Shown: one piece after another, positions 1 through 64,000 of the stretch
How the letters are laid out: each line of letters opens with the position of its first letter
How positions within the stretch are numbered: the first letter of the stretch is position 1
Source of the DNA: Prauserella alba
GTDB lineage: Bacteria > Actinomycetota > Actinomycetes > Mycobacteriales > Pseudonocardiaceae
Direction: 5' to 3'
Length of the DNA stretch: 64,000 nt
Assembly (NCBI RefSeq): GCF_024171735.1
Contig: NZ_JAMTCH010000005.1
Span: forward strand, 558,001 to 622,000
The notes under the pieces: generated by a model
The model's input: only the letters and a program-made list of their open reading frames with translations
Told to the model about the DNA's origin: nothing
Databases searched by the model: none
Made by a program: the position numbers and the translations under genes

Positions 1-587
1 GCGCGGCCCTGCCACGCCTCGCACAGCTCCGGCGGCAGGATCTGCATGAACCGTGCCAGCACCACGGCGTGCGGGTCGTGGGAATCGACCAGCTTCGCAA
101 CCTGGTCGAACGCCGCGGCCTTCGACTCGGCGTCCGTGCCGAAGGGCACGTGGTGGAACGGGATCCCGTGCGCACGCGTGATGTCGGCGAGGTGTTCGTG
201 GTTGCCGACCACGGCGGCGACGTCGACGTCCAGCTCCCCGGAGGCGACCCGCCCCAGCAGGTCGTACAGGCAGTGGGCCTCCTTCGACACGAGGATCACC
301 ACGCGCCTGCGCTCGGCGCTGTCGAGGACCTTCCAGTCCGCCTCGGCGCCCAGCGACCGCGCGATACCGGCGAACCGTGCGCGCAGCTCGGCGATGTCGA
401 ACGGCACCGACTCGGCCGTCACCACCTGGCGCGTGAAGAACCAGCCCGTGTCCGGGTCGGTGTGGTAGGACGAGTCGGTGATCCAGCCGCCGAGTTCGGC
501 GAGGAACGACGAGATGCGGGCGACGATTCCCGTGCGGTCCCGGCAGCTGAATTTGATGACGTACTTGCGCGTATCGGGCACGGCCAC
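1..587 (-). CDS. purU: Formyltetrahydrofolate deformylase, truncated by the window edge
   Basis: PurU hydrolyses 10-formyltetrahydrofolate to formate and tetrahydrofolate, feeding formate to purine synthesis and balancing C1 pools. About 195 N-terminal residues are visible. Residues 6-80 form an ACT-type domain (KYVIKFSCRDRTGIVARISS, then a GGWI turn). The formyltransferase-like catalytic domain follows with VGNHEHLADI and the HHVPFG and ARFMQIL segments. The catalytic aspartate region lies beyond base 1. Two in-frame GTG codons compete as start (587 and 581); the first was chosen, and the upstream ATG is out of frame. The family is usually about 285 residues, so roughly 90 are missing here only because the window ends. 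Identification is strong from these motifs. Confidence 0.9.
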   Translation of the reverse strand, partial: MAVPDTRKYVIKFSCRDRTGIVARISSFLAELGGWITDSSYHTDPDTGWFFTRQVVTAESVPFDIAELRARFAGIARSLGAEADWKVLDSAERRRVVILVSKEAHCLYDLLGRVASGELDVDVAAVVGNHEHLADITRAHGIPFHHVPFGTDAESKAAAFDQVAKLVDSHDPHAVVLARFMQILPPELCEAWQGR

Positions 588-616
588 CCATTATCCGCCG
601 ACGGTGTTCACGCTGG

Positions 617-1411
617 TCAGGGGGTCTCCAGTGGGTCGAGGAGCGTGACCTCTCCCGTGATCGACACGTCCGCGGGCCTGCGCCAGAGCCGCTTGTAGAC
701 GGCGTCCGCGCCGCCGCTGAGCGTCACGTCCGGGGCCGCGGGGCCCGTGAGGGCGGGCGGCTGTCCCGGCGTGAGCGTCAGCGACCACAGCCTGCGGGCG
801 TCCTCGGCGTGCACGAGCACCGTGCCGCTCGCCTCGACCGCCGACCAGTCCGCGGTCCTGCGGTGGATGATCATCGACAGCGCCTCGTCCACGCCGTCGG
901 CCGCGAACGCCGTGTCGAACGTCGTGGCGTCGCGTCCGCCCGCGAGTTCGGCGTCGACCCGGTGAATGGCCACCTCGTGCGCCTGCCTGCGAGCCCACGA
1001 GCCGAGGTTCGCCTCGTAGAAGGGGAATCGTATCTGCGCGGGTGTGTCAGGGCCCGCGTCGAACGCGCGGCGCAGCTCCGCGCGCGTGCCGTCCCACCAG
1101 GGGACGATCTCGTCCCACACCTTCGGCGGGCGCTCGCCGCGCGCGTCGCTGCCGTGCGGATCGGCGATGCAAGCCAGCACCCACGCCTGCACCGCGGCGA
1201 CGTGCCTAACGAGGCGCTCGACAGTCCACTCCGGACAGGTCGGCACCGTCGCCTCCGGTCCCGCCGCCAGCGCCGCCTCCCGCAACGCGTCGCTCTGTTC
1301 GTCGAACGCCGCCAACAGGGTCTCGTAGTTCAGCGGGCTGTCGTTGCTCAGCGGGCCCTCGTTGCTCAGCGGGCCGGGGGTGCGGTTCGGATGCGGCGTC
1401 TCGGTGCTCAC
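617..1411 (-). CDS. Maleylpyruvate isomerase family mycothiol-dependent enzyme
   Basis: 264 residues with the MDMPI_N/DinB-like fold. The conserved start CPEWTVERLVRHVAAVQAW lies near residues 58-77 and supplies a probable metal histidine. A second histidine is in ARRQAHEVAIHRVDAE, and a C-terminal MDMPI_C-like domain covers the last ~90 residues. Relatives use mycothiol as cofactor or act in thiol transfer; the substrate cannot be read from sequence. Its first 25 residues are low complexity, with PLSNEG/PLSNDS/PLNYE encoded by an 18-bp tandem repeat at about 1326-1381. The reading frame overlaps the end of the upstream DedA frame by 206 bp, which is unusually long, so either this start is too early or the DedA tail is spurious. 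Confidence 0.82.
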   Translation of the reverse strand: MSTETPHPNRTPGPLSNEGPLSNDSPLNYETLLAAFDEQSDALREAALAAGPEATVPTCPEWTVERLVRHVAAVQAWVLACIADPHGSDARGERPPKVWDEIVPWWDGTRAELRRAFDAGPDTPAQIRFPFYEANLGSWARRQAHEVAIHRVDAELAGGRDATTFDTAFAADGVDEALSMIIHRRTADWSAVEASGTVLVHAEDARRLWSLTLTPGQPPALTGPAAPDVTLSGGADAVYKRLWRRPADVSITGEVTLLDPLETP

Positions 1412-2015
1412 GGCGCGACAGTAGCCGCCTGCCGCCTTCGACGAAACCCAAGGTCAGCAGGCCCAGCGCGAACGCGGCGAGCAGCCCGGCCACCGGATCG
1501 TCGGCGAAACTCGCCGCACCCGCCGCCCCGATGAGCACCGAGTAGACCGCCCAGATGGTCGTGCCCGCGAGGTCGAGCAGCGCGAACCGGCCGAACGGAT
1601 ACTTCAGCCCGCCCGTCGCCAGCGACGACGCGACCCGCCCACCGGGGAAGTAGCGGCCCGCGACGATCAGCACGACGGCATGCCTGCCGAGCTTGTCGAC
1701 GCCCCACGCGTAGTTGCGCCTGCCGCGCTCACTGCGCACCAGGCGCGAGATGCCGAACGGGCCGAGGGCCCTGCCGATCCCGTGACCGCCGCAGTCACCC
1801 GCCCACGCCCCCAGCGCCGCGACGGCGATCAGGCCGGCCAGCGCCGTCACGTCGGAGGTGCCCAGCAGTACGGCCATCGTGATGACGGTCGACTCGCTGG
1901 GCATGAACGGCAGCAGCGCATCCAACCCGGCGATCGCGAACACCACCAGCCACAGCCACGGCTCGTCGAGGTGGCTCTGCAGCAGCGTGGTGATGTCGTG
2001 CAGCACGTCAAACAT
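1206..2015 (-). CDS. DedA family membrane protein
   Basis: DedA/SNARE-associated integral membrane protein of 269 residues. DedA proteins are linked to lipid-carrier or phospholipid flipping and to membrane potential. Visible features are the N-terminal PFMPSESTVITMA segment, the AGDCGGHGIGRALG turn and the hallmark arginine-rich AGRYFPGGRVASS loop near residues 120-132, followed by hydrophobic helices. The ATG at 2015 overlaps the end of the acyltransferase gene by 8 bases, giving translational coupling. The longer frame starting at 2192 would add a tail made only of 21-bp repeat sequence and is rejected. The last ~60 residues are charged, repetitive (PAEQRGPAEQRQPAEL) and read across the start of the next gene; they may not be functional. 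Confidence 0.85.
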   Translation of the reverse strand: MFDVLHDITTLLQSHLDEPWLWLVVFAIAGLDALLPFMPSESTVITMAVLLGTSDVTALAGLIAVAALGAWAGDCGGHGIGRALGPFGISRLVRSERGRRNYAWGVDKLGRHAVVLIVAGRYFPGGRVASSLATGGLKYPFGRFALLDLAGTTIWAVYSVLIGAAGAASFADDPVAGLLAAFALGLLTLGFVEGGRRLLSRREHRDAASEPHPRPAEQRGPAEQRQPAELRDPVGGVRRTERRVAGGGAGGGTGGDGADLSGVDCRAPR

Positions 2016-2985
2016 GCGCGGCCCCGGTGCCGAGGCGTGCAGGCCCTCGCCGCCGGTCGATGCCGTGTTGCGCATTCCGGGGCCCGTGTTGCGAGTTCGG
2101 GTGGCCGTGTTGTGGGTTTGGGGGCTCGTGTTGTGGCTTGGCGGAGCCCTGGACTGCGCGCTGGGCGCGGGCGGCGAGGGCGCGGCGGTCACCCGCCGGT
2201 TCGATGGGGCGGTGGCACTCGGCGTGAATCGTCAGCTCGCGGGCACGGATCACGCGGGGCAGTGACGAGGCGAGGCCGTCGTCGCCGACGAACGCCGCGA
2301 CCGTCGACGGTTCGCCGCGTTGCCGGTAGGACAGCGTGACGGGCCGGACCGGGGCGCCCGCGTCGATCGCGGCCTGGAACACTGCCCTGCGGAACGGGCC
2401 GCCCGGGGCGCCGCACCACGTCGTGGCCTCGGGGAAGGCGACGACGGATTCGCCCGCGCGGAGCCGCTCGGCGACGGCGTCGACCGCGGTGGGCAGTCCG
2501 CGCAGCGACCACCGGTCGAGCAGCAGCGTTCCGGTGCGCCGCGCCTGCCTGCCGACGAACGGCCAGTGCGCGACCTCACGTTTCGCCAGGAACGTCAGCG
2601 GCTCGAGCGCCAGCAACGCCGGAACGTCCAGCCACGACACGTGATTCGCAACCACGAGCGTCCCCACGCCGCCGTGTTGCGGATTCCGGGGCCCGTGTTG
2701 CGGGTTCGGGGGCTCGTGTTGCAGGGCGGTGGTGAGTGGGCCGGTGGCGGTGAGCGTGATGCCCAGGGCGTCGAGGGCGGCCGCAGCCCGGTGCCGGACG
2801 TCGGCGACGCGCCGCTGTTCGGTGTCGGGGTGGTGGTCGGTGTCGGGGAGAGCGCCGGTCAGGACTTTCGCGAGGGCCACGGTTCGCCGCACGCTCTCCA
2901 TGGTCGGCACCGGCGGCAACCGGTGCGTGACACACCGGGGAGTGCACGGTGAACTCGCCCGCCACGGATTGGCTCCCGCGTTCAC
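2008..2985 (-). CDS. PlsC/OlsA-like 1-acylglycerol-3-phosphate O-acyltransferase
   Basis: 325-residue lysophospholipid acyltransferase. The catalytic NHVSWLD box lies at residues 114-120, and a FPEATTW segment replaces the usual FPEGT acceptor-binding motif. It would transfer an acyl group onto a lyso-lipid. The GTG start overlaps the TGA of the upstream GNAT gene (GTGA), so the two are coupled; the ATG at 2901 is an alternative. A GNAT of the hemolysin/OlsB type followed by a PlsC protein resembles the OlsB-OlsA pair that makes ornithine lipids; that role is inferred. The gene is interrupted in frame twice by 21-bp repeats: PQHGPRN units at about residues 88-105, just before the catalytic box, and again near the C terminus (about 282-310). 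Confidence 0.83.
   Translation of the reverse strand: MNAGANPWRASSPCTPRCVTHRLPPVPTMESVRRTVALAKVLTGALPDTDHHPDTEQRRVADVRHRAAAALDALGITLTATGPLTTALQHEPPNPQHGPRNPQHGGVGTLVVANHVSWLDVPALLALEPLTFLAKREVAHWPFVGRQARRTGTLLLDRWSLRGLPTAVDAVAERLRAGESVVAFPEATTWCGAPGGPFRRAVFQAAIDAGAPVRPVTLSYRQRGEPSTVAAFVGDDGLASSLPRVIRARELTIHAECHRPIEPAGDRRALAARAQRAVQGSAKPQHEPPNPQHGHPNSQHGPRNAQHGIDRRRGPARLGTGAAHV
2064..2147. repeat. 21-bp ACACG-core tandem repeat, 4 units (array A)
   Basis: Four units with CGTGT cores at 2064, 2085, 2106 and 2127, exactly 21 bp apart. On the minus strand each reads as a CGCAACACG-type core followed by a C-rich block. The array lies inside the 3' end of the PlsC-like gene and immediately upstream of the DedA start. 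Confidence 0.9.
2673..2735. repeat. 21-bp ACACG-core tandem repeat, 3 units (array B)
   Basis: CGTGT cores begin at 2673, 2694 and 2715, spaced 21 bp. The array is embedded in frame in the PlsC-like gene, where it encodes PQHEPPN and PQHGPRN units just before the catalytic NHxxxxD box. Confidence 0.9.
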
Positions 2986-3857
2986 CGGTCGTCTCCGAGC
3001 AGGTAACGCAGGTAGCGGTCGTCGACGTCGGCCAGCCGCAGCAGTACGTAGAAGTCGGCGACGTCGAAGTCCGGGTCGTGGGCGGGCGGCCCGCAGACCC
3101 AGGCGCCGAGACGCAGGTATCCGCGCAGCAGCGGCGGCAGGTCGGCGTACCGCGGGCGTTCGACCCGGTGCGGTGGCAGCCACGGCCGGTGCGGGCGCAC
3201 GCGGTACTCGGCCGGTGACGCGTGCCGCGTGGCCGCGAGGTGCCAGGCGGTCGCCGCCGCGTGCCCGCCGTCGGCCAGTGGCACCGATGCGCAACCGCCC
3301 AGGTAGCGATGACCTGCGAGGAGCGTGTACCGCGCGAGTGTCGACCACATCAGCGTGATCACGGAGCCGTTGCGATGTGCGGGAGCCACGCACGAACGGC
3401 CTGCCTCGGCGATCTCGCCTGCGAGGGGTTCGAGGTCGCCGAGGTCGAACTCGGTGGCGGAATACGGGACGGAGGAGCGGTGCGGTGGCAGGATGCGGTA
3501 GGTGCCGACGAGCTCGCCGGTCGGTTCGTGCGTGACGATGAGGTGATCGCACAGCTCGTCGAACGCGTCGGCGTCCAGCGTCGCATGTCCTGCACCCGGC
3601 CCCGCGTGTCCTGTATTCGTGGCGCCGTGTTGCGGGTTCCGGGGCCCGTGTTGTGGATCCCGGGAGCCGTGTTGTGGATTCGAGGGGGTGTTCGCGTCCC
3701 GGAGTTGCGATTCGCCGGTATGCGCGGCCGTCAGATCGGCGCCGAGTTCGCCGGCGAACACTGCCGCGCGGAGTCGTTGCGCGGCGCGGATCTCGTCACG
3801 GGTGTCGGCGATGCGGGCCGTGTAGGTCCGCGTCGCCGCGGTGGACAACACGGGCAT
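2982..3857 (-). CDS. GNAT/hemolysin-like N-acyltransferase (OlsB type)
   Basis: 291 residues, belonging to the Acetyltransf_5 group that includes OlsB, which N-acylates ornithine with a 3-hydroxyacyl chain from ACP. Visible features are an N-terminal AAVFAGELGADL strand, FDELCDHLIV, TGELVGTYRIL and an AEAGRSCVAPAHRNGSVI segment equivalent to the acyl-donor site. ITLMW and YLGGCASVPL follow. The C-terminal half has a PPLLRGYLRLGAWVCGPP stretch typical of OlsB relatives. It heads a coupled set with the PlsC-like and DedA genes. A 35-residue insert at residues 57-91, NPQHGSRD/PQHGPRN units, is the 21-bp repeat translated in frame; relatives usually have a short loop here. Ornithine lipid synthesis is a reasonable but unproven role. 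Confidence 0.85.
   Translation of the reverse strand: MPVLSTAATRTYTARIADTRDEIRAAQRLRAAVFAGELGADLTAAHTGESQLRDANTPSNPQHGSRDPQHGPRNPQHGATNTGHAGPGAGHATLDADAFDELCDHLIVTHEPTGELVGTYRILPPHRSSVPYSATEFDLGDLEPLAGEIAEAGRSCVAPAHRNGSVITLMWSTLARYTLLAGHRYLGGCASVPLADGGHAAATAWHLAATRHASPAEYRVRPHRPWLPPHRVERPRYADLPPLLRGYLRLGAWVCGPPAHDPDFDVADFYVLLRLADVDDRYLRYLLGDDR
3584..3688. repeat. 21-bp ACACG-core tandem repeat, 5 units (array C)
   Basis: Cores at 3584 (CATGT), 3605, 3626, 3647 and 3668 (CGTGT), strictly 21 bp apart. The first two units are of the GCAGGACACG subtype on the minus strand and the rest of the GCAACACG subtype. All lie inside the GNAT gene. Confidence 0.9.
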
Positions 3858-4365
3858 GGCGCTCTCCGTTCCTCAGGTGTGCATCGAATGCGTACAACGA
3901 GGAGAAAAACACCGGAGAAGTGCCACTGACCAGGGGATACGACTGATATCAGGGACATGTCGGGGCGGTCCCCGAGGCCCCTGGTAGGGCTACCCCCACC
4001 AGGGCGATCCGGCCCACCGCCGCCGAGCGCTGAAGCCGGCGTTCCCGCCATCGCCCGTGTTCTGCACTCGGAACCTCGAACTTCTGCGCCCGGGCCTCGA
4101 ACTTCTGCGCTCGGCGGCGAGACGTTGCGTGATGCCGACGTCTGCACTCCGGGCTAGCCCGTAGCCGCATCTGCCGGCTGTTCGGCCCGGCGGGATGTCG
4201 CCGCCGGGTTTCGTGTCGAATCGGCAACGCACGCGGCACACGGCTGCGAGCGAAACGTGTACCGGAACCTGCAACACGGGCACCGGGAAACGCAACACGA
4301 GCCCCGGAAAGCGCAACACGGCGTCACGAATGCAGGACACGCGTGCACGAATGCAGGACACGCGG
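3858..4365. other. Gene-free promoter and repeat region upstream of the GNAT operon
   Basis: 508 bp with no convincing gene. The first ~100 bp (3871-3960) are lower in GC than anything nearby (GAGGAGAAAAACACC, GATACGACTGATATCAGG) and probably hold the minus-strand promoter of the GNAT operon. The remainder holds two 21-bp repeat arrays. Open frames across it have no domain signature. Confidence 0.5.
4060..4115. repeat. 21-bp repeat, AACTTCTGC subtype
   Basis: CCTCGAACTTCTGCGC begins at 4074 and again at 4095, exactly 21 bp apart, preceded by a degenerate TTCTGCACTCGGAA unit at 4060. The period matches the ACACG arrays but the core differs, suggesting a third subtype or an unrelated minisatellite. 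Confidence 0.7.
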
Positions 4366-4369
4366 TCAG
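4253..4369. repeat. 21-bp tandem repeat joining two subtypes, 5 units (array D)
   Basis: ACACG cores end at 4278, 4299, 4320, 4341 and 4362, all 21 bp apart, with a degenerate AAACG at 4257 in the same phase. Units 1-3 carry GCAACACG and units 4-5 carry GCAGGACACG, so both subtypes belong to one phased array. Confidence 0.9.
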
Positions 4370-5172
4370 CGTGGGGCGATCGACGTCCACGGGACGGTGA
4401 GTTCGCCGAGCCGCCACCGCGCCGGGCGGTTCAGGACCGGCCAACCGGACGCGGCCAGCAGGCGCACCGCCTCCGTCCACCGCGCCCGCGGGCCGAACGC
4501 CGAGTACGGCGCCGCCGTCGCCCAGCACTGGTCCAAACGAGACAGTAGATCGTGAATCCGCTCGCCCGGAACGTTTCGGTGTATCAACGCCTTCGGTAGC
4601 CGCTCGGCCACAGTGGACGGACGCTCCAGCGATGCGATCCGGCACGAGAGCGTCAACGACACCGGGCCGCGATGCGACACCGTCGCCCACGCGCACAGCC
4701 TGCCGATCTCGTCGCACGTGCCGTCGACGAGCAGCCCGCCCGGCACGACCCGTTCGAGCATCGCCCGCCACGACGGTTCGACGTCCGACTCGTCGTACTG
4801 CCGCAGCACGTTGAACGCCCGCACCACCGCCGGCCTGCTGCCTGCCAGCTCGAACCCGCCGCGTCGGAAATCCAGTACGGGCGGAGCCGCGACCGCCGCT
4901 CCCGCGGCCACTCGCTCTTGGTCGAGCTCGAGGCCGAGCACGCGCACGTCCGGAACGGCCGCGCTCAGCCGCGTCGCCAGCTCGACGGTCGTGACGGGCG
5001 ATGCGCCGTAGCCGAGGTCGACGACCAGGGGTGAGGCGTCCGAACGCAGGGCGCGCCGCACTCCGGGATCCGCGAGCAACCAGCGGTCGACGCGGCGCAG
5101 CCGGTTCGGGTTCGTGGTTCCTCTGGTCGGCGAGCCGAGCGGCTCGGCGCGCTTCAGCTGCGCGCGAGCCAC
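4366..5172 (-). CDS. Class I SAM-dependent methyltransferase-like protein
   Basis: 268 residues with a Rossmann-type SAM-binding core: PLVVDLGYGASPVTTVELA (motif I, about residues 48-66), VRVLGLELDQERV (acidic end of strand 2) and VVRAFNVLRQYDE (strand 4). The second half lacks a recognisable substrate-recognition domain. Similar proteins sit beside murB in many actinobacteria; the substrate is unknown. The start overlaps the end of the DUF2505 gene by 19 bp, so both are read together, divergently from murB. The C terminus abuts repeat array D. Confidence 0.72.
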   Translation of the reverse strand: MARAQLKRAEPLGSPTRGTTNPNRLRRVDRWLLADPGVRRALRSDASPLVVDLGYGASPVTTVELATRLSAAVPDVRVLGLELDQERVAAGAAVAAPPVLDFRRGGFELAGSRPAVVRAFNVLRQYDESDVEPSWRAMLERVVPGGLLVDGTCDEIGRLCAWATVSHRGPVSLTLSCRIASLERPSTVAERLPKALIHRNVPGERIHDLLSRLDQCWATAAPYSAFGPRARWTEAVRLLAASGWPVLNRPARWRLGELTVPWTSIAPR

Positions 5173-5642
5173 GACGTGGTGAAGTCGGCCTCGCGCTCGA
5201 GCAGCGTCGTGACCTGCTCCGCGATCAGCCCTTCGAGTTTGCCGCCCACCAGCGGGATCCGCACCGTCACCTCGCCGCGCGTGACTTGCCGTGCGCCCGC
5301 GTCGCCGTCCGGCTCCACCGACGTCTTCCCGGTGATCTCACCCGGAATGCCGTCGACCTGCGCGCGGATCGTGCCCTCGGCGCCACGCCACGTGTGCTCG
5401 CGGCGCACCATCAGGTCGCCCGACACGAACTTCTGCGCCACGGACGGCAGCTTGTCGGCAGGTACGCCCTGCACCAGCGTGTACCGCACCTCGTCGCCGT
5501 CGACGGTGTGGTGCTCGAGCGCGGCGTCGACGCCGCCGATCTCGTCCAGCCGCGCGCGCAACGCGGCCTCCTCGGACTGGGCGGCGACGACGTCGGCGAC
5601 GGAGGCGGGGAACGTCGCCCGATGCTCGATACGGGAAGCCAT
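5154..5642 (-). CDS. DUF2505 domain-containing protein
   Basis: 162 residues matching the actinobacterial DUF2505 family, a START/SRPBCC-like fold with no known reaction. It begins MASRIEHRATFPASVADVVAA, and the middle carries the ligand-cavity-like VRREHTWRGAEGTI strand pair and a VTVRIPLVGGKLEGLIAEQ helix, both typical of the family. The ATG at 5642 was preferred over the 5708 start because the latter would run through the divergent murB promoter. Only 25 bp separate it from murB, so regulatory signals must be shared. Confidence 0.8.
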   Translation of the reverse strand: MASRIEHRATFPASVADVVAAQSEEAALRARLDEIGGVDAALEHHTVDGDEVRYTLVQGVPADKLPSVAQKFVSGDLMVRREHTWRGAEGTIRAQVDGIPGEITGKTSVEPDGDAGARQVTRGEVTVRIPLVGGKLEGLIAEQVTTLLEREADFTTSWLARS

Positions 5643-5667
5643 GACCGGGACAGTACCGTTGCGGGTT

Positions 5668-6717
5668 GTGAGCACTGTCGAAACGTCCACCTGCCGCGAC
5701 CTGCGCAACTACACGACACTGCGCCTCGGCGGGCCCGCGCGCCGGTTCGTGACGGCGACCACGCCGGCCGAGTTGGCAGGGCTCGTCGGCGACCTCGACG
5801 CCGCCGGTGAACCCGTCCTGCTGGTCGGCGGTGGCTCGAACCTCGTCGTGGCCGACGCCGGGTTCGACGGCACCGTCGTGCGCATCGCCGACACCGGGTG
5901 GGACGGGGCGACCGTGCAGGCGGGGCAGGACTGGGACGCCTACGTCGCCGCCACCGTCGTCGAGGGGTACGGCGGGCTGGAATGCCTCTCCGGCATCCCC
6001 GGGTCGGCGGGCGCCACGCCCATCCAGAACGTCGGCGCCTACGGCTGCGAGATCAGCGACGTGCTGCACTCGGTCGAGCTCTACGACCGCACCACGGGCG
6101 AGGTGCGCACCCTCACCGCGGGCGAACTCGGTTTCGCCTACCGCACGAGCATGCTCAAGGGCACCGACGACGGTGTGGTGCTGTCCGTGCGGTTCAACCT
6201 GCGCGAGGACGGCCTGTCCGCGCCGATCCGCTACGCCGAACTCGCCCGCACCCTCGGCGTCGACGTCGGTGACCGGGTGCCCGCCACGGAGGTGCGCGAG
6301 GCGGTGCTGGGGTTGCGCCGCCGCAAGGGCATGGTCCTGGACCCCGACGACCACGACACGTGGAGCGCGGGCTCGTTCTTCACCAACCCGATCGTGCCCG
6401 AGGCGCAGGTGGGCGAGGTGCTGGGCCGCATCGCGGACGTCGTGGGCAACGACGTGCCCGTGCCGCAGTACCCCGCCGACGACGGGGTGAAGCTGTCCGC
6501 GGCATGGCTCATCGAACGCGCGGGGTTCACCAAGGGGCACGCGGGTCCGGCCGGGCGGGTGTCACTGTCGACGAAACACACACTGGCCCTGACCAACCGC
6601 GGCGAGGCGCGCACCGAGGACCTGCTGGCGCTGGCCCGTGAAGTGCGTGACGGTGTGTCCGGCGCATTCGGTGTCACACTCCGCCCGGAGCCGCTGCTCA
6701 TCAACTGCGCACTGTGA
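5668..6717 (+). CDS. murB: UDP-N-acetylenolpyruvoylglucosamine reductase
   Basis: MurB reduces UDP-GlcNAc-enolpyruvate to UDP-MurNAc with NADPH and FAD, the second committed step of peptidoglycan synthesis, in the cytoplasm. The 349 residues contain the FAD-binding VGGGSNLVV (52-60), SGIPGSAGATPIQNVGAYG, the FAYRTSMLKG loop with its conserved arginine, the WSAGSFFTNPIV segment with the catalytic serine, and C-terminal AWLIERAGFTKG. The GTG at 5668 was chosen because ETSTCRDLRNYTTLRLGGPA is the canonical N terminus; the open frame back to 5176 is a shadow of the DUF2505 gene. The stop is followed within 10 bp by a palindromic repeat arm. Confidence 0.95.
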   Translation: MSTVETSTCRDLRNYTTLRLGGPARRFVTATTPAELAGLVGDLDAAGEPVLLVGGGSNLVVADAGFDGTVVRIADTGWDGATVQAGQDWDAYVAATVVEGYGGLECLSGIPGSAGATPIQNVGAYGCEISDVLHSVELYDRTTGEVRTLTAGELGFAYRTSMLKGTDDGVVLSVRFNLREDGLSAPIRYAELARTLGVDVGDRVPATEVREAVLGLRRRKGMVLDPDDHDTWSAGSFFTNPIVPEAQVGEVLGRIADVVGNDVPVPQYPADDGVKLSAAWLIERAGFTKGHAGPAGRVSLSTKHTLALTNRGEARTEDLLALAREVRDGVSGAFGVTLRPEPLLINCAL

Positions 6718-6726
6718 GGGCCCTGT

Positions 6727-6962
6727 GCCCCCAAGGGCACCTTGGTTGCGTTCAACCCGACGAATCTTCCCCTCACGAGGATGCGGTCCACGTGGTCGTC
6801 GAGGAGTGGAGTCGTCGTGCCATCCGTCTCCTGCCGTCACTCGGACGGACACGCGCGACGGCGGTGCAGTCGGCATGCAACCCGGCGCCACGTGCAATGC
6901 GGGCCACGTGCAACCAAGGTGCCCCTGGGGGCGCTCAATGCAACCAAGGTGCCCTCGGGGGC
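6727..6962. repeat. Split copy of the 53-bp palindromic repeat
   Basis: A single left arm (GCCCCCAAGGGCACCTTGG onward, 6727-6756) starts 10 bp after the murB stop. Two right-arm copies (6910-6932 and 6934-6962, each containing CAACCAAGGTGCCC) lie about 150 bp later, before the convergent SDR gene. This looks like a palindrome broken by an insertion or rearrangement, with one arm duplicated. The 150 bp in between shows no gene. Confidence 0.85.
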
Positions 6963-7002
6963 GAAAGGAGCCCTTGGGACGCCCGCCGCCGTCGCCGAAC
7001 CT

Positions 7003-7734
7003 TCACTCGCGGTGGATGGTCCTGCCGTCGAGCTGGGCTCGAGGCTTGACGACGATCTGGTCGAGGTTGACGTGCGACGGCCGCGTGGCGGCGAACGAGA
7101 TGACGTCGGCCACGTCCTCGGCCGTCAACGGCTGGTATCCCTCGTAGACCTTCGCCGCACGGTCGGTGTCACCTTCGAACCGGTTGACCGAGAATTCGGT
7201 CTGCACCGCGCCCGGGACGACCTCCGTCAGCCGCAGCGGATCACCCAGGTGTTCGGCGCGCAACGTCTCGTGCAGCGCCGCCTGGGCGTGTTTCGACGAG
7301 GTGTAGCCGGAACCGCCGGAGTACACGCCGTGCCCCGCGATCGACGTCACCGTGATGACGTGCCCGTCGCCGGAGGCGACGAGTTTCGGCAGCAGCGCCT
7401 TCGTCACGCGCAGCGTGCCGAGCACGTTCGTCTCCCACATCCAGCGCCAGTGGTCCTCGTCGGCCTCCTCGACCCGCTCGATTCCCCACGCACCGCCCGC
7501 GTTGTTGACCAACACGTGGCACTCCGGAACCCGTTCGGCGAACGAGGCAACGGAATCGGCGTCCGTGACGTCCAGTGTCAGGGCGGTGCCCGACGTTTCC
7601 TCCGCGAGCGTTTCGAGCTTGTCGAGGCGGCGCGCGCCGAGGACGACGTGGAATCCGGCCTGGGCGAGAGTCCTGGCGGCGGCTGCGCCGATTCCGGCGC
7701 TGGCGCCGGTGATGACTGCGGTTCGCGTGCTCAT
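7003..7734 (-). CDS. SDR family NAD(P)-dependent oxidoreductase
   Basis: Classical short-chain dehydrogenase of 243 residues. Features are the TGASAGIG cofactor motif at residues 9-16, LDVTDADSV, the NNAG motif, catalytic serine in VTSIAGHGVYSGGSGY, and the YTSSK (YxxxK) pair. An arginine after strand 2 (GARRLDKLE) points to NADPH preference. It resembles YdfG-like 3-hydroxyacid dehydrogenases and the mycobacterial Rv0484c in the same murB-lprQ neighbourhood. The substrate is unknown. Start: ATG at 7734; an ATG three codons earlier (7743) is also possible. It is divergent from the L,D-transpeptidase gene with about 70 bp between. Confidence 0.88.
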   Translation of the reverse strand: MSTRTAVITGASAGIGAAAARTLAQAGFHVVLGARRLDKLETLAEETSGTALTLDVTDADSVASFAERVPECHVLVNNAGGAWGIERVEEADEDHWRWMWETNVLGTLRVTKALLPKLVASGDGHVITVTSIAGHGVYSGGSGYTSSKHAQAALHETLRAEHLGDPLRLTEVVPGAVQTEFSVNRFEGDTDRAAKVYEGYQPLTAEDVADVISFAATRPSHVNLDQIVVKPRAQLDGRTIHRE

Positions 7735-7803
7735 GCTCCGCATGCTGCCAGGTAATGTTGTGGTGCCGGCGGGGGTGCTGGCGGGCCAGGAAGGTAGGCA
7801 CAC

Positions 7804-9009
7804 GTGAGGTTCGGACAAAACGGGGGAAGCGAACACACCGTCGGCAGGCGGGGAGTGCTGAAGGCGGCCGCTGTGGTCGCACCGGCAGGGGTGCTCGTCG
7901 CCTGCACGGGCGGCGAGGACACGTCGGGTGCGGGCAGCGGTGGCGGCAACGGGGACACCCCGGCCGAGCCGCAGGCCACGATCACCGCGGACCCGAAGGC
8001 CGACGCCCGTGACGTCGAGGTCACCGCGCCCGTCAAACTCACCGTCGCCGAGGGCACGTTCACCGAGGTCGAACTCACCAACGAGGACGGTAAAGCCGTC
8101 GAAGGCAGCCTCAACGACGACAAGACCGAGTGGACCGCCGGCGAACCCCTCGGCTACGGGCGCACCTACACCTACGCCGCGAAAGCCTCCGGCAGCGACG
8201 GCCGCACCGCCGAGTTCGACGGCTCGTTCAGCACGGTCCAGCCGTCCGCCGTCGTGCGCGCCACGTTGTATCCCGGCGACGACGCGGTCGTGGGCGTCGG
8301 CCAGCCCATCACCGTCAAGTTCGACGCCCCGGTCAGCGACCGCGCCGCCGCGCAGCGCGCGCTGTCGGTCGAGACGGAGCCGCAGGTCGAGGGCGCGTGG
8401 GCGTGGCTGAACGACCAGCAGGTCGACTGGCGGCCCCGCGAGTACTGGCCCGCGCACACGCAGGTCCAGGTCGCCGCGAACCTCTACGGCGTGAACTACG
8501 GCGGCGGCGCCTACGGCAAGGCGGACGTCACCACGAAGTTCAGCATCGGGCGTAACCAGGTCGTCAAGGTGCACACGCCGGAGCACCGCATGCGCGTGTA
8601 CCGCGACGGCGCCGAGGTCGCCAACTATCCGTGCAGCAACGGCAAGGACGACAATCCCGACCTCAACACTCCCAACGGCACCGTCATCGTCATGACCAAG
8701 GAGCCGACGTCGATCTTCGACAACGAGGAGTACGGCTACACCGACGTCAAGAAGACCTGGTGCTGCCGCATCTCCAACCACGGCGAGTACATCCACGAGA
8801 ACAAGGAGAACGCCGCCAACATCGGCAAGCGGAACACCTCGCACGGCTGCGTCAACCTGCTGCCCGACGACGCCAAGGCGTACTTCGACTCGGCCATGCT
8901 GGGCGACCCCGTCGAGGTCACCGGTGCGAAGGCCGACTTCCCGACGACGTCGGACGTCATGGACTGGCTGCTCGACTGGGAGACGTGGAAGTCCAAGTCG
9001 GCGCTGTGA
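7804..9009 (+). CDS. L,D-transpeptidase lipoprotein (LprQ/Ldt type)
   Basis: Makes 3-3 cross-links in peptidoglycan outside the membrane. 401 residues: an RR-containing lipoprotein signal (VGRRGVLKAAAVVAP, lipobox LVAC with Cys34), a serine/glycine linker, two Ig-like domains (about 65-250, with PQVEGAWAWLNDQQVDWRP) and a YkuD catalytic domain. The YkuD active site SHGCVN has Cys349 and His347. Domain order matches mycobacterial Ldt proteins, and the locus matches lprQ (Rv0483). It starts at GTG 7804, before a twin-arginine-like stretch that may indicate Tat export. A hairpin with 9-bp stem follows the stop. Confidence 0.93.
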   Translation: MRFGQNGGSEHTVGRRGVLKAAAVVAPAGVLVACTGGEDTSGAGSGGGNGDTPAEPQATITADPKADARDVEVTAPVKLTVAEGTFTEVELTNEDGKAVEGSLNDDKTEWTAGEPLGYGRTYTYAAKASGSDGRTAEFDGSFSTVQPSAVVRATLYPGDDAVVGVGQPITVKFDAPVSDRAAAQRALSVETEPQVEGAWAWLNDQQVDWRPREYWPAHTQVQVAANLYGVNYGGGAYGKADVTTKFSIGRNQVVKVHTPEHRMRVYRDGAEVANYPCSNGKDDNPDLNTPNGTVIVMTKEPTSIFDNEEYGYTDVKKTWCCRISNHGEYIHENKENAANIGKRNTSHGCVNLLPDDAKAYFDSAMLGDPVEVTGAKADFPTTSDVMDWLLDWETWKSKSAL

Positions 9010-9021
9010 GCCGCGGGCCCG

Positions 9022-9047
9022 CCCCGACCGGTACGGCCCGGTCGGGC
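9022..9047 (+). terminator. Hairpin after the L,D-transpeptidase gene
   Basis: CCCGACCGG (9023-9031) pairs perfectly with CCGGTCGGG (9038-9046) across a 6-base loop, 13 bp after the stop. No U-tract follows, as is usual for actinobacteria. Confidence 0.6.
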
Positions 9048-9154
9048 GCCGGAAGGGGGCACGGTTGCGGAGCCGGCGCCGAGGAGCCTGCGCTGAGGTG
9101 CCGACACACGAAGTCTCCGGTCGGTCGTCGTCCCGGCGGCCGGGAGGGCGCTCG

Positions 9155-9241
9155 TCAGTCCTTGTGGACCTCGATGAGCGACCCGGCGGTGATGATGGCC
9201 GCCAGGACGACGATCGCGACGATCAGGATATCGAGAACCAT
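9155..9241 (-). CDS. 28-residue single-pass membrane peptide
   Basis: A short gene of 28 codons beginning MVLDILIVAIVVLAAIITAG and ending in a charged EVHKD tail. A strong ribosome binding site (GAGGAG) lies about 6 bases before the ATG. The peptide is almost entirely one hydrophobic helix (residues 2-20) followed by a short polar tail, so it should insert in the membrane. It lies between the L,D-transpeptidase and terC and is read in the terC direction, about 50 bp beyond the terC stop. Function unknown; it may be a regulator or subunit for a membrane partner. No family was recognised. Confidence 0.6.
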   Translation of the reverse strand: MVLDILIVAIVVLAAIITAGSLIEVHKD

Positions 9242-9290
9242 GGTCGACTCCTCGTCGTTGAGGCGCCGGTGAAGGCCTGGTCGACCCAGT

Positions 9291-10250
9291 CTACGCCTTC
9301 GCGTCGGCCGCTTCGCGGTTCTCGTTGCGCTTCGACACCCGCAGGCTGAGCACGGTCACCACGCCCAGGATGCCGATGATCGCGAGCAGCGAGATCGGCG
9401 TGGGGATGGTCGGAACCGCGGGCCACACGGTGTGTGCCCAGTGCAGCACGAGCTTCACACCGATGAACGCGAGGATGATCGCCAGACCGTGGTTCAGGTA
9501 GATCAGCTTGGCGAGTACCGCCTGCAGCACGAAGTACAGGGCGCGCAGACCGAGCAGGGCGAACGCGTTGGTGGCGAACACGAGGTACGGGTCCTCGGTG
9601 ATGCCGTACACCGCGGGCACCGAGTCCACGGCGAACACGATGTCGGTCGCGAACACGGCGACCACGACGATCGCCAACGGCGTGAGCGCGCGCTTGCCCG
9701 CCTCGCGGACGATCATCTTCGTGCCGCGGTAGTCGTCGGTGACGTGCGTGAAGCGCCGCATCAGCTTCACCGAGCGCATCTCCGACGGATCCTTCTCGTC
9801 CTGGTGGCCCTTGAGCGCCTCCACGAGGATCTTCACCGCGGAGACGAACAGGATGAGGCCGAACACCAGGAACGCCCACGTGCCGGCCTTCAGCATGGCC
9901 GCGCCGAGCGCGATGAAGATGCCGCGCAGCACGAGCGCGCCGACGATGCCGTAGAGCAGCACCCGCTGCTGCACCGCCGCCGGCACGGCGAACCCGGTGA
10001 GGATCAGCAGGAACACGAAGAGGTTGTCCACCGACAGCGACTTCTCGACGACGAAGCCCGTCACGAACTCCGTCGCCTGGCCGCCGCTGTAGACCAGCCA
10101 CACGAACAGCGCGAACACGAACGGCAGCGCCAGGTAGAACACCGACCACCCGACGGCCTCCTTCATGGAGACCTCGTGCGGCTTGCGGGTGATGACGAAG
10201 TCGGCGACCAGCAGGGCGAGCAACACCACGATGCTGACCGTCCAGAGCAT
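9291..10250 (-). CDS. TerC family integral membrane protein (manganese exporter type)
   Basis: 319 residues with about 8-9 membrane helices. The TerC hallmark acidic residues are in FVVEKSLSVDNLFVFLLI (about residues 66-83) and in VVAVFATDIVFAVDSVPAVYGITEDPYLVFATN. TerC/Alx/MeeY proteins export Mn2+ or supply it to exported enzymes. The ATG at 10250 is taken as start; an in-frame ATG at 10262 is equally possible, since neither has a perfect ribosome site. The upstream leader contains a yybP-ykoY-like element (10337-10445), which fits a manganese-responsive role. The C terminus ends in a charged tail (VSKRNENREAADAKA). Confidence 0.9.
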   Translation of the reverse strand: MLWTVSIVVLLALLVADFVITRKPHEVSMKEAVGWSVFYLALPFVFALFVWLVYSGGQATEFVTGFVVEKSLSVDNLFVFLLILTGFAVPAAVQQRVLLYGIVGALVLRGIFIALGAAMLKAGTWAFLVFGLILFVSAVKILVEALKGHQDEKDPSEMRSVKLMRRFTHVTDDYRGTKMIVREAGKRALTPLAIVVVAVFATDIVFAVDSVPAVYGITEDPYLVFATNAFALLGLRALYFVLQAVLAKLIYLNHGLAIILAFIGVKLVLHWAHTVWPAVPTIPTPISLLAIIGILGVVTVLSLRVSKRNENREAADAKA

Positions 10251-10336
10251 GGGTGAGCCCATGCTCTCGGCGGCTCCGGAAGAGCCGGAACCGGCGGCTT
10301 GGACGAGCACACAGACCTCCGCGAACGTGTGAAATC

Positions 10337-10445
10337 GTTCGAGGTCTCCTTCACCCGCGGTGCGCGGGCGGCCTGCCGAGAACGCAATCCGTGCGTTCGT
10401 ATTGACCGGCGAGGCCCAGGGCGGAAGTACTCCCCTCTGCGTCAA
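10337..10445 (-). promoter_or_regulatory. Probable yybP-ykoY manganese riboswitch upstream of terC
   Basis: On the minus strand the leader contains GAGGGGAGTAC (complement of 10425-10437), then a CGGTCAATACG segment and, about 90 bases on, GAAGGAGACCTC (complement of 10341-10352). GAGG at the 5' end can pair with CCTC at the 3' end as helix P1, with the characteristic GGGGAGUA and GGAGACC strands beside it. Just downstream CGAACG and CGTTCG form a stem that could be the expression platform. Position before a terC gene matches the known genomic context of this class. Confidence 0.7.
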
Positions 10446-10629
10446 GTGTCCGGTACGACGGGCGCTGTTGCCAACCCGGGTGTTCATCCCGCCGGGTGTG
10501 ATCCTCGCCGGAGGTCCGGGGCCGGGCGCGGGACGGGGGCCGGTGCGCAGGTCCGGCGCGACGACGGCACCGGGGCGGCGGAACCGCGACCGCGGCAGGC
10601 TCGACACGGCCGGGTGAGAGACTGCCCGG

Positions 10630-11475
10630 GTGCGAACCGAGGTCACAGGTGCAGGCGGGGTCCGGATCGGTGCGATCGTCGAAGGCGCAGCGGGCGCGGA
10701 GGGCGAATCCGGTGACGGCCCGCCCGTGATCGTCTTCGTGCACGGCTGGGCCCAGTCGGCGGACGCGTGGCAGCTGCAGCTGGCCGACCCGCGGCTGGCG
10801 GGCGAGTTCCGCCTCGTCGCGATGGACCTGCGGGGTCACGGCCGCTCCGACGTCCCCGAGGACGGCTACGACGATCCGCGCGCGTGGGCCGACGACCTGG
10901 CGGCGGTGCTGCACCTCGCGGGCAGACCCGCGGTGGTCGTCGGCTGGTCGTACGGCGGTCTCGTCATCACCGACTACCTGCGCGTCCACGGCACCGCCGG
11001 GCTGGCGGGCGTCGTCTACGCGGGCGCGATCACCGAACTGGGCCGCGACCACCCGGGCGGCGCGGTCGGGCCCGCCATGCGGGCGGCGCTGCCCGACGCG
11101 TTGTCGGCCGACGTCGACGTGGCCCGTCCCGCGGTGCAACGGCTCTGCGGCGGCATGACGGCGGGCTCCGGCGGCGAGTCGTTCGTCGACGACATCCTCG
11201 CCGTGCCAGCACACGTGCGCGGGGGACTGTTCCGCAGGGACGTCGGCTCGGCAGACGTGCTCGAAGCCGTCGACGTGCCCGCGCTCGTGCTGCACGGCGA
11301 ACGCGACGCCGTTGTCGACATCACCGCCGCCGAGTACGCGGCCGGGAAGATTCCGGGGGCCTGCCGACGTTGGCTGCCTGGGGTGGGTCATCTTCCGTTC
11401 GCGGAGGACGCGCAGACGTTCGGCGAGGAGCTGGTGGCCTTCGCCCGCGACGCGTACAGAAAGGTGAACCGGTGA
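10630..11475 (+). CDS. Alpha/beta-fold hydrolase
   Basis: 281-residue alpha/beta hydrolase. Oxyanion loop HGWAQS lies at 39-44, nucleophile elbow GWSYGG places Ser107, the acid is in HGERDAVVD and the histidine in GVGHLPF. This is the general esterase/peroxidase-like group and the substrate cannot be told. It starts at GTG 10630 after the divergent terC leader. Its TGA overlaps the GTG of mshA (GTGA), so it is co-translated with mycothiol synthesis, but whether it acts in that pathway is unknown. Confidence 0.85.
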
Positions 11476-12788
11476 AGATCCCCTGGTACCGGCAGGCGGT
11501 TGCGTACCGGCAGGCGGCGGCGACGCAACAGCCACGCCGGGTGGCGGTGCTGACCGTGCATACCTCTCCGCTGGAGCAGCCGGGCACCGGCGACGCGGGT
11601 GGCATGAACGTCTACATCGCCCAGACGGCCCAGGAGATGGCCAGACGCGGCGTGCAGGTCGAGGTGTTCACGCGCGCCACGTCGTCGGACCAGCCGCCGG
11701 TAGCCGAACTCGCCCCCGGAGTGCTCGTGCGGCACATTCCCGCGGGCCCGTTCGAACCACTGTCCCGCAGTGAGCTGCCCGCTCAGCTGTGCGCGTTCAC
11801 CAACGGAGTGCTGCGCACGGAGGCGTTCCACGAGCCCGGCTACTACGACCTGATCCATTCGCACTACTGGCTGTCCGGCCAGGTCGGCTGGCTCGCGCGC
11901 GACCGGTGGGGCGTGCCGCTGGTCCACACCGCCCACACCCTCGCCAAGGTGAAGAACGCCGCGCTCGCCGAGGGGGACACGCCGGAACCGCGCACGCGCG
12001 TGATCGGCGAACAGCAGGTGGTCGACGAGGCGGACCAGCTGATCGTCAACACCGGTGTCGAGGCCGACCAGCTCGTCGACCTCTATGACGCCGACCCGCG
12101 AGCCGTGCGGACCGTGTCGCCGGGTGTCGACCTGGAGCGGTTCCGGCCGGGGTCGCAGGCGCGGTCGCGTCGGGTCCTCGGGTTGAGTGACGACTCCGTG
12201 GTGCTGGCGTTCGCCGGCCGCATCCAGCCGTTGAAGGCCCCGGACGTGCTGCTGCGCGCGGCGGCGGAACTGGTCGGGCGCAGGCCGGAACTGCGCAGCA
12301 GGCTCGTCGTGTTGATCGCGGGCGGGCCGTCGGGAACCGGACTGGAACAGCCGGAGTCACTGAAGGCACTCGCCGCGGACCTCGGCATCGCGGACCTGAC
12401 CAGGTTCCTGCCGCCGCAGGGGGGAGCAGGTCTGGTCGACGTGTACCGGGCCGCGGACGTCGTGGCGGTGCCGAGTCACAACGAGTCGTTCGGCCTGGTG
12501 GCGCTGGAGGCGCAGGCCTGCGGGACTCCGGTGGTCGCCGCCTCGGTGGGCGGACTGCCCGTGGCGGTCGACCACGGCACGTCGGGACTGCTCGTCGGAT
12601 CGCACCGGGCGCCGGAATGGGCCGACGCGCTGGCCGACGCGGCGTTGCGGCGCCGGGACGCCCTCGCCGCGGGTGCGGTGCGGCACGCCCGGCGGTTCTC
12701 GTGGCAGCGGACGACGGACACGCTGCTGGGCAGTTACGCCGACGCGCGCGGCGCGTTCCGCCGTGCGGCCCTGGAGGTGGCGGTGTGA
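11472..12788 (+). CDS. mshA: D-inositol-3-phosphate glycosyltransferase
   Basis: MshA joins UDP-GlcNAc to 1L-myo-inositol-1-phosphate, the first step of mycothiol synthesis, in the cytoplasm. 438 residues in a GT-B (GT4) fold: the N-terminal [20 protein letters not shown] signature binds the acceptor, [18 protein letters not shown] opens the C-terminal domain, and [20 protein letters not shown] carries the UDP-sugar-binding glutamates. The GTG at 11472 overlaps the previous stop by 3 bases. Members of this family in other actinobacteria share the tail DTLLGSY. The end overlaps the next gene by GTGA. Confidence 0.95.
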
Positions 12789-13318
12789 GCGAGCGCGACG
12801 TGGGCGACGTCGACGCGATCGTGCGGTCGGCGCTCGACGCTTCGGAGGTGCCGTACGACCGGCGGGCCGACGGCGTGTATTTCGTGACGCTGCCGGGCGT
12901 GAAGAAGCTGCAGACGAACGCGTGGCTGGTCGTGCGGGAGCATTCGCTGGCGGTGGAGGCATTCGTGTGCCGGCGCCCCGACGAGGCCTGCGAGGACGTC
13001 TATCGGTTCCTGCTGCGGCGCAACGCGAAGCTGTACGGCGTGGCCTACACGCTGGACTCGGCGGGCGACATCTACCTGGTGGGCAGGCTGGGACTGGACG
13101 CGGTCTCCGCCGCCGAGGTCGACACCGTGCTGGGCCAGGTTCTGGAAACGGCCGACGGGGACTTCAACACCCTGCTGGAGCTGGGTTTCGCGAGTTCGAT
13201 CCGCAGGGAGTGGGACTGGCGCGTGAGCCGCGGCGAGTCGTTGGCGAACCTGCAGGCGTTCAAGCACCTGGTGGAGCCGGCTTCGAATCACGAGCCGGGC
13301 ACGCTGACGGACGACTAG
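12785..13318 (+). CDS. YbjN domain-containing protein
   Basis: 177 residues of the YbjN/sensory-transduction-like family, typically encoded directly after mshA in actinobacteria (Rv0487 position). YbjN proteins resemble type III secretion chaperones in fold, and in E. coli YbjN affects stress and motility; no enzyme activity is known. Features include a central [18 protein letters not shown] strand pair and [28 protein letters not shown], the best-conserved block. The GTG start overlaps the mshA TGA. It is the last gene of the hydrolase-mshA-ybjN operon; a repeat array begins about 40 bp after the stop. Confidence 0.83.
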
Positions 13319-14044
13319 TGCGGCGGGCCGGAGTGCCGACCATACGCGGCTGAGTGCAGAACACGCGCGTCCGAATGCAGGACACGGGCGTCTGGGCGCA
13401 GGACACGCGCACGGGAAACAACGGGTGCTGGTCCGAACGAATGGTGCCCAGCGCTCGCCCAGGTGGGGGAGCACGCATCGTGGGGGTCCAGGGGACTCGG
13501 CGCTGGGCTCAACGAAGAGATCAGTGGGCTCAACGAGGAGACCGCTGATCGGCGGGCGCGTCCCGCGAGCGCAGTTCCCCGAAGTGGTCGACGGGGCGGC
13601 TCGAGGGAGGGGGGAGTCGCGAACTCGAGCCGCCCCGTGGACCTTCCCGCCTGTTCGGACCCGGTGACGAGGGGGATGCCAACGGGGCCGGCGGGCCGCA
13701 GCTCGGCAGGGGGGAGACGAGCTGCGATCTGCTCCCGCGTTGCTCGGCCCGGGGAGTGCGTGGTTCCGGGCCGTGCGGGCTCAACTGTCAACTTGTCAGA
13801 CTCGGCACTGTAATCACAAGACTACTGGCTACTCTATTCGAGTGAAATTTCCCGACAGGTTGAACACACTGCGGCCCTGTCAACGCCATCGACCTGTAGA
13901 TGCACACCCCGATCGAGAGTTCGTACCGACTTCACCGCGCGTTGAAGACACTCTGTGTAGATCGCGTGGTAGGGCGGAGGAACCCGTTAACGCAGTGGCC
14001 GACGTCGCGCTACTCGAATCGGCGGAGCATGGCACGCTGAGACC
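13319..14044. other. 726-bp gene-free region with repeats and a low-GC leader before gpmA
   Basis: No supported gene. Array E (13355-13412) is followed by a different 21-bp pair: GGGCTCAACGA at 13505 and 13526. From about 13785 the sequence is clearly poorer in GC (TCAACTTGTCAGACTCGG, TAATCACAAGACTACTGG, GAGTGAAATTTCCCG) and probably contains the gpmA promoter. Open frames through the segment show no domains. Confidence 0.5.
13355..13412. repeat. 21-bp tandem repeat, GCAGGACACG subtype, 3 units (array E)
   Basis: ACACG cores end at 13365, 13386 and 13407, each preceded by GCAG(A/G). The array lies about 40 bp after the ybjN stop. Confidence 0.88.
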
Positions 14045-14794
14045 ATGGCCGAACTTGGGACTCTCGTGCTGCTGCGTCACGGGCAGAGCACATGGAACGC
14101 GGAAAACCTGTTCACCGGCTGGGTCGACGTCCCGTTGTCCGACCAGGGCGAGGACGAGGCGGCGCGCGGCGGGCAGCTGCTCGCCGAGGCCGGCCTGCTG
14201 CCGGACGTGGTGCACACGTCGTTGCTGCGCAGGGCGATTTCGACGGCCAACATCGCGCTCGACGGGGCCGACCGGCACTGGATCGACGTCCGCCGGAACT
14301 GGCGGCTCAACGAGCGGCACTACGGCGCGCTGCAGGGCAAGAACAAGAAGGAGATCGCCGACGAGTTCGGCGAGGAGCAATTCATGCTGTGGCGCCGGTC
14401 CTACGACACGCCGCCGCCGGAGATCGCGCGGGGCAGCGAGTTCAGCCAGGACGCCGACCCGCGGTACCAGGACATCGACGGCGACCTGCCGCTGACCGAG
14501 TGCCTCAAGGACGTCGTGGCACGACTGCTGCCGTACTGGGAGTCCTCGATCGTGCCCGACCTGCGGGCGGGGAAGAACGTGCTCGTCGCGGCGCACGGCA
14601 ACTCGCTGCGCGCGCTGGTCAAGCACCTCGACGGCGTCTCCGAGGCCGACATCGCCGGGCTGAACATCCCGACCGGGATCCCGCTGCGGTACGACCTCGA
14701 CGCCGGGCTCCAGCCCACCAACCCCGGTGGCACGTATCTCGACCCGGAGACGGCAGAGAAGGCGGCTGCCGCGGTCGCCAACCAGGGCCGCTGA
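14045..14794 (+). CDS. gpmA: 2,3-bisphosphoglycerate-dependent phosphoglycerate mutase
   Basis: Interconverts 3- and 2-phosphoglycerate in glycolysis, using a phosphohistidine. 249 residues, the normal length. The [18 protein letters not shown] signature places the catalytic His12. [18 protein letters not shown] contains the conserved glutamate and substrate contacts, and [14 protein letters not shown] the second histidine. It starts at ATG 14045 and lies just upstream of senX3-regX3, as gpm1 does in mycobacteria. A strong hairpin follows the stop. Confidence 0.95.
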
Positions 14795-14822
14795 GCCGCA
14801 CCGCCGTCGACACCGGACGCAG

Positions 14823-14851
14823 GGGCCGCCTTCGGAACGCGAGGGCGGCCC
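14823..14851 (+). terminator. Terminator hairpin of gpmA
   Basis: GGGCCGCC (14823-14830) pairs with GGCGGCCC (14844-14851) around a 13-base loop, followed by TTCG. It sits between convergent gpmA and the ribbon-helix-helix gene. Confidence 0.65.
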
Positions 14852-14878
14852 TTCGCATGTCCACGGCACGCGAGCCGG

Positions 14879-15193
14879 CTACGCCGTTCGCTGGAACACC
14901 TCGCGTTCGAGCCGTGCCAGCCGCTCCGCGACGGTGCCGCCCGAGCCTTCCCGCTCGGCCTGCAGGCGGTCCAGCGCCCAGATGCGGATGAGTGTCGACA
15001 CCGGGAGTTTCGCGTCGTCGGCGGCGGCCTGCTGGAGCCGGTCGTGTTCCTCCGTGGAGAGACGCACCGACACGACGGCCGGACGGCCGAGGTGGTGACG
15101 GCTCACCTCGACGTGGCCGGGCGTGGTGCCCGAGGCGTCGTACTGTTCCGCCGCCGCGCCTTCGTCGGTCAGCAACGTGTCGATCTCACGCAT
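14879..15193 (-). CDS. Ribbon-helix-helix-like protein
   Basis: 104 residues. The segment HHLGRPAVVSVRLSTEEHDRLQQAAADDAKLPVSTLIRIWALDRL fits a ribbon-helix-helix DNA-binding fold (strand, two helices, about residues 40-85) of the CopG/antitoxin type. It is followed by a short C-terminal helix rich in arginine and glutamate. No toxin-like gene adjoins it, so it is either an orphan antitoxin or a small repressor. ATG 15193 was chosen; the 15280 start would add an arginine-rich stretch with no similarity. Convergent with gpmA. Confidence 0.6.
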   Translation of the reverse strand: MREIDTLLTDEGAAAEQYDASGTTPGHVEVSRHHLGRPAVVSVRLSTEEHDRLQQAAADDAKLPVSTLIRIWALDRLQAEREGSGGTVAERLARLEREVFQRTA

Positions 15194-15775
15194 CGTCGAC
15201 CTCCACGTATGTCCGCCGATCGCTCTGATTCGAAAACCACGCGTTCGTACCCCACCAGTCACCGTCCGGGTGTTCGTCATCGCCGACCACGGGACTGACG
15301 AAGGATCACCGTGAGGATCGATCCGGCCGTCACCGAGTGTCCGACGACTCGAACCGAGCGGCCGCTCCTGCTTGCCGGGTCAGGTCGTTGCCGGACCGCG
15401 TGCGCGTCTTGCACCGCCTCATCCGCCCAGGACGTTTCGAGGCGGCCAGGCGCCGTCGTGCGGCAGCGCGCCGATAAGGGGTGGTCGGGCGACAGGTGGG
15501 GCAACACGGCCCCTGGAACCCGCACAACACGCGCCCCGGAGAGCGCAACACGCGCCCCGGAGAGCGCAACACGCGCCCCGGAGGGCGCAACACGGGCGCG
15601 GCGGGCGGGGTGGACACGGGGTGCGCCGGGGTCGGGTGGACGGTGGCGGAAAGGGCGTTCGGGGTACGGCAGGTGAACTGGATCTTGCCTGGTGGCGAAC
15701 ACATGGCCCCGGAGTGTCAGGCCGGTCACCGCTCGGCCTCCAGGACTAGGACAACCGCCCCGGCGAATGCTTACG
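15194..15775. other. Gene-free region upstream of senX3
   Basis: 582 bp between divergent genes. It contains repeat array F and presumably the senX3-regX3 promoter close to 15700-15775. Long frames here are translations of the repeat (RNTRPGE units) and have no family match. No clear PHO-box-like direct repeat was seen. Confidence 0.45.
15500..15604. repeat. 21-bp ACACG-core tandem repeat, 5 units (array F)
   Basis: ACACG cores end at 15508, 15529, 15550, 15571 and 15592. Units 3 and 4 are nearly identical (GAGAGCGCAACACGCGCCCC), the most homogeneous part of any array here, suggesting recent duplication. Confidence 0.92.
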
Positions 15776-17109
15776 ATGCGAAGCGTGACGGCGTCCGGAT
15801 CGGTCCTGCTGGCCACTGCCGCTCTGGTGGTCGGCATCGCTGTCGGTTTCTTCTTCTTCCGCACCCGTGGCCGGGACGTCCCCGAGCCGGCAGGCCCCAC
15901 GGCCGCCGAGTTGCTGCTGCGTTCGGTGCGGTCGTCGGAGACCGGCGTGGTGATGCTCAATCGCTTCGGCGACCTGGTGTTGCACAACACGCGCGCCGAG
16001 GAACTCGGCCTGCTGCGCGGCAGCCAGGTCGACGGGCGGGTGCGCGACGCGGCGCAGCGCGTGGTCGAAACGGACGAGGCGTTCGAGGTCGACATCTCGC
16101 CCGACGAGGTTCGCGGCAGGCAGCCGGAGGCCGTTGTGGCCAACCTGCGGCCACTGGGTGACGGCTTCACGATCGTGGAGGCCGTCGACCACTCCGACGC
16201 GGCCCGGCTGGAGGCGACGCGGCGCGACTTCGTCGCCAACGTCAGCCACGAGCTGAAGACCCCGGTCGGTGCGATCGCGCTGCTGGCGGAGGCCGTCCTC
16301 GACGCCGACAGTGCCGAGGAGGCACGGCGGTTCAGCGAGAAGATCCTCCGCGAGTCGAACCGGCTCGGCAAACTCGTCACGGAGCTCATCGCGCTGTCCC
16401 GCCTCCAGGGGGCGGAGAAGCTGCCCGAGATGACGGTCGTCGACGTCGACGGCGTCGTCGCCGAGACGCTGTCGCGCACCAAGCTCGCCGCGGAGACCGC
16501 CGACATCACGGTCACCACCGACGGCCCGAGCGGCCTCGAGGTCGACGGGGACCGCACGCTGCTCGTCACGGCCCTGTCGAACCTGCTCGACAACGCGATC
16601 GCCTACTCGCGGCAGTCCAGCCCCGTGTCGATCAGCCGCAGGCTCACCGACGGCCACGTCGAGCTGGCCGTCACCGACCGCGGTCTCGGCATCGCACTCG
16701 ACGAGCAGCAGCGCGTGTTCGAACGGTTCTACCGCGCCGACAAGGCCCGCTCCCGTGCGACCGGCGGCACCGGCCTCGGCCTGGCGATCGTCAAGCACGT
16801 CGCCGCCAACCACGGTGGCGAGGTGCGGCTGTGGAGCAGGCCGGGTGTCGGATCGACGTTCACGCTGCGGATCCCCGCGCGCACGAGCGCGGAAGCGACC
16901 GACCCGGCCGCATCGGCCACGGCTTCCGATACCGACCCCGACATCGACTCCGAGGCCGGCTCCGAGATCGGCTCCGAGGAAGCCGGGGACGTGCCGGCCG
17001 CGAGTACCGCCTCAGCAACCGAGACCCCAGACCAGCGCAGCGACGACCCGACCGGGCAGCCGCTGGTCACCAGCGTGCGGCAACGCACCGAACCGGGAGG
17101 AACAACGCA

Positions 17110-17113
<4 letters not shown>
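15776..17113 (+). CDS. senX3: Sensor histidine kinase SenX3
   Basis: Membrane kinase that controls RegX3 in the phosphate-starvation response. 445 residues: one or two N-terminal helices (LLATAALVVGIAVGFFFF), a PAS-like domain (about 45-140), the H-box FVANVSHELKTPVGAI with His158, then an HATPase domain with N-box LSNLLDNAIAYS, DRGLGI and GGTGLGLAIVKHVA. Residues after ~370 form an acidic, low-complexity tail (DTDPDIDSEAGSEIGSEE) longer than in mycobacterial SenX3. Start: ATG 15776, with GTG 15785 as alternative; earlier starts read through non-homologous sequence. The stop overlaps the regX3 start. Confidence 0.93.
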
Positions 17114-17802
<689 letters not shown>

Positions 17803-17829
17803 ACGCAAGGCCCGGTACCGTGGATACTC

Positions 17830-18798
17830 GTGCGCCTAGGGGTTCTTGACGTCGGTTCCAACACCGTCCATCTGCTCGTCGTCGACGCGCACCGTGGTGG
17901 GCACCCCACACCGATGCATTCGGAGAAGACGGTGCTGCGGCTGGCCGAGCAGCTCAACACCCGCGGTGAGCTCACGAAGCGAGGCGTCGCCAGCCTGGTC
18001 GACGCGGTCGAGCAGGCCAAGGTGTCGGCCGAGCGGTGGGGATGCGAGGACGTCATGGCGTTCGCGACGTCCGCGGTGCGCGAGGCCGGCAACACCGACG
18101 ACGTGCTGGGCACGGTGGCCGACTCCACGGGCGTCGACCTGCGGGTGCTCACGGGTGAGGACGAGGCGAAGCTGACGTTCCTGGCCGCCCGCCGCTGGTT
18201 CGGCTGGTCGGCCGGGCAGCTGCTGGTGCTCGACATCGGCGGCGGATCGCTCGAGGTCGCGATGGGCATCGACGAACGTCCCGAGCTCGCCGATTCGCTG
18301 CCGTTCGGTGCCGGCCGCATCACGCGGACGCGGTTCTCCAACGATCCGCCGAAGCGTTCCGAGATCGTCGCGACGACGGCGTGGCTCGACGAACAGCTGT
18401 CCGGTCTGGCGGAGCGCATCCGCGGCGTGGGGGAACCGGATCGGGTGGTTGCGACGTCGAAGACGTTCCGGTCGCTGGCCCGGCTCACCGGCGCTGCGCC
18501 CTCCTCCGCGGGGCCGCGGGTGGCCCGCGCCCTGACCGACACCGGACTCCGGCAGCTCCTCTCGTTCATCACCCGCATGTCCTCGGAGGACCTGGCCGAG
18601 CTGGAAGGCGTCAGCGGGAGCAGGGCACATCAGCTGGTCGGGGGTGCGCTCGTGGCCGAAGCCACGATGCGTGCGCTGTCGCTCGAGCGGTTGGAAATCT
18701 GCCCGTGGGCGCTGCGCGAAGGCGTGATCTTGCGCAGGCTGGACCTTTCCAACGGCGAGGACCAGACTGCGCTTGTGACCGGCCGGGGCCGGGGATGA
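17830..18798 (+). CDS. ppx: Ppx/GppA exopolyphosphatase family phosphatase
   Basis: Hydrolyses polyphosphate or (p)ppGpp in the ASKHA actin-like fold. 322 residues with the phosphate-1 loop LDVGSNTVHLLV at the N terminus, the AFATSAVREAGN block, VLDIGGGSLEVAMG (phosphate-2) and GVGEPDRVVATSKT. The short length matches the single-domain actinobacterial Ppx1 (Rv0496 position), which prefers short-chain polyphosphate. GTG start. It follows regX3, so phosphate sensing and polyphosphate turnover are probably co-regulated. Confidence 0.9.
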   Translation: MRLGVLDVGSNTVHLLVVDAHRGGHPTPMHSEKTVLRLAEQLNTRGELTKRGVASLVDAVEQAKVSAERWGCEDVMAFATSAVREAGNTDDVLGTVADSTGVDLRVLTGEDEAKLTFLAARRWFGWSAGQLLVLDIGGGSLEVAMGIDERPELADSLPFGAGRITRTRFSNDPPKRSEIVATTAWLDEQLSGLAERIRGVGEPDRVVATSKTFRSLARLTGAAPSSAGPRVARALTDTGLRQLLSFITRMSSEDLAELEGVSGSRAHQLVGGALVAEATMRALSLERLEICPWALREGVILRRLDLSNGEDQTALVTGRGRG

Positions 18799-18853
18799 GA
18801 CGCGTTCGGGCCACACTGGACGTAGACGACTGGCGACGGGCACGGTGGAAGGG

Positions 18854-20842
18854 ATGACTCGAGACAGCGACGGCGATCGGCAGCAGAAGACCGTTGCCGA
18901 ACTGCTCGCCCAACACGGCGGACAAGCCGGCGGCGCACCGCGCCGGCGGCGGCGTCGCGCTGCCGACGAAACCGGTGAGCAACCGAGCATCACCGACACG
19001 GCCCCGCAGGCCATCATCGAACGGGTGCGTTCGGAGGGCGGGCCGGCCGAGTCGTCCACACCACCGAACGGAGCCCCCGGCGGTCCGCAGCCGAACGCCG
19101 GACCTCAGGGCGCGACGCCGCCGGGCGGTCCGCAACCGAACGGCGCCCAACCCAACAGCGCCCAACCCAACGGCGCTCAACCGAACGGCGTCCAGCCGAA
19201 CGGTGCACCCGGTGGTGTGAACCCGAACGACGTGCCCCCCGCGGGCATGCCGCCCGCGAACGGCGCTCCCGGTGCAGCAAGGCTGCCCCAGCCGGGCGCT
19301 CCCGGCCCGCAGCAGAACTCGGGTGGGTTCGCGGTCCCGCAGGCGGGAGCGGGGCAGGCTCCGCCGCAACCGGGCCAGCCTCCGCAGGCTCCGGCCCCGC
19401 AAGCGCAGTCGCCCCAGTCGACTTCGCCGGAGGCTCCGACGCGGAACGGCGTGCCGCCGGTCCCGCCCGCAGCCGGCGCGCCCCCTGCCTCACAGCAGTC
19501 GTCGGGCGGGTTCTTCTTCTCGCCGCAGAACGAGCCGCCGGACGTCCCTCCGCCGCAGAGCGACGCGCCCGAGGCCGGTTCCGACGGCGGTGACGCCGCC
19601 GCATCGGCCGCACCGCCTCCGCCCGCTCCGCCGCTTCGCAGGCGCAGGCCGTGGCGCGGTGGCGGCAGGGCGGCCGAGCCGGAGTCGAACACCGAACAGT
19701 TCCCCGCGGTGGCGGGCGGGCAGCGACCGGTGCCCGGCCCGGTGCGGGGCGACGAACCGCCCGCCGGGCTGGCCAACTGGCGCCGCAAGCGCCGGCAGGC
19801 CCAGGCCAGGGAACAGCAGCGGGCCGAGGAGGACACCGAGGTCGGCGTGACGCCGGTCGTCCCGCCCGAGCCCGCCGACGTGGCCACGCCCGACACCCCG
19901 CAGCAGGGCGGCGCCGACGCGAGCACCGCGGCAGCCTCCGCGCCCGGCGACGATCCGGACGCGGGCCCCTCGACGGGCTACTTCGTCCCGGACTTCGACG
20001 ACGACGATGACGACGACCCGCAGGCCACGGGCGGCAAGGCCGCGCAGCCCGGCATCGGCGCCGCGCTCGGTGGTGCGGCCCAGGACGGCCAGGCGCTGAG
20101 CAGTCAGGCACAGAGCAGCCAGGCACAGGGTGTTCACGAGCAGGGCACTCAGGTGCAAGGTGCGGCGGTCGACGCCCGCGGGTACGACTCCGGCTACACC
20201 GCCTACGACGACGGCTACGACCACTCGGGCGACTACGCCCACGGGTACGCGAGCGGCTACGCCGACTACGACGAGGACCCGTACGCCTACGGCGACGCCG
20301 GGCCCTACGACGATGCGGCGTACGACGACCGTGCCTACGACGACCGTGCCTACGACGACCCGGCGTACGACGGGTACGCGTACGGCGATCAGGGCTACGA
20401 CGACGGGTATGCCGAGGACTACGACGAGGATTACACCGACGACCGCTACGGCGACGATCCACGGGACGCCGACCTCGCCTACGACGACGACCCGTACGCC
20501 TACGACGACGGGTACGCCGACGACGACCTCGTCGCAGGCCGTGCGCCGGAGGACGCCGACGATCCGGCCGACGAGCCGTCGCCGGCCAAGCAGTGGCTGG
20601 CGCTCGGTGCTCAGCTCGCCGGAGGAGTGGCGGGCGGTGCGGCCGTGTGGCTCGGGTTCAACTGGCTGTGGGGCCAGCTGCCCGCGGCCGCGCTCATCGC
20701 CGCGCTGGTCGTCACGGTCGGACTGGTGCTGATCGTGCGCAAGGTCCGCCGTGCCGACGACCTGCAGACCACCGTGCTCGCCGTGCTCGTCGGCCTCGTC
20801 GTGACGGTCTCGCCCGCCGCGCTGCTGTTGGTGACGAAGTAG
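18854..20842 (+). CDS. Proline/glutamine- and Asp/Tyr-rich membrane protein (Rv0497 position)
   Basis: 662 residues. A conserved N terminus, RQQKTVAELLAQHGG followed by an arginine run, is shared with Rv0497-like proteins downstream of ppx. Then come about 400 disordered residues with in-frame 15-bp repeats (AQPNG units, 19140-19205), an acidic tyrosine-rich block (YDDRAYDD and YAYGD units, about 440-575) and two to three C-terminal helices (LAGGVAGGAAVWLGFNWLWG onward). It is probably anchored by its C terminus with a cytoplasmic disordered arm. Function unknown. ATG 18854, preceded by GGAAGG, was preferred to GTG 18845. Confidence 0.75.
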   Translation: MTRDSDGDRQQKTVAELLAQHGGQAGGAPRRRRRRAADETGEQPSITDTAPQAIIERVRSEGGPAESSTPPNGAPGGPQPNAGPQGATPPGGPQPNGAQPNSAQPNGAQPNGVQPNGAPGGVNPNDVPPAGMPPANGAPGAARLPQPGAPGPQQNSGGFAVPQAGAGQAPPQPGQPPQAPAPQAQSPQSTSPEAPTRNGVPPVPPAAGAPPASQQSSGGFFFSPQNEPPDVPPPQSDAPEAGSDGGDAAASAAPPPPAPPLRRRRPWRGGGRAAEPESNTEQFPAVAGGQRPVPGPVRGDEPPAGLANWRRKRRQAQAREQQRAEEDTEVGVTPVVPPEPADVATPDTPQQGGADASTAAASAPGDDPDAGPSTGYFVPDFDDDDDDDPQATGGKAAQPGIGAALGGAAQDGQALSSQAQSSQAQGVHEQGTQVQGAAVDARGYDSGYTAYDDGYDHSGDYAHGYASGYADYDEDPYAYGDAGPYDDAAYDDRAYDDRAYDDPAYDGYAYGDQGYDDGYAEDYDEDYTDDRYGDDPRDADLAYDDDPYAYDDGYADDDLVAGRAPEDADDPADEPSPAKQWLALGAQLAGGVAGGAAVWLGFNWLWGQLPAAALIAALVVTVGLVLIVRKVRRADDLQTTVLAVLVGLVVTVSPAALLLVTK

Positions 20843-20845
20843 CGC

Positions 20846-21631
20846 GTGACCCCGATCGGACTGTCCACGGCATCCGTGTGGCCGCTCCGTGCCCGCTCCG
20901 GGTTCGAACTGGCCAGGGCGCTGGGTTTCGACGGCGTCGAGGTGATGGTCTGGGCCGATCCGGAGAGCCAGGACGTGGCCGCACTGCGACGTCACAGCGC
21001 CTCCACGGGGATGCCGGTGCTGGCCGTGCACTCGCCCTGTCTGCTGATCACTCAGCGCGTGTGGTCGCCGGATCCGGTGGTGCGGCTGCGGCGGTCGGTC
21101 GAGGCGGCGGTCGACCTGGAGGCGCCGACCGTCGTGGTGCACCCGCCGTTCCGGTGGCAGCGCCGGTACGCCGAGGCGTTCGCGGGCCTGGTCGCCGAGC
21201 TCGAGTCGTCGAGCGGTGTGCGGATCGCCGTGGAGAACATGTTCCCGGTGCGGACGCCGCGCGGACGCGAGGTGTCGGCGTTCCGCCCCTCCGTCGATCC
21301 GACCGAGGTGGGACACGCCAACTACACGCTGGACCTGTCGCACACCGCGACCGCGGGCATGGACGCGCTGGCGCTGGCGAAACGGATGGGTGACCGGCTC
21401 ACGCACGTCCACATGGGCGACGGCACCGGAGTGGCGAAGGACGAACACCTGTTGCCGGGCCGCGGCACCCAGCCGTGTGCCGAGCTGCTCGAAGGTCTCG
21501 GCGCGGACGACTTCGGCGCACGCGGCGGGCAGATCGTCCTCGAGGTGAACACGCGCAGCGCCCGCACCGAGGACCAGCGCGCCAAGATGCTCAGCGAAGC
21601 GCTCCTGTTCACCCGCCTGCACCTGGGTTGA
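20846..21631 (+). CDS. Sugar phosphate isomerase/epimerase family protein
   Basis: 261-residue xylose-isomerase-like TIM barrel (AP endonuclease family 2 fold). Metal-binding residues probably lie in VEVMVWADPE, VVVHPPF, IAVENMF, THVHMGDG and QIVLEVNTRSA. The matching gene in mycobacteria (Rv0498) follows Rv0497, and the order is kept here with only 3 bp separating the two. No substrate is known. GTG start. Confidence 0.82.
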   Translation: MTPIGLSTASVWPLRARSGFELARALGFDGVEVMVWADPESQDVAALRRHSASTGMPVLAVHSPCLLITQRVWSPDPVVRLRRSVEAAVDLEAPTVVVHPPFRWQRRYAEAFAGLVAELESSSGVRIAVENMFPVRTPRGREVSAFRPSVDPTEVGHANYTLDLSHTATAGMDALALAKRMGDRLTHVHMGDGTGVAKDEHLLPGRGTQPCAELLEGLGADDFGARGGQIVLEVNTRSARTEDQRAKMLSEALLFTRLHLG

Positions 21632-22149
21632 GCCCGCGACCGGGGACGGGGACGCCGGTCGCAGGTGCGTGTTTCAGCGGTCGCCGCAGGTCCCATCGGC
21701 GTGTCGTGTGCCACGCCGGGTTCGGGTCGCAGGCGTCCCGATACGTGGTCCGAGCGGCTCACCGGCGTTTTCAAGATCAACTTTTCCAACGGGTGGTGGT
21801 GCCTGCGCGCAGTGACCATCCGTATCGTTTTCGATGTGATGCTGCGTGCACGTGGTGTGAACACCTTGCTCGAAACGGGTGCCCGCAACGCTTTTGGTGG
21901 GCACCACCGCGCGACTCTGCCTATCCTGCGCGGGCACGGGAGCCGGTACGGCCGTACCAAGCAGGTCTCGGCCGCCGGTTGCTCCACGCCGACCCGGCGA
22001 GTGCCGGAGGGGGAAGGGGAGAAGGTGCGCGTCGACATCCGCTCCACGGCGGTCCGTACCGGTCTCGCGGCGGACGGGATCCCGGTGGGCCGCGCCGTGA
22101 CGTCCGGCAGTCCACCGGCACCCGACGTCGTGTCCGCGACCGGCCGTCC
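21632..22149. other. Gene-free 518-bp region
   Basis: No supported gene. Around 21765-21910 GC drops (TTTTCAAGATCAACTTTTCC, ATCCGTATCGTTTTCG). One hairpin is visible: GGTGCCC and GGGCACC at about 21878-21905. Either a promoter region for the thioesterase gene or an untested small RNA; the frames crossing it lack family features. Confidence 0.4.
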
Positions 22150-22971
22150 GTGAGCACCCCCGAGACGGCCGCCGACTTCGGCGCGGCGTGTGACGCGCGA
22201 TCCCTCGGCGACGGCACCTTCACCGCCGACCTGCGGCAGGAATGGTCCATCGGCACGCATCCGCACGGCGGGTTCCTCATCGCACTGCTGGCGAAGGCCG
22301 CCCTCGCCGCGGTGCGGGAGACCGGTGAACCCGCCATCGACCCGTTGGCCGTCAGCGCGGAGTTCCTGCGCCCGCCCGCGATCGGCCCGGTGCTGCTGCG
22401 TACCGACGTCCGCAAGGTCGGCAGGCGCGCCACGGTCGTCGCGGTGACGCTCGAACAACGAGGACGCAGCTGTGTCGAAGCGCGCGTCACCGCGGGCAGG
22501 CTCCCGGTGCGGAAACCGGACTGGCACGACGCCCCTTCCGCCCCCGCCGAACCTCCGGCCGGGTGCGTCACGCTCGACGGCAACGACCCCGAGGGGGTGT
22601 TCCACCTCGCCCAGGGCTGCGATGTGCGCATCGACCCGGGCACGGCCGGATACCTCGCCGGTCGCACGGGCGATCCGCCGCGGCTGCGGCTGTGGGTGCG
22701 CCCGCGCGGCGGCGTGGCCGATCCGTACTTCGCGCTGCTCGCAGGCGACATCAACCCGCCCGTGGTGCTGAACCTCGGAAGGGCAGGCTGGGCGCCGACG
22801 GCCCAGCTGACGTCGCTGGTGCGCACCCGTCCCGCCCCCGGCTGGCTGCGGATCCACGTCGAGAGCCGGTCGGTCCACGAAGGCTGGTTCGACTCCGACG
22901 CCCTGGTCGTCGACTCCCAGAACCGCATCGTCTGCCAGGCCCGCCAACTGGCCCTCGCCCCACTCGGCTGA
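22150..22971 (+). CDS. Acyl-CoA thioesterase family protein (TesB-like double hotdog)
   Basis: 273 residues. The N-terminal hotdog domain shows WSIGTHPHGGFLIALLAKAAL and AVSAEFLRPPAIGPV, typical of TesB-like thioesterases of actinobacteria. The second half has GDINPPVVLNLG and WLRIHVESRSVHEGWFDSDALVVD, matching the second hotdog. The likely reaction is hydrolysis of acyl-CoA; chain length is unknown. GTG 22150 was chosen because the homologous region begins within 15 residues. The stop lies 13 bp before a perfect 53-bp palindrome. Confidence 0.82.
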   Translation: MSTPETAADFGAACDARSLGDGTFTADLRQEWSIGTHPHGGFLIALLAKAALAAVRETGEPAIDPLAVSAEFLRPPAIGPVLLRTDVRKVGRRATVVAVTLEQRGRSCVEARVTAGRLPVRKPDWHDAPSAPAEPPAGCVTLDGNDPEGVFHLAQGCDVRIDPGTAGYLAGRTGDPPRLRLWVRPRGGVADPYFALLAGDINPPVVLNLGRAGWAPTAQLTSLVRTRPAPGWLRIHVESRSVHEGWFDSDALVVDSQNRIVCQARQLALAPLG

Positions 22972-22984
22972 GCCCCCGTTCGAT

Positions 22985-23037
22985 GCCCCCAAGGGCACGT
23001 TGGTTGCATTGAATGCAACCAACGTGCCCTTGGGGGC
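22985..23037. repeat. 53-bp palindromic repeat, perfect copy
   Basis: Two 26-bp arms pair without mismatch around a single central G (22985-23010 with 23012-23037). The arm begins GCCCCCAAGGGCACGTTGG. It starts 14 bp after the thioesterase stop and lies before proC. The ACGTTGG/CCAACGT pair differs from other copies (ACCTTGG/CCAAGGT) on both sides, a compensatory change. Confidence 0.97.
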
Positions 23038-23111
23038 GCCGCTGCGCCCGCCCGTCGGCCCGGCCACCACCCCTCACGGAGGCGCTCCGCGCCCCTGCAT
23101 AGCCTTGAACC

Positions 23112-23918
23112 ATGACTGTTGCCGTGCTGGGCGCCGGGAAGATCGGCGAGGCGTTGTTGTCCGGACTGCTCGATGCCGGGTACGACGCCGGCGACCTGCT
23201 GTTCACCGAACGTCATCCGGAGCGGGCCGCGGAGTTGACCGAGCGCTACGGCGTGAAGGGCGTCGAGGTCGCCGAGGCTGCCGAACGTGCCGACGTGCTG
23301 GTCGTCGCCGTCAAACCGCAGGACATCGAACCGCTGCTGGACGAACTGGCCGGGCTCATCGGCCCCGACTCGCTGGTCGTGTCGATGTGCGCGGGCCTGC
23401 CGACCTCGCTGTTCGAACGCAGGTTGCCCGCGGGCACGCCCGTGATCCGGGTCATGCCGAACACGCCGATGCTCGTCGGAGCGGCCATGAGCGCCGTCTC
23501 GGCCGGCAAGCACGCCACCGACGAGCAGCTGCAGACCGTGGAGCGGCTGCTGTCGTCGGTCGGCAAGGTCGTCGTGCTGCCCGAGTCTCAGCAGGACGCC
23601 GTCACGGCGCTGTCCGGCTCCGGCCCGGCCTATTTCTTCTACCTCGTCGAGGCAATGATCGACGCCGGCATCCTGCTCGGCGTGCCGCGCGCGGTGGCGC
23701 AGCAGCTGATCGTCCAGGCGGCCGTCGGCGCAGGCAAGATGCTCGAGGAAGGCGGCGAGCACCCCGTCATGCTGCGCGAGAACGTCACCTCACCGGGTGG
23801 GACGACCATCAATGGCATTCGCGAACTCGAGAAGCACGGAGTGCGCGCAGCCCTGCTGGACGCCATCGAATCGGCCCGTGATCGCTCCGTCGAGTTAGGC
23901 AAGGCCCACGAGGAGTAA
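23112..23918 (+). CDS. proC: Pyrroline-5-carboxylate reductase
   Basis: Last step of proline synthesis: reduces 1-pyrroline-5-carboxylate with NAD(P)H. 268 residues, the normal length. The Rossmann motif AVLGAGKIGEALLSGL is at the N terminus, AVKPQD and RVMPNTPMLVG follow, and the C-terminal dimer domain has ALSGSGPAYFFYLVEAM and the P5CR signature VTSPGGTTINGIRELEKHG. ATG at 23112. It lies between a thioesterase and a small regulator, as proC (Rv0500) does in mycobacteria. Confidence 0.96.
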   Translation: MTVAVLGAGKIGEALLSGLLDAGYDAGDLLFTERHPERAAELTERYGVKGVEVAEAAERADVLVVAVKPQDIEPLLDELAGLIGPDSLVVSMCAGLPTSLFERRLPAGTPVIRVMPNTPMLVGAAMSAVSAGKHATDEQLQTVERLLSSVGKVVVLPESQQDAVTALSGSGPAYFFYLVEAMIDAGILLGVPRAVAQQLIVQAAVGAGKMLEEGGEHPVMLRENVTSPGGTTINGIRELEKHGVRAALLDAIESARDRSVELGKAHEE

Positions 23919-24064
23919 CCCACACACTCGTGCCATCGCCTCGACGGCCGTCGCATCTGCCACACCAGTCCCGCTACCCTCGCATTAGCACGTACGTGTC
24001 GAAGCCACACGGAGGGGAAGCCGCGTGGCGGGACACGTGCCCGAAACGGGACACGGTGAGACCT

Positions 24065-24280
24065 ATGCCGGCGAAAGGTAACGACGACCTGCCAGGACCA
24101 CGGCAGGTCCAGTTCTTGACGGTCGCGGAGGTGGCGTCGCTGATGCGCGTCTCCAAGATGACCGTCTACCGCTTAGTGCATTCGGGGGAGCTGCCGGCGG
24201 TTCGCGTCGGCAAGTCCTTCCGGGTGCCGGAACAGGCCGTCCACGACTATCTGGACAACGCATACTTCGACGTCGGCTGA
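24065..24280 (+). CDS. Excisionase-type helix-turn-helix protein (BldC-like, Rv0500A position)
   Basis: 71 residues consisting almost only of a MerR-like winged helix-turn-helix: VQFLTVAEVASLMRVSKMTVYRLVHSGEL (helix-turn-helix), then PAVRVGKSFRVPEQAVHDYL. It resembles small DNA-binding proteins of the excisionase family conserved between proC and bS22 in actinobacteria. ATG 24065 was chosen; the longer frame upstream has no similarity. It probably binds DNA as a multimer like BldC; targets are unknown. Confidence 0.87.
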   Translation: MPAKGNDDLPGPRQVQFLTVAEVASLMRVSKMTVYRLVHSGELPAVRVGKSFRVPEQAVHDYLDNAYFDVG

Positions 24281-24486
24281 CTGTGGAGAGGACCGGCTCG
24301 AAAACGCGCGGCAAGCCCCGGGTAACCTGGTAGGCCGTGCGCGTGCCTCGCCCCACGCACGAGTCACGTTTCGCGGTATCCGATGCCTGCGGAACGTGGC
24401 CCGGCAGGCCACCACGACCTCGTCGTGGTGCCGGCGTTCGTGTGGCGCCCGCGCATCGTCACGATCTATCGGTTGAAGGAGTTCCT

Positions 24487-24588
24487 GTGGGCTCGGTCAT
24501 CAAGAAGCGCCGCAAGCGTATGTCCAAGAAGAAGCACCGGAAGCTTCTGCGCCGCACGCGCGTCCAGCGTCGCAAGCAGGGCAAGTAA
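24487..24588 (+). CDS. Small basic ribosomal protein bS22 (AURKAIP1/COX24 type)
   Basis: 33 residues, [20 protein letters not shown] then [13 protein letters not shown]: the actinobacterial bS22 protein bound in the 30S subunit (Rv0500B position). It starts at GTG 24487. Half of its residues are lysine or arginine, as expected for rRNA binding. Two strong hairpins follow at 24664-24730. Confidence 0.92.
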
Positions 24589-24663
24589 GCCCAGGGACTC
24601 CGCGCCCGCGCGTCCGCCGGTTCACCCGGACGGGCGCGCCGGGTTGCCGGTGATACGCCCGAC

Positions 24664-24730
24664 GAGGCGCCTGCTGAAGCGGGCGCCTCCTGACAGCGAT
24701 GACGAGCCCGGTCGGACCGGCCGGGCTCGT
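24664..24730 (+). terminator. Tandem terminator hairpins after bS22
   Basis: First stem: GAGGCGCC (24664-24671) with GGCGCCTC (24682-24689). Second stem: ACGAGCCCGG (24702-24711) with CCGGGCTCGT (24721-24730), ten perfect pairs and a 9-base loop. Beyond them up to 24983 only leader sequence of the epimerase gene is seen. Confidence 0.72.
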
Positions 24731-24983
24731 ACTTGCGTGTGCACGGCCCCATGGGTGATCGTCCACACGCGTGGCCGCCCGCATGTGAGGGGCTCGGTAC
24801 TTGACCGCCCCACGTGGCCGCCCTGCAGGTGACGAGGCCTGCGCGTGAGGGGCCATGCGCGTGATGGGGCCTGTGTGATCAACCCTTGCGCGGGATCAGC
24901 TCTGCGGAGCAGCGTCCAGCGCGTACGATCAGTGCCGACGCCGAGTTCTCGAGCGTCAGCGCCAGCCGTACCCAGGGGGTTCG

Positions 24984-26015
24984 ATGTCGCCTGTGCCGCC
25001 CAGCAACGTCCTTGTGACCGGTGTCGCCGGAGAGTTGGGCAGCAGGCTGCTCGCGCGACTGGGTAACAACCCGGACCTCGATCGCGTCATCGGCGTCGAC
25101 ACGTCGCCGCCCCGCCCGGAGCTGCTCCGCAGAGCGGGCCACGCCGAGTTCGTGCGCGCCGACATTCGCAACCCGCTGATCGCGAAGATCATCAGCTCGG
25201 CGAAGGTCGACACGGTCGTCCACGCGTCCACGCACGCCCACCCCGCAGGGCCGACCCGCCGGGTGGCGGTCAAAGAGGTCAACGTCATCGGCACGATGCG
25301 ACTGCTCGCCGCGTGCCAGAAGTCACCGCTGGTGCGCAAGCTCGTCGTCAAGTCGTCGGCCGCGGTGTACGGCGCGGGTGCGCGTTCGCCCGCGGTGTTC
25401 AGCGAGGACACCGAACTCGGCCCGACGTCGCCGTCCGGCTACGCCAAGGACGCCGTCGAGATGGAAGGCTACGTCCGCGGGCTGATGCGCCGCCGCCCCG
25501 ACATCACCGTGACGATGGGCAGGTTCGCCAACATCGTCGGCCCCGACGTCGACACCGTCCTCACGCGTTACTTCGCGCTTCCCGTCGTGCCGACGGTGCT
25601 GGGGTTCGACTCGCGACTGCAGATGCTGCACTCGTCCGACGCGCTCGCCACCCTCGAGATCGCCACGCTCGAAGACCGGCCCGGCGTGTACAACGTCGCC
25701 GCGGACGGGGTGCTCACGCTGGGGCAGGCCATCCGCCGTGCGGGCAGGGTGGAGCTCCCGTTGCCGCGCACCGCGCTGCCGTCGGTGGGCAAGGTCCTGC
25801 GCAGCGCCCGCATCGTCGACTTCTCCGCCGACCAGGTCAGCCTGTTGAACTTCGGCCGCGTCGTCGACACCACCCGGCTCAAGAACGACTTCGGTTACAC
25901 ACCCCGCTGGAACACCCGCGACGCGTTCGACGACTACCTCACCGGGCGCGGCATCCGGCCCGTCGTCGACGGCGAGCGCATCGCGGGGGTTCTCACAGCG
26001 GTGGGCAGGCGGTAG
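24984..26015 (+). CDS. NAD-dependent epimerase/dehydratase family protein (Rv0501-like)
   Basis: 343-residue extended SDR. NAD-binding NVLVTGVAGELGSRLLARL is at the N terminus, VNVIGTMRLLAAC follows, and the catalytic region reads KLVVKSSAAVYG with a shifted SGYAKDAVE (YxxxK) motif. It resembles UDP-glucose 4-epimerase-like proteins (galE2 position in mycobacteria); substrate unproven. ATG 24984 lies behind a leader starting after the bS22 terminators. The acyltransferase gene starts 12 bp after its stop, so the two are an operon. Confidence 0.87.
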   Translation: MSPVPPSNVLVTGVAGELGSRLLARLGNNPDLDRVIGVDTSPPRPELLRRAGHAEFVRADIRNPLIAKIISSAKVDTVVHASTHAHPAGPTRRVAVKEVNVIGTMRLLAACQKSPLVRKLVVKSSAAVYGAGARSPAVFSEDTELGPTSPSGYAKDAVEMEGYVRGLMRRRPDITVTMGRFANIVGPDVDTVLTRYFALPVVPTVLGFDSRLQMLHSSDALATLEIATLEDRPGVYNVAADGVLTLGQAIRRAGRVELPLPRTALPSVGKVLRSARIVDFSADQVSLLNFGRVVDTTRLKNDFGYTPRWNTRDAFDDYLTGRGIRPVVDGERIAGVLTAVGRR

Positions 26016-26027
26016 GAGGGAACGGGT

Positions 26028-27017
26028 ATGACGAGCGGGTCGTCGGCACAGGTCATCCGGCTGCACACCGGCGGGGCGCGCGGCGGCGATGCCCGTGAGG
26101 CGGAGGCGGACGGCGCCGACCGGGATGCGTCGGTCGTCGAGCTGCCCACCGCACCGGCGTCGGAGTCGGATACCGACGGGGCGGACGATCCGCTGGGCCG
26201 GCTGCTGACGTTCCTGCGGAACCGTCTCACCGGGGACTACGCCGTCGACGAGTTCGGCTTCGACCCGGAGCTGACCGACACGCTCGTGCTGCCGCCGCTG
26301 AAACTGTTGTACGACAAGTGGTTCCGGGTCGCCGCCGTCGGTGCCGACAACCTGCCCGCCGACGGGGGTGCGCTGCTCGTCGGCAACCACTCCGGCGTGC
26401 TGCCGATCGACTCGATCATGACCGCCCTCGCCGTCCACGAGCGGCACCCGCAGCGGCGCCACCTGCGCATGCTCGGTGCCGACCTGGTGTTCAAGGCTCC
26501 GGTGCTGGGCACGCTCGCCCGCAGAACGGGGCAGACGCTGGCCTGCAACCCGGACGCCGAACGGCTGTTGCGGGCGGGCGAACTCGTCGGCGTGTGGCCG
26601 GAGGGGTTCAAGGGCGTCGGGAAACCGTTCTCGGCGCGGTACAAGCTGCAGCGGTTCGGGCGCGGCGGGTTCGCGTCGGCGGCCATTCGGGCCGGGGTGC
26701 CGATCATCCCGGTGGCCGTCGTCGGCGCCGAGGAGATCTACCCGAAGATCGGCGACATCAAGCCCCTCGCCCGACTGCTTGGCCTGCCGTACTTCCCGGT
26801 GACACCGCTGTTCCCGCTGTTGGGGCCGCTCGGCGCGATCCCGTTGCCGACGAAGTGGACGATCGAGTTCGGTGAGCCCATCCCCACCGAGGGGTACGAA
26901 CCGGAGGCCGCCGACGACCCGATGCGCGGGTTCAACCTCAACGACCAGGTTCGTGAGGGGATCCAGCAGATGCTGTACCGGCGTCTCGCTCGCCGCCGCA
27001 ACATCTTCAGCGGCTGA
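26028..27017 (+). CDS. Lysophospholipid acyltransferase family protein (Rv0502-like)
   Basis: 329 residues. After a disordered N-terminal 60 residues, a PlsC-type domain shows GNHSGVLPIDSIMT (NHxxxxD, about residues 122-135), WPEGFKGVGKPF (acceptor site) and VPIIPVAVVGAEE. The group is membrane-associated and distinct from the OlsA-like gene at 2-3 kb. Substrate unknown. ATG 26028. A 53-bp palindrome begins 35 bp after the stop, before the convergent HAD gene. Confidence 0.87.
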   Translation: MTSGSSAQVIRLHTGGARGGDAREAEADGADRDASVVELPTAPASESDTDGADDPLGRLLTFLRNRLTGDYAVDEFGFDPELTDTLVLPPLKLLYDKWFRVAAVGADNLPADGGALLVGNHSGVLPIDSIMTALAVHERHPQRRHLRMLGADLVFKAPVLGTLARRTGQTLACNPDAERLLRAGELVGVWPEGFKGVGKPFSARYKLQRFGRGGFASAAIRAGVPIIPVAVVGAEEIYPKIGDIKPLARLLGLPYFPVTPLFPLLGPLGAIPLPTKWTIEFGEPIPTEGYEPEAADDPMRGFNLNDQVREGIQQMLYRRLARRRNIFSG

Positions 27018-27051
27018 GAACTCTCCGTAACCACCCGCGGTGGGCGTGAGC

Positions 27052-27104
27052 GCCCCCAAGGGCACTTTGGGGGCGTTGAGTGCCACCAAAGTGCCCCTGG
27101 GGGC
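27052..27104. repeat. 53-bp palindromic repeat, imperfect apex
   Basis: Arms start GCCCCCAAGGGCACTTTGG and end CCAAAGTGCCCCTGGGGGC; the apex reads GGGCGTTGAGTGCC with mismatches. It is close to the reverse complement of the copy at 44411, with T-A pairs here where that copy has C-G. Confidence 0.93.
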
Positions 27105-27160
27105 ATCGGTGACGCGACGCGACACCGCGGTGGCGATCACCGGGTGTGACGGATGGTGGG

Positions 27161-28246
27161 TCAGCGGCGGCGGTGGGCGACGGCGCCCGCGACCGCACCG
27201 GCGACCGCGCCCGCGCCGAGAACCGACGGGACGCCGATCTTCGCTGCCTTGCGGCCCGTGCGGAAGTCGCGGATCTCCCACCCGCGCGCACGCGCCGTGT
27301 CGCGCAACTCGGCGTCCGGATTGACCGCCACCGCGGTGCCGACGACCGACAGCATCGGCACGTCGTTCTGCGAGTCCGAGTACGCCGTGCACCGCCGCAG
27401 GTTCAGCCCTTCCCGCGCGGCGAGCGCCCGCACCGCGTGTGCCTTCGCCCTGCCGTGCAGCAGGTCCCCGACCAGCCGTCCCGTGTACACGCCGTCGACG
27501 CTCTCGGCGACCGTGCCCAGCGCACCCGTCAATCCGAGGCGCCGGGCGATGATGGCCGCCAACTCGACCGGGGTCGCCGTCACGAGCCACACCCGCTGAC
27601 CCGCGTCCAGGTGCATCTGCGCCAGCGCACGCGTGCCCGCCCAGATCTTGTCGGCCATCAGCTCGTCGTAGATCTCCTCGCCGACCTCGGTCAGTTGCTC
27701 CACCGTGGCCCCGGCGACGAACGAAAGGCCCTGCTCGCGGATGCCGTCGACGTTGCCTTCCTTGCCGCCGACGCGGAACCGCAGCTGCTGCATCGCGAAC
27801 CCGGCGAGGTCGGAAGCCGTGAAGTACTTCCGCGAGGCCAGGCCACGTGCGAAATGGAAGATGGATGCGCCGACCATCATGGTGTTGTCGACGTCGAAGA
27901 ACGCCGCGGCGGTCAGGTCCGGCGGCGCAGGCGGCGGAGCCTCGTCGACATCGGCGGTGTCCGCGGCCCCAGCGGTGTCGAGTGCCCGTGCCCGTTCGCC
28001 CGCCGGTTGCGTCCCGTCGATCTCCAGCGGCTCGGCCAGGCCCGTACTGCCACCCGGCGCGGTGTCGCCTGTCGGCGCGGCACCCGCCTCGGCCTGTGCG
28101 GCTTCGGCCTCGGCCTGTGCGGCGTCCGCTTCGGCCTGCGCAGCTTCGGCCTCCATGGCCACGGCAGCGTCGGCCGACGCCTCACCTGCCAGGGCAGCGA
28201 GCCGTTCGCGTTCCTGTTTCTTACTGCGGGCCCGCCACAGTGCCAC
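27161..28246 (-). CDS. HAD-IB family hydrolase (SerB1-like)
   Basis: 361 residues. The HAD domain has [21 protein letters not shown] (nucleophile DxD), [10 protein letters not shown] (motif II), [12 protein letters not shown] (motif III lysine) and [11 protein letters not shown] (motif IV acidic pair). This matches SerB-related phosphatases at the Rv0505c locus; phosphoserine is only one possible substrate. A roughly 110-residue N-terminal extension carries AEAAQAEAD repeats and is disordered. The C-terminal tail is a glycine/alanine hydrophobic stretch ([14 protein letters not shown]). The start was set at GTG 28246 because GGAGG lies 8 bases before it, inside the frame that begins at 28261. 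Confidence 0.84.
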
Positions 28247-28404
28247 GCACACCGCCTCCACGGTCGAGTTCGGCCTTCACCTGGCTGTGCACTGAAGTAG
28301 TCAGGATAACGGGTGGTCGCGGAGTGCTTTCCGGTGCTCACCCCGGGCTACGCCACTACGCCGCCCGGCCCTTCGCGGAGCATCGTGGCCCCGGGTCGAG
28401 GCCG

Positions 28405-29688
28405 TCAGTCGCGTTGCGCGTCCAGCCCGGTGAGGCCCGACAGGATCCCGGTCACGGAGACCTTCGCAGGCTGCTGCGGCCGTTCGTCCGGCAGCCGTGG
28501 GCCCGTGGGTGGCTCGGGCACGGTGCGGACGACGCGTGTCGCGGGAACGTCGTCGGCAGGCGACCACGGTGGGGTCGCGCGGACCGGCGCGACCGTGCCG
28601 GCGTCCCCGGCCGCGTCCGACGTCGTGCGACCGGCGAGGGTGGCCGTGTCGTCGTCCGGCGAGACCTCACCCGGCTGCGGGTCACCGGAGTGCGGACTGC
28701 CGTCCGGCACCGCGGGCCGTGCCCCTGCTCGGCGGTCGTCCCTTCCCGCGTGCCCGCTGCAATCGCCGGTGGTGGGCAGCGCGCCGAGGTCGTCCACACG
28801 GCCGGAGGTGATCTCCAGGCACGACATGCGTTCGTCGAGCGCCTCCGCCCGTTGTTGGATCCGCACCAGCAGGTGTGTCCCGTCCGCCGTGCCGGGCAGC
28901 GGGGTGAGTCGCGAGGTCTGGGCCGTGGCCCAGCTGTGCAGCCGGTCGAGCTGATCGCCGCCCGAGGTGGTGGCGAGCGAGGTGAGCGAGGTGACGGCGG
29001 AACGCGTGTGGTCGGCGAAGTCGGACAGCCCCAGTCGCAGCGAGGAACGGTCGAGCGCGCCGTCGTCGGCCAGCGACCGCAGCTCGGTGATCCGCTCGGA
29101 GGCGTACCCGAGCCGCTGGAACGCGCGGTCCTCGTCGTCGAAGGTCATGGTCAGCGAGGCGTCCTCGCGCAGCTGTTTCAAGGCGTAGAACGACTCGCCC
29201 GGCCTCGCGTCGGCAGACGCGGTGAGCGCCGCGGCCGCCACTCCGGCGAGGACGGCGACGCCTGCCGCGACGGCGGGTATCCGGTGCCGCGAACTCCCAC
29301 CGCGCGCACGTCCACCGCGCGCACGTCCACCGCGCGCACGTCCACCGCGCGCCGGTTCCACGTCCGGTTCGGGCTGTGGCTGCGGTTCCGGTTCCGGCTG
29401 TGGTTGCGGGCCTGCGGCGCGGCGGTCGGTCGCCGGGTGGGAGCCGGGTGCGAGCACGCGGTCGGTGATGCGCAGCCGAGCCGACGGCGTGAGGGAGCCG
29501 TCGCGTTCGTCGCCCGGGGCGCGGTCGCTGAGGTTACGCAGCGCAGCGACGACCGCCAGTTCGTCGGCGAACTCGCCGCTCCGGTCGGCCTCGCCGGTCT
29601 CGACGGCGCGTGCGAAGCGTTCGTCCTGGTCATGGGCGGCGCGGGATCGCCGCGCGCGGAATGACCGCAGGATTCGTGGAGGCTCCAC
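28405..29688 (-). CDS. DUF5667 domain-containing membrane protein, possible anti-sigma factor
   Basis: 427 residues. Residues 1-80 form a cytoplasmic head (ERFARAVETGEADRSGEFADELAVVAAL). A linker of PQPEP units and four RARGG units (15-bp tandem repeat at 29297-29352) is followed by one helix (IPAVAAGVAVLAGVAAAALT). After it comes the DUF5667 region, PGESFYALKQLREDASLTM with heptad-like helices, and a disordered proline-rich tail. It is encoded directly after an ECF sigma factor, which is how BldN and its membrane anti-sigma RsbN are arranged in Streptomyces; that role is inferred. GTG 29688 has a GGGAGG site; TTG 29757 is a weak alternative. Confidence 0.75.
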   Translation of the reverse strand: MEPPRILRSFRARRSRAAHDQDERFARAVETGEADRSGEFADELAVVAALRNLSDRAPGDERDGSLTPSARLRITDRVLAPGSHPATDRRAAGPQPQPEPEPQPQPEPDVEPARGGRARGGRARGGRARGGSSRHRIPAVAAGVAVLAGVAAAALTASADARPGESFYALKQLREDASLTMTFDDEDRAFQRLGYASERITELRSLADDGALDRSSLRLGLSDFADHTRSAVTSLTSLATTSGGDQLDRLHSWATAQTSRLTPLPGTADGTHLLVRIQQRAEALDERMSCLEITSGRVDDLGALPTTGDCSGHAGRDDRRAGARPAVPDGSPHSGDPQPGEVSPDDDTATLAGRTTSDAAGDAGTVAPVRATPPWSPADDVPATRVVRTVPEPPTGPRLPDERPQQPAKVSVTGILSGLTGLDAQRD

Positions 29689-29860
29689 GGTGGCAACGCC
29701 TCCCGGCTCGCCGGCGCGTGGCCGGTCCTGGACGTCTCGATGGGTCTGCGTTGACAACGACGTCGCAGCTGTATCGGTTACGGGATGTCGACCCTGTGGG
29801 TGGCGTGCGTTACAGCGCGTGGTCGGCGGAGTGGTCTGACCAGCGCCGGAGGGTGAGGCC

Positions 29861-30520
29861 TCAGCGCAACGTGTCGGGCAGGAGCTTTGCCAACCTGCGG
29901 ATCGCGCGGTGCTGCAGTGCCTTCACCGCGCCCTCGCCCCGGTCCATGATCTGCGCCGTCTCGGCCACGGAATACCCCTGGATGAACCGGAGGATGACGC
30001 ATTCGCGCTGGTCGTCGCCCAGGTCGCTGATGCACCGGACGAGCTCGTCGCCTGTGTCGCGGCTGATCACCTGTTGCTCCGGTCCCGGTGCTCCGGCCGC
30101 GCCCGCCACCGCGGCGCCGGGTGTCGTGGGGTCGGCAACCTCGTCGGTGACGACCTCGAGCCGGAACCGGCTCGACTTCACGTGGTCGAGCACCAGGTTG
30201 CGGGCGATGGTGGTGAACCAGGCGCCGACGTCGCGGCCCTGGTAGCTGATGGACGTGATCCGCCGCAGCGCGCGCAGGAACGTCTCGCTCGTCACGTCCT
30301 CGGCCAGGTGGCGGTCACCCACCCGGAGGAGTACGTAGCGGTACACGCCGTCGACGTAGCGGTCGTAGAGCCGGCCGAACGCCGCCCGGTCGCCGCCCTG
30401 GGCGGCGTGCACGAGGTCCCAACTCTCCGCCGTCGGATCAGGCGCGGCAGGGGCCGGGTCGGGTACGACATGCAGCGGGGTACGTGCTGGACCAGCAGCA
30501 ACAGCGATTGGCAGGCTCAT
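29861..30520 (-). CDS. ECF RNA polymerase sigma factor, BldN-like
   Basis: 219 residues. Sigma region 2: FGRLYDRYVDGVYRYVLLRVGD and AEDVTSETFLRALRRI. Region 4: LGDDQRECVILRFIQGYSVAETAQIMDRGEGAVKALQHRA. A 45-residue N-terminal extension precedes region 2, as in BldN-type factors. ATG 30520 is preceded by GGAGGAGG. The next gene encodes the DUF5667 membrane protein, so activity is likely held at the membrane. Its targets cannot be told here; in Streptomyces BldN controls chaplin and aerial-growth genes. Confidence 0.88.
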   Translation of the reverse strand: MSLPIAVAAGPARTPLHVVPDPAPAAPDPTAESWDLVHAAQGGDRAAFGRLYDRYVDGVYRYVLLRVGDRHLAEDVTSETFLRALRRITSISYQGRDVGAWFTTIARNLVLDHVKSSRFRLEVVTDEVADPTTPGAAVAGAAGAPGPEQQVISRDTGDELVRCISDLGDDQRECVILRFIQGYSVAETAQIMDRGEGAVKALQHRAIRRLAKLLPDTLR

Positions 30521-30723
30521 CGTGTTGCACCTCCTCCGGGGCCGTTCCCGGACGCATTCGTGATCTGGAGTGATCACCGCCACTACGTCGTCACGGGAGC
30601 ATACGCGTAGCTACCGCCTAGTAGGTAGTGGTGTCCTCGTTGCAATCGGGAGACGGTGACGTCCGGCCGCTATGACGCGCGACCGTCACGGGCACACTGG
30701 GCGGGGGATGAGGAGGTTCGCGG

Positions 30724-32382
30724 ATGGCAGCGGGCGCGGAAGAACCGGACACCGGGGACACAGGTGCCGGAGGCGGCAACACCGAGGGTGTGCGCACCGC
30801 GGCGGCGGGCGAGAACGTCGCCGATCTCGTCGAGGCCGCGGCACGGAGACGCCCCGAGGCCGACGGCGTCGTCGACCCCTCGTTGGTGACCTTGACCTGG
30901 GCCGACGTCGACGCCGCCGTCAATGTGTTCGCCCGCCGCCTGTTCGACGCCGACGTGCGGCCCGGCGACCGGGTCGGCCTGCGGCTGCCGACCTGCGCCG
31001 AATTCGTCGTCGGCCTGTTCGCCGTGTTCCGGGCGGGTGCGATCGCAGTCCCGCTCTCGCCAGCGGCCCCGGACGCCGAAGCCCGCGAACGGCTCGGTGA
31101 CTGCGGCGCCCGGCTTCTCGTCGCCCACGACGGTCTCGGCGACGTGCCCGCACTCGCACCGGACCTCGGCCACCCCGCCGACCCCGTGGACGACCCCGCA
31201 GCCCCCGCCGAGCCCGCAGCCCCCGCCGGCGCGTCCCCGGCAGCCGAGACCTCCCCTGCCGCCGAGCCCCGCGCTTCGCAGCCCGTCGAGCCGCGCGCCG
31301 TCGGCGAGGACATCGCCGCGATCTTCTACACCTCCGGCACGAGCGGCCCGGCACGCGGCGTGATGCTGTCGCACCGGGCGCTGCTGGCGAACGTGCGGCA
31401 GCTCGCAGCCGTCCTGCCCAGCGGCGATCTGCCCGACCGCACGCTGCTCGCGGTCCCGCTGCATCACATCTACGGCCTCGGGCCCGGCCTGCTCCTGCCC
31501 ACCGCGACCGCCGCCACCGTCGTACTCGCCCAGCGATTCGACGCACGGGACACGTTGCACGCCTGCCCCGCCCACGAGATCACCACCGTCGTGGGCGTAC
31601 CCGCGATGTACACCGACCTCGCGGACAGGCCCGCCGGCGAACTCGCCGACGCGATGGCCACGGTCCGCATCTTCATGTCCGGCGCCGCACCACTGCACCC
31701 TCGGGTGCTGGCAGCCATCACGGACGCCACCGGGCAGGCCGTCTACGAGGGATACGGGCTCACCGAGGCCGCGCCCGTCGTCACGTCGACCCTGGTCACC
31801 GGCCAGGCGAAGGCCGGTTCGGTCGGCAGGGCCCTGCCGGGTGTCGAGTTGCGCCTCGTCGACAGCGATGGTTCCGCGGCGCACGCACCGCTCGATCCCG
31901 CCGACCCCGACGACGCATTCGGTGACGACATCGGCCTGACCGGGCTCGTCGCGATCCGCGGCGACAACCTGTTCAGCGGCTACTGGCCTCACGGCGCCCA
32001 CGGCCCCGACGTCGACGGCTGGTACCGCACCGGCGACGTCGGCTACCTCGACGCCGACGGCGACCTGCACCTCGTCGACCGCGCCAACGACCTGATCATC
32101 GTCAACGGGTTCAACGTCTACCCGCGCGAGGTCGAGGACGTGATCCTCACGCTGCCGGGAGTCGCCGAGGTCGCGGTGGTCGGCGTGCTCGACGACCGCA
32201 CCGGCGAATCCGTGCGTGCCGTCGTGCGGCCCGAATCCGGCGCGGCGCTGTCGGAGCAGCAGATCGTCGACGCCTGCAGCGCGCAGCTCCCGCGGTACAA
32301 GGTGCCGTCGACGGTGGAGTTCGCCGACGAACTGCCGCACACCGCGGTCGGCAAACTCAGCAGGGTGCAGCTCCGCACGTAA
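30724..32382 (+). CDS. AMP-binding acyl-CoA synthetase
   Basis: 552-residue ANL-superfamily ligase activating a carboxylic acid as acyl-AMP and then acyl-CoA. Features are FYTSGTSGPARGVMLSH (P-loop-like motif), VGVPAMYTDLAD, YEGYGLTEAAPVV, WYRTGDVGYLDADGDL, the hinge VDRANDLIIVNGFNVYPREVE and C-terminal AVGKLSRVQL with the catalytic lysine. An alanine/proline insert of about 35 residues near 155-190 is low complexity. Fatty or aromatic acid specificity cannot be assigned. ATG 30724. Independent of the divergent sigma-factor operon. Confidence 0.88.
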   Translation: MAAGAEEPDTGDTGAGGGNTEGVRTAAAGENVADLVEAAARRRPEADGVVDPSLVTLTWADVDAAVNVFARRLFDADVRPGDRVGLRLPTCAEFVVGLFAVFRAGAIAVPLSPAAPDAEARERLGDCGARLLVAHDGLGDVPALAPDLGHPADPVDDPAAPAEPAAPAGASPAAETSPAAEPRASQPVEPRAVGEDIAAIFYTSGTSGPARGVMLSHRALLANVRQLAAVLPSGDLPDRTLLAVPLHHIYGLGPGLLLPTATAATVVLAQRFDARDTLHACPAHEITTVVGVPAMYTDLADRPAGELADAMATVRIFMSGAAPLHPRVLAAITDATGQAVYEGYGLTEAAPVVTSTLVTGQAKAGSVGRALPGVELRLVDSDGSAAHAPLDPADPDDAFGDDIGLTGLVAIRGDNLFSGYWPHGAHGPDVDGWYRTGDVGYLDADGDLHLVDRANDLIIVNGFNVYPREVEDVILTLPGVAEVAVVGVLDDRTGESVRAVVRPESGAALSEQQIVDACSAQLPRYKVPSTVEFADELPHTAVGKLSRVQLRT

Positions 32383-32392
32383 CCCACATGCG

Positions 32393-32434
32393 CGTGTCCT
32401 GCGCTCGGGCACCCGTGCTCGCGCGGCGATGCCC
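32393..32434. repeat. 21-bp repeat remnant, 2 units (array L)
   Basis: CGTGT at 32393 and CGTGC at 32414, 21 bp apart, in the GCAGGACACG subtype on the minus strand. It is wedged between convergent stops of the synthetase and glutaredoxin genes. Confidence 0.65.
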
Positions 32435-32441
32435 GCGGGCG

Positions 32442-32675
32442 TCAGCTCAAGGCCGCGCGGAGCCGGGTCTCCTCCACCTGCCAGTACCCGTGCTCGTCGC
32501 CGTCGACCAGCAGGACCGGGACGCGATCGCCGTACTCGGCCCGGTCCTCGGGGTCGGAGTCGACGTCGACGGCCGACCACGTCGCGCCGAGCTCCCCGCA
32601 GATCCGAGCGACGTCGGCCTCGGCGGTCTCGCACGCGTGGCACCCTGCGCGCGTCATGACGGTGACGTGATGCAT
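32442..32675 (-). CDS. Glutaredoxin family protein
   Basis: 77 residues, thioredoxin fold: VTVMTRAGCHACETAEADVA carries the CxxC pair (Cys12, Cys15), and DRVPVLLVDGDEHGYWQVEE has the cis-proline. It belongs to the small DUF836/glutaredoxin-2-like group at the Rv0508 position just before hemA in mycobacteria. It probably reduces disulfides or mixed mycothiol disulfides. Convergent with the acyl-CoA synthetase; start ATG 32675. Confidence 0.87.
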   Translation of the reverse strand: MHHVTVMTRAGCHACETAEADVARICGELGATWSAVDVDSDPEDRAEYGDRVPVLLVDGDEHGYWQVEETRLRAALS

Positions 32676-32779
32676 GTACCCATCATCGCTCCCGTTCGAC
32701 GGCCGTCACCGCCCAGCCCGGCGAACGTCCCCGCAGGCCGCGGTCTCGCGAGGCGGCCCGGTCTGGCATTCTGCCGCGC

Positions 32780-33478
32780 GTGACCAGCGATCCTTCGGCC
32801 GAGTCCGGCACCGGCCTCCGCATTCCCGCAGCGATCCCGGCGCTCGTGATCGCGGTGCCGGTCGCGGTCGGGGCGCTGCTCGGGTTCGCGGGCGGACCGC
32901 TGTTCCGTGGCCTGGCGAACGTGCTCGAAGGCACGCCGATCGGGGCGCCGGGGTGGCTGCACCTGCTCGGTGACCTGCCGCTGGGCTGGTCGGTGACGGT
33001 CATGACGGGGCTCGGTGTGGTCGCCGGGGTCGTGCTGACGCTCTTCACCTTTCGGGAGGCGCTGTCCCTGCGGGTGTTCGACGATCACGTCGAGTCCCAG
33101 GTCGAGGGGCGCGAAGCGTGGACCGAACGGGCCGGGACGACAGCGGTGTTCCGCGATCGCGCGACGCTCGTGTTCCTCCGACGGGACGCCGCTCCCGCGC
33201 GTCTGCCGGGAGCGCAGGACCTGCGGGAACGCGACCTGCGGGCCGCGTTCGATCGGCACTCGTGGCCCTGGCGGGACGGTGACCCGTACGCCGGTGAGTA
33301 CGAACGCTGGGTCGACGGCAGCCCCGGATTCACCGCCGACGAACACACCCTGCTGCGCCGCCGCCTCGACGCGGGCAAGGACGAGGCGGCGCGGATCGAG
33401 GCGGACGACGCTCTGTTCGCGGCCGGACTCGTCGCCAGGACCGACAAGAAGCAGCTCCACGTGCGGCGCGTGTCCTGA
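32780..33478 (+). CDS. Uncharacterised two-helix membrane protein
   Basis: 232 residues starting at GTG 32780. Two helices (IPALVIAVPVAVGALLGFAGG and WSVTVMTGLGVVAGVVLTLF) are followed by a soluble domain with FREALSLRVFDDHVESQVEG and a charged C terminus (RRRLDAGKDEAARIEADDAL). The layout recalls YqeB-like proteins but no function can be assigned. The soluble part has an alternating strand pattern suggesting a PH-like fold. The ArsC-like gene begins about 80 bp later. Confidence 0.68.
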   Translation: MTSDPSAESGTGLRIPAAIPALVIAVPVAVGALLGFAGGPLFRGLANVLEGTPIGAPGWLHLLGDLPLGWSVTVMTGLGVVAGVVLTLFTFREALSLRVFDDHVESQVEGREAWTERAGTTAVFRDRATLVFLRRDAAPARLPGAQDLRERDLRAAFDRHSWPWRDGDPYAGEYERWVDGSPGFTADEHTLLRRRLDAGKDEAARIEADDALFAAGLVARTDKKQLHVRRVS

Positions 33479-33561
33479 CCCGGCCGACGCGGAAGTCGCC
33501 GTCTGCCCCTGCGGCTGGCTAATCTCACGACAGCACCGGCCTGTGACCACGAGAGGCAGCA

Positions 33562-33933
33562 ATGGAGATCTGGATCAACCCCGCCTGTTCGAAGTGCAGG
33601 ACGGCACTCGGCGTGCTCGACGCGGAGGGCGCCGAGTACACGGTGCGCAAGTACCTCGAGGACGTGCCGACTGCCCAGGAGATCCGCGACGTCCTCGACC
33701 GGCTCGGCCTCGAACCGTGGGACATCACCCGCACGCAGGAGCAGATCGCGAAGGACCTGGTCCTCAAGGACCGCACCGAGTGGCCGCGGGACGACTCCGG
33801 GCGGGAGAAGTGGATCGCCGCGCTCGCCGAGCATCCGAAGTTGATCCAGCGGCCGATCATCACGGCCGACGACGGCACCGCCGTGGTCGCACGCACCGAC
33901 GACGCCGTCCGTGACGCCCTCGCCCGCGGCTGA
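33562..33933 (+). CDS. ArsC/Spx-family thioredoxin-fold reductase
   Basis: 123 residues matching arsenate reductase-like proteins (YfgD/ArsC group). It opens MEIWINPACSKCRTALG, with Cys9 and Cys12 forming a CxxC; classical ArsC has one cysteine at the first position. LIQRPIITADDGTAVVAR follows, the arginine/proline block used for oxyanion binding. Arsenate reduction is possible, but the CxxC suggests a more general thiol reductase. Repeat array G begins at its stop codon. Confidence 0.82.
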   Translation: MEIWINPACSKCRTALGVLDAEGAEYTVRKYLEDVPTAQEIRDVLDRLGLEPWDITRTQEQIAKDLVLKDRTEWPRDDSGREKWIAALAEHPKLIQRPIITADDGTAVVARTDDAVRDALARG

Positions 33934-34035
33934 GTGCAGGACACGTACGGCCGGGTGTGGGCCCCGGAATCCGCAACGCGGGCCCCGGAACCTGCAACAC
34001 GCGCCCCGGAAAGCGCAACACGGGGCGGGAGGGCT
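33934..34035. repeat. 21-bp ACACG-core repeat, 4 units, irregular (array G)
   Basis: ACACG ends at 33945; then ACGCG at 33980, ACACG at 34001 and 34022. The first unit (GCAGGACACG) is separated by 35 bp, the rest by 21. It begins right at the ArsC-like stop. Confidence 0.85.
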
Positions 34036-34110
34036 GCGGCGGCTGAGCGTAAGGGAGTCGTAAGGCCCTGACCTGGTCACATGTGCGGGTTTCGGCGTCA
34101 CGATGGAGGC

Positions 34111-35784
34111 ATGGCCAGCACTGGCGATTCGTCGCAGCAACCCGCGCAACCGGCAACGACGACACCTCGGCGCGTGCCGAGAGTACGGCTCGTGATCGCA
34201 GCGATCGTGGCGCTCGCCGCGGCGCTCGCTGCAGGTCACCTGGTGGCGGCGTTCGTCGGGCCACAGGCGTCGCCGCTGCTGGCGGTCGGCAACACGGCGA
34301 TCGACCTGACCCCGTCGTGGCTGAAGGATTTCGCGATCGCCACCTTCGGCACGGCCGACAAGCTCGCGCTCCTGGTGGGCATGGGCGGGGTGCTGCTCGG
34401 CTTGGCCGTTCTGGCGGCACTGGCGTCAGGACGCGGTCCCGCGCCCGGCACGGTGCTGATCGTCGCGGTCGGAGTCCTGGGCCTGGTCGCGGTGGTGACG
34501 CGCCCGGACGTCGGCAGGCTCGCCGCGGCCGCCCCACTCGCGAGTCTCGCCGCGGGCGTGGCGACGTGGCTGCTGCTCCACCGCCGCGCCTCGCCCTCGG
34601 ACGTCGTGGAGACGGCAGGCACCCGCCCCGACCGAGCCGGCCCCGACCGAACCGACTCCGGCGCCGAGCGGACCGACGAGGTGCCGCACGGCACCCGTGC
34701 CTCGGGGGCAACGCCCGGCAGGCGGCAGTTTCTCGTCACCGCCGGTGGCGCGGCGGCCGTCGCCGGAGTGGCCGGGCTGGCGGGCGGATTCGTCGGCGGC
34801 GCGCGTGATGCGACGTCGTCCCGCGCGGCGGCGCCGCCGTTGCGCGCCACCCGGCGGCTGCCCGCCCCGCCGAACGACGCGGACTTCGCCAAGCTGGGCA
34901 CGCCGACGTTCCTCACCCCGAACGACGCCTTCTACCGCATCGACACCGCCCTGTCCGTGCCCCAGGTGCCCGCGGACGACTGGCGGCTGCGCATCCACGG
35001 CATGGTCGACCGCGAACTCGAGCTCAGCTACGACGACGTCCGCCGTCGCGGCCTGATCGAACGGCGGATCACCCTGTGCTGCGTGTCCAACCAGGTCGGA
35101 GGCGAGCTGATCTCCACGGCGACGTTCACCGGCGTCGACCTGGGCGACCTGCTCCGCGACGCCGGGGTGCGCGACGGTGCGCAGCAGCTGCTTTCGTCGA
35201 GTTCCGACGGCTGGACCTGCGGAACCCCGATCGACGTCCTGCTGGAACGTGACCGGGGCGCCATGCTCGCGCTCGGCATGAACGGCCAGCCGCTGCCGCT
35301 GGAGCACGGTTTCCCCGCTCGGCTCGTGGTTCCGGGCCTGTACGGCTACGTGTCGGCGACGAAATGGGTCACCGACCTCGAAGTCACGACGTGGGACAGG
35401 CGCCGGGCGTACTGGCTCGACCGCGGATGGGCGCGCGAGGCACCGGTGAAGACACAGTCACGCATCGACCGGCCGTCCGCCAACGCCACGATGCCGGCTG
35501 GGCGGGTGATCGCCGCCGGGATCGCATGGGCGCAGCACACCGGCGTCGCCAAGGTCGAGGTGCGACTCGACGGGGGCCGCTGGCAGGAGGCGACCCTCTC
35601 GGCCGACGTCTCCGACGACACGTGGCGGATGTGGCACATCGCGCTCGACGTCGACCGCCCGGGCAGTCACCGGATCGCCTGCCGCGCGACCGACAAGTCC
35701 GGATACACGCAGACCGCCGAGCGGATGGGCGTGCTGCCCGACGGTGCCACCGGCCACCACACGATCACGTTCACCACGGAGTAG
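34111..35784 (+). CDS. Molybdopterin-dependent oxidoreductase (sulfite-oxidase-like), membrane-anchored
   Basis: 557 residues. Four to five N-terminal helices (residues 25-165), an arginine-rich linker with GRRQFLVTAGGAAAVAGVAG (Tat-like segment at about 207-226), then the sulfite oxidase fold. Cys323 or Cys324 in RITLCCVSNQVGG would ligate molybdenum; WTCGTPIDVLLE, GFPARLVVPGLYGY and KWVTDLEV are typical Moco contacts. A C-terminal dimerisation domain (VEVRLDGGRWQEATL) follows. There is no haem domain. It is probably a periplasmic-side oxidoreductase whose electron acceptor is unknown. ATG 34111 is preceded by GGAGG. Confidence 0.87.
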   Translation: MASTGDSSQQPAQPATTTPRRVPRVRLVIAAIVALAAALAAGHLVAAFVGPQASPLLAVGNTAIDLTPSWLKDFAIATFGTADKLALLVGMGGVLLGLAVLAALASGRGPAPGTVLIVAVGVLGLVAVVTRPDVGRLAAAAPLASLAAGVATWLLLHRRASPSDVVETAGTRPDRAGPDRTDSGAERTDEVPHGTRASGATPGRRQFLVTAGGAAAVAGVAGLAGGFVGGARDATSSRAAAPPLRATRRLPAPPNDADFAKLGTPTFLTPNDAFYRIDTALSVPQVPADDWRLRIHGMVDRELELSYDDVRRRGLIERRITLCCVSNQVGGELISTATFTGVDLGDLLRDAGVRDGAQQLLSSSSDGWTCGTPIDVLLERDRGAMLALGMNGQPLPLEHGFPARLVVPGLYGYVSATKWVTDLEVTTWDRRRAYWLDRGWAREAPVKTQSRIDRPSANATMPAGRVIAAGIAWAQHTGVAKVEVRLDGGRWQEATLSADVSDDTWRMWHIALDVDRPGSHRIACRATDKSGYTQTAERMGVLPDGATGHHTITFTTE

Positions 35785-35792
35785 CGGGCGCG

Positions 35793-35866
35793 ACACGACC
35801 CCGGAATCCGCAACACGGGCCCCGGAATCCGCAACACGGCGGCGGGAGTGCAGGACACGCGAGGGG
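35793..35866. repeat. 21-bp ACACG-core repeat, 4 units (array H)
   Basis: ACACG ends at 35797, 35817, 35838 and 35859 (20, 21, 21 bp apart). The last unit switches to the GCAGGACACG subtype. It begins within 15 bp of the oxidoreductase stop. Confidence 0.88.
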
Positions 35867-35932
35867 TTCGGAGGTGACAGCGCGTCAGGAAAACCGGCGT
35901 TGTGGCGCAGGTCAAGGCCCTTACCTGCTGCT

Positions 35933-35950
35933 TTGTGCACGCGTTCACAA
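35933..35950. promoter_or_regulatory. Rex operator (ROP) upstream of rex-hemACD
   Basis: TTGTGCACGCGTTCACAA is a near-perfect inverted repeat, one base away from the Streptomyces ROP consensus TGTGAACNNNTTCACA. It lies about 125 bp before the rex start, in the promoter position expected for autoregulation. When NADH is high, Rex releases such sites and the operon is expressed. Confidence 0.85.
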
Positions 35951-36075
35951 ATGAACTACCGTGTTCTCCACGCCGGTGACGCGCCGTGCATCGAACACGG
36001 TCGCCGCCTGCTGGTCAAGGGTTCACCTCGAAAAGGTTTGTCTCGAAGAGTCCGAGGGACGGGAGTCGGAGCGTG

Positions 36076-37521
36076 ATGGCACAGCGGAGCCGGCGGAACA
36101 TCGCCTCCTCCGTCCGCGGCCTGGCCCGGTCGCGCCGCGCGAACAAATCCGGTCAGAACTCCGAACCGGCCACCGAAGGCACCCCCGCAACCGAGGACGG
36201 TCCGGCCGGCGGCACATCGTCGGAGGATCCCGCGTCGACCGGCGCCGAGGAGCTGCCCGTCGCATCATCGGAGGATTCCGCCTCCCCGGACGGCACGGTC
36301 TCGCCGGAGGACCGCCCGGTTGCAGAGGCTCCCGTATCCACGGCAAACACGCCATCCACGGGGAACGGAGCCGCCGACGGCGCTGTGTCCGGTGACGGTG
36401 CCGCTGCTGTGGGCGGTGCGAAGAAGCGGGCACGGTCGACAGCCGCGAAGAAGGGCCCCGCGAAGAAGGTCCTCGGCAACGGCAAAACCGCCGCGGGCAA
36501 GTCCACGGGCAAGCCGGCCGCCGACGGCGAAGCGACCGACGACGGTAAGCCCGCGGACGGCAAACCCGCCGCCGACGGCAAGACCGCGGGGCGCAAGACC
36601 ACCGCCACGGCCGCATCCAACGGCAAGGCCGCCACTCCCAAGTCCGCCGCCGACGGTAAGCCGGCCACCACCGGGAAGGCCGCAGCCAACGGCAAACCGG
36701 CGGCCGGAGCCAAGACCAACGGCGAGCGGACCGCGGGCACGAGGACCACCGGAGCCAAGGCCGCCACGGCGTTCGACGACAACACCCCGACCACGGAGCT
36801 GCCCGCCGTCACCGACGGTGAGGCGCCGGTCAAGGCCATCCCCGAAGCCGCGGTCGGCCGCATGGCGGTGTACCTGCGGGTCCTGTCGAGCATGCAGGAA
36901 CAGGGCAGTACGAGAGTCTCCAGCGAGGAGCTGTCGGCCGCGGCGGGTGTGAATTCCGCCAAACTCCGCAAAGACCTCTCGTACATCGGTTCGTACGGCA
37001 CGCGAGGTGTCGGATACGAGGTCGAGGTGCTGATCGGCCAGATCGAACGCACCCTCGGGCTCAACAAGCAGCAGCGCGTCGCGGTCGCGGGAATCGGTAA
37101 CCTCGGACATGCGTTGGCGAATTACGGCGGCTTTCCCGGTCGCGGATTCCCGGTCGAGGCGCTGTTCGACATCGACCCGGATCTGATCGGGGTGCCGGTG
37201 GGCGGACTTCCCGTCTCGCACCTCGACGACATCCCCGAGGTGTGTGCGGAGCGGGAGATCTCCATCGGGGTCATCGCGACGCCGCCGACCGCGGCACAAA
37301 CGGTGTGCGACAGGCTCGTCGCAGGCGGAGTGCAGTGCATTCTGAACTTCGCGCCGGTGGTGCTGCAGGTTCCGGAACACATCGAGGTTCGGAAGGTGGA
37401 TCTGGCCGTGGAGCTGCAGATCCTCTCCTTCCATGTGGCACGAAGGGCGGACGGACAGGTGAACGGCCAAGCGGCTGGGGCGGAAGCGACGGACGCGAGC
37501 AGTGCGGTGGTGCCCTCATGA
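36076..37521 (+). CDS. rex: Redox-sensing transcriptional repressor Rex with long lysine/alanine-rich N-terminal extension
   Basis: Rex senses NADH/NAD+ and represses respiratory and haem genes. The canonical protein starts near residue 251: [16 protein letters not shown] (winged helix), [34 protein letters not shown], then Rossmann motif [16 protein letters not shown] and the [10 protein letters not shown] block. The preceding ~250 residues are disordered, rich in K, A, G, P and T ([21 protein letters not shown] units), resembling histone H1-like tails. No in-frame ATG or GTG lies between 36411 and the core, so at least ~139 extra residues must be translated. It is coupled to hemA (ATGA) and probably regulated by the upstream ROP site. 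Confidence 0.93.
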
Positions 37522-38858
37522 GCATCCTCGCGCTCGGCCTGTCCCACCGGACGGCGAACCTGACCACGCTCGAACGCGTGTCCATCCCGGCACCCGAGGT
37601 GCCGAAGATCCTGCACGAGCTGCAGCAGGCGGAGCACGTCTCCGAGGTCATGGCCGTGTCGACGTGCAACCGCATCGAGGTCTACGCCGTCGTCGAGACG
37701 TTCCACGGCGGCCTGGACGACGTCGCGTCGGTACTGGCCCGCCAGGCCGGCATGGTTCCCGACGAGCTCTACGACAGCTTCTACGTCCACTACGCGGGCG
37801 CGGCCGTGGAGCACCTGTTCAACGTCACGTCGGGCCTGGACTCGATGGTCGTGGGGGAGACGCAGATCCTCGGCCAGGTGCGGGCGGCGTACGCGACTGC
37901 GCGCGATGCGGGGACCGTCGGGCGGACGCTGCACGAGCTGGTGCAGACGACGTTGCGCGTCGGCAAGCGCGTGCACAGCGAGACGGGCCTGGACCAGCTC
38001 GGCGCATCCGTCGTGTCGGCGGCGCTGGCCGAGGCGGAGGACGCGGGCGGTGACCTCGCGGGCAAGCGGGCACTGGTCGTGGGCGCGGGTTCGATGGGTG
38101 CGCTCGCGGCGTCGCACCTGCGCAAGGCGGGAATCGGCAGTGTGGTCGTCGCCAACCGCACGCAGGCGAATGCCGAACGGCTCGCCGCGTCGGTCACCGA
38201 GCAGGGCGTCCCCGCAACGGCGGTACCGCTCGCCGAGTTGGCCGACGCTGCGAGCGGCGCCGACGTGGCCGTCGTGTGCACCGGTGCGAAGGGCACCGTG
38301 CTGGAGAGTCGCCACGTCGGGCCGCGGACCGCTCCGCTCGTCGTGTGTGACCTGGGCCTGCCGCGCGACGTCGACGCCGAGGTGGGCGGCCTCGACGGTG
38401 TGCACCTCGTCGACCTCGACACCGTGCGCCGCCGGATGCACGACTCCGGCAGCGGCACCACCGAGAAGCAGACCGCCAAGGCCGCGGGCATCGTCCTGGA
38501 CGAGGTCCGTGCCTATCTGGCGGGCCAGCGCAGCGCCGCCGTCACCCCCACGGTGACGGCGTTGCGCAAGCGGGCGGCCGAAGTCGTCGACGCAGAACTC
38601 CTGCGGCTCGACCGGCGGCTGCCCGAGATCGACGCCGACACCCGGGAGGAGGTCGGCCGCACGGTCAAACGCGTCGTGGACAAGCTCCTGCACGCCCCGA
38701 CCGTGCGTGTGAAGCAGCTGGCCGCGGAGACCAGCGACACCGACTACGCCACGGCGCTGCGCGAGCTGTTCGAGCTCGACCCGCAGGCGCCGAAGACGGT
38801 GTCCAGCCCGTCCGCCCCCATGACAACCACCGACCAGATCGACGGTGACACTCCGTGA
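37518..38858 (+). CDS. hemA: Glutamyl-tRNA reductase
   Basis: First committed step of C5 tetrapyrrole synthesis: reduces glutamyl-tRNA to glutamate-1-semialdehyde with NADPH. 446 residues. Cys50 in [11 protein letters not shown] is the nucleophile; [16 protein letters not shown] is family-specific; [15 protein letters not shown] binds NADPH; a C-terminal dimerisation helix spans about 320-410. ATG 37518 overlaps the rex stop by 4 bases and the stop overlaps the hemC GTG. The position matches hemA (Rv0509). Confidence 0.97.
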
Positions 38859-39796
38859 CAGACAGCCCGATCCGCATCGGCACCCGCGGCAGCAAACTCG
38901 CCGTGGCGCAGACGCAGACGATCGCGAACATGCTGATCGAAGCAGGCCACGAGGTGGAGATCGTCCAGGTCTCCACACCCGGTGACCGCTCCAGCGCTCC
39001 CATCGCGGAGATCGGCGTGGGCGTGTTCACGTCGGCGCTGCGCGAGGCGCTGCTGGCCAAGGAGATCGACGTCGCGATCCACTCGTACAAGGATCTGCCG
39101 ACGGCGCCGGAGTCCGGCCTCGTGCTGGCCGCCGTGCCGCCGCGGGAGGACCCGCGTGACGCGCTGATCGCCAGGGACGGCCTCACGCTGGGCGAACTGC
39201 CTCCCGGCTCGGTCGTCGGCACGGGTTCGCCGCGCCGGATCGCGCAGCTGAAGGCCCTGGGACTCGGTTTGACCGTCGCGGAGATCCGCGGCAACATCGA
39301 CACCCGCATCGGCAAGGTCACGTCCGGGGAACTGGACGCCGTGGTGCTGGCCAGGGCGGGTCTCGCCAGGGTCGGCCGGGTCGACGAGATCACCGAGACG
39401 CTCGATCCGCTCCAGATGCTGCCCGCGCCCGCGCAGGGTGCGCTGGCGGTGGAGACGCGGGTCGAGGACGTCGAGGGCGAGCGGCTGCTCCGGTCCGTCG
39501 TGGACGACGAGGCGACCAGGTTCGCCGCGAAGGCGGAGCGGGCCGTGCTGGCCACGCTCGAGGCCGGTTGCAGCGCACCCGTCGGAGCGCTCGCCGATGT
39601 CGTGGAGGACCTCGACAGCGAGGGGCGGGTCGTCGACCGGCTCTCGCTGCGCGGGATCGCCGCCACCGGAGTCGACGACGACTCCGTGAACATCCTGAAG
39701 GCCTCGGCGATCGCCGAGACGAAGGACGCCGACGAACTGGGCCGTGCGGTCGCCGCCGAACTGCTCGACCTCGGCGCAGGCGCGCTGTCGTCCTGA
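38855..39796 (+). CDS. hemC: Hydroxymethylbilane synthase (porphobilinogen deaminase)
   Basis: Polymerises four porphobilinogen molecules to hydroxymethylbilane. 313 residues. [10 protein letters not shown] at the N terminus, [10 protein letters not shown] with the conserved catalytic-site aspartate, GTGSPRR, and [10 protein letters not shown] with Cys239 carrying the dipyrromethane cofactor. GTG 38855 overlaps the hemA stop. It is followed by a 211-bp gap without repeats before hemD. Confidence 0.97.
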
Positions 39797-40007
39797 GTCG
39801 GCGCGTTCGCTTCCGCCGCGGCGGGAACCCGGTGGGCGCCGGGTGCGTGGCCGGCGCTCGCGCCTCGCAGGCGCCGCAGCCGGAGCACGCAGGCAACACG
39901 TAACGGACGTGACATTCGCGTCGGGAACGTCAGAGAACCGCAGAAGGACAAGTACGAATTCGGCCGCCGGCCTCGGTGCGGCCGCTGCATGAGGAGAGAC
40001 GAAGCAC

Positions 40008-41540
40008 ATGACCCCCCCAAGCAAGACCACGGGGCGCGTCGCCTTCGTGGGCGCGGGCCCCGGTGACGCGGGACTGCTCACGGTCCGCGCCCAGGAGCTG
40101 CTGGCCAAGGCCGACGTCGTCGTCACCGACCCGGACGTGCCGGCGGGCGCGCTCGCCTACGCCCGCGAGGAGGCCGAGGCGCGTCCCGCGGTCGGCGAGC
40201 CGGGGGACGTCGCCAAGGACCTGGCCACCGAGGCCGAGTCGGGCCGCGTCGTGCTGCGTCTCGTCGCGGGTGACCCGCTGACGCAGCCCGCGGTCGTCGC
40301 TGAGGTTCAGGCCGTGTCGAAGACCGAGGTCGTGTTCGACGTCGTACCGGGTGTCACGCCGAGCACCGCGGTCCCCGCGTATGCGGGCCTGCCGCTGGGC
40401 GGCACACACACCGAGGTCGACCTGACCCGCGACGTCGACTGGAAGGGCGTGGCGCAGGCGCAGGGAGCGATCGTGCTGCACGGCACGTCGAGCCACCTCG
40501 CCGAGGCCGCCTCGCAGCTCATCGACAACGGCGTGGCCGCCGACACGCCCGTGGCCGTCACGTCGAACGGCACCATCAACACGCAGCGCACGATCGAGAC
40601 GACCCTCGCCTCGCTCGGCGCCGACGCCGGTGAACTGGCTGGCTCGCTGATCGTCACCGTCGGAACGGTCGTCTCGGACCGCAAGCAGCTGTCGTGGTGG
40701 GAATCGCGCGCGCTGTACGGCTGGAAGGTCCTCGTGCCGCGCACGAAGGACCAGGCGGGCGACATGGCCGAGCGGCTCCGCAGCCACGGCGCGACGTCGC
40801 ACGAGGTGCCGACGATCTCCGTCGAGCCGCCCCGCAGCCCCGCGCAGATGGAGCGTGCGGTCAAGGGCCTGGTCGACGGCCGGTTCCAGTGGATCGTGTT
40901 CACCTCGGCCAACGCGGTGAAGGCCGTGCTGGAGAAGTTCACCGAGTTCGGCCTCGACGCCCGCGCGTTCGCCGGCGTGAAGATCGCCTGTGTCGGCGAG
41001 GCGACGGCCGAGAAGGTGCGGTCGTTCGGCATCCAGCCGGAGCTCGTTCCCGAGGGGGAGCAGTCGAGTGAGGGCCTGCTCAAGGAGTTCCCGCCGTACG
41101 ACGACGTGCTCGACCCGGTGAACCGCGTGCTGCTGCCGCGTGCCGACATCGCCACCGAGACGCTGTCCGCCGGACTGACCGACGCGGGCTGGGAGGTCGA
41201 CGACGTCACGGCCTACCGCACCGTGCGTGCCGCGCCGCCACCCGCCGAGACCCGCGAGATGATCAAGACGGGCGGGTTCGACGCCGTGTGCTTCACCTCG
41301 TCGTCCACCGTGCGGAATCTGGTCGGCATCGCGGGCAAACCGCACGCGCGCACGCTCGTGGCGTGCATCGGCCCGAAGACGGCCGAGACGGCGACCGAGT
41401 TCGGCCTGCGCGTCGACGTGCAGCCCGAGACGCCGAACGCCGTGGAGCTCGTCGACGCGCTCGCCGCCCATGCGGCGAAGCTGCGCGCCGAGGGTGCCCT
41501 GCCGCCGCCGAAGAAGGCCAAGCGCACCCGCCGCTCCTGA
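40008..41540 (+). CDS. hemD: Uroporphyrinogen-III synthase fused to a SUMT/CobA-like domain
   Basis: 510 residues. C-terminal half (about 245-500) is HemD, which closes hydroxymethylbilane to uroporphyrinogen III: WKVLVPRTKDQAGDMAERL, FQWIVFTSANAV, VACIGEATAEKVRSFG, FTSSSTVRNLVGIAG. N-terminal half is a SAM methyltransferase-like domain (VAFVGAGPGDAGLLTVRA, VVPGVTPSTAVPAYAGLPL). Its GGDPF motif is altered to AGDPL and its acceptor loop is diverged, so the methyltransferase half may be weak or structural. The fusion is usual in actinobacteria. A GAGGAGAG ribosome site precedes ATG 40008. Repeat array I starts about 80 bp after the stop. Confidence 0.92.
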   Translation: MTPPSKTTGRVAFVGAGPGDAGLLTVRAQELLAKADVVVTDPDVPAGALAYAREEAEARPAVGEPGDVAKDLATEAESGRVVLRLVAGDPLTQPAVVAEVQAVSKTEVVFDVVPGVTPSTAVPAYAGLPLGGTHTEVDLTRDVDWKGVAQAQGAIVLHGTSSHLAEAASQLIDNGVAADTPVAVTSNGTINTQRTIETTLASLGADAGELAGSLIVTVGTVVSDRKQLSWWESRALYGWKVLVPRTKDQAGDMAERLRSHGATSHEVPTISVEPPRSPAQMERAVKGLVDGRFQWIVFTSANAVKAVLEKFTEFGLDARAFAGVKIACVGEATAEKVRSFGIQPELVPEGEQSSEGLLKEFPPYDDVLDPVNRVLLPRADIATETLSAGLTDAGWEVDDVTAYRTVRAAPPPAETREMIKTGGFDAVCFTSSSTVRNLVGIAGKPHARTLVACIGPKTAETATEFGLRVDVQPETPNAVELVDALAAHAAKLRAEGALPPPKKAKRTRRS

Positions 41541-41621
41541 GCGCTGTCGTTCCTGAGCGCTGCCGTTCCGAGATGCCCCGTCGCCCACGCCGTGCGACGG
41601 GGCATCTCGCGTTCCAGAGCC

Positions 41622-41706
41622 CGTGTTGCAGATCCCGGGAGCCGTGTTGCAGGTTCCGGGGACCGTGTTGTCGTTTCCGGGGCATGTGTTGTCGTCCGCG
41701 GGGGCT
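41622..41706. repeat. 21-bp ACACG-core repeat, 4 units (array I)
   Basis: CGTGT cores at 41622, 41643, 41664 and TGTGT at 41685, all 21 bp apart. It lies between hemD and a degraded hydrolase remnant. Confidence 0.9.
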
Positions 41707-41751
41707 CGTCCCACGCGGATGGTCAGGTCCGGTCACGTCGGCGGGCCCGGT

Positions 41752-41956
41752 GGTTGGCGACCGGCTCGGCGACATCACCGCCGACACCCTCGTGCTCTGG
41801 GGCGAGCAGGACGGGTGGCTCGCACCCTCGGTCGGGGATCGGCTCGCGGCCGCCGTCCCGGGAGCCCGGCGGGAGGACGTGCCCGGGGCGGGGCACTTCG
41901 CACCCGAGGACGAACCGCACGCCGTCGCGCGCTCGCTCGCACGCTTCTTCGCCTGA
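41752..41956 (+). pseudogene. C-terminal remnant of an alpha/beta hydrolase
   Basis: The frame ending at 41956 reads DITADTLVLWGEQDGWLAPS, then RLAAAVPGARREDVPGAGHF and PEDEPHAVARSLARFFA. This is the characteristic end of an alpha/beta hydrolase of the haloalkane dehalogenase-like group (acid loop plus GHF histidine). No N-terminal half, nucleophile elbow or start exists upstream; instead repeat array I intervenes. It appears to be an eroded gene with only its last ~65 codons left. It has no stop in frame, so erosion is either recent or the segment is by chance open. Confidence 0.6.
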
Positions 41957-42057
41957 TCCGGACGCCGACGCTTCAGTCCGACGCGCACGGCGCGGATCAC
42001 GCGCACGGGCGTGGTCGTGCTGAAGCATCCGTCGGAGTGGCGACGTTCGGGTGCAGG

Positions 42058-42110
42058 ACATGCGTGCAGGAGTGCAGGACACGCGGTGCCGGGTGCAGGA
42101 CACGCGGTGT
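42058..42110. repeat. 21-bp repeat, GCAGGACACG subtype, 3 units (array J)
   Basis: Cores ACATG/ACACG end at 42062, 42083 and 42104, each preceded by TGCAGG. The array ends at the stop of the M20 peptidase gene. Confidence 0.9.
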
Positions 42111-42114
42111 GGGC

Positions 42115-43239
42115 TCAGGCGCGGCAGTAGGCCTCGGCGACGCGGCGGAAGGTCTCCTCCGACTCGTGGAGCCTCGCGATCGACACCCACTCGTCGGTGA
42201 CGTGCGCCAGCTCGGGTTCGCCGGGGCCGCACACGACCGTCGGCACACCACCCAGTGCGGGGGTCAGCACCGACGCGTCCGTGAAGTACGTCGCCGCCCG
42301 CGGGTCGCCGTCGCTCCGGCGGCCCGTCACGTCGGCGGCGATCGCCGTGACGGCAGCCGCCCATTCGTCGGCGGGGTCGGTCCACACGGCCGGCAGGTCG
42401 ATGAGCGGCTCCAACGACGCATCGCCGCCGACACGGGCCTGCAGGTTCTCGGTGATGGCGGCGTGGTCCTGGCCGGGCACGGTGCGGATGTCGACCGTCG
42501 CGACCGCCGAGTCCGGCACCGAGTTCGTGTTCAGCCCGCCGCGGAACGTGCCGACGTTCAGCGTCGGCGCGCCCATCGCCGGATGCGCCTGCTCGGTGAA
42601 GACGAATCGCTCGAAGGTGCCGACCGCGCGGGCGAGCTTGTAGACGGCGTTCTCGCCCAGGTGCGGCATCGACCCGTGGGCCGTCACGCCCTCGGCGCGC
42701 GCGGACAGCCACAGCGCGCCCTTGTGGCCGTGGAAGACGGCGCCCGCCGTCGGCTCGGCGATCAGCAGCGGCCCCGACGGGCGGTCGCGCAGCACACCGA
42801 GCGCTCCCCGCGCGCCGTGCGAACCCGTCTCCTCCGCGGCGGTGAGCACGAGGCGCAGCCCCGCCCGCGGCATCCGCCCCGACCTCGCGACGCCGATGGC
42901 CGCGCACACGATCGCTGCCACGCCGCCCTTCATGTCCGTGGTGCCCCGGCCGTACAGCCGGTCGCCCTCCGGTTCGGCGCGGAACGGATCGCGAGACCAC
43001 TCGGCGTCGCCCAGCGGCACCGTGTCCACATGCCCCGACAGGCACAGCGGGGGCGTGTCCGTGCCGGCGTGCCACTCGGCGATCAGCGTGCCGCGCCCGG
43101 GTTCGTGCTCGACCGTCTCGACGTCGAAACCCGCGTCCTCCAGGTGCGGCGCCACCACGGCGAGGGTGCGGCTCTCGTCGCGGTCGATGGTGTCGACGGC
43201 GACGAGCTCTCGGGTCAGGCTCAGCACGTCCGGGCTCAT
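42115..43239 (-). CDS. M20 family metallopeptidase (ArgE/DapE-like)
   Basis: 374 residues. Metal-binding motifs are LCLSGHVDTVP (His), GRGTTDMKGGVA (bridging Asp), TAAEETGSHG (catalytic and metal Glu), LLIAEPT and a C-terminal AHVTDEWVSI histidine. The dimerisation lid domain covers about residues 165-280. Family members deacylate acetylornithine, succinyl-diaminopimelate or peptides. The gene is not in an arginine or lysine cluster, so the substrate is open. ATG 43239, divergent from hemB across 138 bp. Confidence 0.88.
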   Translation of the reverse strand: MSPDVLSLTRELVAVDTIDRDESRTLAVVAPHLEDAGFDVETVEHEPGRGTLIAEWHAGTDTPPLCLSGHVDTVPLGDAEWSRDPFRAEPEGDRLYGRGTTDMKGGVAAIVCAAIGVARSGRMPRAGLRLVLTAAEETGSHGARGALGVLRDRPSGPLLIAEPTAGAVFHGHKGALWLSARAEGVTAHGSMPHLGENAVYKLARAVGTFERFVFTEQAHPAMGAPTLNVGTFRGGLNTNSVPDSAVATVDIRTVPGQDHAAITENLQARVGGDASLEPLIDLPAVWTDPADEWAAAVTAIAADVTGRRSDGDPRAATYFTDASVLTPALGGVPTVVCGPGEPELAHVTDEWVSIARLHESEETFRRVAEAYCRA

Positions 43240-43377
43240 GACGATGTCCTTCCGCTCGTGCGGTGTCGGGCTGGGGCGGTGTCGTGGGGCTGGGGGCGGG
43301 CCGGTCCGCCGGGTGCTGCGGGTCGGGGATCTTGCCGCCCGTCAGGGTAGGCGCTCGCGCGGGAGTACGGTGTCGAT

Positions 43378-44358
43378 GTGTTTCCCGAGCATCGTCCACG
43401 CAGGTTGCGGACCACGCCGGCCGTGCGCCGGCTCGTCGGTGAGACGACGATCCGCCCGCGCCAGCTGATCCTGCCCATGTTCGTCTCGGAGGAGGCCGAC
43501 GCCGCCGGCGCGCCGAAGCCGATCTCCAGCATGCCCGGCGTCGTGCAGCACACGCGGGACTCGCTGCGGGCCGCGGCGGCGAAGGCCGTCGAGGCGGGCG
43601 TCGGCGGCCTGATGCTGTTCGGTGTTCCGTCCACACGCGACGCCGTCGGTTCCGGCGGGACCGACGACGACGGCATCCTCAACGTCGCGCTGCGCGATCT
43701 GCGTTCCGACCTCGGCGACACCACGGTGCTCATGGCCGACACGTGCCTCGACGAGTTCACCGACCACGGCCACTGCGGTGTGCTCGACGACGAGGGCAGG
43801 GTCGACAACGACGCCACGCTCGAACGGTACGCCGACATGGCGCTGGCGCAGGCGCGCGCGGGTGCGCACTGGCTCGGCCCGAGCGGCATGATGGACGGCC
43901 AGGTCGGTGCGATCCGCCGCGCGCTGGACGACGGCGGATTCGGCGACGTGGGCGTCCTGGCCTACTCGGCCAAGTACGCGAGCGCGTTCTACGGGCCGTT
44001 CCGGGAGGCCGTCGACTCGCAGCTGCAGGGTGACCGCAACGCCTACCAGCAGGACCCCGCCAACGTCCGGGAGGCGAGCCGTGAGATCGAACTCGATCTC
44101 GCCGAGGGCGCCGACGCGATCATGGTCAAGCCCGCGCTGTCCTATTTGGATGTCATCAGGGCGGCGTCGGAGGTCTCGTCGGTCCCGGTCGCGGCGTACA
44201 ACATCTCGGGCGAGTACGCGATGATCGAGGGCGCGGCCGCGAACGGCTGGGTCGACCGTGAACGCACGATCCTCGAGGTGCTCACCTCGATCCGCCGCGC
44301 GGGCGCCGACATGATCCTCACGTACTGGGCGGCCGAAGCCGCCACCTGGCTCGACTGA
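43378..44358 (+). CDS. hemB: Delta-aminolevulinic acid dehydratase (porphobilinogen synthase)
   Basis: Condenses two 5-aminolevulinate molecules to porphobilinogen. 326 residues. Schiff-base region [13 protein letters not shown] and [10 protein letters not shown] give the two active lysines. The metal loop reads [14 protein letters not shown]: first and last cysteines are present but the middle one is aspartate, as in Mg/allosteric forms rather than the three-cysteine zinc type. GTG 43378. A 53-bp palindrome follows 53 bp after the stop. Confidence 0.96.
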
Positions 44359-44410
44359 ACCCCTGAACCCGGCGTGGTGCGGAACTGCAACCCTCCCGGC
44401 CCTGTGTGAT

Positions 44411-44463
44411 GCCCCCAAGGGCACCTTGGTGGCACTCAACGCCCCCAAGGTGCCCTTGGGGGC
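44411..44463. repeat. 53-bp palindromic repeat, imperfect apex, inverted relative to the 27-kb copy
   Basis: Starts GCCCCCAAGGGCACCTTGG and ends CCAAGGTGCCCTTGGGGGC. The apex GGCACTCAACGCC is the reverse complement of the apex at 27052. The C-G pairs here replace T-A pairs there. Confidence 0.95.
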
Positions 44464-44618
44464 GCCCCAGCTGTTGCGGGGGTGCAACGGGTGGTCGGCC
44501 GGTATGTGTCTGCGCGGCGAGCCGGCACCGGTTTCCGGCGTGCCGCTGCGGGGCGTTCACCCGTTGCCCGGTCACCACCCCTGAACCTCCCCGGCGCACG
44601 GCACCTAGTCTCTGGGGC

Positions 44619-45137
44619 ATGAGCGAGGCCGACGAAAGCGACGACCAGCGACGGGCACGCGGTCTGCCGCCCGCACCGCACCTGCCGGGCGACCCGGTTT
44701 CCGAGCCGCCCGAGCCGCCGAAACCCGTCAACATCGGGTTCGGACTGGTCGTGGCCGCCTCGGTCGTGCTCGTCCTGGCCTTCGTGCTGCAACTGCTCGA
44801 CAAGGACGCGCTCACCGAGGAGCTGATCGCGCAGAACACCGACGAGAACATCACGGGCGCGCAGATCGCCGCGGGTGTCGAATCGATGCTGTGGGCACTC
44901 GTCGTCGGCGCCGCCGCGATCGGCGGCCTCATGGTGCTCTTCGCCTGGAAGGCCCGGCAGGGCACCCGTTCCGCGCGCACCGTCGTGACCGTGCTCGTCG
45001 TCGTGACCGCACTGCTGTCGCTGCTCGGCGGCGGCTACACGGTGATCGGCGCGGTGCTGCTCGCGCTCGGCGGCGCAGCGCTGATGTACCTGCCCAGCGT
45101 CGATCCGTACTTCCCGAGGGTGGTCAAGAACCCGTGA
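44619..45137 (+). CDS. Membrane protein of unknown function, four helices
   Basis: 172 residues. A polar N terminus (SEADESDDQRRARGLPPAPH) precedes about four helices: FGLVVAASVVLVLAFVLQLL, ALVVGAAAIGGLMVLFAW, VVTVLVVVTALLSLLGGGY and VLLALGGAALMYLP, ending with PYFPRVVKNP. No family was recognised. ATG 44619 is the first start after the palindrome. The TGA overlaps the GTG of the next membrane gene, so the three genes to 46229 form one operon. Confidence 0.72.
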   Translation: MSEADESDDQRRARGLPPAPHLPGDPVSEPPEPPKPVNIGFGLVVAASVVLVLAFVLQLLDKDALTEELIAQNTDENITGAQIAAGVESMLWALVVGAAAIGGLMVLFAWKARQGTRSARTVVTVLVVVTALLSLLGGGYTVIGAVLLALGGAALMYLPSVDPYFPRVVKNP

Positions 45138-45766
45138 GCGGCAAGGACGCCGGCAGCGACGCCGAGAACCACGCCGGCGACACGGGCGGTGACGGCGACG
45201 CCGGTGCAGGCCCGGACGAGCCCACGGCCCACGACGCCACGGCCCATGAAGCAACGGCCCATGAAGCAACGGCCCATGAAGCAACGGCCCATGAAGCCAC
45301 GGCCAACGAAGCGACGGTCCACGAGGTCGCGGTCCACTACGACGAACCGGGCGCGACGCTGTGGCGGCTCGGGCTCGGCCCGGCGCTGGCCGCGCTGGGC
45401 TTCGTCACGGAGCTGATCCTCGGCCAGCCGCCGCACTGGTTGATGTGGATCATCACGGGCGCCGGTCTGCTGTGGCTGAACGGCCTCTGGGTGTTCGCCC
45501 GGCGCAAGTTCCTGCGGGTCCGGGTCACCGACACCGAACTGGTGCAGGGCACCGAGACGCTGCCCATCGCCGACATCGCCGCGGTGCTCACCCGCGAGCC
45601 CAGGCCCGGAACCCGCGTGCTCGGCGGCGGGCAGACCGTGCCGCGCCGGTACGAGGCCGTCGAGCTCAAGCTGGCCGGCCGCAAGCACGTGCTCGCGTGG
45701 TCGCAGGACACGGAGACGTTCACGGCGGCGTTGCACACGGCCATGCGAAACTCACGCCGTGACTGA
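45134..45766 (+). CDS. DUF3093-like membrane protein with 5-residue repeats
   Basis: 210 residues. The first 70 are acidic and repetitive: ATAHE is repeated from a 15-bp tandem unit (about 45223-45330, ACGGCCCATGAAGCA). Two helices follow (LGLGPALAALGFVTELIL and PHWLMWIITGAGLLWLNGLWVF). A soluble end, LRVRVTDTELVQGTETLPI and PRRYEAVELKLAGRKHVLAW, suits DUF3093-like proteins but this is uncertain. GTG 45134 overlaps the previous stop; the end overlaps the next start. Confidence 0.7.
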   Translation: MSGKDAGSDAENHAGDTGGDGDAGAGPDEPTAHDATAHEATAHEATAHEATAHEATANEATVHEVAVHYDEPGATLWRLGLGPALAALGFVTELILGQPPHWLMWIITGAGLLWLNGLWVFARRKFLRVRVTDTELVQGTETLPIADIAAVLTREPRPGTRVLGGGQTVPRRYEAVELKLAGRKHVLAWSQDTETFTAALHTAMRNSRRD

Positions 45767-46229
45767 ATCCGCGGATCGCACCGCCACCGACTCCGCCGCG
45801 CCCGCCGGCCCGGCCGCGGCGCCGCGTGCACCCCGGTCCCGTGGTGGCCGCAGGGCAGGATCGGGCCGCGGCAGGCTGCACCGGCCGCGGCGGATCGTCG
45901 TCGCCGCCGTCGAACTCGTCGTGGCCGCACTGGCCGTGTGGGGCGCCTTCGCGCTGTGGGGGTCCGCGGTTCGTGACGTGACCGTTCACCTCGACGACGG
46001 CAGCGTCCTGACCTCGCGCGTCTACGAGGGCGACCGGATCGCGCTGGCCGTCGCGCTCGGAGCGCTGACGGCCGTACTGGTGATCGACGCCGTGCGCCAG
46101 GTGATGCTCGGCGTCGCGGCCAAGGGCAAGAAGCCGAAGAAGCGCGCCCAGCGGGACCCCGACCCGGACGACCCCGACGACCTCGGCGACGTGGACGCCG
46201 ACCACGCCGCGGCGGGCCCCGGCCGCTGA
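45759..46229 (+). CDS. Basic-tailed membrane protein of unknown function
   Basis: 156 residues. A basic arginine/alanine-rich head precedes helix [21 protein letters not shown], an extracytoplasmic segment [19 protein letters not shown] and a second helix [20 protein letters not shown] lysine run ([11 protein letters not shown]) and an acidic [10 protein letters not shown] tail end it. GTG 45759 overlaps the previous gene by 8 bases. It is the last member of the operon, ahead of a strong terminator. Confidence 0.66.
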
Positions 46230-46248
46230 CGAGACCACGAAGCGCGCC

Positions 46249-46277
46249 GAGCCGCCGCGGGAGACCCGCGGCGGCTC
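46249..46277 (+). terminator. Strong terminator hairpin
   Basis: GAGCCGCCGCGGG (46249-46261) pairs perfectly with CCCGCGGCGGCTC (46265-46277) with only a 3-base AGA loop. It separates the membrane-protein operon from hemL. Confidence 0.78.
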
Positions 46278-46354
46278 GCCAGGGAGCATGCCCGCGGTCA
46301 CTCCGGCCGGAGGCAGTCGTCGCAGGCCGCGGCCGTTTTGCGAGACTGGCGGAC

Positions 46355-47677
46355 GTGACAGGTGACAAGAGCACGGTCGAGAAGTCCCAGTCCTGGTTCC
46401 GGCGGGCCGCCGCGGCGACTCCCGGCGGCGTCAACTCCCCGGTGCGCGCGTTCTCCTCCGTCGGCGGCGACCCGCGATTCATGGTCAAGGCGGACGGTTC
46501 GCACCTGTGGGACGCCGACGACAACAGCTACGTCGATCTCGTCTCCTCGTGGGGGCCGATGATCCTCGGGCACGCCCACCCCGCGGTGGTCGAAGCGGTG
46601 CGCGAGGCCGCGTCGCACGGCCTGTCGTTCGGCACGCCGACCACCGGTGAGGTCGAACTCGCCGAAGAGATCATCCGCCGCGTCGAACCGGTCGAGCAGG
46701 TGCGCCTGGTCAACTCCGGCACCGAGGCGACGATGACGGCGATCCGCCTCGCCCGCGCGTACACCCGCCGGGCGAAGATCATCAAGTTCGCCGGCTGCTA
46801 CCACGGTCACGTCGACGCGCTCCTCGCCCAGGCCGGTTCGGGCGTCGCCACGCTGGGCCTGCCGACGTCGCCGGGTGTCACCGGTGCGCAGGCCGCCGAC
46901 ACCGTCGTCGTGCCGTACAACGACCTCGACGCCGTGCGGAAGGTGTTCGCCGAGAACCCCGGCGACATCGCGGCGATCATCACCGAGGGCGCCCCCTGCA
47001 ACATGGGCGCCGTGCCGCCCGCGGAAGGCTTCAACGCCGCACTGCGTGACATCGCACACGAGGCCGGCGCGCTCCTCATCGTCGACGAGGTGCTCACGGG
47101 CTTCCGCGTGTCGCCTGCGGGCTGGTACGGCCTCGACGGCGTCGCGGGCGACCTCTACACGTTCGGCAAGGTCATGTCCGGCGGGCTGCCGGCCGCGGCG
47201 TTCGGTGGCCGCGCCGACGTGATGGCCGAGCTCGCACCGCTCGGCCCCGTCTACCAGGCAGGCACGCTCGCCGGTAACCCCGTGGCCGTGGCCGCGGGCC
47301 TCACGACGTTGCGGCACGCCGACGCGGCCGTCTACGAGAAGCTCGACACCAACGCCGGGCGGATCGCCTCCATCCTCGGTGACGCGCTGTCGGCCGAGGG
47401 CGTCACGCACACCGTCTCGCAGGCGGGCAACCTCGTGACCGTCTTCTTCGGCGATCGGCAGCCGACGAACTTCGACGAGGTCGCCGCCACCGAGACATGG
47501 CGCTACGCCCCGATGTTCCACGCCTTCCTCGACGCGGGCGTCTACGCGCCGCCGAGCGCGTTCGAGGCCTGGTTCGTCAACGCGGCGATGCTCGACACGG
47601 ACTTCGAGGCCATCGAGGCGGCTGCCCCCGCTGCCGCAAGGGCCGCCGCGTCGGCGACGCCGCCGGAGCGGGCATGA
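46355..47677 (+). CDS. hemL: Glutamate-1-semialdehyde 2,1-aminomutase
   Basis: Converts glutamate-1-semialdehyde to 5-aminolevulinate, the product used by HemB. 440 residues, class III PLP aminotransferase fold. [17 protein letters not shown] at the N terminus, [42 protein letters not shown] and [17 protein letters not shown] with Lys272 binding PLP. The usual EPVAGNMG reads [12 protein letters not shown] here. GTG 46355. The stop overlaps the phosphatase ATG. Confidence 0.95.
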
Positions 47678-48303
47678 CCACCACGATCGTCCACCTGCTG
47701 CGGCACGGTGAGGTCCACAATCCCGCGGGAGTCCTCTACGGCAGGCTGCCCGGCTACGGCCTGTCGGAGCGGGGCAGGCAGCAGGCGGTGACCGTCGCGC
47801 AGGCGCTGAAGCCGCACAACCTGGTGCATGTCGTGGCCTCGCCGCTGCAGCGCGCGCAGGAGACGGCCGCGCCGATCGCGGGCGGCCACCGGCTGGACGT
47901 CGCCACCGACGACCGGCTGATCGAGGCGGACAACGCGTTCGAGGGCCTGCGGGTCAGCGTCGGCGACGGCGCGCTGCGCAACCCCAGGCACTGGTCGAAG
48001 CTGCGCAATCCGGTGTTGCCGTCGTGGGGCGAACCGTATGTCGACATCGCACGCCGCATGCTCGGCGCCGTGTACCGGGCGCGAGCCGAGGCCGAGGGCG
48101 GTGAGGTGGTGTGCGTGTCGCACCAACTGCCGATCTGGACCGTGCGCCGGTTCCTCGAAGGCAGGCGGCTCTGGCACGATCCGCGGTCCCGGCAGTGCTC
48201 ACTGGCGTCGCTGACCAGCCTGGTGTTCCGCGACGAGGAGATCGTCGACGTCGTCTACAGCGAACCCGCAGGCACGACGGACCCCACGGTGACCGGAGCA
48301 TGA
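47674..48303 (+). CDS. Histidine phosphatase family protein
   Basis: 209 residues of the phosphoglycerate mutase-like superfamily. [21 protein letters not shown] has the catalytic histidine, [14 protein letters not shown] follows, EADNAFEGL contains the conserved glutamate, and [11 protein letters not shown] the second histidine. The Rv0525 position between hemL and the thioredoxin gene is kept. Small-molecule phosphatase; substrate unknown. ATG 47674 overlaps hemL by 4 bases. Confidence 0.86.
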
Positions 48304-48917
48304 ACCGGCGCGGCGGCAAGCACAGGTCGCTCGGCACGCGGCTGGCGGGTGCGATGCTCGCCGGCGGGCTGGCCCTCACCGGCTGCAGCACGGGAGACGG
48401 CGCCGCGGCGAACACGACGTCGTTCAACTTCGTCGCACCGGGCGGCAAGACCGACATCACCTACACCGGCGCCGACCGGCAGGAGATGCCGGAGATCAGT
48501 GGCGAGGACCTGTTCGACGCCGACAAGCGGATCTCCAGCGAGGACTTCCACGGCAAGGTGCTCGTCATCAACATCTGGGGTCAGTGGTGCGGGCCGTGCC
48601 GCACCGAGGCGCCGGAACTGCAGGAGGTGTACGACCGGACGAAGGACGACGGCGTGCGGGTGCTCGGCATCGACGTGCGTGACTTCGACCGGTCGGCGCC
48701 GCAGGACTTCATGCGCAACCGGGGGCTGACGTACCCGTCGATCTACGACCCGTCGGGGCGGTCGCTGCTCGGGCTGACCGGATACCCGCGCAACGTCGTC
48801 CCGTCGACGATCATCGTCGACAGGCAGGGCCGGGTCGCCGCGGTCTACCTCCGCGACCTGCTCGCCGAGGACATCCTCCCCGTCGTCCGGGACCTGGCGA
48901 AGGAGTCCGGCGCGTAG
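48300..48917 (+). CDS. resA: TlpA/ResA-family thioredoxin-like lipoprotein
   Basis: 205 residues. Lipobox LTGC (MLAGGLALTGC) exports and anchors it. Thioredoxin domain with WGQWCGPCRTEAPEL (Cys97 and Cys100), VRVLGIDVRDFDR, and cis-proline loop VVPSTIIVDRQGRVAAVY. ResA keeps apocytochrome cysteines reduced for haem attachment, with electrons from CcdA, the next membrane gene. ATG 48300 overlaps the phosphatase stop (ATGA). A palindromic repeat follows 21 bp after the stop. Confidence 0.92.
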   Translation: MNRRGGKHRSLGTRLAGAMLAGGLALTGCSTGDGAAANTTSFNFVAPGGKTDITYTGADRQEMPEISGEDLFDADKRISSEDFHGKVLVINIWGQWCGPCRTEAPELQEVYDRTKDDGVRVLGIDVRDFDRSAPQDFMRNRGLTYPSIYDPSGRSLLGLTGYPRNVVPSTIIVDRQGRVAAVYLRDLLAEDILPVVRDLAKESGA

Positions 48918-48937
48918 GCAGCCGCTCGTCCCCATAG

Positions 48938-48989
48938 CCCCCAAGGGCACTGTGGTTGCGTTGAGTGCAACCAAAGTGCCCCCGGGGGC
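48938..48989. repeat. Palindromic repeat, 52-bp copy between resA and ccdA
   Basis: Starts GCCCCCAAGGGCACTGTGG and ends CCAAAGTGCCCCCGGGGGC. One mismatch (ACTGTGG against CCAAAGT) and small apex differences. It lies inside the resA-ccdA-resB-ccsB cluster, so any terminator action would be partial. Confidence 0.93.
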
Positions 48990-49088
48990 TTCGCGTCCCG
49001 AGTCGGAAGAGTGACGGGCGCCGCATTCCCGCAGGTGGAGACAGGGGGCGGCGATTTAACACCGACCCCATTCCCTAGTCTGGGTGTC

Positions 49089-49868
49089 GTGAACGCGACC
49101 GAGCTGGCGATGTCAGGGCCCCTGCTGCTGGCCGCAGCCGTGGCCCTGCTCGCGGGCACGATCTCGTTCGCCTCGCCGTGCGTCGTGCCGCTCGTCCCGG
49201 GGTACCTGGCCTACCTCGCCGCACTGGTCGGCTCCGACGCCCCGGCCGTCGACGCGGAGGAGGCGGCCGAGCAGCCGAAACGCGGCAAACGTCCCGTCGT
49301 CGCGGCGACCGCCCTGTTCGTGCTCGGCTTCACCGTGGTGTTCACCGCCGGTGTCGGCGGTCTCGTCTGGCTGGCCGACGCTCTCCTCGTCAACGCCGAG
49401 ACGCTGCAGCGCGTCGGCGGTGTGATCACCATCTTCATGGCGTTCGTGTTCCTCGGACTCGTACCCGGACTGCAGCGGGAGGTGCGTTCGCACCACGTCC
49501 CGCGCGCGGGCCTGTGGGGTGCGCCCGTGCTGGGTGCGGTGTTCGGCCTCGGCTGGACCCCGTGCATCGGGCCGACGTTGTCGGGCGTGCTCGCGATCTC
49601 CGCGGCCAGCGGCAGCACCGGTGCACGCGGGTTCCTGCTCGTACTCGTCTACTGCATCGGCCTCGGCCTGCCGTTCCTGCTCATCTCCGCGGGCACGAAG
49701 TGGGCCGTCTCCGCGACGGCGTGGCTGCGCCGCAACGGCAGGCGCGTGCAGCTCTTCGGCGGCGCGCTACTGCTGGTCGTCGGGATCATGCTGGTCACGG
49801 GGCTGTGGATGGAGCTCACGTCGTGGCTGCGGGACGCCTTCATCACCGACACGAGGTTGCCCCTGTGA
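49089..49868 (+). CDS. ccdA: Cytochrome c biogenesis protein CcdA
   Basis: 259 residues, six helices. Transfers electrons from cytoplasmic thioredoxin across the membrane to ResA. First cysteine helix SFASPCVVPLVPGYLA and second GWTPCIGPTLSGVLA carry the redox pair. The loop between helices 1 and 2 is charged (AEEAAEQPKRGKRP). GTG 49089 was chosen with the export-type helix starting at residue 10. The end overlaps the resB GTG. Confidence 0.94.
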   Translation: MNATELAMSGPLLLAAAVALLAGTISFASPCVVPLVPGYLAYLAALVGSDAPAVDAEEAAEQPKRGKRPVVAATALFVLGFTVVFTAGVGGLVWLADALLVNAETLQRVGGVITIFMAFVFLGLVPGLQREVRSHHVPRAGLWGAPVLGAVFGLGWTPCIGPTLSGVLAISAASGSTGARGFLLVLVYCIGLGLPFLLISAGTKWAVSATAWLRRNGRRVQLFGGALLLVVGIMLVTGLWMELTSWLRDAFITDTRLPL

Positions 49869-51646
49869 CCCCAGCGCCGCCCCAGCGGACCGACAAGGCC
49901 GACGACCCCACGCCCGCCTACCGCGCGACACCGCTGCGCAGGGCGTGGGCGTTCGTCCGCAACACCTGGCGTGGCCTGACGTCGATGCGCACCGCGCTGA
50001 TCCTGCTGTTCCTGCTGGCCGTCGCCGCCCTGCCGGGTGCGTTGCTGCCACAGCGGTCGGTCAACGAACGGAACGTCAACGGCTACCTGGCCGAGCACGG
50101 CTGGTGGGGCAGTCTGCTCGACAGCCTGCAGATGTTCGACGTCTACTCCAGCGTCTGGTTCTCGGCGATCTACCTGCTGCTGATGGTGTCGATCATCGGG
50201 TGTCTCGTGCCGCGGACGTCGGACTACGTCCGCAGCATGCGCTCCAAGCCGGTGCTGACGCCGCGGAACCTGCGCAGGCTGCCGCACCACGAACGGGCCG
50301 AGACCTCCGATGACGTCGACGCCGTGATGGCCGCGGCGCGCAAACGCCTGCGCGGGTGGCGCCTCACCGAACGCGAGGAGGCCGGCGGCGCCCGCAGTAT
50401 CAGCGCCGAACGCGGCTACCTGCGTGAAACCGGAAACCTGCTGTTCCACTTCGGCATGCTCGGCGTGATCATCTCGTTCGCGGGCGGCGCGCTGTACTCG
50501 TACGAGGGCCAGGTCGTGGTGCTCGCCGACGGGACCGAGTTCTGCAACTCCGGTATCTACAACTACGACTCGTTCGAACCGGGGCTGCAGGTCGACGGTA
50601 CGCAGCTGAACCCGTTCTGCGTGCGGGTCAACGACTTCGACGCGCGGTACCGCAACGGCCAGCCGGTGGCCTACGAGTCCGACATCGACTACCAGTCGGG
50701 CGAGGATCTGACGACCGGCACGTGGCGGTCGCACCACCTCGAGGTCAACGAGCCGCTGCGCACCGCGGGCGACCGGTTGTACCTGCTCAACCACGGTTAC
50801 GCGCCGACGTTCACGGTGACGTTCCCCGACGGCCAGAGCCGCACCCAGACCATCCAGTGGCGGCCGGTCGACCAGCAGACGTACCTGTCCGAGGGTGCGA
50901 CGAAGTTCGAGGAACCGGGCATCACCGACCCGGCCGAACGGCGCGAACGGCAGCTCGCCGTGACGGGCCTGTTCGCGCCGACACCGTCGATGCACGGCAG
51001 CATCCTGTCGTCGGCGGGGCCGCAGCTGAACAACCCGACGGTCGCGGTCGACATCATGCGCGGCGATCTGGGGGTCGACTCGGGACGGGGACAGTCCATC
51101 TTCGAGATCGACCAGTCGATGGTCGAGGCGGGCAGGTTGGAGCGGGTCGCACGCGAGAACCTGGAGGTCGGCCAGTCGCTGACCCTCGAAGACGGCACGA
51201 CGGTGCACTTCGACGGCGTCGAACGGTTCGTCGCGCTGCAGGTCTCGCACGACCCGCTGCAGAACTGGGTGCTCGCCTCGGCGGTGGTGATGTTCGCCGG
51301 GCTCGGGGCCTCGCTGTTCATCAAACGGCGCAGGCTGTGGGTGCGCGCCACTCCCGCGGGCGGGGACGGCCAGCCAGCCGGCGCCGCGGACGACACAGCT
51401 GCGGACGACACAGCTGCGGACGACACAGCTGCGGACGACACAGTGGCCGGTGACGGCGCTGCGGATAACACGGCGGCGGGTGACACAGCTTCGGGTGACA
51501 CGGCGGCGGGTGACACGGCGGCGGGTGACAACGGACCCAGTGAACGACGTACCGTAGTAGAAGTGGGCGGGCTCGCCCGCACCGATCAAGCCGGGTACGG
51601 CGAGGAGTTCACGCGCATCGCGGCAGACCTCCTCGGCCGGAAGTAG
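49865..51646 (+). CDS. resB: Cytochrome c biogenesis protein ResB
   Basis: 593 residues. ResB and CcsB/ResC form the System II haem-transfer complex. Three N-terminal helices (TALILLFLLAVAALPGALLPQ, WFSAIYLLLMVSIIGCLVP, LLFHFGMLGVIISFAGGALYS), a large extracytoplasmic domain (about 215-470) and a last helix WVLASAVVMFAGLGASLF. The tail is an in-frame 15-bp minisatellite (about 51390-51540, ADDTA and AGDTA units) followed by a conserved-looking GGLARTDQAGYGEEFTRIA. GTG 49865 overlaps ccdA. Confidence 0.94.
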   Translation: MTPAPPQRTDKADDPTPAYRATPLRRAWAFVRNTWRGLTSMRTALILLFLLAVAALPGALLPQRSVNERNVNGYLAEHGWWGSLLDSLQMFDVYSSVWFSAIYLLLMVSIIGCLVPRTSDYVRSMRSKPVLTPRNLRRLPHHERAETSDDVDAVMAAARKRLRGWRLTEREEAGGARSISAERGYLRETGNLLFHFGMLGVIISFAGGALYSYEGQVVVLADGTEFCNSGIYNYDSFEPGLQVDGTQLNPFCVRVNDFDARYRNGQPVAYESDIDYQSGEDLTTGTWRSHHLEVNEPLRTAGDRLYLLNHGYAPTFTVTFPDGQSRTQTIQWRPVDQQTYLSEGATKFEEPGITDPAERRERQLAVTGLFAPTPSMHGSILSSAGPQLNNPTVAVDIMRGDLGVDSGRGQSIFEIDQSMVEAGRLERVARENLEVGQSLTLEDGTTVHFDGVERFVALQVSHDPLQNWVLASAVVMFAGLGASLFIKRRRLWVRATPAGGDGQPAGAADDTAADDTAADDTAADDTVAGDGAADNTAAGDTASGDTAAGDTAAGDNGPSERRTVVEVGGLARTDQAGYGEEFTRIAADLLGRK

Positions 51647-51658
51647 AAGGGCCTGGAG

Positions 51659-52714
51659 ATGCCGGTCAACGAGACGTTGTCGCAGTACAGCGACTGGTCG
51701 TACACCACATCCGTCGTCGTCTACATCCTGGCGATGGTGTTCTTCCTCGTCGAGCAGTCCTTCGGCCGACACGGCAGGCAGGCCGCCGAGCGCACGCGCA
51801 GCCGCGAACTCGTGGGCGCAGGCACCGGAAACCGCAACACGGACCCCGGAAACCGCAACACGGACCCCGGAAACCGCAACACGGACCCCGGAATCGGCAA
51901 CACGGGCTCTGGAAACGGCAACACGGGCCCCGGGAACGGCAACACGGGCGCGGCGCCGACGAGGGCGGAGCGGTTCGGCCGCATGGGCGTCGCGCTCACG
52001 GTGCTGGGCCTGCTGCTGCACGCGTCGGCGCTCGTGCTGCGCGGGCTCGCGACGGCCCGCGTGCCCTGGGGAAACATGTACGAGTACGTGATGATCACGT
52101 GCTTCGTCGCCGTCGCGGCGTGGTTGGTGCTGTTGCGCAAACACCCGGTGCGGCACCTGTCGATGTTCGTCCTGCTGCCGAACGTGATCCTGATGTTCGT
52201 CGGCGGCACGTGGCTCTACGCCGTCGCCGCCCCGCTGCAGCCCGCGCTCCAGTCGTACTGGCTGATCATCCACGTCGCGGCCGCCGCGGCCTCGTCCGGC
52301 GTGTTCCTCGTGCCCGGTGTCGCGAGCATCTTCTACCTGATCAAGGCGCGTAACGAGAGTCACCCGGAGAAGTTCGCGAAGTTCGCGGCGAAGCTCCCCG
52401 CGAAGGACGTGCTCGACCGCGTCGCGTACCGGACGACGGTCTTCGCGTTCCCGGTCTTCACCTTCGGCGTACTGTGCGGAGCGGTCTGGGCCGAAGCCGC
52501 GTGGGGCCGGTTCTGGGGCTGGGATCCGAAGGAGACGGTCGCGTTCATCGCGTGGATCGTCTACGCGGCCTACCTGCATTCCCGTGCCACGGCGGGGTGG
52601 CGCGGGAACCGTGCCGCGGTCATCAATGTGATCGGTTTCGCAGTGACGGTGTTCAACCTGTTCTTCGTCAACCTCGTCACCACCGGCCTCCACTCGTACG
52701 CGGGAGTTGGCTGA
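51659..52714 (+). CDS. ccsB: Cytochrome c biogenesis protein CcsB/CcsA (haem handling), with in-frame repeat insertion
   Basis: 351 residues. The haem channel of System II. WGRFWGWDPKETVAFIAWIVY is the WWD-type haem motif. Helix 1 is SVVVYILAMVFFLV (18-32). Residues 57-97 are six GNRNTDP/GNGNTGP units encoded by 21-bp repeats (51826-51950), placed in the cytoplasmic loop before helix 2 (about 110). Relatives have a short or variable loop there. The frame is kept because 21 is divisible by 3. ATG 51659. Confidence 0.94.
   Translation: MPVNETLSQYSDWSYTTSVVVYILAMVFFLVEQSFGRHGRQAAERTRSRELVGAGTGNRNTDPGNRNTDPGNRNTDPGIGNTGSGNGNTGPGNGNTGAAPTRAERFGRMGVALTVLGLLLHASALVLRGLATARVPWGNMYEYVMITCFVAVAAWLVLLRKHPVRHLSMFVLLPNVILMFVGGTWLYAVAAPLQPALQSYWLIIHVAAAAASSGVFLVPGVASIFYLIKARNESHPEKFAKFAAKLPAKDVLDRVAYRTTVFAFPVFTFGVLCGAVWAEAAWGRFWGWDPKETVAFIAWIVYAAYLHSRATAGWRGNRAAVINVIGFAVTVFNLFFVNLVTTGLHSYAGVG
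51826..51951. repeat. 21-bp ACACG-core repeat, 6 units inside ccsB (array K)
   Basis: ACACG cores end at 51841, 51862, 51883, 51904, 51925 and 51946. The first three units are almost identical (GGAAACCGCAACACGGACCCC pattern, quoted here as GGAAACCGCAACACGG), the last three changed. This is the longest array in the window. Confidence 0.95.
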
Positions 52715-52777
52715 CGGAACCGTCGGGTGCCGGGTAGCGTCGCACCTGGTAGGACGACCATGCGAAGGATTGAAGCG

Positions 52778-54478
52778 GTGACCGCAGCGAACGACCCCAA
52801 CGGGCAGGAACCGCAGAAGCCTCATGGGGCGCACCACAGCCGCGACGCCGCGGACGCGGCGGGTGATGTCACGGATTCCGCCCCCATGCCGGTGGATCCG
52901 GCGCCCGCGGATCCGATGAGTGCGCCCGACAGCCCGGAGGTGACGCAGCGCGTCAGCCCGCCGCAGCCGCAGCAACCCGGCTCCGTCCCGTCGGCCGCGG
53001 AGACTCATCCCGCGGTGCACTACCCGGCCCAGCAGCCCTACGACCCGAACCTGCCGCCGCTGACGCCGGACCAGACCGCCGGGGACGGCCACCAGTCGCA
53101 CGCCGTGGCGTACCAGCAGTACGCGCAGTACTCCCAGTTCGCCCAGCACGGGCACGGCCAGCCGCCGCATCCGGGCCAGCAGCCGCAGCAGGCGGGCCAG
53201 GGGCAGCCGCACTTCGATCCCACCCACCCCGAGCAGCCGCAACCGGAGCAGCCGCAGTACGAGCCGCCGCACTACGCGCAGCCGCCGGAGGCGCCGCGGG
53301 AGTCCTACACGCAGCGGTACTTCGAAGGCCAGGCAGGCCAGTTCGGCCGGCCGGCGCAACCGCAACAGGGCCAGCCGCAACAGGGCCAGCCGCAGCAGCC
53401 ACCGCCCCAGCAGCCACCGCAGCAGGCACCGCTGCAACAGCCGATGCAGGCCCAGCACGCTCAGCACCCACAGCAGGCCGTGCCGCAGGGCCAGCAGGGC
53501 GAGCAGGGGCTGCCGCCGTTACCGCAGCCGCAGCGTTCCGCACAGGGCGGTCCCGCCGACCTGGCGGGCAGCAGCCTGGTCAAGCAGAACAAGCGGCCGC
53601 CGCGGTCCGGCTGGCGCAAGGCGCTGTACGTCGGCACGGGCAAGCTCGTCAACCCGGGCGAGGGGCCCGCGGACCGTGCCGAGCGTGACCTGACCGCGCG
53701 GGTGCAGCAGCCGCTGCGTGGTTGCTACAAGATCGGCATCCTCAGTCTCAAGGGCGGTGTCGGCAAGACGACGACCACGACGACGCTCGGGTCGACGTTC
53801 GCGTCGCTGCGCGGTGACCGGGTGATCGCCGTGGACGCCAACCCGGACCGTGGCACCCTGTCGCAGAAGATCCCGATCGAGACGACGGCGACGGTGCGGC
53901 ACCTGTTGCGCGACGCCGACCGCATCACGCGCTACAGCGACGTGCGGGCGTATACGTCACAGGGCGGCAGCAGGCTCGAGATCCTCGCCAGTGAGCAGGA
54001 TCCGGCCGTGTCGGAGGCGTTCTCCGAGAACGACTACCGCAGGGCCGTCGACCTGCTCGAGCACTTCTACAACATCGTGCTCACCGACTGCGGCACCGGA
54101 CTGATGCACTCGGCGATGAAGGGTGTTCTCGACCTCGCCGATTCGCTGGTCATCGTGTCGTCCGGTTCGGTGGACGGTGCCCGCAGCGCGTCCGCGACGC
54201 TCGACTGGCTCGATGCGCACGGCTACGGCGAGCTGGTGCAGCGTTCGATCACGGTGATCAACTCGGTGCGCCCGAAGTCCGGGTCGGTCGACCTCGACAA
54301 GCTCACGGCGCACTTCTCGGCCCGCACTCGCGGCGTGGTCAAGGTGCCGTTCGATCCGCACCTCGAAGAGGGCGCCGAGATCGATCTGGAGCGGCTGGGC
54401 AAGGCCACTCGGACGGCGCTGCTGGAGCTGGCGGCCACGGTCGCTGACGGCTTCACCCTGGACCGCATGGCCCACTGA
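52778..54478 (+). CDS. ParA/MinD-like ATPase with long Pro/Gln-rich N terminus (Rv0530-like)
   Basis: 566 residues. Residues 1-265 are disordered: PQQGQPQQGQ, QPPPQQPPQQ and similar. The ATPase begins at IGILSLKGGVGKTTTTTTLGS (deviant Walker A) and has VIAVDANPDRGTLSQKI, NIVLTDCGTGLMHSAM (Walker B) and VVKVPFDPHLEEG. The group resembles EspI/type VII-associated MinD proteins. It sits right after ccsB, as Rv0530 does after ccsA in mycobacteria. GTG 52778 has AAGGA nearby; ATG 52760 is the alternative. Confidence 0.86.
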   Translation: MTAANDPNGQEPQKPHGAHHSRDAADAAGDVTDSAPMPVDPAPADPMSAPDSPEVTQRVSPPQPQQPGSVPSAAETHPAVHYPAQQPYDPNLPPLTPDQTAGDGHQSHAVAYQQYAQYSQFAQHGHGQPPHPGQQPQQAGQGQPHFDPTHPEQPQPEQPQYEPPHYAQPPEAPRESYTQRYFEGQAGQFGRPAQPQQGQPQQGQPQQPPPQQPPQQAPLQQPMQAQHAQHPQQAVPQGQQGEQGLPPLPQPQRSAQGGPADLAGSSLVKQNKRPPRSGWRKALYVGTGKLVNPGEGPADRAERDLTARVQQPLRGCYKIGILSLKGGVGKTTTTTTLGSTFASLRGDRVIAVDANPDRGTLSQKIPIETTATVRHLLRDADRITRYSDVRAYTSQGGSRLEILASEQDPAVSEAFSENDYRRAVDLLEHFYNIVLTDCGTGLMHSAMKGVLDLADSLVIVSSGSVDGARSASATLDWLDAHGYGELVQRSITVINSVRPKSGSVDLDKLTAHFSARTRGVVKVPFDPHLEEGAEIDLERLGKATRTALLELAATVADGFTLDRMAH

Positions 54479-54581
54479 TCACCCGCGCCACGGTGGCGCT
54501 GCCCGCTCCGTGGCGACTGTGCCGCGCTGCCGGGGAGGGCAGCCGTCGCCTCCCGCGGTGTTGACGGTCACTGACAAGCAT

Positions 54582-54624
54582 GTCGGCCGCGGCCCTGGTC
54601 CATCCGGACCGGGCCGCGGCCGAC
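54582..54624. terminator. Bidirectional terminator between convergent genes
   Basis: GTCGGCCGCGGCCC plus GGTCC on the left pairs with GGACC plus GGGCCGCGGCCGAC on the right, with one bulged T. This 19-bp stem serves the ParA-like gene from one side and the small membrane gene from the other. Confidence 0.8.
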
Positions 54625-54634
54625 GCGCTCGCAG

Positions 54635-54829
54635 CTACTTGGTGTCGTCCTCGTCGGGGCGTTTGGGCTTCTGTTCGCCGAGCTTGCGCAGGAATTCCGG
54701 GTCGTCGTCCGGCGCGACCGGGTTGGCGCGATTCGGCTTGGTGCCTGCGCCGACGCGCTCCTGGCTCAGCAATCGCCACACCACGACGGAGATCGTGATG
54801 GCGCCGACCACCGCGAGCAAATACAACAT
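54635..54829 (-). CDS. Small single-pass membrane protein
   Basis: 64 residues: one N-terminal helix (MLYLLAVVGAITISVVVWRL) and a polar cytoplasmic tail (DDDPEFLRKLGEQKPKRPDE). A GGAG site sits before ATG 54829, which decides the start against the longer frame from 54895. Such one-helix proteins are common and unassigned in actinobacteria. Its tail DPEFLRKLGEQ resembles motifs that bind a soluble partner, but this is guesswork. Confidence 0.72.
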   Translation of the reverse strand: MLYLLAVVGAITISVVVWRLLSQERVGAGTKPNRANPVAPDDDPEFLRKLGEQKPKRPDEDDTK

Positions 54830-54936
54830 GCCCGCTCCTTCCCATGGGCTGACTGCCACCAGCCTAACGGGTCCGCGGCGGTCGCCGGTCCGCAACGGGC
54901 GATCCGGACACGCCGCCGCGTTCCCGGCGGAGAACC

Positions 54937-55146
54937 TCAGGAGTTCTGTGGTCCGTCGGGGTCGGTGGTCAGCTCCGCGAGCAGCTCGTTGACCTCGGCT
55001 TCCCGGAACCGGCGGTGTCCGCCCGGGGTGCGAATGGAACCGATCCGGCCCGCCGTGGCCCAGCGCGTCACCGTCTTCGGATCCACGCGGAACAACGCAG
55101 CGACCTCACCCGGGGTGAGCAGCCGTCCTCCTGTGGTTGCGGTCAC
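54937..55146 (-). CDS. bldC: Developmental regulator BldC
   Basis: 69 residues, the canonical BldC: LLTPGEVAALFRVDPKTVTRW, then GRIGSIRTPGGHRRFREAE. BldC is a MerR-like DNA-binding protein that oligomerises on direct repeats and holds sporulation genes in check in Streptomyces. GTG 55146 lies 7 bases after AAGGAGG. The longer frame from 55287 gives no homology. It is the second excisionase-type regulator in the window (the other at 24065). Confidence 0.94.
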   Translation of the reverse strand: MTATTGGRLLTPGEVAALFRVDPKTVTRWATAGRIGSIRTPGGHRRFREAEVNELLAELTTDPDGPQNS

Positions 55147-55361
55147 GAATCCGCCTCCTTTGAACCACCGTTGATGTCTGTCCAGATGCAGGACTGTTCC
55201 GCAATCGTTGCACTCCGCCCGTCGGGTACTCGAACGGTGTTTGTCGAGTAAAGAGGAGGTAATGGACAAACGGGCCGGTTCGGACATTTTCCCAGGTCGT
55301 GGTGCTACCGGTGGCGAACCCGGACGGGCGCCTCGTACGGGGCGGCCTTTAACGTGGCCGC

Positions 55362-55838
55362 GTGGACCGCCTCGACCGGAAAATCATCGCCGCCCTCCGC
55401 GACAACGGCAGGGCGACGTACGCCGACATCGGCAGAGCCGTCGGACTGTCGCCGTCGTCGGTGCACGAGCGGGTCGGCAAACTCGAGGCCGCAGGCGTCA
55501 TCACGGGTTACCACGCGACGGTGGACCCGCGTTCCGTCGGACTCGGGGTGACCGCACTCGTCGGCATTCAGCCCACCGACACCGGCTCCAACGACGAGAT
55601 CGCCGACGAACTGATCGGCCTCGCCGAGGTGGAGAGCTGCTACGCCGTGGCCGGTGACGAGGCGTTCGTCGTCAAGGTGCGCGTGGAGACCGTCGACGAG
55701 CTGGAGCACACGCTCGGCAGGCTCCGCCGGATCGGCGGCGTCGCGCGCACGCGCACCACCGTCGTGCTGTCCACGCGTTTCGAAGGCAGGCCCAACAACC
55801 GTCTGCTCGACGCCGACGGCGACGGCGTAACCTCGTAA
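55362..55838 (+). CDS. Lrp/AsnC family transcriptional regulator
   Basis: 158 residues. An AsnC-type winged helix starts immediately (LDRKIIAALRDNGRATYADIG, LSPSSVHERVGKLEAAGVI), then a RAM-type ligand domain (VTALVGIQP, VESCYAVAGDEAFVVKV). It probably senses an amino acid. GTG 55362. A strong Shine-Dalgarno site with ATG at 55262 lies out of frame upstream and is not used for this gene. The DUF4229 gene follows 3 bp after its stop. Confidence 0.9.
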   Translation: MDRLDRKIIAALRDNGRATYADIGRAVGLSPSSVHERVGKLEAAGVITGYHATVDPRSVGLGVTALVGIQPTDTGSNDEIADELIGLAEVESCYAVAGDEAFVVKVRVETVDELEHTLGRLRRIGGVARTRTTVVLSTRFEGRPNNRLLDADGDGVTS

Positions 55839-55841
55839 AAC

Positions 55842-56339
55842 GTGAACGCACCAGCATCTTCGTCCGCCGCGGCCCCGGCACGGCTGGGGCGCGACCTGAC
55901 GCTGTACCTGCTCGCGCGGTTCGCGCTCGTCGCCGCGATCGCCGCGTTGCTCATCGTCGTCGGGGTGCCGTTGCTGGTGGCGGTGCTCGTCGGACTGGTC
56001 GTCGGCCTGCCGCTCGGCATGCTGCTGTTGCGCGGTCTCAACGCCCGCGTGATCGCCGGGCTCGCCGAACGGAACAAACACCGCGCCAGGGAACGCGCCC
56101 GCCTGCGCGCCGAGCTGCGCGGCGAACGTGTCGCGCCTGCGCAGGCCGCGACCCCGGCTGACGACAGCGGTGACACCGAAGCAAGCGCCGCGGCCGGTGA
56201 CGGCACTGCCGGCAGCACGGACGACGACAGCGTCGACAGCGCCACTGACGACGACGCCATTGACGACGACAGCGTTGACGACGCCGCCGACACCGGCAAG
56301 GCCACCGGCGGCACGGCAGGCGAGAGGACCGGCGAGTGA
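55842..56339 (+). CDS. DUF4229 domain-containing membrane protein
   Basis: 165 residues. DUF4229 consists of two tight helices: [21 protein letters not shown] and [20 protein letters not shown], followed by a basic [15 protein letters not shown] helix. The C-terminal 60 residues are acidic and repetitive (DDDSVDS and [12 protein letters not shown]). Found widely in actinobacteria, function unknown. GTG 55842; the TGA overlaps the next GTG, coupling it to the desulfhydrase gene. Confidence 0.83.
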
Positions 56340-57412
56340 CGGCGGCACCGACGCATCGGGAGTGGGTGCGCGAGGCGATCCGCATCATCGAGGCCGACGC
56401 CAACCGTTCCGCGGACACGCACCTCCACGTCTTCCCACTGCCGCCCGAGTGGGGCATCGACCTGTACCTCAAGGACGAATCCGTCCACCCCACGGGCTCG
56501 CTCAAACACCGCCTCGCGCGTTCGCTGGTGCTGTACGGGCTCGTCAACGGCCAGATCGGGCCGGAAACGACGTTGCTCGAAGCCTCCAGCGGGTCCACCG
56601 CCGTGTCCGAGGCGTACTTCGCGCGCATGCTCGGTCTCGACTTCGTGACCGTCGTCCCGCGCAAGACCAGCCAGGAGAAGATCGACCTCATCGAGTTCTA
56701 CGGCGGGCGGTGCCACTTCGTCGACGTGCCGGTCGCGATGTACAGCGAGGCCGAACGGCTCGCCTCCGAGTGCGGCGGGCACTACCTGGACCAGTTCACC
56801 TATGCCGAGCGGGCCACCGACTGGCGGGGCAACAACAACATCGCCGAATCCGTGTTCGCCCAGTTGGAGCTGGAGCGGCACCCCGTGCCCGCGTGGATCG
56901 TCGTCGGTGCGGGCACGGGCGGCACGAGCGCCACGTTCGGGCGCTACGCGCGCTACCGCCGCTACGACACGCGCATCGCGGTCGTCGACCCGGAGAACTC
57001 TGCGTTCTACGGCGCATGGGAGACCGGTGCTCGCGACTACGCCACCGGTATGCCGTCCCGCATCGAGGGCATCGGACGGCCACGGGTGGAGCCGTCGTTC
57101 GTGCCGGAGATCATCGACGACATGTTCCGCGTGCCGGACGCGGCGTCGATGGCGGCCATCCGGTTCCTGCGGGAACGCACCGGGCACTGGGCGGGCGGTT
57201 CCACCGGAACCAACCTGCACGGCGCGTTCACGGTGATCGCACGCATGCTCGCCGCGGGGGAGCGGGGCAGTGTGGTGACACTGCTGTGTGACGGCGGTGA
57301 GCGCTACGCCAACACCTACTACTCCGACGACTGGATCGCCGAGCAGGGTTTCGATCTCGACCCGCATCTGGCGGCCCTGAACCGCTTCCTGGACACGGGC
57401 CGCTTCCCGTAA
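56336..57412 (+). CDS. PLP-dependent cysteine desulfhydrase/synthase family (Cds1-like)
   Basis: 358 residues. [10 protein letters not shown] gives the PLP lysine (Lys57), [20 protein letters not shown] the phosphate loop and [18 protein letters not shown] the cofactor clamp. The sequence and length resemble M. tuberculosis Cds1 (Rv3684), which breaks cysteine to pyruvate, ammonia and sulfide and supports redox balance. Cysteine synthase activity cannot be excluded. GTG 56336 is coupled to DUF4229. Two hairpins follow the stop. Confidence 0.86.
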
Positions 57413-57445
57413 GGAAGGGACGGCGAGAGCGATCCCTTCGAGCCG

Positions 57446-57589
57446 CGGCTGCCGTTGTCATCCGCAACGGCAGCCGTACGCACGCCGGGTCGCGCGCAGA
57501 ACGAGGAAGCGATCACGAGCACACGCCGACGGCCACGGTCGTGGGTGCGCCCGCCCGTCGCCGAGGCCCGCAGGGCGAGCCTCGGCGAC
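57446..57589. terminator. Two terminator hairpins between convergent genes
   Basis: First: CGGCTGCCGTT (57446-57456) with AACGGCAGCCG (57466-57476). Second: GTCGCCGAGGC (57557-57567) with GCCTCGGCGAC (57579-57589). Both are 11-bp perfect stems, one for each direction. Confidence 0.72.
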
Positions 57590-57616
57590 GGTGATGCCCG
57601 TATCGGACGCGAACGC

Positions 57617-58033
57617 TCACCCGGTGGAGAGGGCCGCGACCAGTTCGCCGGTAGTGGCGTTCGGTAACGCGTGGGCGACATCCGCGATGCTGATCATGCC
57701 CACGAGCCGTTCGTCGTCGATCACCGGGAGCCGCCGCACCTTGTGCTGGGTCATGGTCGCCAGCACTTCGTCGGCGGAGTCGTCGGCGCCGATGGTGACG
57801 GCCTGTGCCTGATTGAGGTCGCCCGCCGGGAACGTCCCCGCATCCCTGCCCTGTGCGACCACCTTGACGGTGATGTCGCGGTCCGTCACGACTCCTTTGA
57901 GTTTGTTGTCCGGTCCGCAGATCGGCACGGCACCCGTGCCGTGCTGTGCCATCAGCCGTGCGGCGTCAGCCGCGGTCTGGTCTGTAGCGACGCATTCGGC
58001 GCCGCTGGTCATGATCTCTCGTGCTGTCGTCAT
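57617..58033 (-). CDS. CBS-pair protein, Hrp1-like
   Basis: 138 residues, two CBS domains: TAREIMTSGAECVATDQTAAD ... GTGAVPICGPDNKLKGVVTDRDI and AVTIGADDSADEVLATM ... RRLPVIDDERLVGMISIADVA. The N terminus and both repeats align well with hypoxic response protein 1 (Rv2626c, DosR regulon), including MTTAR-IM. Such proteins bind adenine nucleotides. ATG 58033 has GGGAAGG upstream. It lies 65 bp after the Balon-like gene on the same strand, so they probably share a transcript. Confidence 0.85.
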   Translation of the reverse strand: MTTAREIMTSGAECVATDQTAADAARLMAQHGTGAVPICGPDNKLKGVVTDRDITVKVVAQGRDAGTFPAGDLNQAQAVTIGADDSADEVLATMTQHKVRRLPVIDDERLVGMISIADVAHALPNATTGELVAALSTG

Positions 58034-58098
58034 GGGCCTTCCCTTCTTGTGCCGTCGAAATACTTCGTATCGAGGCGCCGTGAGAAGTCGAGGTGCTG

Positions 58099-59133
58099 TC
58101 AGAAGTTCACGGGGTAGCGCAGGATCGCGCCGACGCCCTCGTCGAGCTCGCTGCCGCTGGCAACCAGGTCGACGCCGGCGTCGGTCTGGCTGCAGGTTTT
58201 GAGCAGAAACGCCTCGCGGGTGGCCTCCGCACCGGGTTCGAGCAGCAGAGTCTCGACCGCGCCGAGCTCGGCGGCGCGCGCGACGGACTGCGCGCCCTGC
58301 ACGGCGAGGTCGTGTGCCAGCGCCTTCTGCCATTGTTCGCTGCGCTGGTGTGCCCGGCGTTCGCCGGCTTCCTCGGCGATGCGTAGCAGCTCGTCGGTGA
58401 GGGCCATGTCGGACTCGTTGTGTCCCTCACCACCGCGGTCCGTTTCGGACAGAATGGTGGCGAGTTCGTCGTGCAGTTCGGCGCGAATGGCTTGGCGGCC
58501 CTGCGTTTCGCCGGCCAGTACGAGGACATGTGGCTGGAAGTTCGAGCTGATCTTGCGTAGCCGCTCGACGACGTCCTTGGCGTTCTGGCTGACTGCTTCA
58601 TCGGCGCGGTTCTGGATCCGGCTGTGGGATTCCGCCTGTCCCCGGGGCTTGTGCACCTGTTCGTAGGCGCTGCCTTCGACGTCCTGCGAACCGACTTCCC
58701 GCGGTTCGTGCTGTTCGGCGATCACCAACTGGCGTACAGTCGCGCCCGTTTGGCTGGCCAGTACCACGAGCTCCCTGATCGAGCGTGCGTGTTCGCGTAC
58801 GTACGGTCCCAGGTGGGGCAGCTCTTGCCAGACCGCGTCATCGCCGCCGCCGAGCGACGCATCCCAGGGCGCTTGCAACGCGACGGTCTCCGCGTTGGCG
58901 ACCAGCACTCGGCCGTTGGCTTGCTCTTCACCGGAAATCGCGGGGGCGAGGGCATCGTCGAGCGCCTCGAGCGCACTTTCCGCCGCCCCTTGGGATTGCA
59001 GCCGCTCACGCAACTCACGCCAACGCAGTCGTGTCTGCTCCTTGGCGTCCTCTCCGGGCGAGCGACCCTCCAGATAGACCGTGGCGCACGGTCCTGGCTG
59101 TTCGTACACGTGCCGCAGCGCGGCCAGTCTCAT
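58099..59133 (-). CDS. baeRF-type protein, Rv2629/Balon-like ribosome hibernation candidate
   Basis: 344 residues of the bacterial eRF1-like group. Features are RHVYEQPGPCATVYLEGRSP at the N terminus, LPHLGPYVREHARSIRELVVL, a VHKPRGQAESHSRIQNRADEA helix and LKTCSQTDAGVDLVASGSEL ending GVGAILRYPVNF. Rv2629 has the same layout and ends GVGALLRYA. Rv2629 is a homologue of Balon, a factor that occupies idle ribosomes; function here is by similarity. ATG 59133. Pairing with an Hrp1-like gene mirrors Rv2626c-Rv2629. Confidence 0.8.
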   Translation of the reverse strand: MRLAALRHVYEQPGPCATVYLEGRSPGEDAKEQTRLRWRELRERLQSQGAAESALEALDDALAPAISGEEQANGRVLVANAETVALQAPWDASLGGGDDAVWQELPHLGPYVREHARSIRELVVLASQTGATVRQLVIAEQHEPREVGSQDVEGSAYEQVHKPRGQAESHSRIQNRADEAVSQNAKDVVERLRKISSNFQPHVLVLAGETQGRQAIRAELHDELATILSETDRGGEGHNESDMALTDELLRIAEEAGERRAHQRSEQWQKALAHDLAVQGAQSVARAAELGAVETLLLEPGAEATREAFLLKTCSQTDAGVDLVASGSELDEGVGAILRYPVNF

Positions 59134-59955
59134 GTCGGCCTCCAAACTCTTTCAGGGCGGGTTGGTACCCGAGAAATGACGAATGCAAACGTCGACCGGA
59201 CGTGGCGGGAAGACAGCGCACGACGACATCGTGAGACAACAGGGTGAGACGACAGGGTGTCGCGATTGTCGGGAGCTGGACTCACCGTCCGGATCGACGG
59301 AGTCGGACAGGCTCACGGAACGCATCGGATGCGCTGCACCACACCGGATCCCGCGGTGCGCGGCGCACGCTTCGACCGCGCGGGGACTGTCCCGACCGTA
59401 ATGCATTCGCGCATCGAATGCGATGGGCGTGCCGGTGCCCGGGCACGCGAGGCCTTCGATGACGCGTCGAGCGGATCGTGGCGAGCTGCCCGCGAGGGAT
59501 CGTGTGGCCTCGAATCCGACAGGGGAACACCGGCTGGATCGGACCAGTGCCGATACGGAAACCGTCCCGTTCGGCGCAGGGGAGTCCCCGGGGCCTCGTC
59601 ATCGATGTGCCGGGGAGGTGCGCGCCGATGGAGCCCCGAGTGCAGTAGGCCGGTGCGGGTACATCCACATCGGATCGGGCGTTTAGCCATCGCACATGGT
59701 GGTAATCCGGCCGTGACAGCGCGTCAGTTGAATGCTTCGCGGCCAGCTGGCGAGGGCCCTCGGAAGGCGGAGGGCGTTCGCACGCGGCTGTGCCTGCGTT
59801 GACCGCACTGGTCTGCTTTCCTTACGTCGGGTTTCCGCGTCTCTCCGTCTGCGCCGTTTCTCCGTCGCCGGGGTCTCCGTTCGAAGTCTTGTGGCTTCCT
59901 GCGGCTGTGTCTCGAACGATGCACATCACCTGTGCGACTGGGAGGGAGATGCCGA
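59134..59955. other. 822-bp divergent regulatory region
   Basis: No gene supported. Palindromes are visible: GGGACTGTCCC (59383-59393) and GCATTCG-N5-CGAATGC (59403-59421), plausible operators for the Balon-Hrp1 or ectD units. 59800-59915 is pyrimidine-rich (TCTCCGTCTGCGCCGTTTC). A 23-codon frame from 59176 (TNANVDRTWREDSARRHRE) lacks a ribosome site. Confidence 0.45.
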
Positions 59956-60858
59956 ATGACAGTCGCCGACGTCGTCACCACAGACCGTTATCCCACCCGC
60001 CTCCGGAGCGCCTCCTCGTGGATCGAGCGTCGTGATCCCGTGGTGTGGCCCGGAGTCCGAAAAGGACCTGCTGGTCCGGGGGAACTCGCCGCGCACACGA
60101 CGAAAGGTTTTCACACCCAGCGTCTGTTGGGGCCGGAAGAAGCCCGAAGGTACCGCGAGGAGCTGTACCTGCTCGCCGCCGATTCCGAGTTGCGGGGCGA
60201 TGGCCGACTGGTGCTGGAGCCCGATTCGCGGGAGGTGCGGTCGATCTTCGCGGTGCACCGACTCAGCGAGGCGGTCGCCGCGCTGATCCGCCGGCCTCGG
60301 ATTCTCGACCACGCCCGGCAGTTACTGGGCTCGGACGTATACGTGCATCAGAGCCGGGTCAACTTCATGCCGGGCTTCACGGGTAGTGGATTCTACTGGC
60401 ATTCCGACTTCGAGTCCTGGCACGCCGAGGACGGTATGCCGGCACCACGCGCGGTCAGCCTGTCGATCAGCCTGACCGACAACCACCCCTTCAACGGTGG
60501 GCTCATGCTGGTTCCGGGTGCGCACGCCACGTTCGTGCCCTGTGTCGGGGAGACCCCGGAGGACAACTACCGTTCTTCGCTCGAGCGGCAGCGGATCGGC
60601 GTACCCGCCGAGGAGGACATCACACGGCTGGTGGAACGGCACGGGATCGAGCAGTTCACCGGTCCGGCCGGGACCGCCCTGTGGTTCGACAGCAACTCGA
60701 TGCACGCTTCGGGCAACAACATCACGCCCTACCCGCGCTCGAATCTCTTCGTGGTGTTCAACAGCGTCGACAACGCTCTGACCGAACCGTATGCGGCTCC
60801 TGGACACCGACCGGAGTTCGTCGCTGCTCGTGACTTCGCCCCGTTGAGCCGAACTTGA
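59956..60858 (+). CDS. ectD: Ectoine hydroxylase
   Basis: Fe(II)/2-oxoglutarate dioxygenase converting ectoine to 5-hydroxyectoine, an osmo- and thermoprotectant. 300 residues, near the usual 295. The EctD signature GFYWHSDFESWHAEDGMP supplies iron ligands His149 and Asp151; His250 in SNSMHASGNN is the third. Arginine for 2-oxoglutarate lies in PYPRSNLFVVFN. ATG 59956 follows GGAGGGAGAT. No ectA, ectB or ectC is in the window, so it depends on genes elsewhere or on imported ectoine. Confidence 0.93.
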   Translation: MTVADVVTTDRYPTRLRSASSWIERRDPVVWPGVRKGPAGPGELAAHTTKGFHTQRLLGPEEARRYREELYLLAADSELRGDGRLVLEPDSREVRSIFAVHRLSEAVAALIRRPRILDHARQLLGSDVYVHQSRVNFMPGFTGSGFYWHSDFESWHAEDGMPAPRAVSLSISLTDNHPFNGGLMLVPGAHATFVPCVGETPEDNYRSSLERQRIGVPAEEDITRLVERHGIEQFTGPAGTALWFDSNSMHASGNNITPYPRSNLFVVFNSVDNALTEPYAAPGHRPEFVAARDFAPLSRT

Positions 60859-60877
60859 CCTCGACAAGGAGTATCCG

Positions 60878-61090
60878 ATGACCGATGCAGATGATCGCCG
60901 GGTGCGCAAGGCCATCCAAGGCGTGCAGTTCCCGGCAGACAAGGAAACCCTGGTGGCTTACGCGGAGGCGCGCGAAGCCGAACCGCGGACGCTGCGTGCG
61001 TTGCGCGCCTTGCCGAACCGCGACTACGGCAGTGGTGACGAGGTGGCGGATGCCGTGCCCCAACGGCCCGAGCACACCCGCGGTGGATGA
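60878..61090 (+). CDS. DUF2795 domain-containing protein
   Basis: 70 residues. KAIQGVQFPADKETLVAYAEAREAEPRTLRALRALPNRDYGSGDEV fits DUF2795, a small helical domain common in actinobacteria near stress genes. Function unknown. ATG 60878, 19 bp after ectD, preceded by AAGGAG; clearly in the same operon. Confidence 0.85.
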   Translation: MTDADDRRVRKAIQGVQFPADKETLVAYAEAREAEPRTLRALRALPNRDYGSGDEVADAVPQRPEHTRGG

Positions 61091-61230
61091 CACCCGGCGA
61101 AGTGGCGCATTCGCCGCGGCCAACCGCCCGAGCGGAACGGGTGGTGAGAAGCGCACACGGCCGCTGAAGAACGACTCCGCACAGGCCTGTCGACCGTCGA
61201 GAATCTCCGAGACCGAAAGGAACCACGATC

Positions 61231-61512
61231 ATGACCGAGAACCGCACAGGCGACGCCGACGAGGGCATCACCGGAGCCGTCGAGTCGGCCAAGGGCCGTC
61301 TCAAACAGGCAGCGGGTGCCCTGGCCGGCCAGGACTCACTGGAGCGTGAGGGCCGGCAGCAGCGGGAGAAGGGAGAAGCGCAGCGGGAAGCCGAGCAGAA
61401 GGAAGCCGAAGCCGAACAGGCTCGGCAACGAGCCGCCGCGAGCGAGACGCGTGAACAGCGGGAGCAGGGCCGGGAGTCACAGGACTCGCCGCCGGACTCG
61501 GCCGGCGAGTGA
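61231..61512 (+). CDS. CsbD family stress protein
   Basis: 93 residues. ITGAVESAKGRLKQAAGALAGQDSLEREGRQQ is the CsbD core. The rest is a charged helical tail (QREAEQKEAEAEQARQRAA). CsbD is a sigma-B-type general stress protein without known activity. A GAAAGGA site precedes ATG 61231. It is about 140 bp from DUF2795, so may have its own promoter. Confidence 0.87.
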   Translation: MTENRTGDADEGITGAVESAKGRLKQAAGALAGQDSLEREGRQQREKGEAQREAEQKEAEAEQARQRAAASETREQREQGRESQDSPPDSAGE

Positions 61513-61646
61513 CCGTCGTGGCCGGACCCGTACGACGCACCGCAGTGCGCACGGTTCGGGTGGCCGCTAGGCCGTGCGTGACGGTGTGGGCTCTCCCCAC
61601 GGGGTGAGCGGCGGGGCAGGCTCGTCCCGCACGGCGGCCGGGCACA

Positions 61647-62384
61647 TCAGCGTTGCTGTGCCTGGCTGCTGACGACCTCGGCGGCGATGTCGCGGAGCTT
61701 GACGTTGCGGTTCTGACTGGCTTGCCGCAGCAGCTTGAAGGCACCGTCCGCGTCGCAGCCCTGCTGCGCGATAAGGATCCCCTTGGCCTGGTCGATGACC
61801 TCGCGAGAGGTGAGGACCTGTTCCAGCTGGTCGCCCAGCTCCTGCTTGTCGGCATGCTTGAGCAGGCACCACAGCGCGCTCGCGGCCAGGTCGGCGACGA
61901 GCTGGCCGAGAACGAACGACGGGCCGAACACCTCGTCGCGCTTGGCGTAGAAGTTGAGCGAGCCGAGCACCTGTTCGCCGGCGATCAGCGGGATCGACAT
62001 CGAGGACCCGACGCCCCTCGCGGCCGCTCGGCCCGGATAGTCGCCCCACCGGTGTTCGTCGTCCATGGCGGTGACCAGGACGGGCTTCCGCTCGCGCATC
62101 GCCTGCATCGCCGGGCCGTCCTCGGCGGCGTACTGCAACTCCTCCAGGTCGGAGTACTCGGCCTCGGAGCGGAGCAGGGAGATCGGCCCGCCGTCGCGCA
62201 CCACCGTCACCCCGCACGCGTCGACGTCGTCGGCAGCCTGGACGGCGAGCGTCGCGGTCTTCCAGATCACCTCGTCGATGGCGTCGGTGCTGAGCATGAT
62301 CTTGGGCAGCGTGCCCAGTCCTGCCACCATGTCGGCGACAGTCGTCGGTACGGGCTCCTCGCCGGCACTGTCCGGTGCGTTCAT
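61647..62384 (-). CDS. GAF and ANTAR domain transcription antiterminator
   Basis: 245 residues. A GAF domain (about 30-165: GVTVVRDGGPISLLRS, GVGSSMSIPLIAGEQVLGSLNFYAK) is followed by an ANTAR domain (about 185-240: LTSREVIDQAKGILIAQQGCDADGAFKLLRQASQ). ANTAR binds paired RNA hairpins and blocks termination. The signal is unknown. It lies 24 bp after the STAS gene and should be co-transcribed. ATG 62384. Confidence 0.9.
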   Translation of the reverse strand: MNAPDSAGEEPVPTTVADMVAGLGTLPKIMLSTDAIDEVIWKTATLAVQAADDVDACGVTVVRDGGPISLLRSEAEYSDLEELQYAAEDGPAMQAMRERKPVLVTAMDDEHRWGDYPGRAAARGVGSSMSIPLIAGEQVLGSLNFYAKRDEVFGPSFVLGQLVADLAASALWCLLKHADKQELGDQLEQVLTSREVIDQAKGILIAQQGCDADGAFKLLRQASQNRNVKLRDIAAEVVSSQAQQR

Positions 62385-62408
62385 CCGCGTGGTCCTCCAG
62401 CCACCGTC

Positions 62409-62807
62409 CTACTGCTGCTGTGCGCTCGTGGTGCCGGACGACGGGTCGGCCGCGACCAGGTGCTCGAGTCGCGCAGCGAGTAGCCCGCGCTCGACCGCAC
62501 GCGCACCACCCGAGACTACGTGCAACTCGATGCCCAGCAACGTCGCACGGTCGGCGGCTTTGGCGAGCAGCTGCAACCCGTCGACGCACAGGAAGGTGAC
62601 CGCGCTGAGGTCGATGATCAGTGGGTCGGCCGTTTCGTCGAGCCGGCCGAGGATCGTGTCGGCAAGGGCCGGCACGGAGAGCTGGTCGACCTCGCCTTCG
62701 AGACGGAGCACGTCCCGGCCGCGGGTCTCGGAGCGGGGAGCCGGCGGCACCGACGAGCCGGCCGACTGCGGAAACGGCGCGTTTCCTTCCGAGGGGAAGA
62801 CGGACAA
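62409..62807 (-). CDS. STAS domain anti-sigma factor antagonist
   Basis: 132 residues from TTG 62807. The STAS domain covers VLRLEGEVDQLSVPALADTI and PLIIDLSAVTFLCVDGLQLLAKAA; the usual serine of the phosphorylation DxSG site is replaced, LCVDGLQ having aspartate or cysteine instead, so regulation may not be by classical phosphorylation. A perfect AAAGGAG site lies 5 bases before the TTG, which decides it over ATG 62864. It is probably part of a stress sigma-factor switch. Confidence 0.85.
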   Translation of the reverse strand: MSVFPSEGNAPFPQSAGSSVPPAPRSETRGRDVLRLEGEVDQLSVPALADTILGRLDETADPLIIDLSAVTFLCVDGLQLLAKAADRATLLGIELHVVSGGARAVERGLLAARLEHLVAADPSSGTTSAQQQ

Positions 62808-63187
62808 CAGGTCTCCTTTCGGATGCCTTGGCAGGCAGCCGCGGAGCGCCTTGTCCGAACACATGAGCCGTCAGGACGGATGGGTCGTCGTACACCGGGA
62901 ACGGCACGGCCAGCGGCCACCCGCAATGGGTGGTGAGCCGGCTGGCGTTTTCAACCGTCCCCTGCATTGTAGCGCACCGACTCCTGGTGACGGTCGGTGT
63001 CGGAGCCGTTGCCCGGACCGAGCGGGTCGGAAAGCGGGCGGGCAGGCGGATACCGGGTGGGCACGGGGGCACCGGAGCAGTGGGCGGGTGCCGCGGGAGT
63101 CGGGTGCCGCTGTGTCCGGTGCCGCTGTGTCCGGTGCCGCTGTGTCAGGACCGCGGTTTCAGGTACCGCCGTGGAGTGCTTCCGGAC
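62808..63187. other. Gene-free region with 15-bp tandem repeat between STAS gene and menA
   Basis: 380 bp without a gene. It contains GGTGCCGCTGTGTCC three times in tandem (63103-63147). The STAS promoter probably lies within 62870-62990 (minus strand), near CTACAATGCAGGGGACGG. No family-like frame crosses it. Confidence 0.5.
63103..63147. repeat. 15-bp tandem repeat, 3 units
   Basis: GGTGCCGCTGTGTCC at 63103, 63118 and 63133 (the last ending in A). It lies 41 bp beyond the menA stop, outside coding sequence, unlike most 15-bp repeats in the window, which are in frame. Confidence 0.9.
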
Positions 63188-64000
63188 TCAGGAGAAGGCC
63201 AGTGCTCCCCCGGCGAGGACGGCCCACGCCAGCATCGCCAGGCCGGTGTCGCGCAGTACGGGGACCAGGTCCAGACCGGTGCGCCCGCCCGCGACCACCC
63301 GGACCGGATTGATCAGCAGCAACACGGCAGCCAGCGCGACGAACGCGAGCGGATGCGCCAGCCCGAGCGCCACCGTCACCACGACCGACACCGCGGCCAG
63401 TGCGACGTAGAGCCAGCGTGAACGCGGATCCCCGAGCAGTACTGCCAAGGTGCGCTTGCCGGATTCGAGGTCGGTCGGGATGTCGCGCAGGTTGTTGGCC
63501 ACCAGCACCGCCGACGACAGCGCGCCCACCGCGACCGCGCAGCCCAGCGCCTCCCAGCTGAGCGTGCCCGCCTGCACGTACACGGTGCCCAGCACGGCGG
63601 CCAGCCCGAAGAACACGAACACGGTGACCTCGCCGAAGCCCTTGTAGCCGTACGGACTGCGCCCGCCGGTGTAGAACCACGCCGCGGCCAGGCACATGCC
63701 GCCGAGCAGCAGGAGACGCCAGTGCCCCGTTGCGACCACCAGCGCCAGGCCGAACACCGCGGCCGCGGCCAGGCAGGTCACGGCCGCCGTCAGCACCTGG
63801 ATCGGCAGCGCCGCGCCCGAACCGACCAGCCGCAGCGGGCCGACGCGGTCGGCGTCGGTGCCGCGCACACCGTCGGAGTAGTCGTTGGCGTAGTTGACGC
63901 CGACGATCAGCGCCAGGGCCACCAGCAGTGCCAGCAGGGTCCGCCACCACGAGAACGCCCCCAGCTGGGCGGCCACGCCCGCACCCGCGAGGACGGGTGC
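63188..64000 (-). CDS. menA: 1,4-dihydroxy-2-naphthoate polyprenyltransferase, truncated by the window edge
   Basis: MenA attaches the polyprenyl side chain to 1,4-dihydroxy-2-naphthoate, the membrane step in menaquinone synthesis. Visible residues begin [19 protein letters not shown] and continue with [12 protein letters not shown] (first Asp-rich Mg site), [20 protein letters not shown] and [19 protein letters not shown] (second Asp site), and several helices. The N-terminal part and start lie past base 64000; the internal ATG at 63976 is not the start. It fits Rv0534c. Confidence 0.93.

Follow-up and report, generated by a model that had tools for sequence, protein, structure and literature searches.

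Arrays of a 21-bp direct repeat with an ACACG core, dispersed through the genome of Prauserella alba and found in other genera of its family, look like an undescribed and putatively protein-bound marker of gene ends. The arrays keep one motif and one spacing across four genera, retain this DNA sequence even within coding regions, are positioned and oriented in a biased way around stop codons, and vary in copy number between species. We tentatively read them as polar, putative protein-binding arrays that would mark transcription ends at the DNA level, a chromosomal counterpart of phage stoperators. No description of such a family was found in the literature searched (most subscription journals lay outside its coverage), in agreement with the first-pass annotation, which knew of no matching family.

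In the window, i.e., the whole 64-kb stretch of DNA analyzed, an exact-core chain finder identified 11 arrays with at least two exact 21-bp units, each comprising 2–6 units (Table 1). Tandem Repeats Finder placed period-21 arrays at 11 of the 12 positions listed by the first-pass annotation. The exception is array G (32393), where the window shows a single exact core and four congeners carry 2–4 units at the same place. The dispersed 21-bp ACACG repeat was therefore confirmed by Tandem Repeats Finder, by a listing of the cores and by a genome-wide pattern count, with one of the proposed twelve loci reduced to a one-unit relic. In the window sequence, ACACG/CGTGT recurs every 21 bp, as claimed, with small departures: an additional core lies 23 bp ahead of the in-phase units of array F and 20 bp ahead of those of array I. 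The two subtypes, GCAACACG and GCAGGACACG, are both real and mutually in phase. A second repeat family, of 53 bp, adjoins some arrays, and a degenerate copy was seen by eye before array F.

Table 1. Repeat arrays of the window and the state of the corresponding sites in congeners
Array	Position	Strand	Units	Context	Same site in congeners
A	2064..2131	-	4	C-terminal tail of PlsC-type acyltransferase gene, QHG frame; also overlaps upstream end of VTT-domain ORF 1206-2192	without array in five congeners having anchors (of six)
B	2673..2719	-	3	in frame, same acyltransferase gene as A, N-terminal edge of Pfam match	absent from G002 and G003; just two isolated cores in G006; G004 and G005 with 4 units each
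C	3584..3672	-	4 exact + one variant	in frame, N-terminal edge of GNAT acetyltransferase match	4–5 units in five congeners having anchors (of six)
D	4274..4362	+	5 (3 GCAACACG then 2 GCAGGACACG)	ACACG end 3 bp from stop of gene 4366-5172 (-)	6/6 with an array immediately ahead of the corresponding gene end
E	13361..13407	+	3	42 bp past stop of gene 12785-13318 (+)
F	15504..15594	+	4 in phase + one core before them
G	32393..32413	-	one-unit relic
H	33934..34022	+	2 exact adjacent + variants	begins directly after TGA stop	entire block missing in G003
I	35793..35859	+	3 in phase + one core before them	after stop of gene 34192-35784 (+)
J	41622..41705	-	3 exact + one variant	ACACG end 81 bp from stop of gene 40008-41540 (+)
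K	42058..42104	+	2 exact + one variant	ACACG end 10 bp from stop of gene 42115-43239 (-)
L	51826..51951	+	6	in frame, CcsB-type protein, ahead of cytochrome-c-assembly domain	3–6 units in four congeners having anchors

A pattern of three cores spaced exactly 21 bp apart matches 177 times in the P. alba genome (5.61 Mb), with 17 of these matches in the window, compared to 0 for the reversed pattern. Within 460 kb of P. alba sequence, 156 core pairs were spaced by 21 bp, and only 2 each by 20 and 22 bp. Of 390 Pseudonocardiaceae genomes, 71 contain matches; these are dense in only some genera and patchy even inside genera, and nothing comparable was found in a sample of the remaining class. At orthologous sites, both the presence and the copy number of arrays vary between species, while the strand never differs at the 11 sites with arrays in at least two species. 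Scarcity of copies elsewhere, absence of the 21-bp phase and constant copy number, which the first-pass annotation had named as evidence against its claim, were thus not observed; the copy-number variation lies between species, the level compared here.

Across P. alba and three further genera (represented by G009, G015 and G030), the constant motif is ACACGN4C, repeated each 21 bp, and the spacer letters change between genera. Middle units, chosen purely by their position, preserve ACACG in 97/104 cases in P. alba, 74/81 in its congeners, 47/55 in G009, 51/53 in G015 and 56/60 in G030. Apart from the core, a C at core+9 is the sole base to hold the majority at 85–98% across all five sets. The next core follows at exactly 21 bp in 97/102, 74/84, 47/47, 51/54 and 56/58 cases, respectively, when cores are counted 12–30 bp after two cores 21 bp apart and 202 cases without a core in this interval (array ends, broken cores) are set aside. 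Substitutions in the spacers of the same sets number 424, 307, 136, 180 and 154, so within arrays spacing changes are much rarer than spacer substitutions. Between species, however, gaps per substitution are about as frequent within 60 bp of the window arrays (0.287) as in other noncoding DNA (0.262); the first ratio includes changes in unit number, and the second is raised by arrays that occur in congeners alone. Neighboring 16-nt spacers are related, with a mean of 2.8–4.4 differences per 16 positions, and are not unique as in CRISPR arrays. In G030 and G015, pairs of arrays also meet in inverted orientation around a constant 18-bp center.

The intergenic arrays are concentrated at gene ends. 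Of 132 such arrays, 65 lie in convergent, 53 in tandem and 14 in divergent gaps, and convergent gaps are strongly over-represented compared to background (65/132 vs. 90/449; Fisher p 1.6e-10). With four genera pooled, 87 of 118 arrays have their ACACG side turned toward the closest stop codon (87:31, p 2e-7); congeners were excluded because their sites are orthologous to those of the window. By genus, the ratios are 27:13 (p.038), 14:7 (p.19), 25:1 (p 8e-7) and 21:10 (p.071); the bias is strong alone only in the third of these, G015. An ACACG end facing a stop is at most 50 bp away in 84/101 arrays, with medians of 24 bp in P. alba, 13 in G009, 15 in G015 and 4 bp in G030. In the four genera, 17/24, 4/9 (G009), 19/19 and 11/13 of the arrays in convergent gaps have their ACACG end closer to its stop, and the antisense to sense ratios in tandem gaps are 10:6, 10:2, 6:1 and 10:8, with 11:11 in the congeners. 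It should be noted that most loci of P. alba and of the other genera came from positions listed for having three exact cores and therefore do not sample gene ends at random, that genes in the comparison genomes were called from codon usage, not taken from annotation, and that arrays not flanked by called genes on each side were omitted (1/50 in P. alba, 1/43 in congeners, 0/27 in G009, 0/30 in G015, 0/35 in G030). The term minisatellite, applied in the first-pass annotation, is consequently an incomplete description, since where the arrays lie and how they point with respect to genes also belong to the feature. The biased relation of the intergenic arrays to stop codons had escaped that annotation.

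Compensation by the arrays for missing hairpin terminators is weak or absent in the array gaps of the four genera: the hairpin shortage is not clear at convergent stops (p.041 in G009,.09 in P. alba,.92 and.19 in the other two) or in tandem gaps (p.48–.78). By eye, strong hairpins follow some of the P. alba arrays. Stops lacking arrays were also searched for single sites. The CGTGT:ACACG ratio after these stops shows no marked excess in P. alba (29:18), congeners (24:20), G009 (10:10), G030 (4:6), named relatives (15:12) or others (24:33), and hence no ancestral single-site version was seen in array-less genes or genomes, with the weak exception of G015 (13:2), the sole excess.

Four window arrays (A, B, C and L) lie in frame inside genes, which the first-pass annotation had missed; by eye, array L is located past the first hydrophobic segment of its CcsB-type protein. 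Within such arrays, the heptad glutamine codon is CAA in 22/22 cases (6 genes, 4 genomes), compared to 50/490 in window genes; this count was taken on called genes only, as a six-frame reading would include noncoding arrays. Likewise, the core threonine of CcsB is encoded by ACG in 25/25 cases (six genomes; background 521/1101). In these arrays, synonymous positions thus retain the core of the DNA motif, which points to constraint at the DNA level. The in-gene arrays run in the sense direction in 15/16 P. alba and congener loci, opposite to the orientation at stops, and in 1/3 cases in G009.

The kept 10-bp motif, the few spacing changes and the DNA-level conservation in coding sequence are consistent with the phased protein-binding array put forward in the first-pass annotation, in which binding itself is putative. 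Each 21-bp unit, equal to two helical turns, holds one asymmetric 10-bp site of about one turn, so that all sites of these chromosomal elements at gene 3' ends would occupy one helix face and point in one direction. We infer that a DNA-binding protein may oligomerize head-to-tail along the array, so that RNA polymerase exiting the adjoining gene would always encounter it from the same side. This encounter would stop or insulate transcription, in the way of mycobacteriophage repressors bound to stoperators. The more specific version, in which the arrays are lineage-restricted, factor-dependent end markers and a single protein reads the phased ACACGN4C sites past stops to end or insulate transcription one way, is somewhat doubtful.

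The closest parallel is offered by the stoperators of cluster A (L5-type) mycobacteriophages, described as asymmetric, intergenic sites, oriented with transcription, orientation-dependent and numerous per genome (PMC9283540). The arrays share the short asymmetric sites in intergenic gaps, the abundance and, from the pooled bias that is strong alone in G015, the orientation to transcription. However, stoperators are 13-bp single sites in phage genomes, bound by a known monomeric repressor, whereas the arrays are tandem, chromosomal and 21 bp in unit, with another motif and a putative binder. BldC is reported to bind directionally, head-to-tail, to variable numbers of repeats, and its protomer consensus AATTXXXX(C) resembles ACACGN4C in layout (PMC5859096). 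Its operators are AT-rich, with one repeat per turn and an AATT core, and lie at promoters; the GC-rich arrays have one ACACG core per two turns and lie at gene ends, so they are not BldC operators. The window encodes a BldC-like protein, but the HTH_17/BldC-like family occurs in 18/18 genomes tested and is therefore uninformative as a candidate binder. The TAACTGA repeats of Beggiatoaceae, cyanobacteria and others resemble the arrays in being dispersed direct-repeat sets with a preferred orientation to genes, their length changing mostly by one unit (PMC4679880), but their unit is 7 bp and mostly placed by start codons, and that of the arrays is 21 bp and placed by stop codons.

Nearly as likely as the binding-array reading, and likewise only a possibility, is a selfish or neutral repeat that spreads by an unspecified route, grows and shrinks by slippage and survives at gene ends and in protein linkers; its core and spacing would be kept because the spreading machinery recognizes them, or by array homogenization. 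The differences in presence and copy number between species, the patchy distribution, the lack of a single-site forerunner at array-less stops and the 53-bp family beside some arrays all agree with this, as does the usual P. alba unit, which has a stop codon in none of its frames and is tolerated in frame in proteins. The convergent-gap bias would be expected from promoter avoidance, but avoidance alone leaves the side of the stop and its closeness unexplained. Moreover, neighboring spacers differ sufficiently that most units are not fresh copies, and no clear target-site duplications were seen by eye in the site alignments, as the distal ends do not align. REP elements are described as dispersed, mostly between convergent or unidirectional ORFs and downstream of genes, sometimes in genes (PMC3733652), a distribution, including occasional in-gene copies, that the arrays share. 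They differ in that REPs are palindromic (20–40 bp) and mostly GTAG- or CGTC-tagged, the GTAG class having proposed RAYT transposases, whereas the P. alba unit is a non-palindromic direct repeat. Genes for the RAYT (Y1) transposase family (PF01797), the only mobilizer family compared, do not correlate with the arrays among 18 genomes, being present in only 3/9 array-rich (G000, G002, G030) and 2/9 array-poor genomes. The array family fails the tests for REP elements, CRISPR arrays and known RNA families. Concerning phage or plasmid origin, the array F region (181 bases), the one searched, had no match in phages or plasmids, and the 79 stretches of viral contigs that fit a loose pattern, most without an adjoining gene call from the codon-usage caller, carry different spacers as judged by eye.

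BIMEs are thought to act as chromosome-organizing or supercoil-relief sites in enterobacteria. A similar role of the arrays at convergent ends, through gyrase or a nucleoid protein and without an effect on termination, would accord with the convergent enrichment, the two-turn phasing and the inverted pairs with their 18-bp center, but it is improbable: there would be no need for the ACACG end to face a stop, and tandem gaps hold 53 of the 132 intergenic arrays.

Still less probable is a 3' untranslated RNA element (terminator hairpin, Rho site or stability element): although the arrays sit after stops and the dyad center of paired arrays folds strongly (means of -20.2 kcal/mol in G030 and -17.8 in G015 vs. 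background -15.2 and -15.6), 45-nt windows folded along stop-abutting arrays (at most 25 in P. alba, 18 in G009, 22 in G015 and 21 in G030) revealed no structure common to the genera, the array RNA folding weakly in G030 (-11 to -12) but well in Prauserella (about -17 to -18 vs. -14.8), so that no shared RNA property was found, strict two-turn spacing is unexpected for RNA, and Rfam gave 0 matches in the 64 kb at gathering score.

New in these observations are the ACACGN4C motif at 21-bp spacing across four genera, its bias toward convergent ends and the stop side, in-frame arrays that keep the DNA core, spacing steadier than the spacers, and copy number that changes between species on a constant strand. 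Provided that the arrays are bound and polar, a GC-rich group of bacteria would possess its own, host-encoded equivalent of phage stoperators, deployed at many gene ends. Should the arrays instead be selfish, they would represent an unusual direct-repeat family with a frame-neutral 21-bp unit, settling beside stop codons and inside proteins. In either case, the arrays that differ in length between species are natural variants.

Arrays of a 21-bp unit with ACACG (or CGTGT) as the constant core, described in the first-pass annotation at twelve places of the window (A to L), were located at 11 of them by Tandem Repeats Finder and sequence listing. When exact cores spaced by 21 bp are counted, each of the 11 comprises two to six units; array G has one unit in the window and two to four in four congeners. 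The proposed genome-wide search for the repeat, run as three ACACG cores at exact 21-bp spacing (a three-core match), returned 177 matches in the 5.61 Mb genome, compared to none for the reversed pattern. The window (G000:C3:558001-622000) holds 17 of the 177 in ∼1.1% of the genome length, and is therefore a stretch rich in arrays, whose distribution along the chromosome is clustered.

A second dispersed repeat of ∼53 bp (AGTCGCGCGGTAGCGCGTCC...GGTCGGGCGACGGGCGGGCGCA) often lies immediately before 21-bp arrays, and one tandem pair of it occurs without any 21-bp array. A 20-base pattern of this repeat had nine exact matches in the own genome and none in G009, G015 and G030, genomes of three other genera. 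Coordinates of these and other features are collected in the table.

Repeats, in-frame arrays and DNA-binding-type proteins (L numbers denote sequence stretches)
Feature	Position	Strand	Remarks
∼53-bp repeat	L116, reverse-complement positions 1174 and 1227	-	
∼53-bp repeat	L124:10610		
∼53-bp repeat	L114:484		
Variant or decayed 21-bp tandem pair	window 4074-4114		core CGAACTTCTGC, not CGTGTTCTGC; adjoins arrays C and D
15-bp-unit tandem array, 6.5 copies	window 45224-45321		without 21-bp phase; within called gene
15-bp-unit tandem array, 9.7 copies	window 51386-51530		without 21-bp phase; within called gene
Two in-frame arrays			PlsC-type acyltransferase; one in protein tail
One in-frame array			N-terminal edge of GNAT match
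One in-frame array			CcsB-type protein, ahead of cytochrome-c-assembly domain
BldC-like protein, 69 aa	window 54937-55146	-	similar to PDB chains 6ama (E ∼6e-21) and 6amk (E ∼1e-20)
Second HTH_17 protein	window 24065-24280	+	

To avoid selecting units by their own core, the motif was sampled at the midpoint of pairs of exact cores spaced by 42 bp. ACACG was intact in 97/104 middle units of the own genome, 74/81 of congeners, 47/55 of G009, 51/53 of G015 and 56/60 of G030. The sole other position strongly kept in all sets was a C nine bases past the core start (frequency 0.92, 0.85, 0.98, 0.96 and 0.98, respectively). All other positions vary with the genus (e.g. GCAACACGGGCCCCGGAATCC for the own genus, ACACGGCGTCGGGAGTGCAGG for G009 and ACACGGCTACGCAGGCTGCGG for G030), and adjacent 16-nt spacers differ at a mean of 2.8-4.4 positions.

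The spacing is strict. The own set contained 156 core pairs at 21 bp vs two each at 20 and 22 bp, and G009, G015 and G030 had 81, 85 and 97 at 21 bp vs 0 and 1 at 20 and 22 bp. After two cores in phase, the next lay at 21 bp in 325 of the 345 cases from five sets (cores within 12-30 bp; 202 cases with no core there were set aside). The same sets showed 1201 spacer substitutions and 20 spacing changes, chance cores among the latter, where ∼79 would be expected at the coding indel-to-substitution ratio (0.066) and ∼315 at that of other noncoding DNA (0.262, inflated by congener-only arrays); the comparison is rough, since slippage may copy units and core-breaking indels escape the count. Species-to-species alignments within 60 bp of the window arrays gave 0.287 gaps per substitution, unit-number changes included, and were not gap-poorer.

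Placement was examined with genes called by our own codon-usage caller at 21 loci of the own genome and at 20 in each of G009, G015 and G030. Among arrays of at least three units, 132 of 141 were intergenic (one own array lacking flanking genes was dropped). Convergent gaps held 65 of the 132, compared to 90 of 449 background gaps >100 bp (p 1.6e-10); tandem gaps accounted for 53 and divergent ones for 14. For the 118 arrays with at least one flanking stop codon, the nearest stop lay towards the ACACG end in 87 and towards the opposite end in 31 (p 2e-7), with own, G009, G015 and G030 ratios of 27:13, 14:7, 25:1 and 21:10, of which only G015 is strong alone. An ACACG end facing a stop lay within 50 bp of it in 25/34, 17/19, 21/25 and 21/23 cases (median distances of 24, 13, 15 and 4 bp), and an opposite end in 9/30, 8/11, 2/20 and 9/21, the 5' edge being measured from the core, so that up to 16 bp of the unit may extend past it. 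Antisense to sense ratios in tandem gaps were 10:6, 10:2, 6:1 and 10:8 in the same order, and 11:11 in congeners. Head-to-head array pairs around a constant 18-bp centre, the RNA of which folds strongly, were frequent in G030 and G015.

All four in-frame window arrays carry ACACG in sense, as do 15 of 16 in-gene arrays of at least three units at own and congener loci, one of three in G009 and the only one in G015. Two reading frames are used, NTGPGNR and QHGPRNP. The heptad Gln is CAA in 22/22 cases (six genes, four genomes) vs 50/490 Gln codons of window genes, and the codon of the core Thr in CcsB is ACG in 25/25 (six genomes) vs a background of 521/1101, four ACC codons belonging to neighbouring residues; these counts are not independent, because the genes compared are orthologues. 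Constraint or copying of in-gene arrays acts at the DNA level, not at the protein level.

Thirteen orthologous sites (the 12 arrays plus one site at which the window has none) were compared between species, anchors being incomplete in some congeners. Copy number varied: the CcsB array has 6, 3, 6, 3 and 3 exact in-phase units across genomes, and its stretch is shorter than in the window by 63 bp in congeners G006 and G005, 42 bp in G003 and 6 bp in G004. None of the five congeners with anchors has array A, the whole block of array H is lacking in G003, and site X (∼48.9 kb) has four units in three congeners and is empty in the window and in G003. At all 11 sites with arrays in at least two species the strand was the same, and array D precedes the same gene end in six of six congeners.

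Prauserella belongs to the Pseudonocardiaceae, and the nearest named relative seen is Prauserella rugosa (CcsB-type protein, 84% identity). In a first survey of 60 genomes (family members and 24 from other families), three-core matches numbered 143-365 in six congeners, 67-199 in genomes of genera g4, g10, g21 and g25, 1-6 in four further family genomes and 0 in the remaining 21; none of the 24 genomes from other families matched. The stricter pattern ACACGN4C, three times, occurred in 71 of 390 family genomes and 14 of 46 genera, with only one or two matches in many of the 71. Dense sets were found in g1, g4 and g10, among genomes of g21 and g25 and in part of those of g16, g27 and g187, counts within g27 ranging from 231 down to 0. 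A class-wide sample gave matches in 12 of 394 genomes, with a maximum of five outside the own genus. Several contigs start in or beside an array (G030 C3, C4 and C5; G607 C15, C17, C21 and C46), so assemblies may be interrupted at long near-identical arrays, and the copy numbers may be too low. Viral contigs (L197 and L231, which are one contig, L248, L253 and L259) carry long ACACGTCGCC-type 21-bp repeats with spacers that by eye are unlike those of ACACG arrays; these are probably repeat-protein genes read on the opposite strand.

What the arrays have in common lies in the DNA: every two turns carry a single 10-bp site, and the sites share one face and one direction and stand at gene ends. 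No common RNA structure was found among the genera tested, nor any match to an Rfam family in the window. A selfish repeat settling at gene ends is nearly as likely an explanation as polar, protein-bound arrays marking them. The patchy occurrence and uneven orientation bias count against the polar-protein reading, as do the weak evidence for arrays replacing hairpin terminators and the failure to see a single-site forerunner at other stops. REPs, which are palindromic, with a GTAG class linked to RAYTs (PMC3733652), were rejected, since the arrays consist of direct repeats and show no correlation with RAYTs. TAACTGA repeats are set apart by their 7-bp unit and their position, mostly facing start codons (PMC4679880). 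A full-text literature search, with subscription journals mostly outside its coverage, found no publication on this repeat family.

For the phased protein-binding array put forward there, motif, spacing and single face fit, and the binder remains hypothetical. The BldC-like protein of the window is a candidate binder, as a lead only; its matches 6ama and 6amk are BldC entries. BldC of actinomycetes binds head to tail on direct repeats with the consensus AATTXXXX(C) (PMC5859096). The nearest precedent for the proposed mechanism is the phage stoperators, asymmetric intergenic sites that are oriented in line with transcription and do not work when reversed (PMC9283540). In polar, protein-bound arrays, a hypothetical protein would bind head to tail and would meet RNA polymerase from one side.
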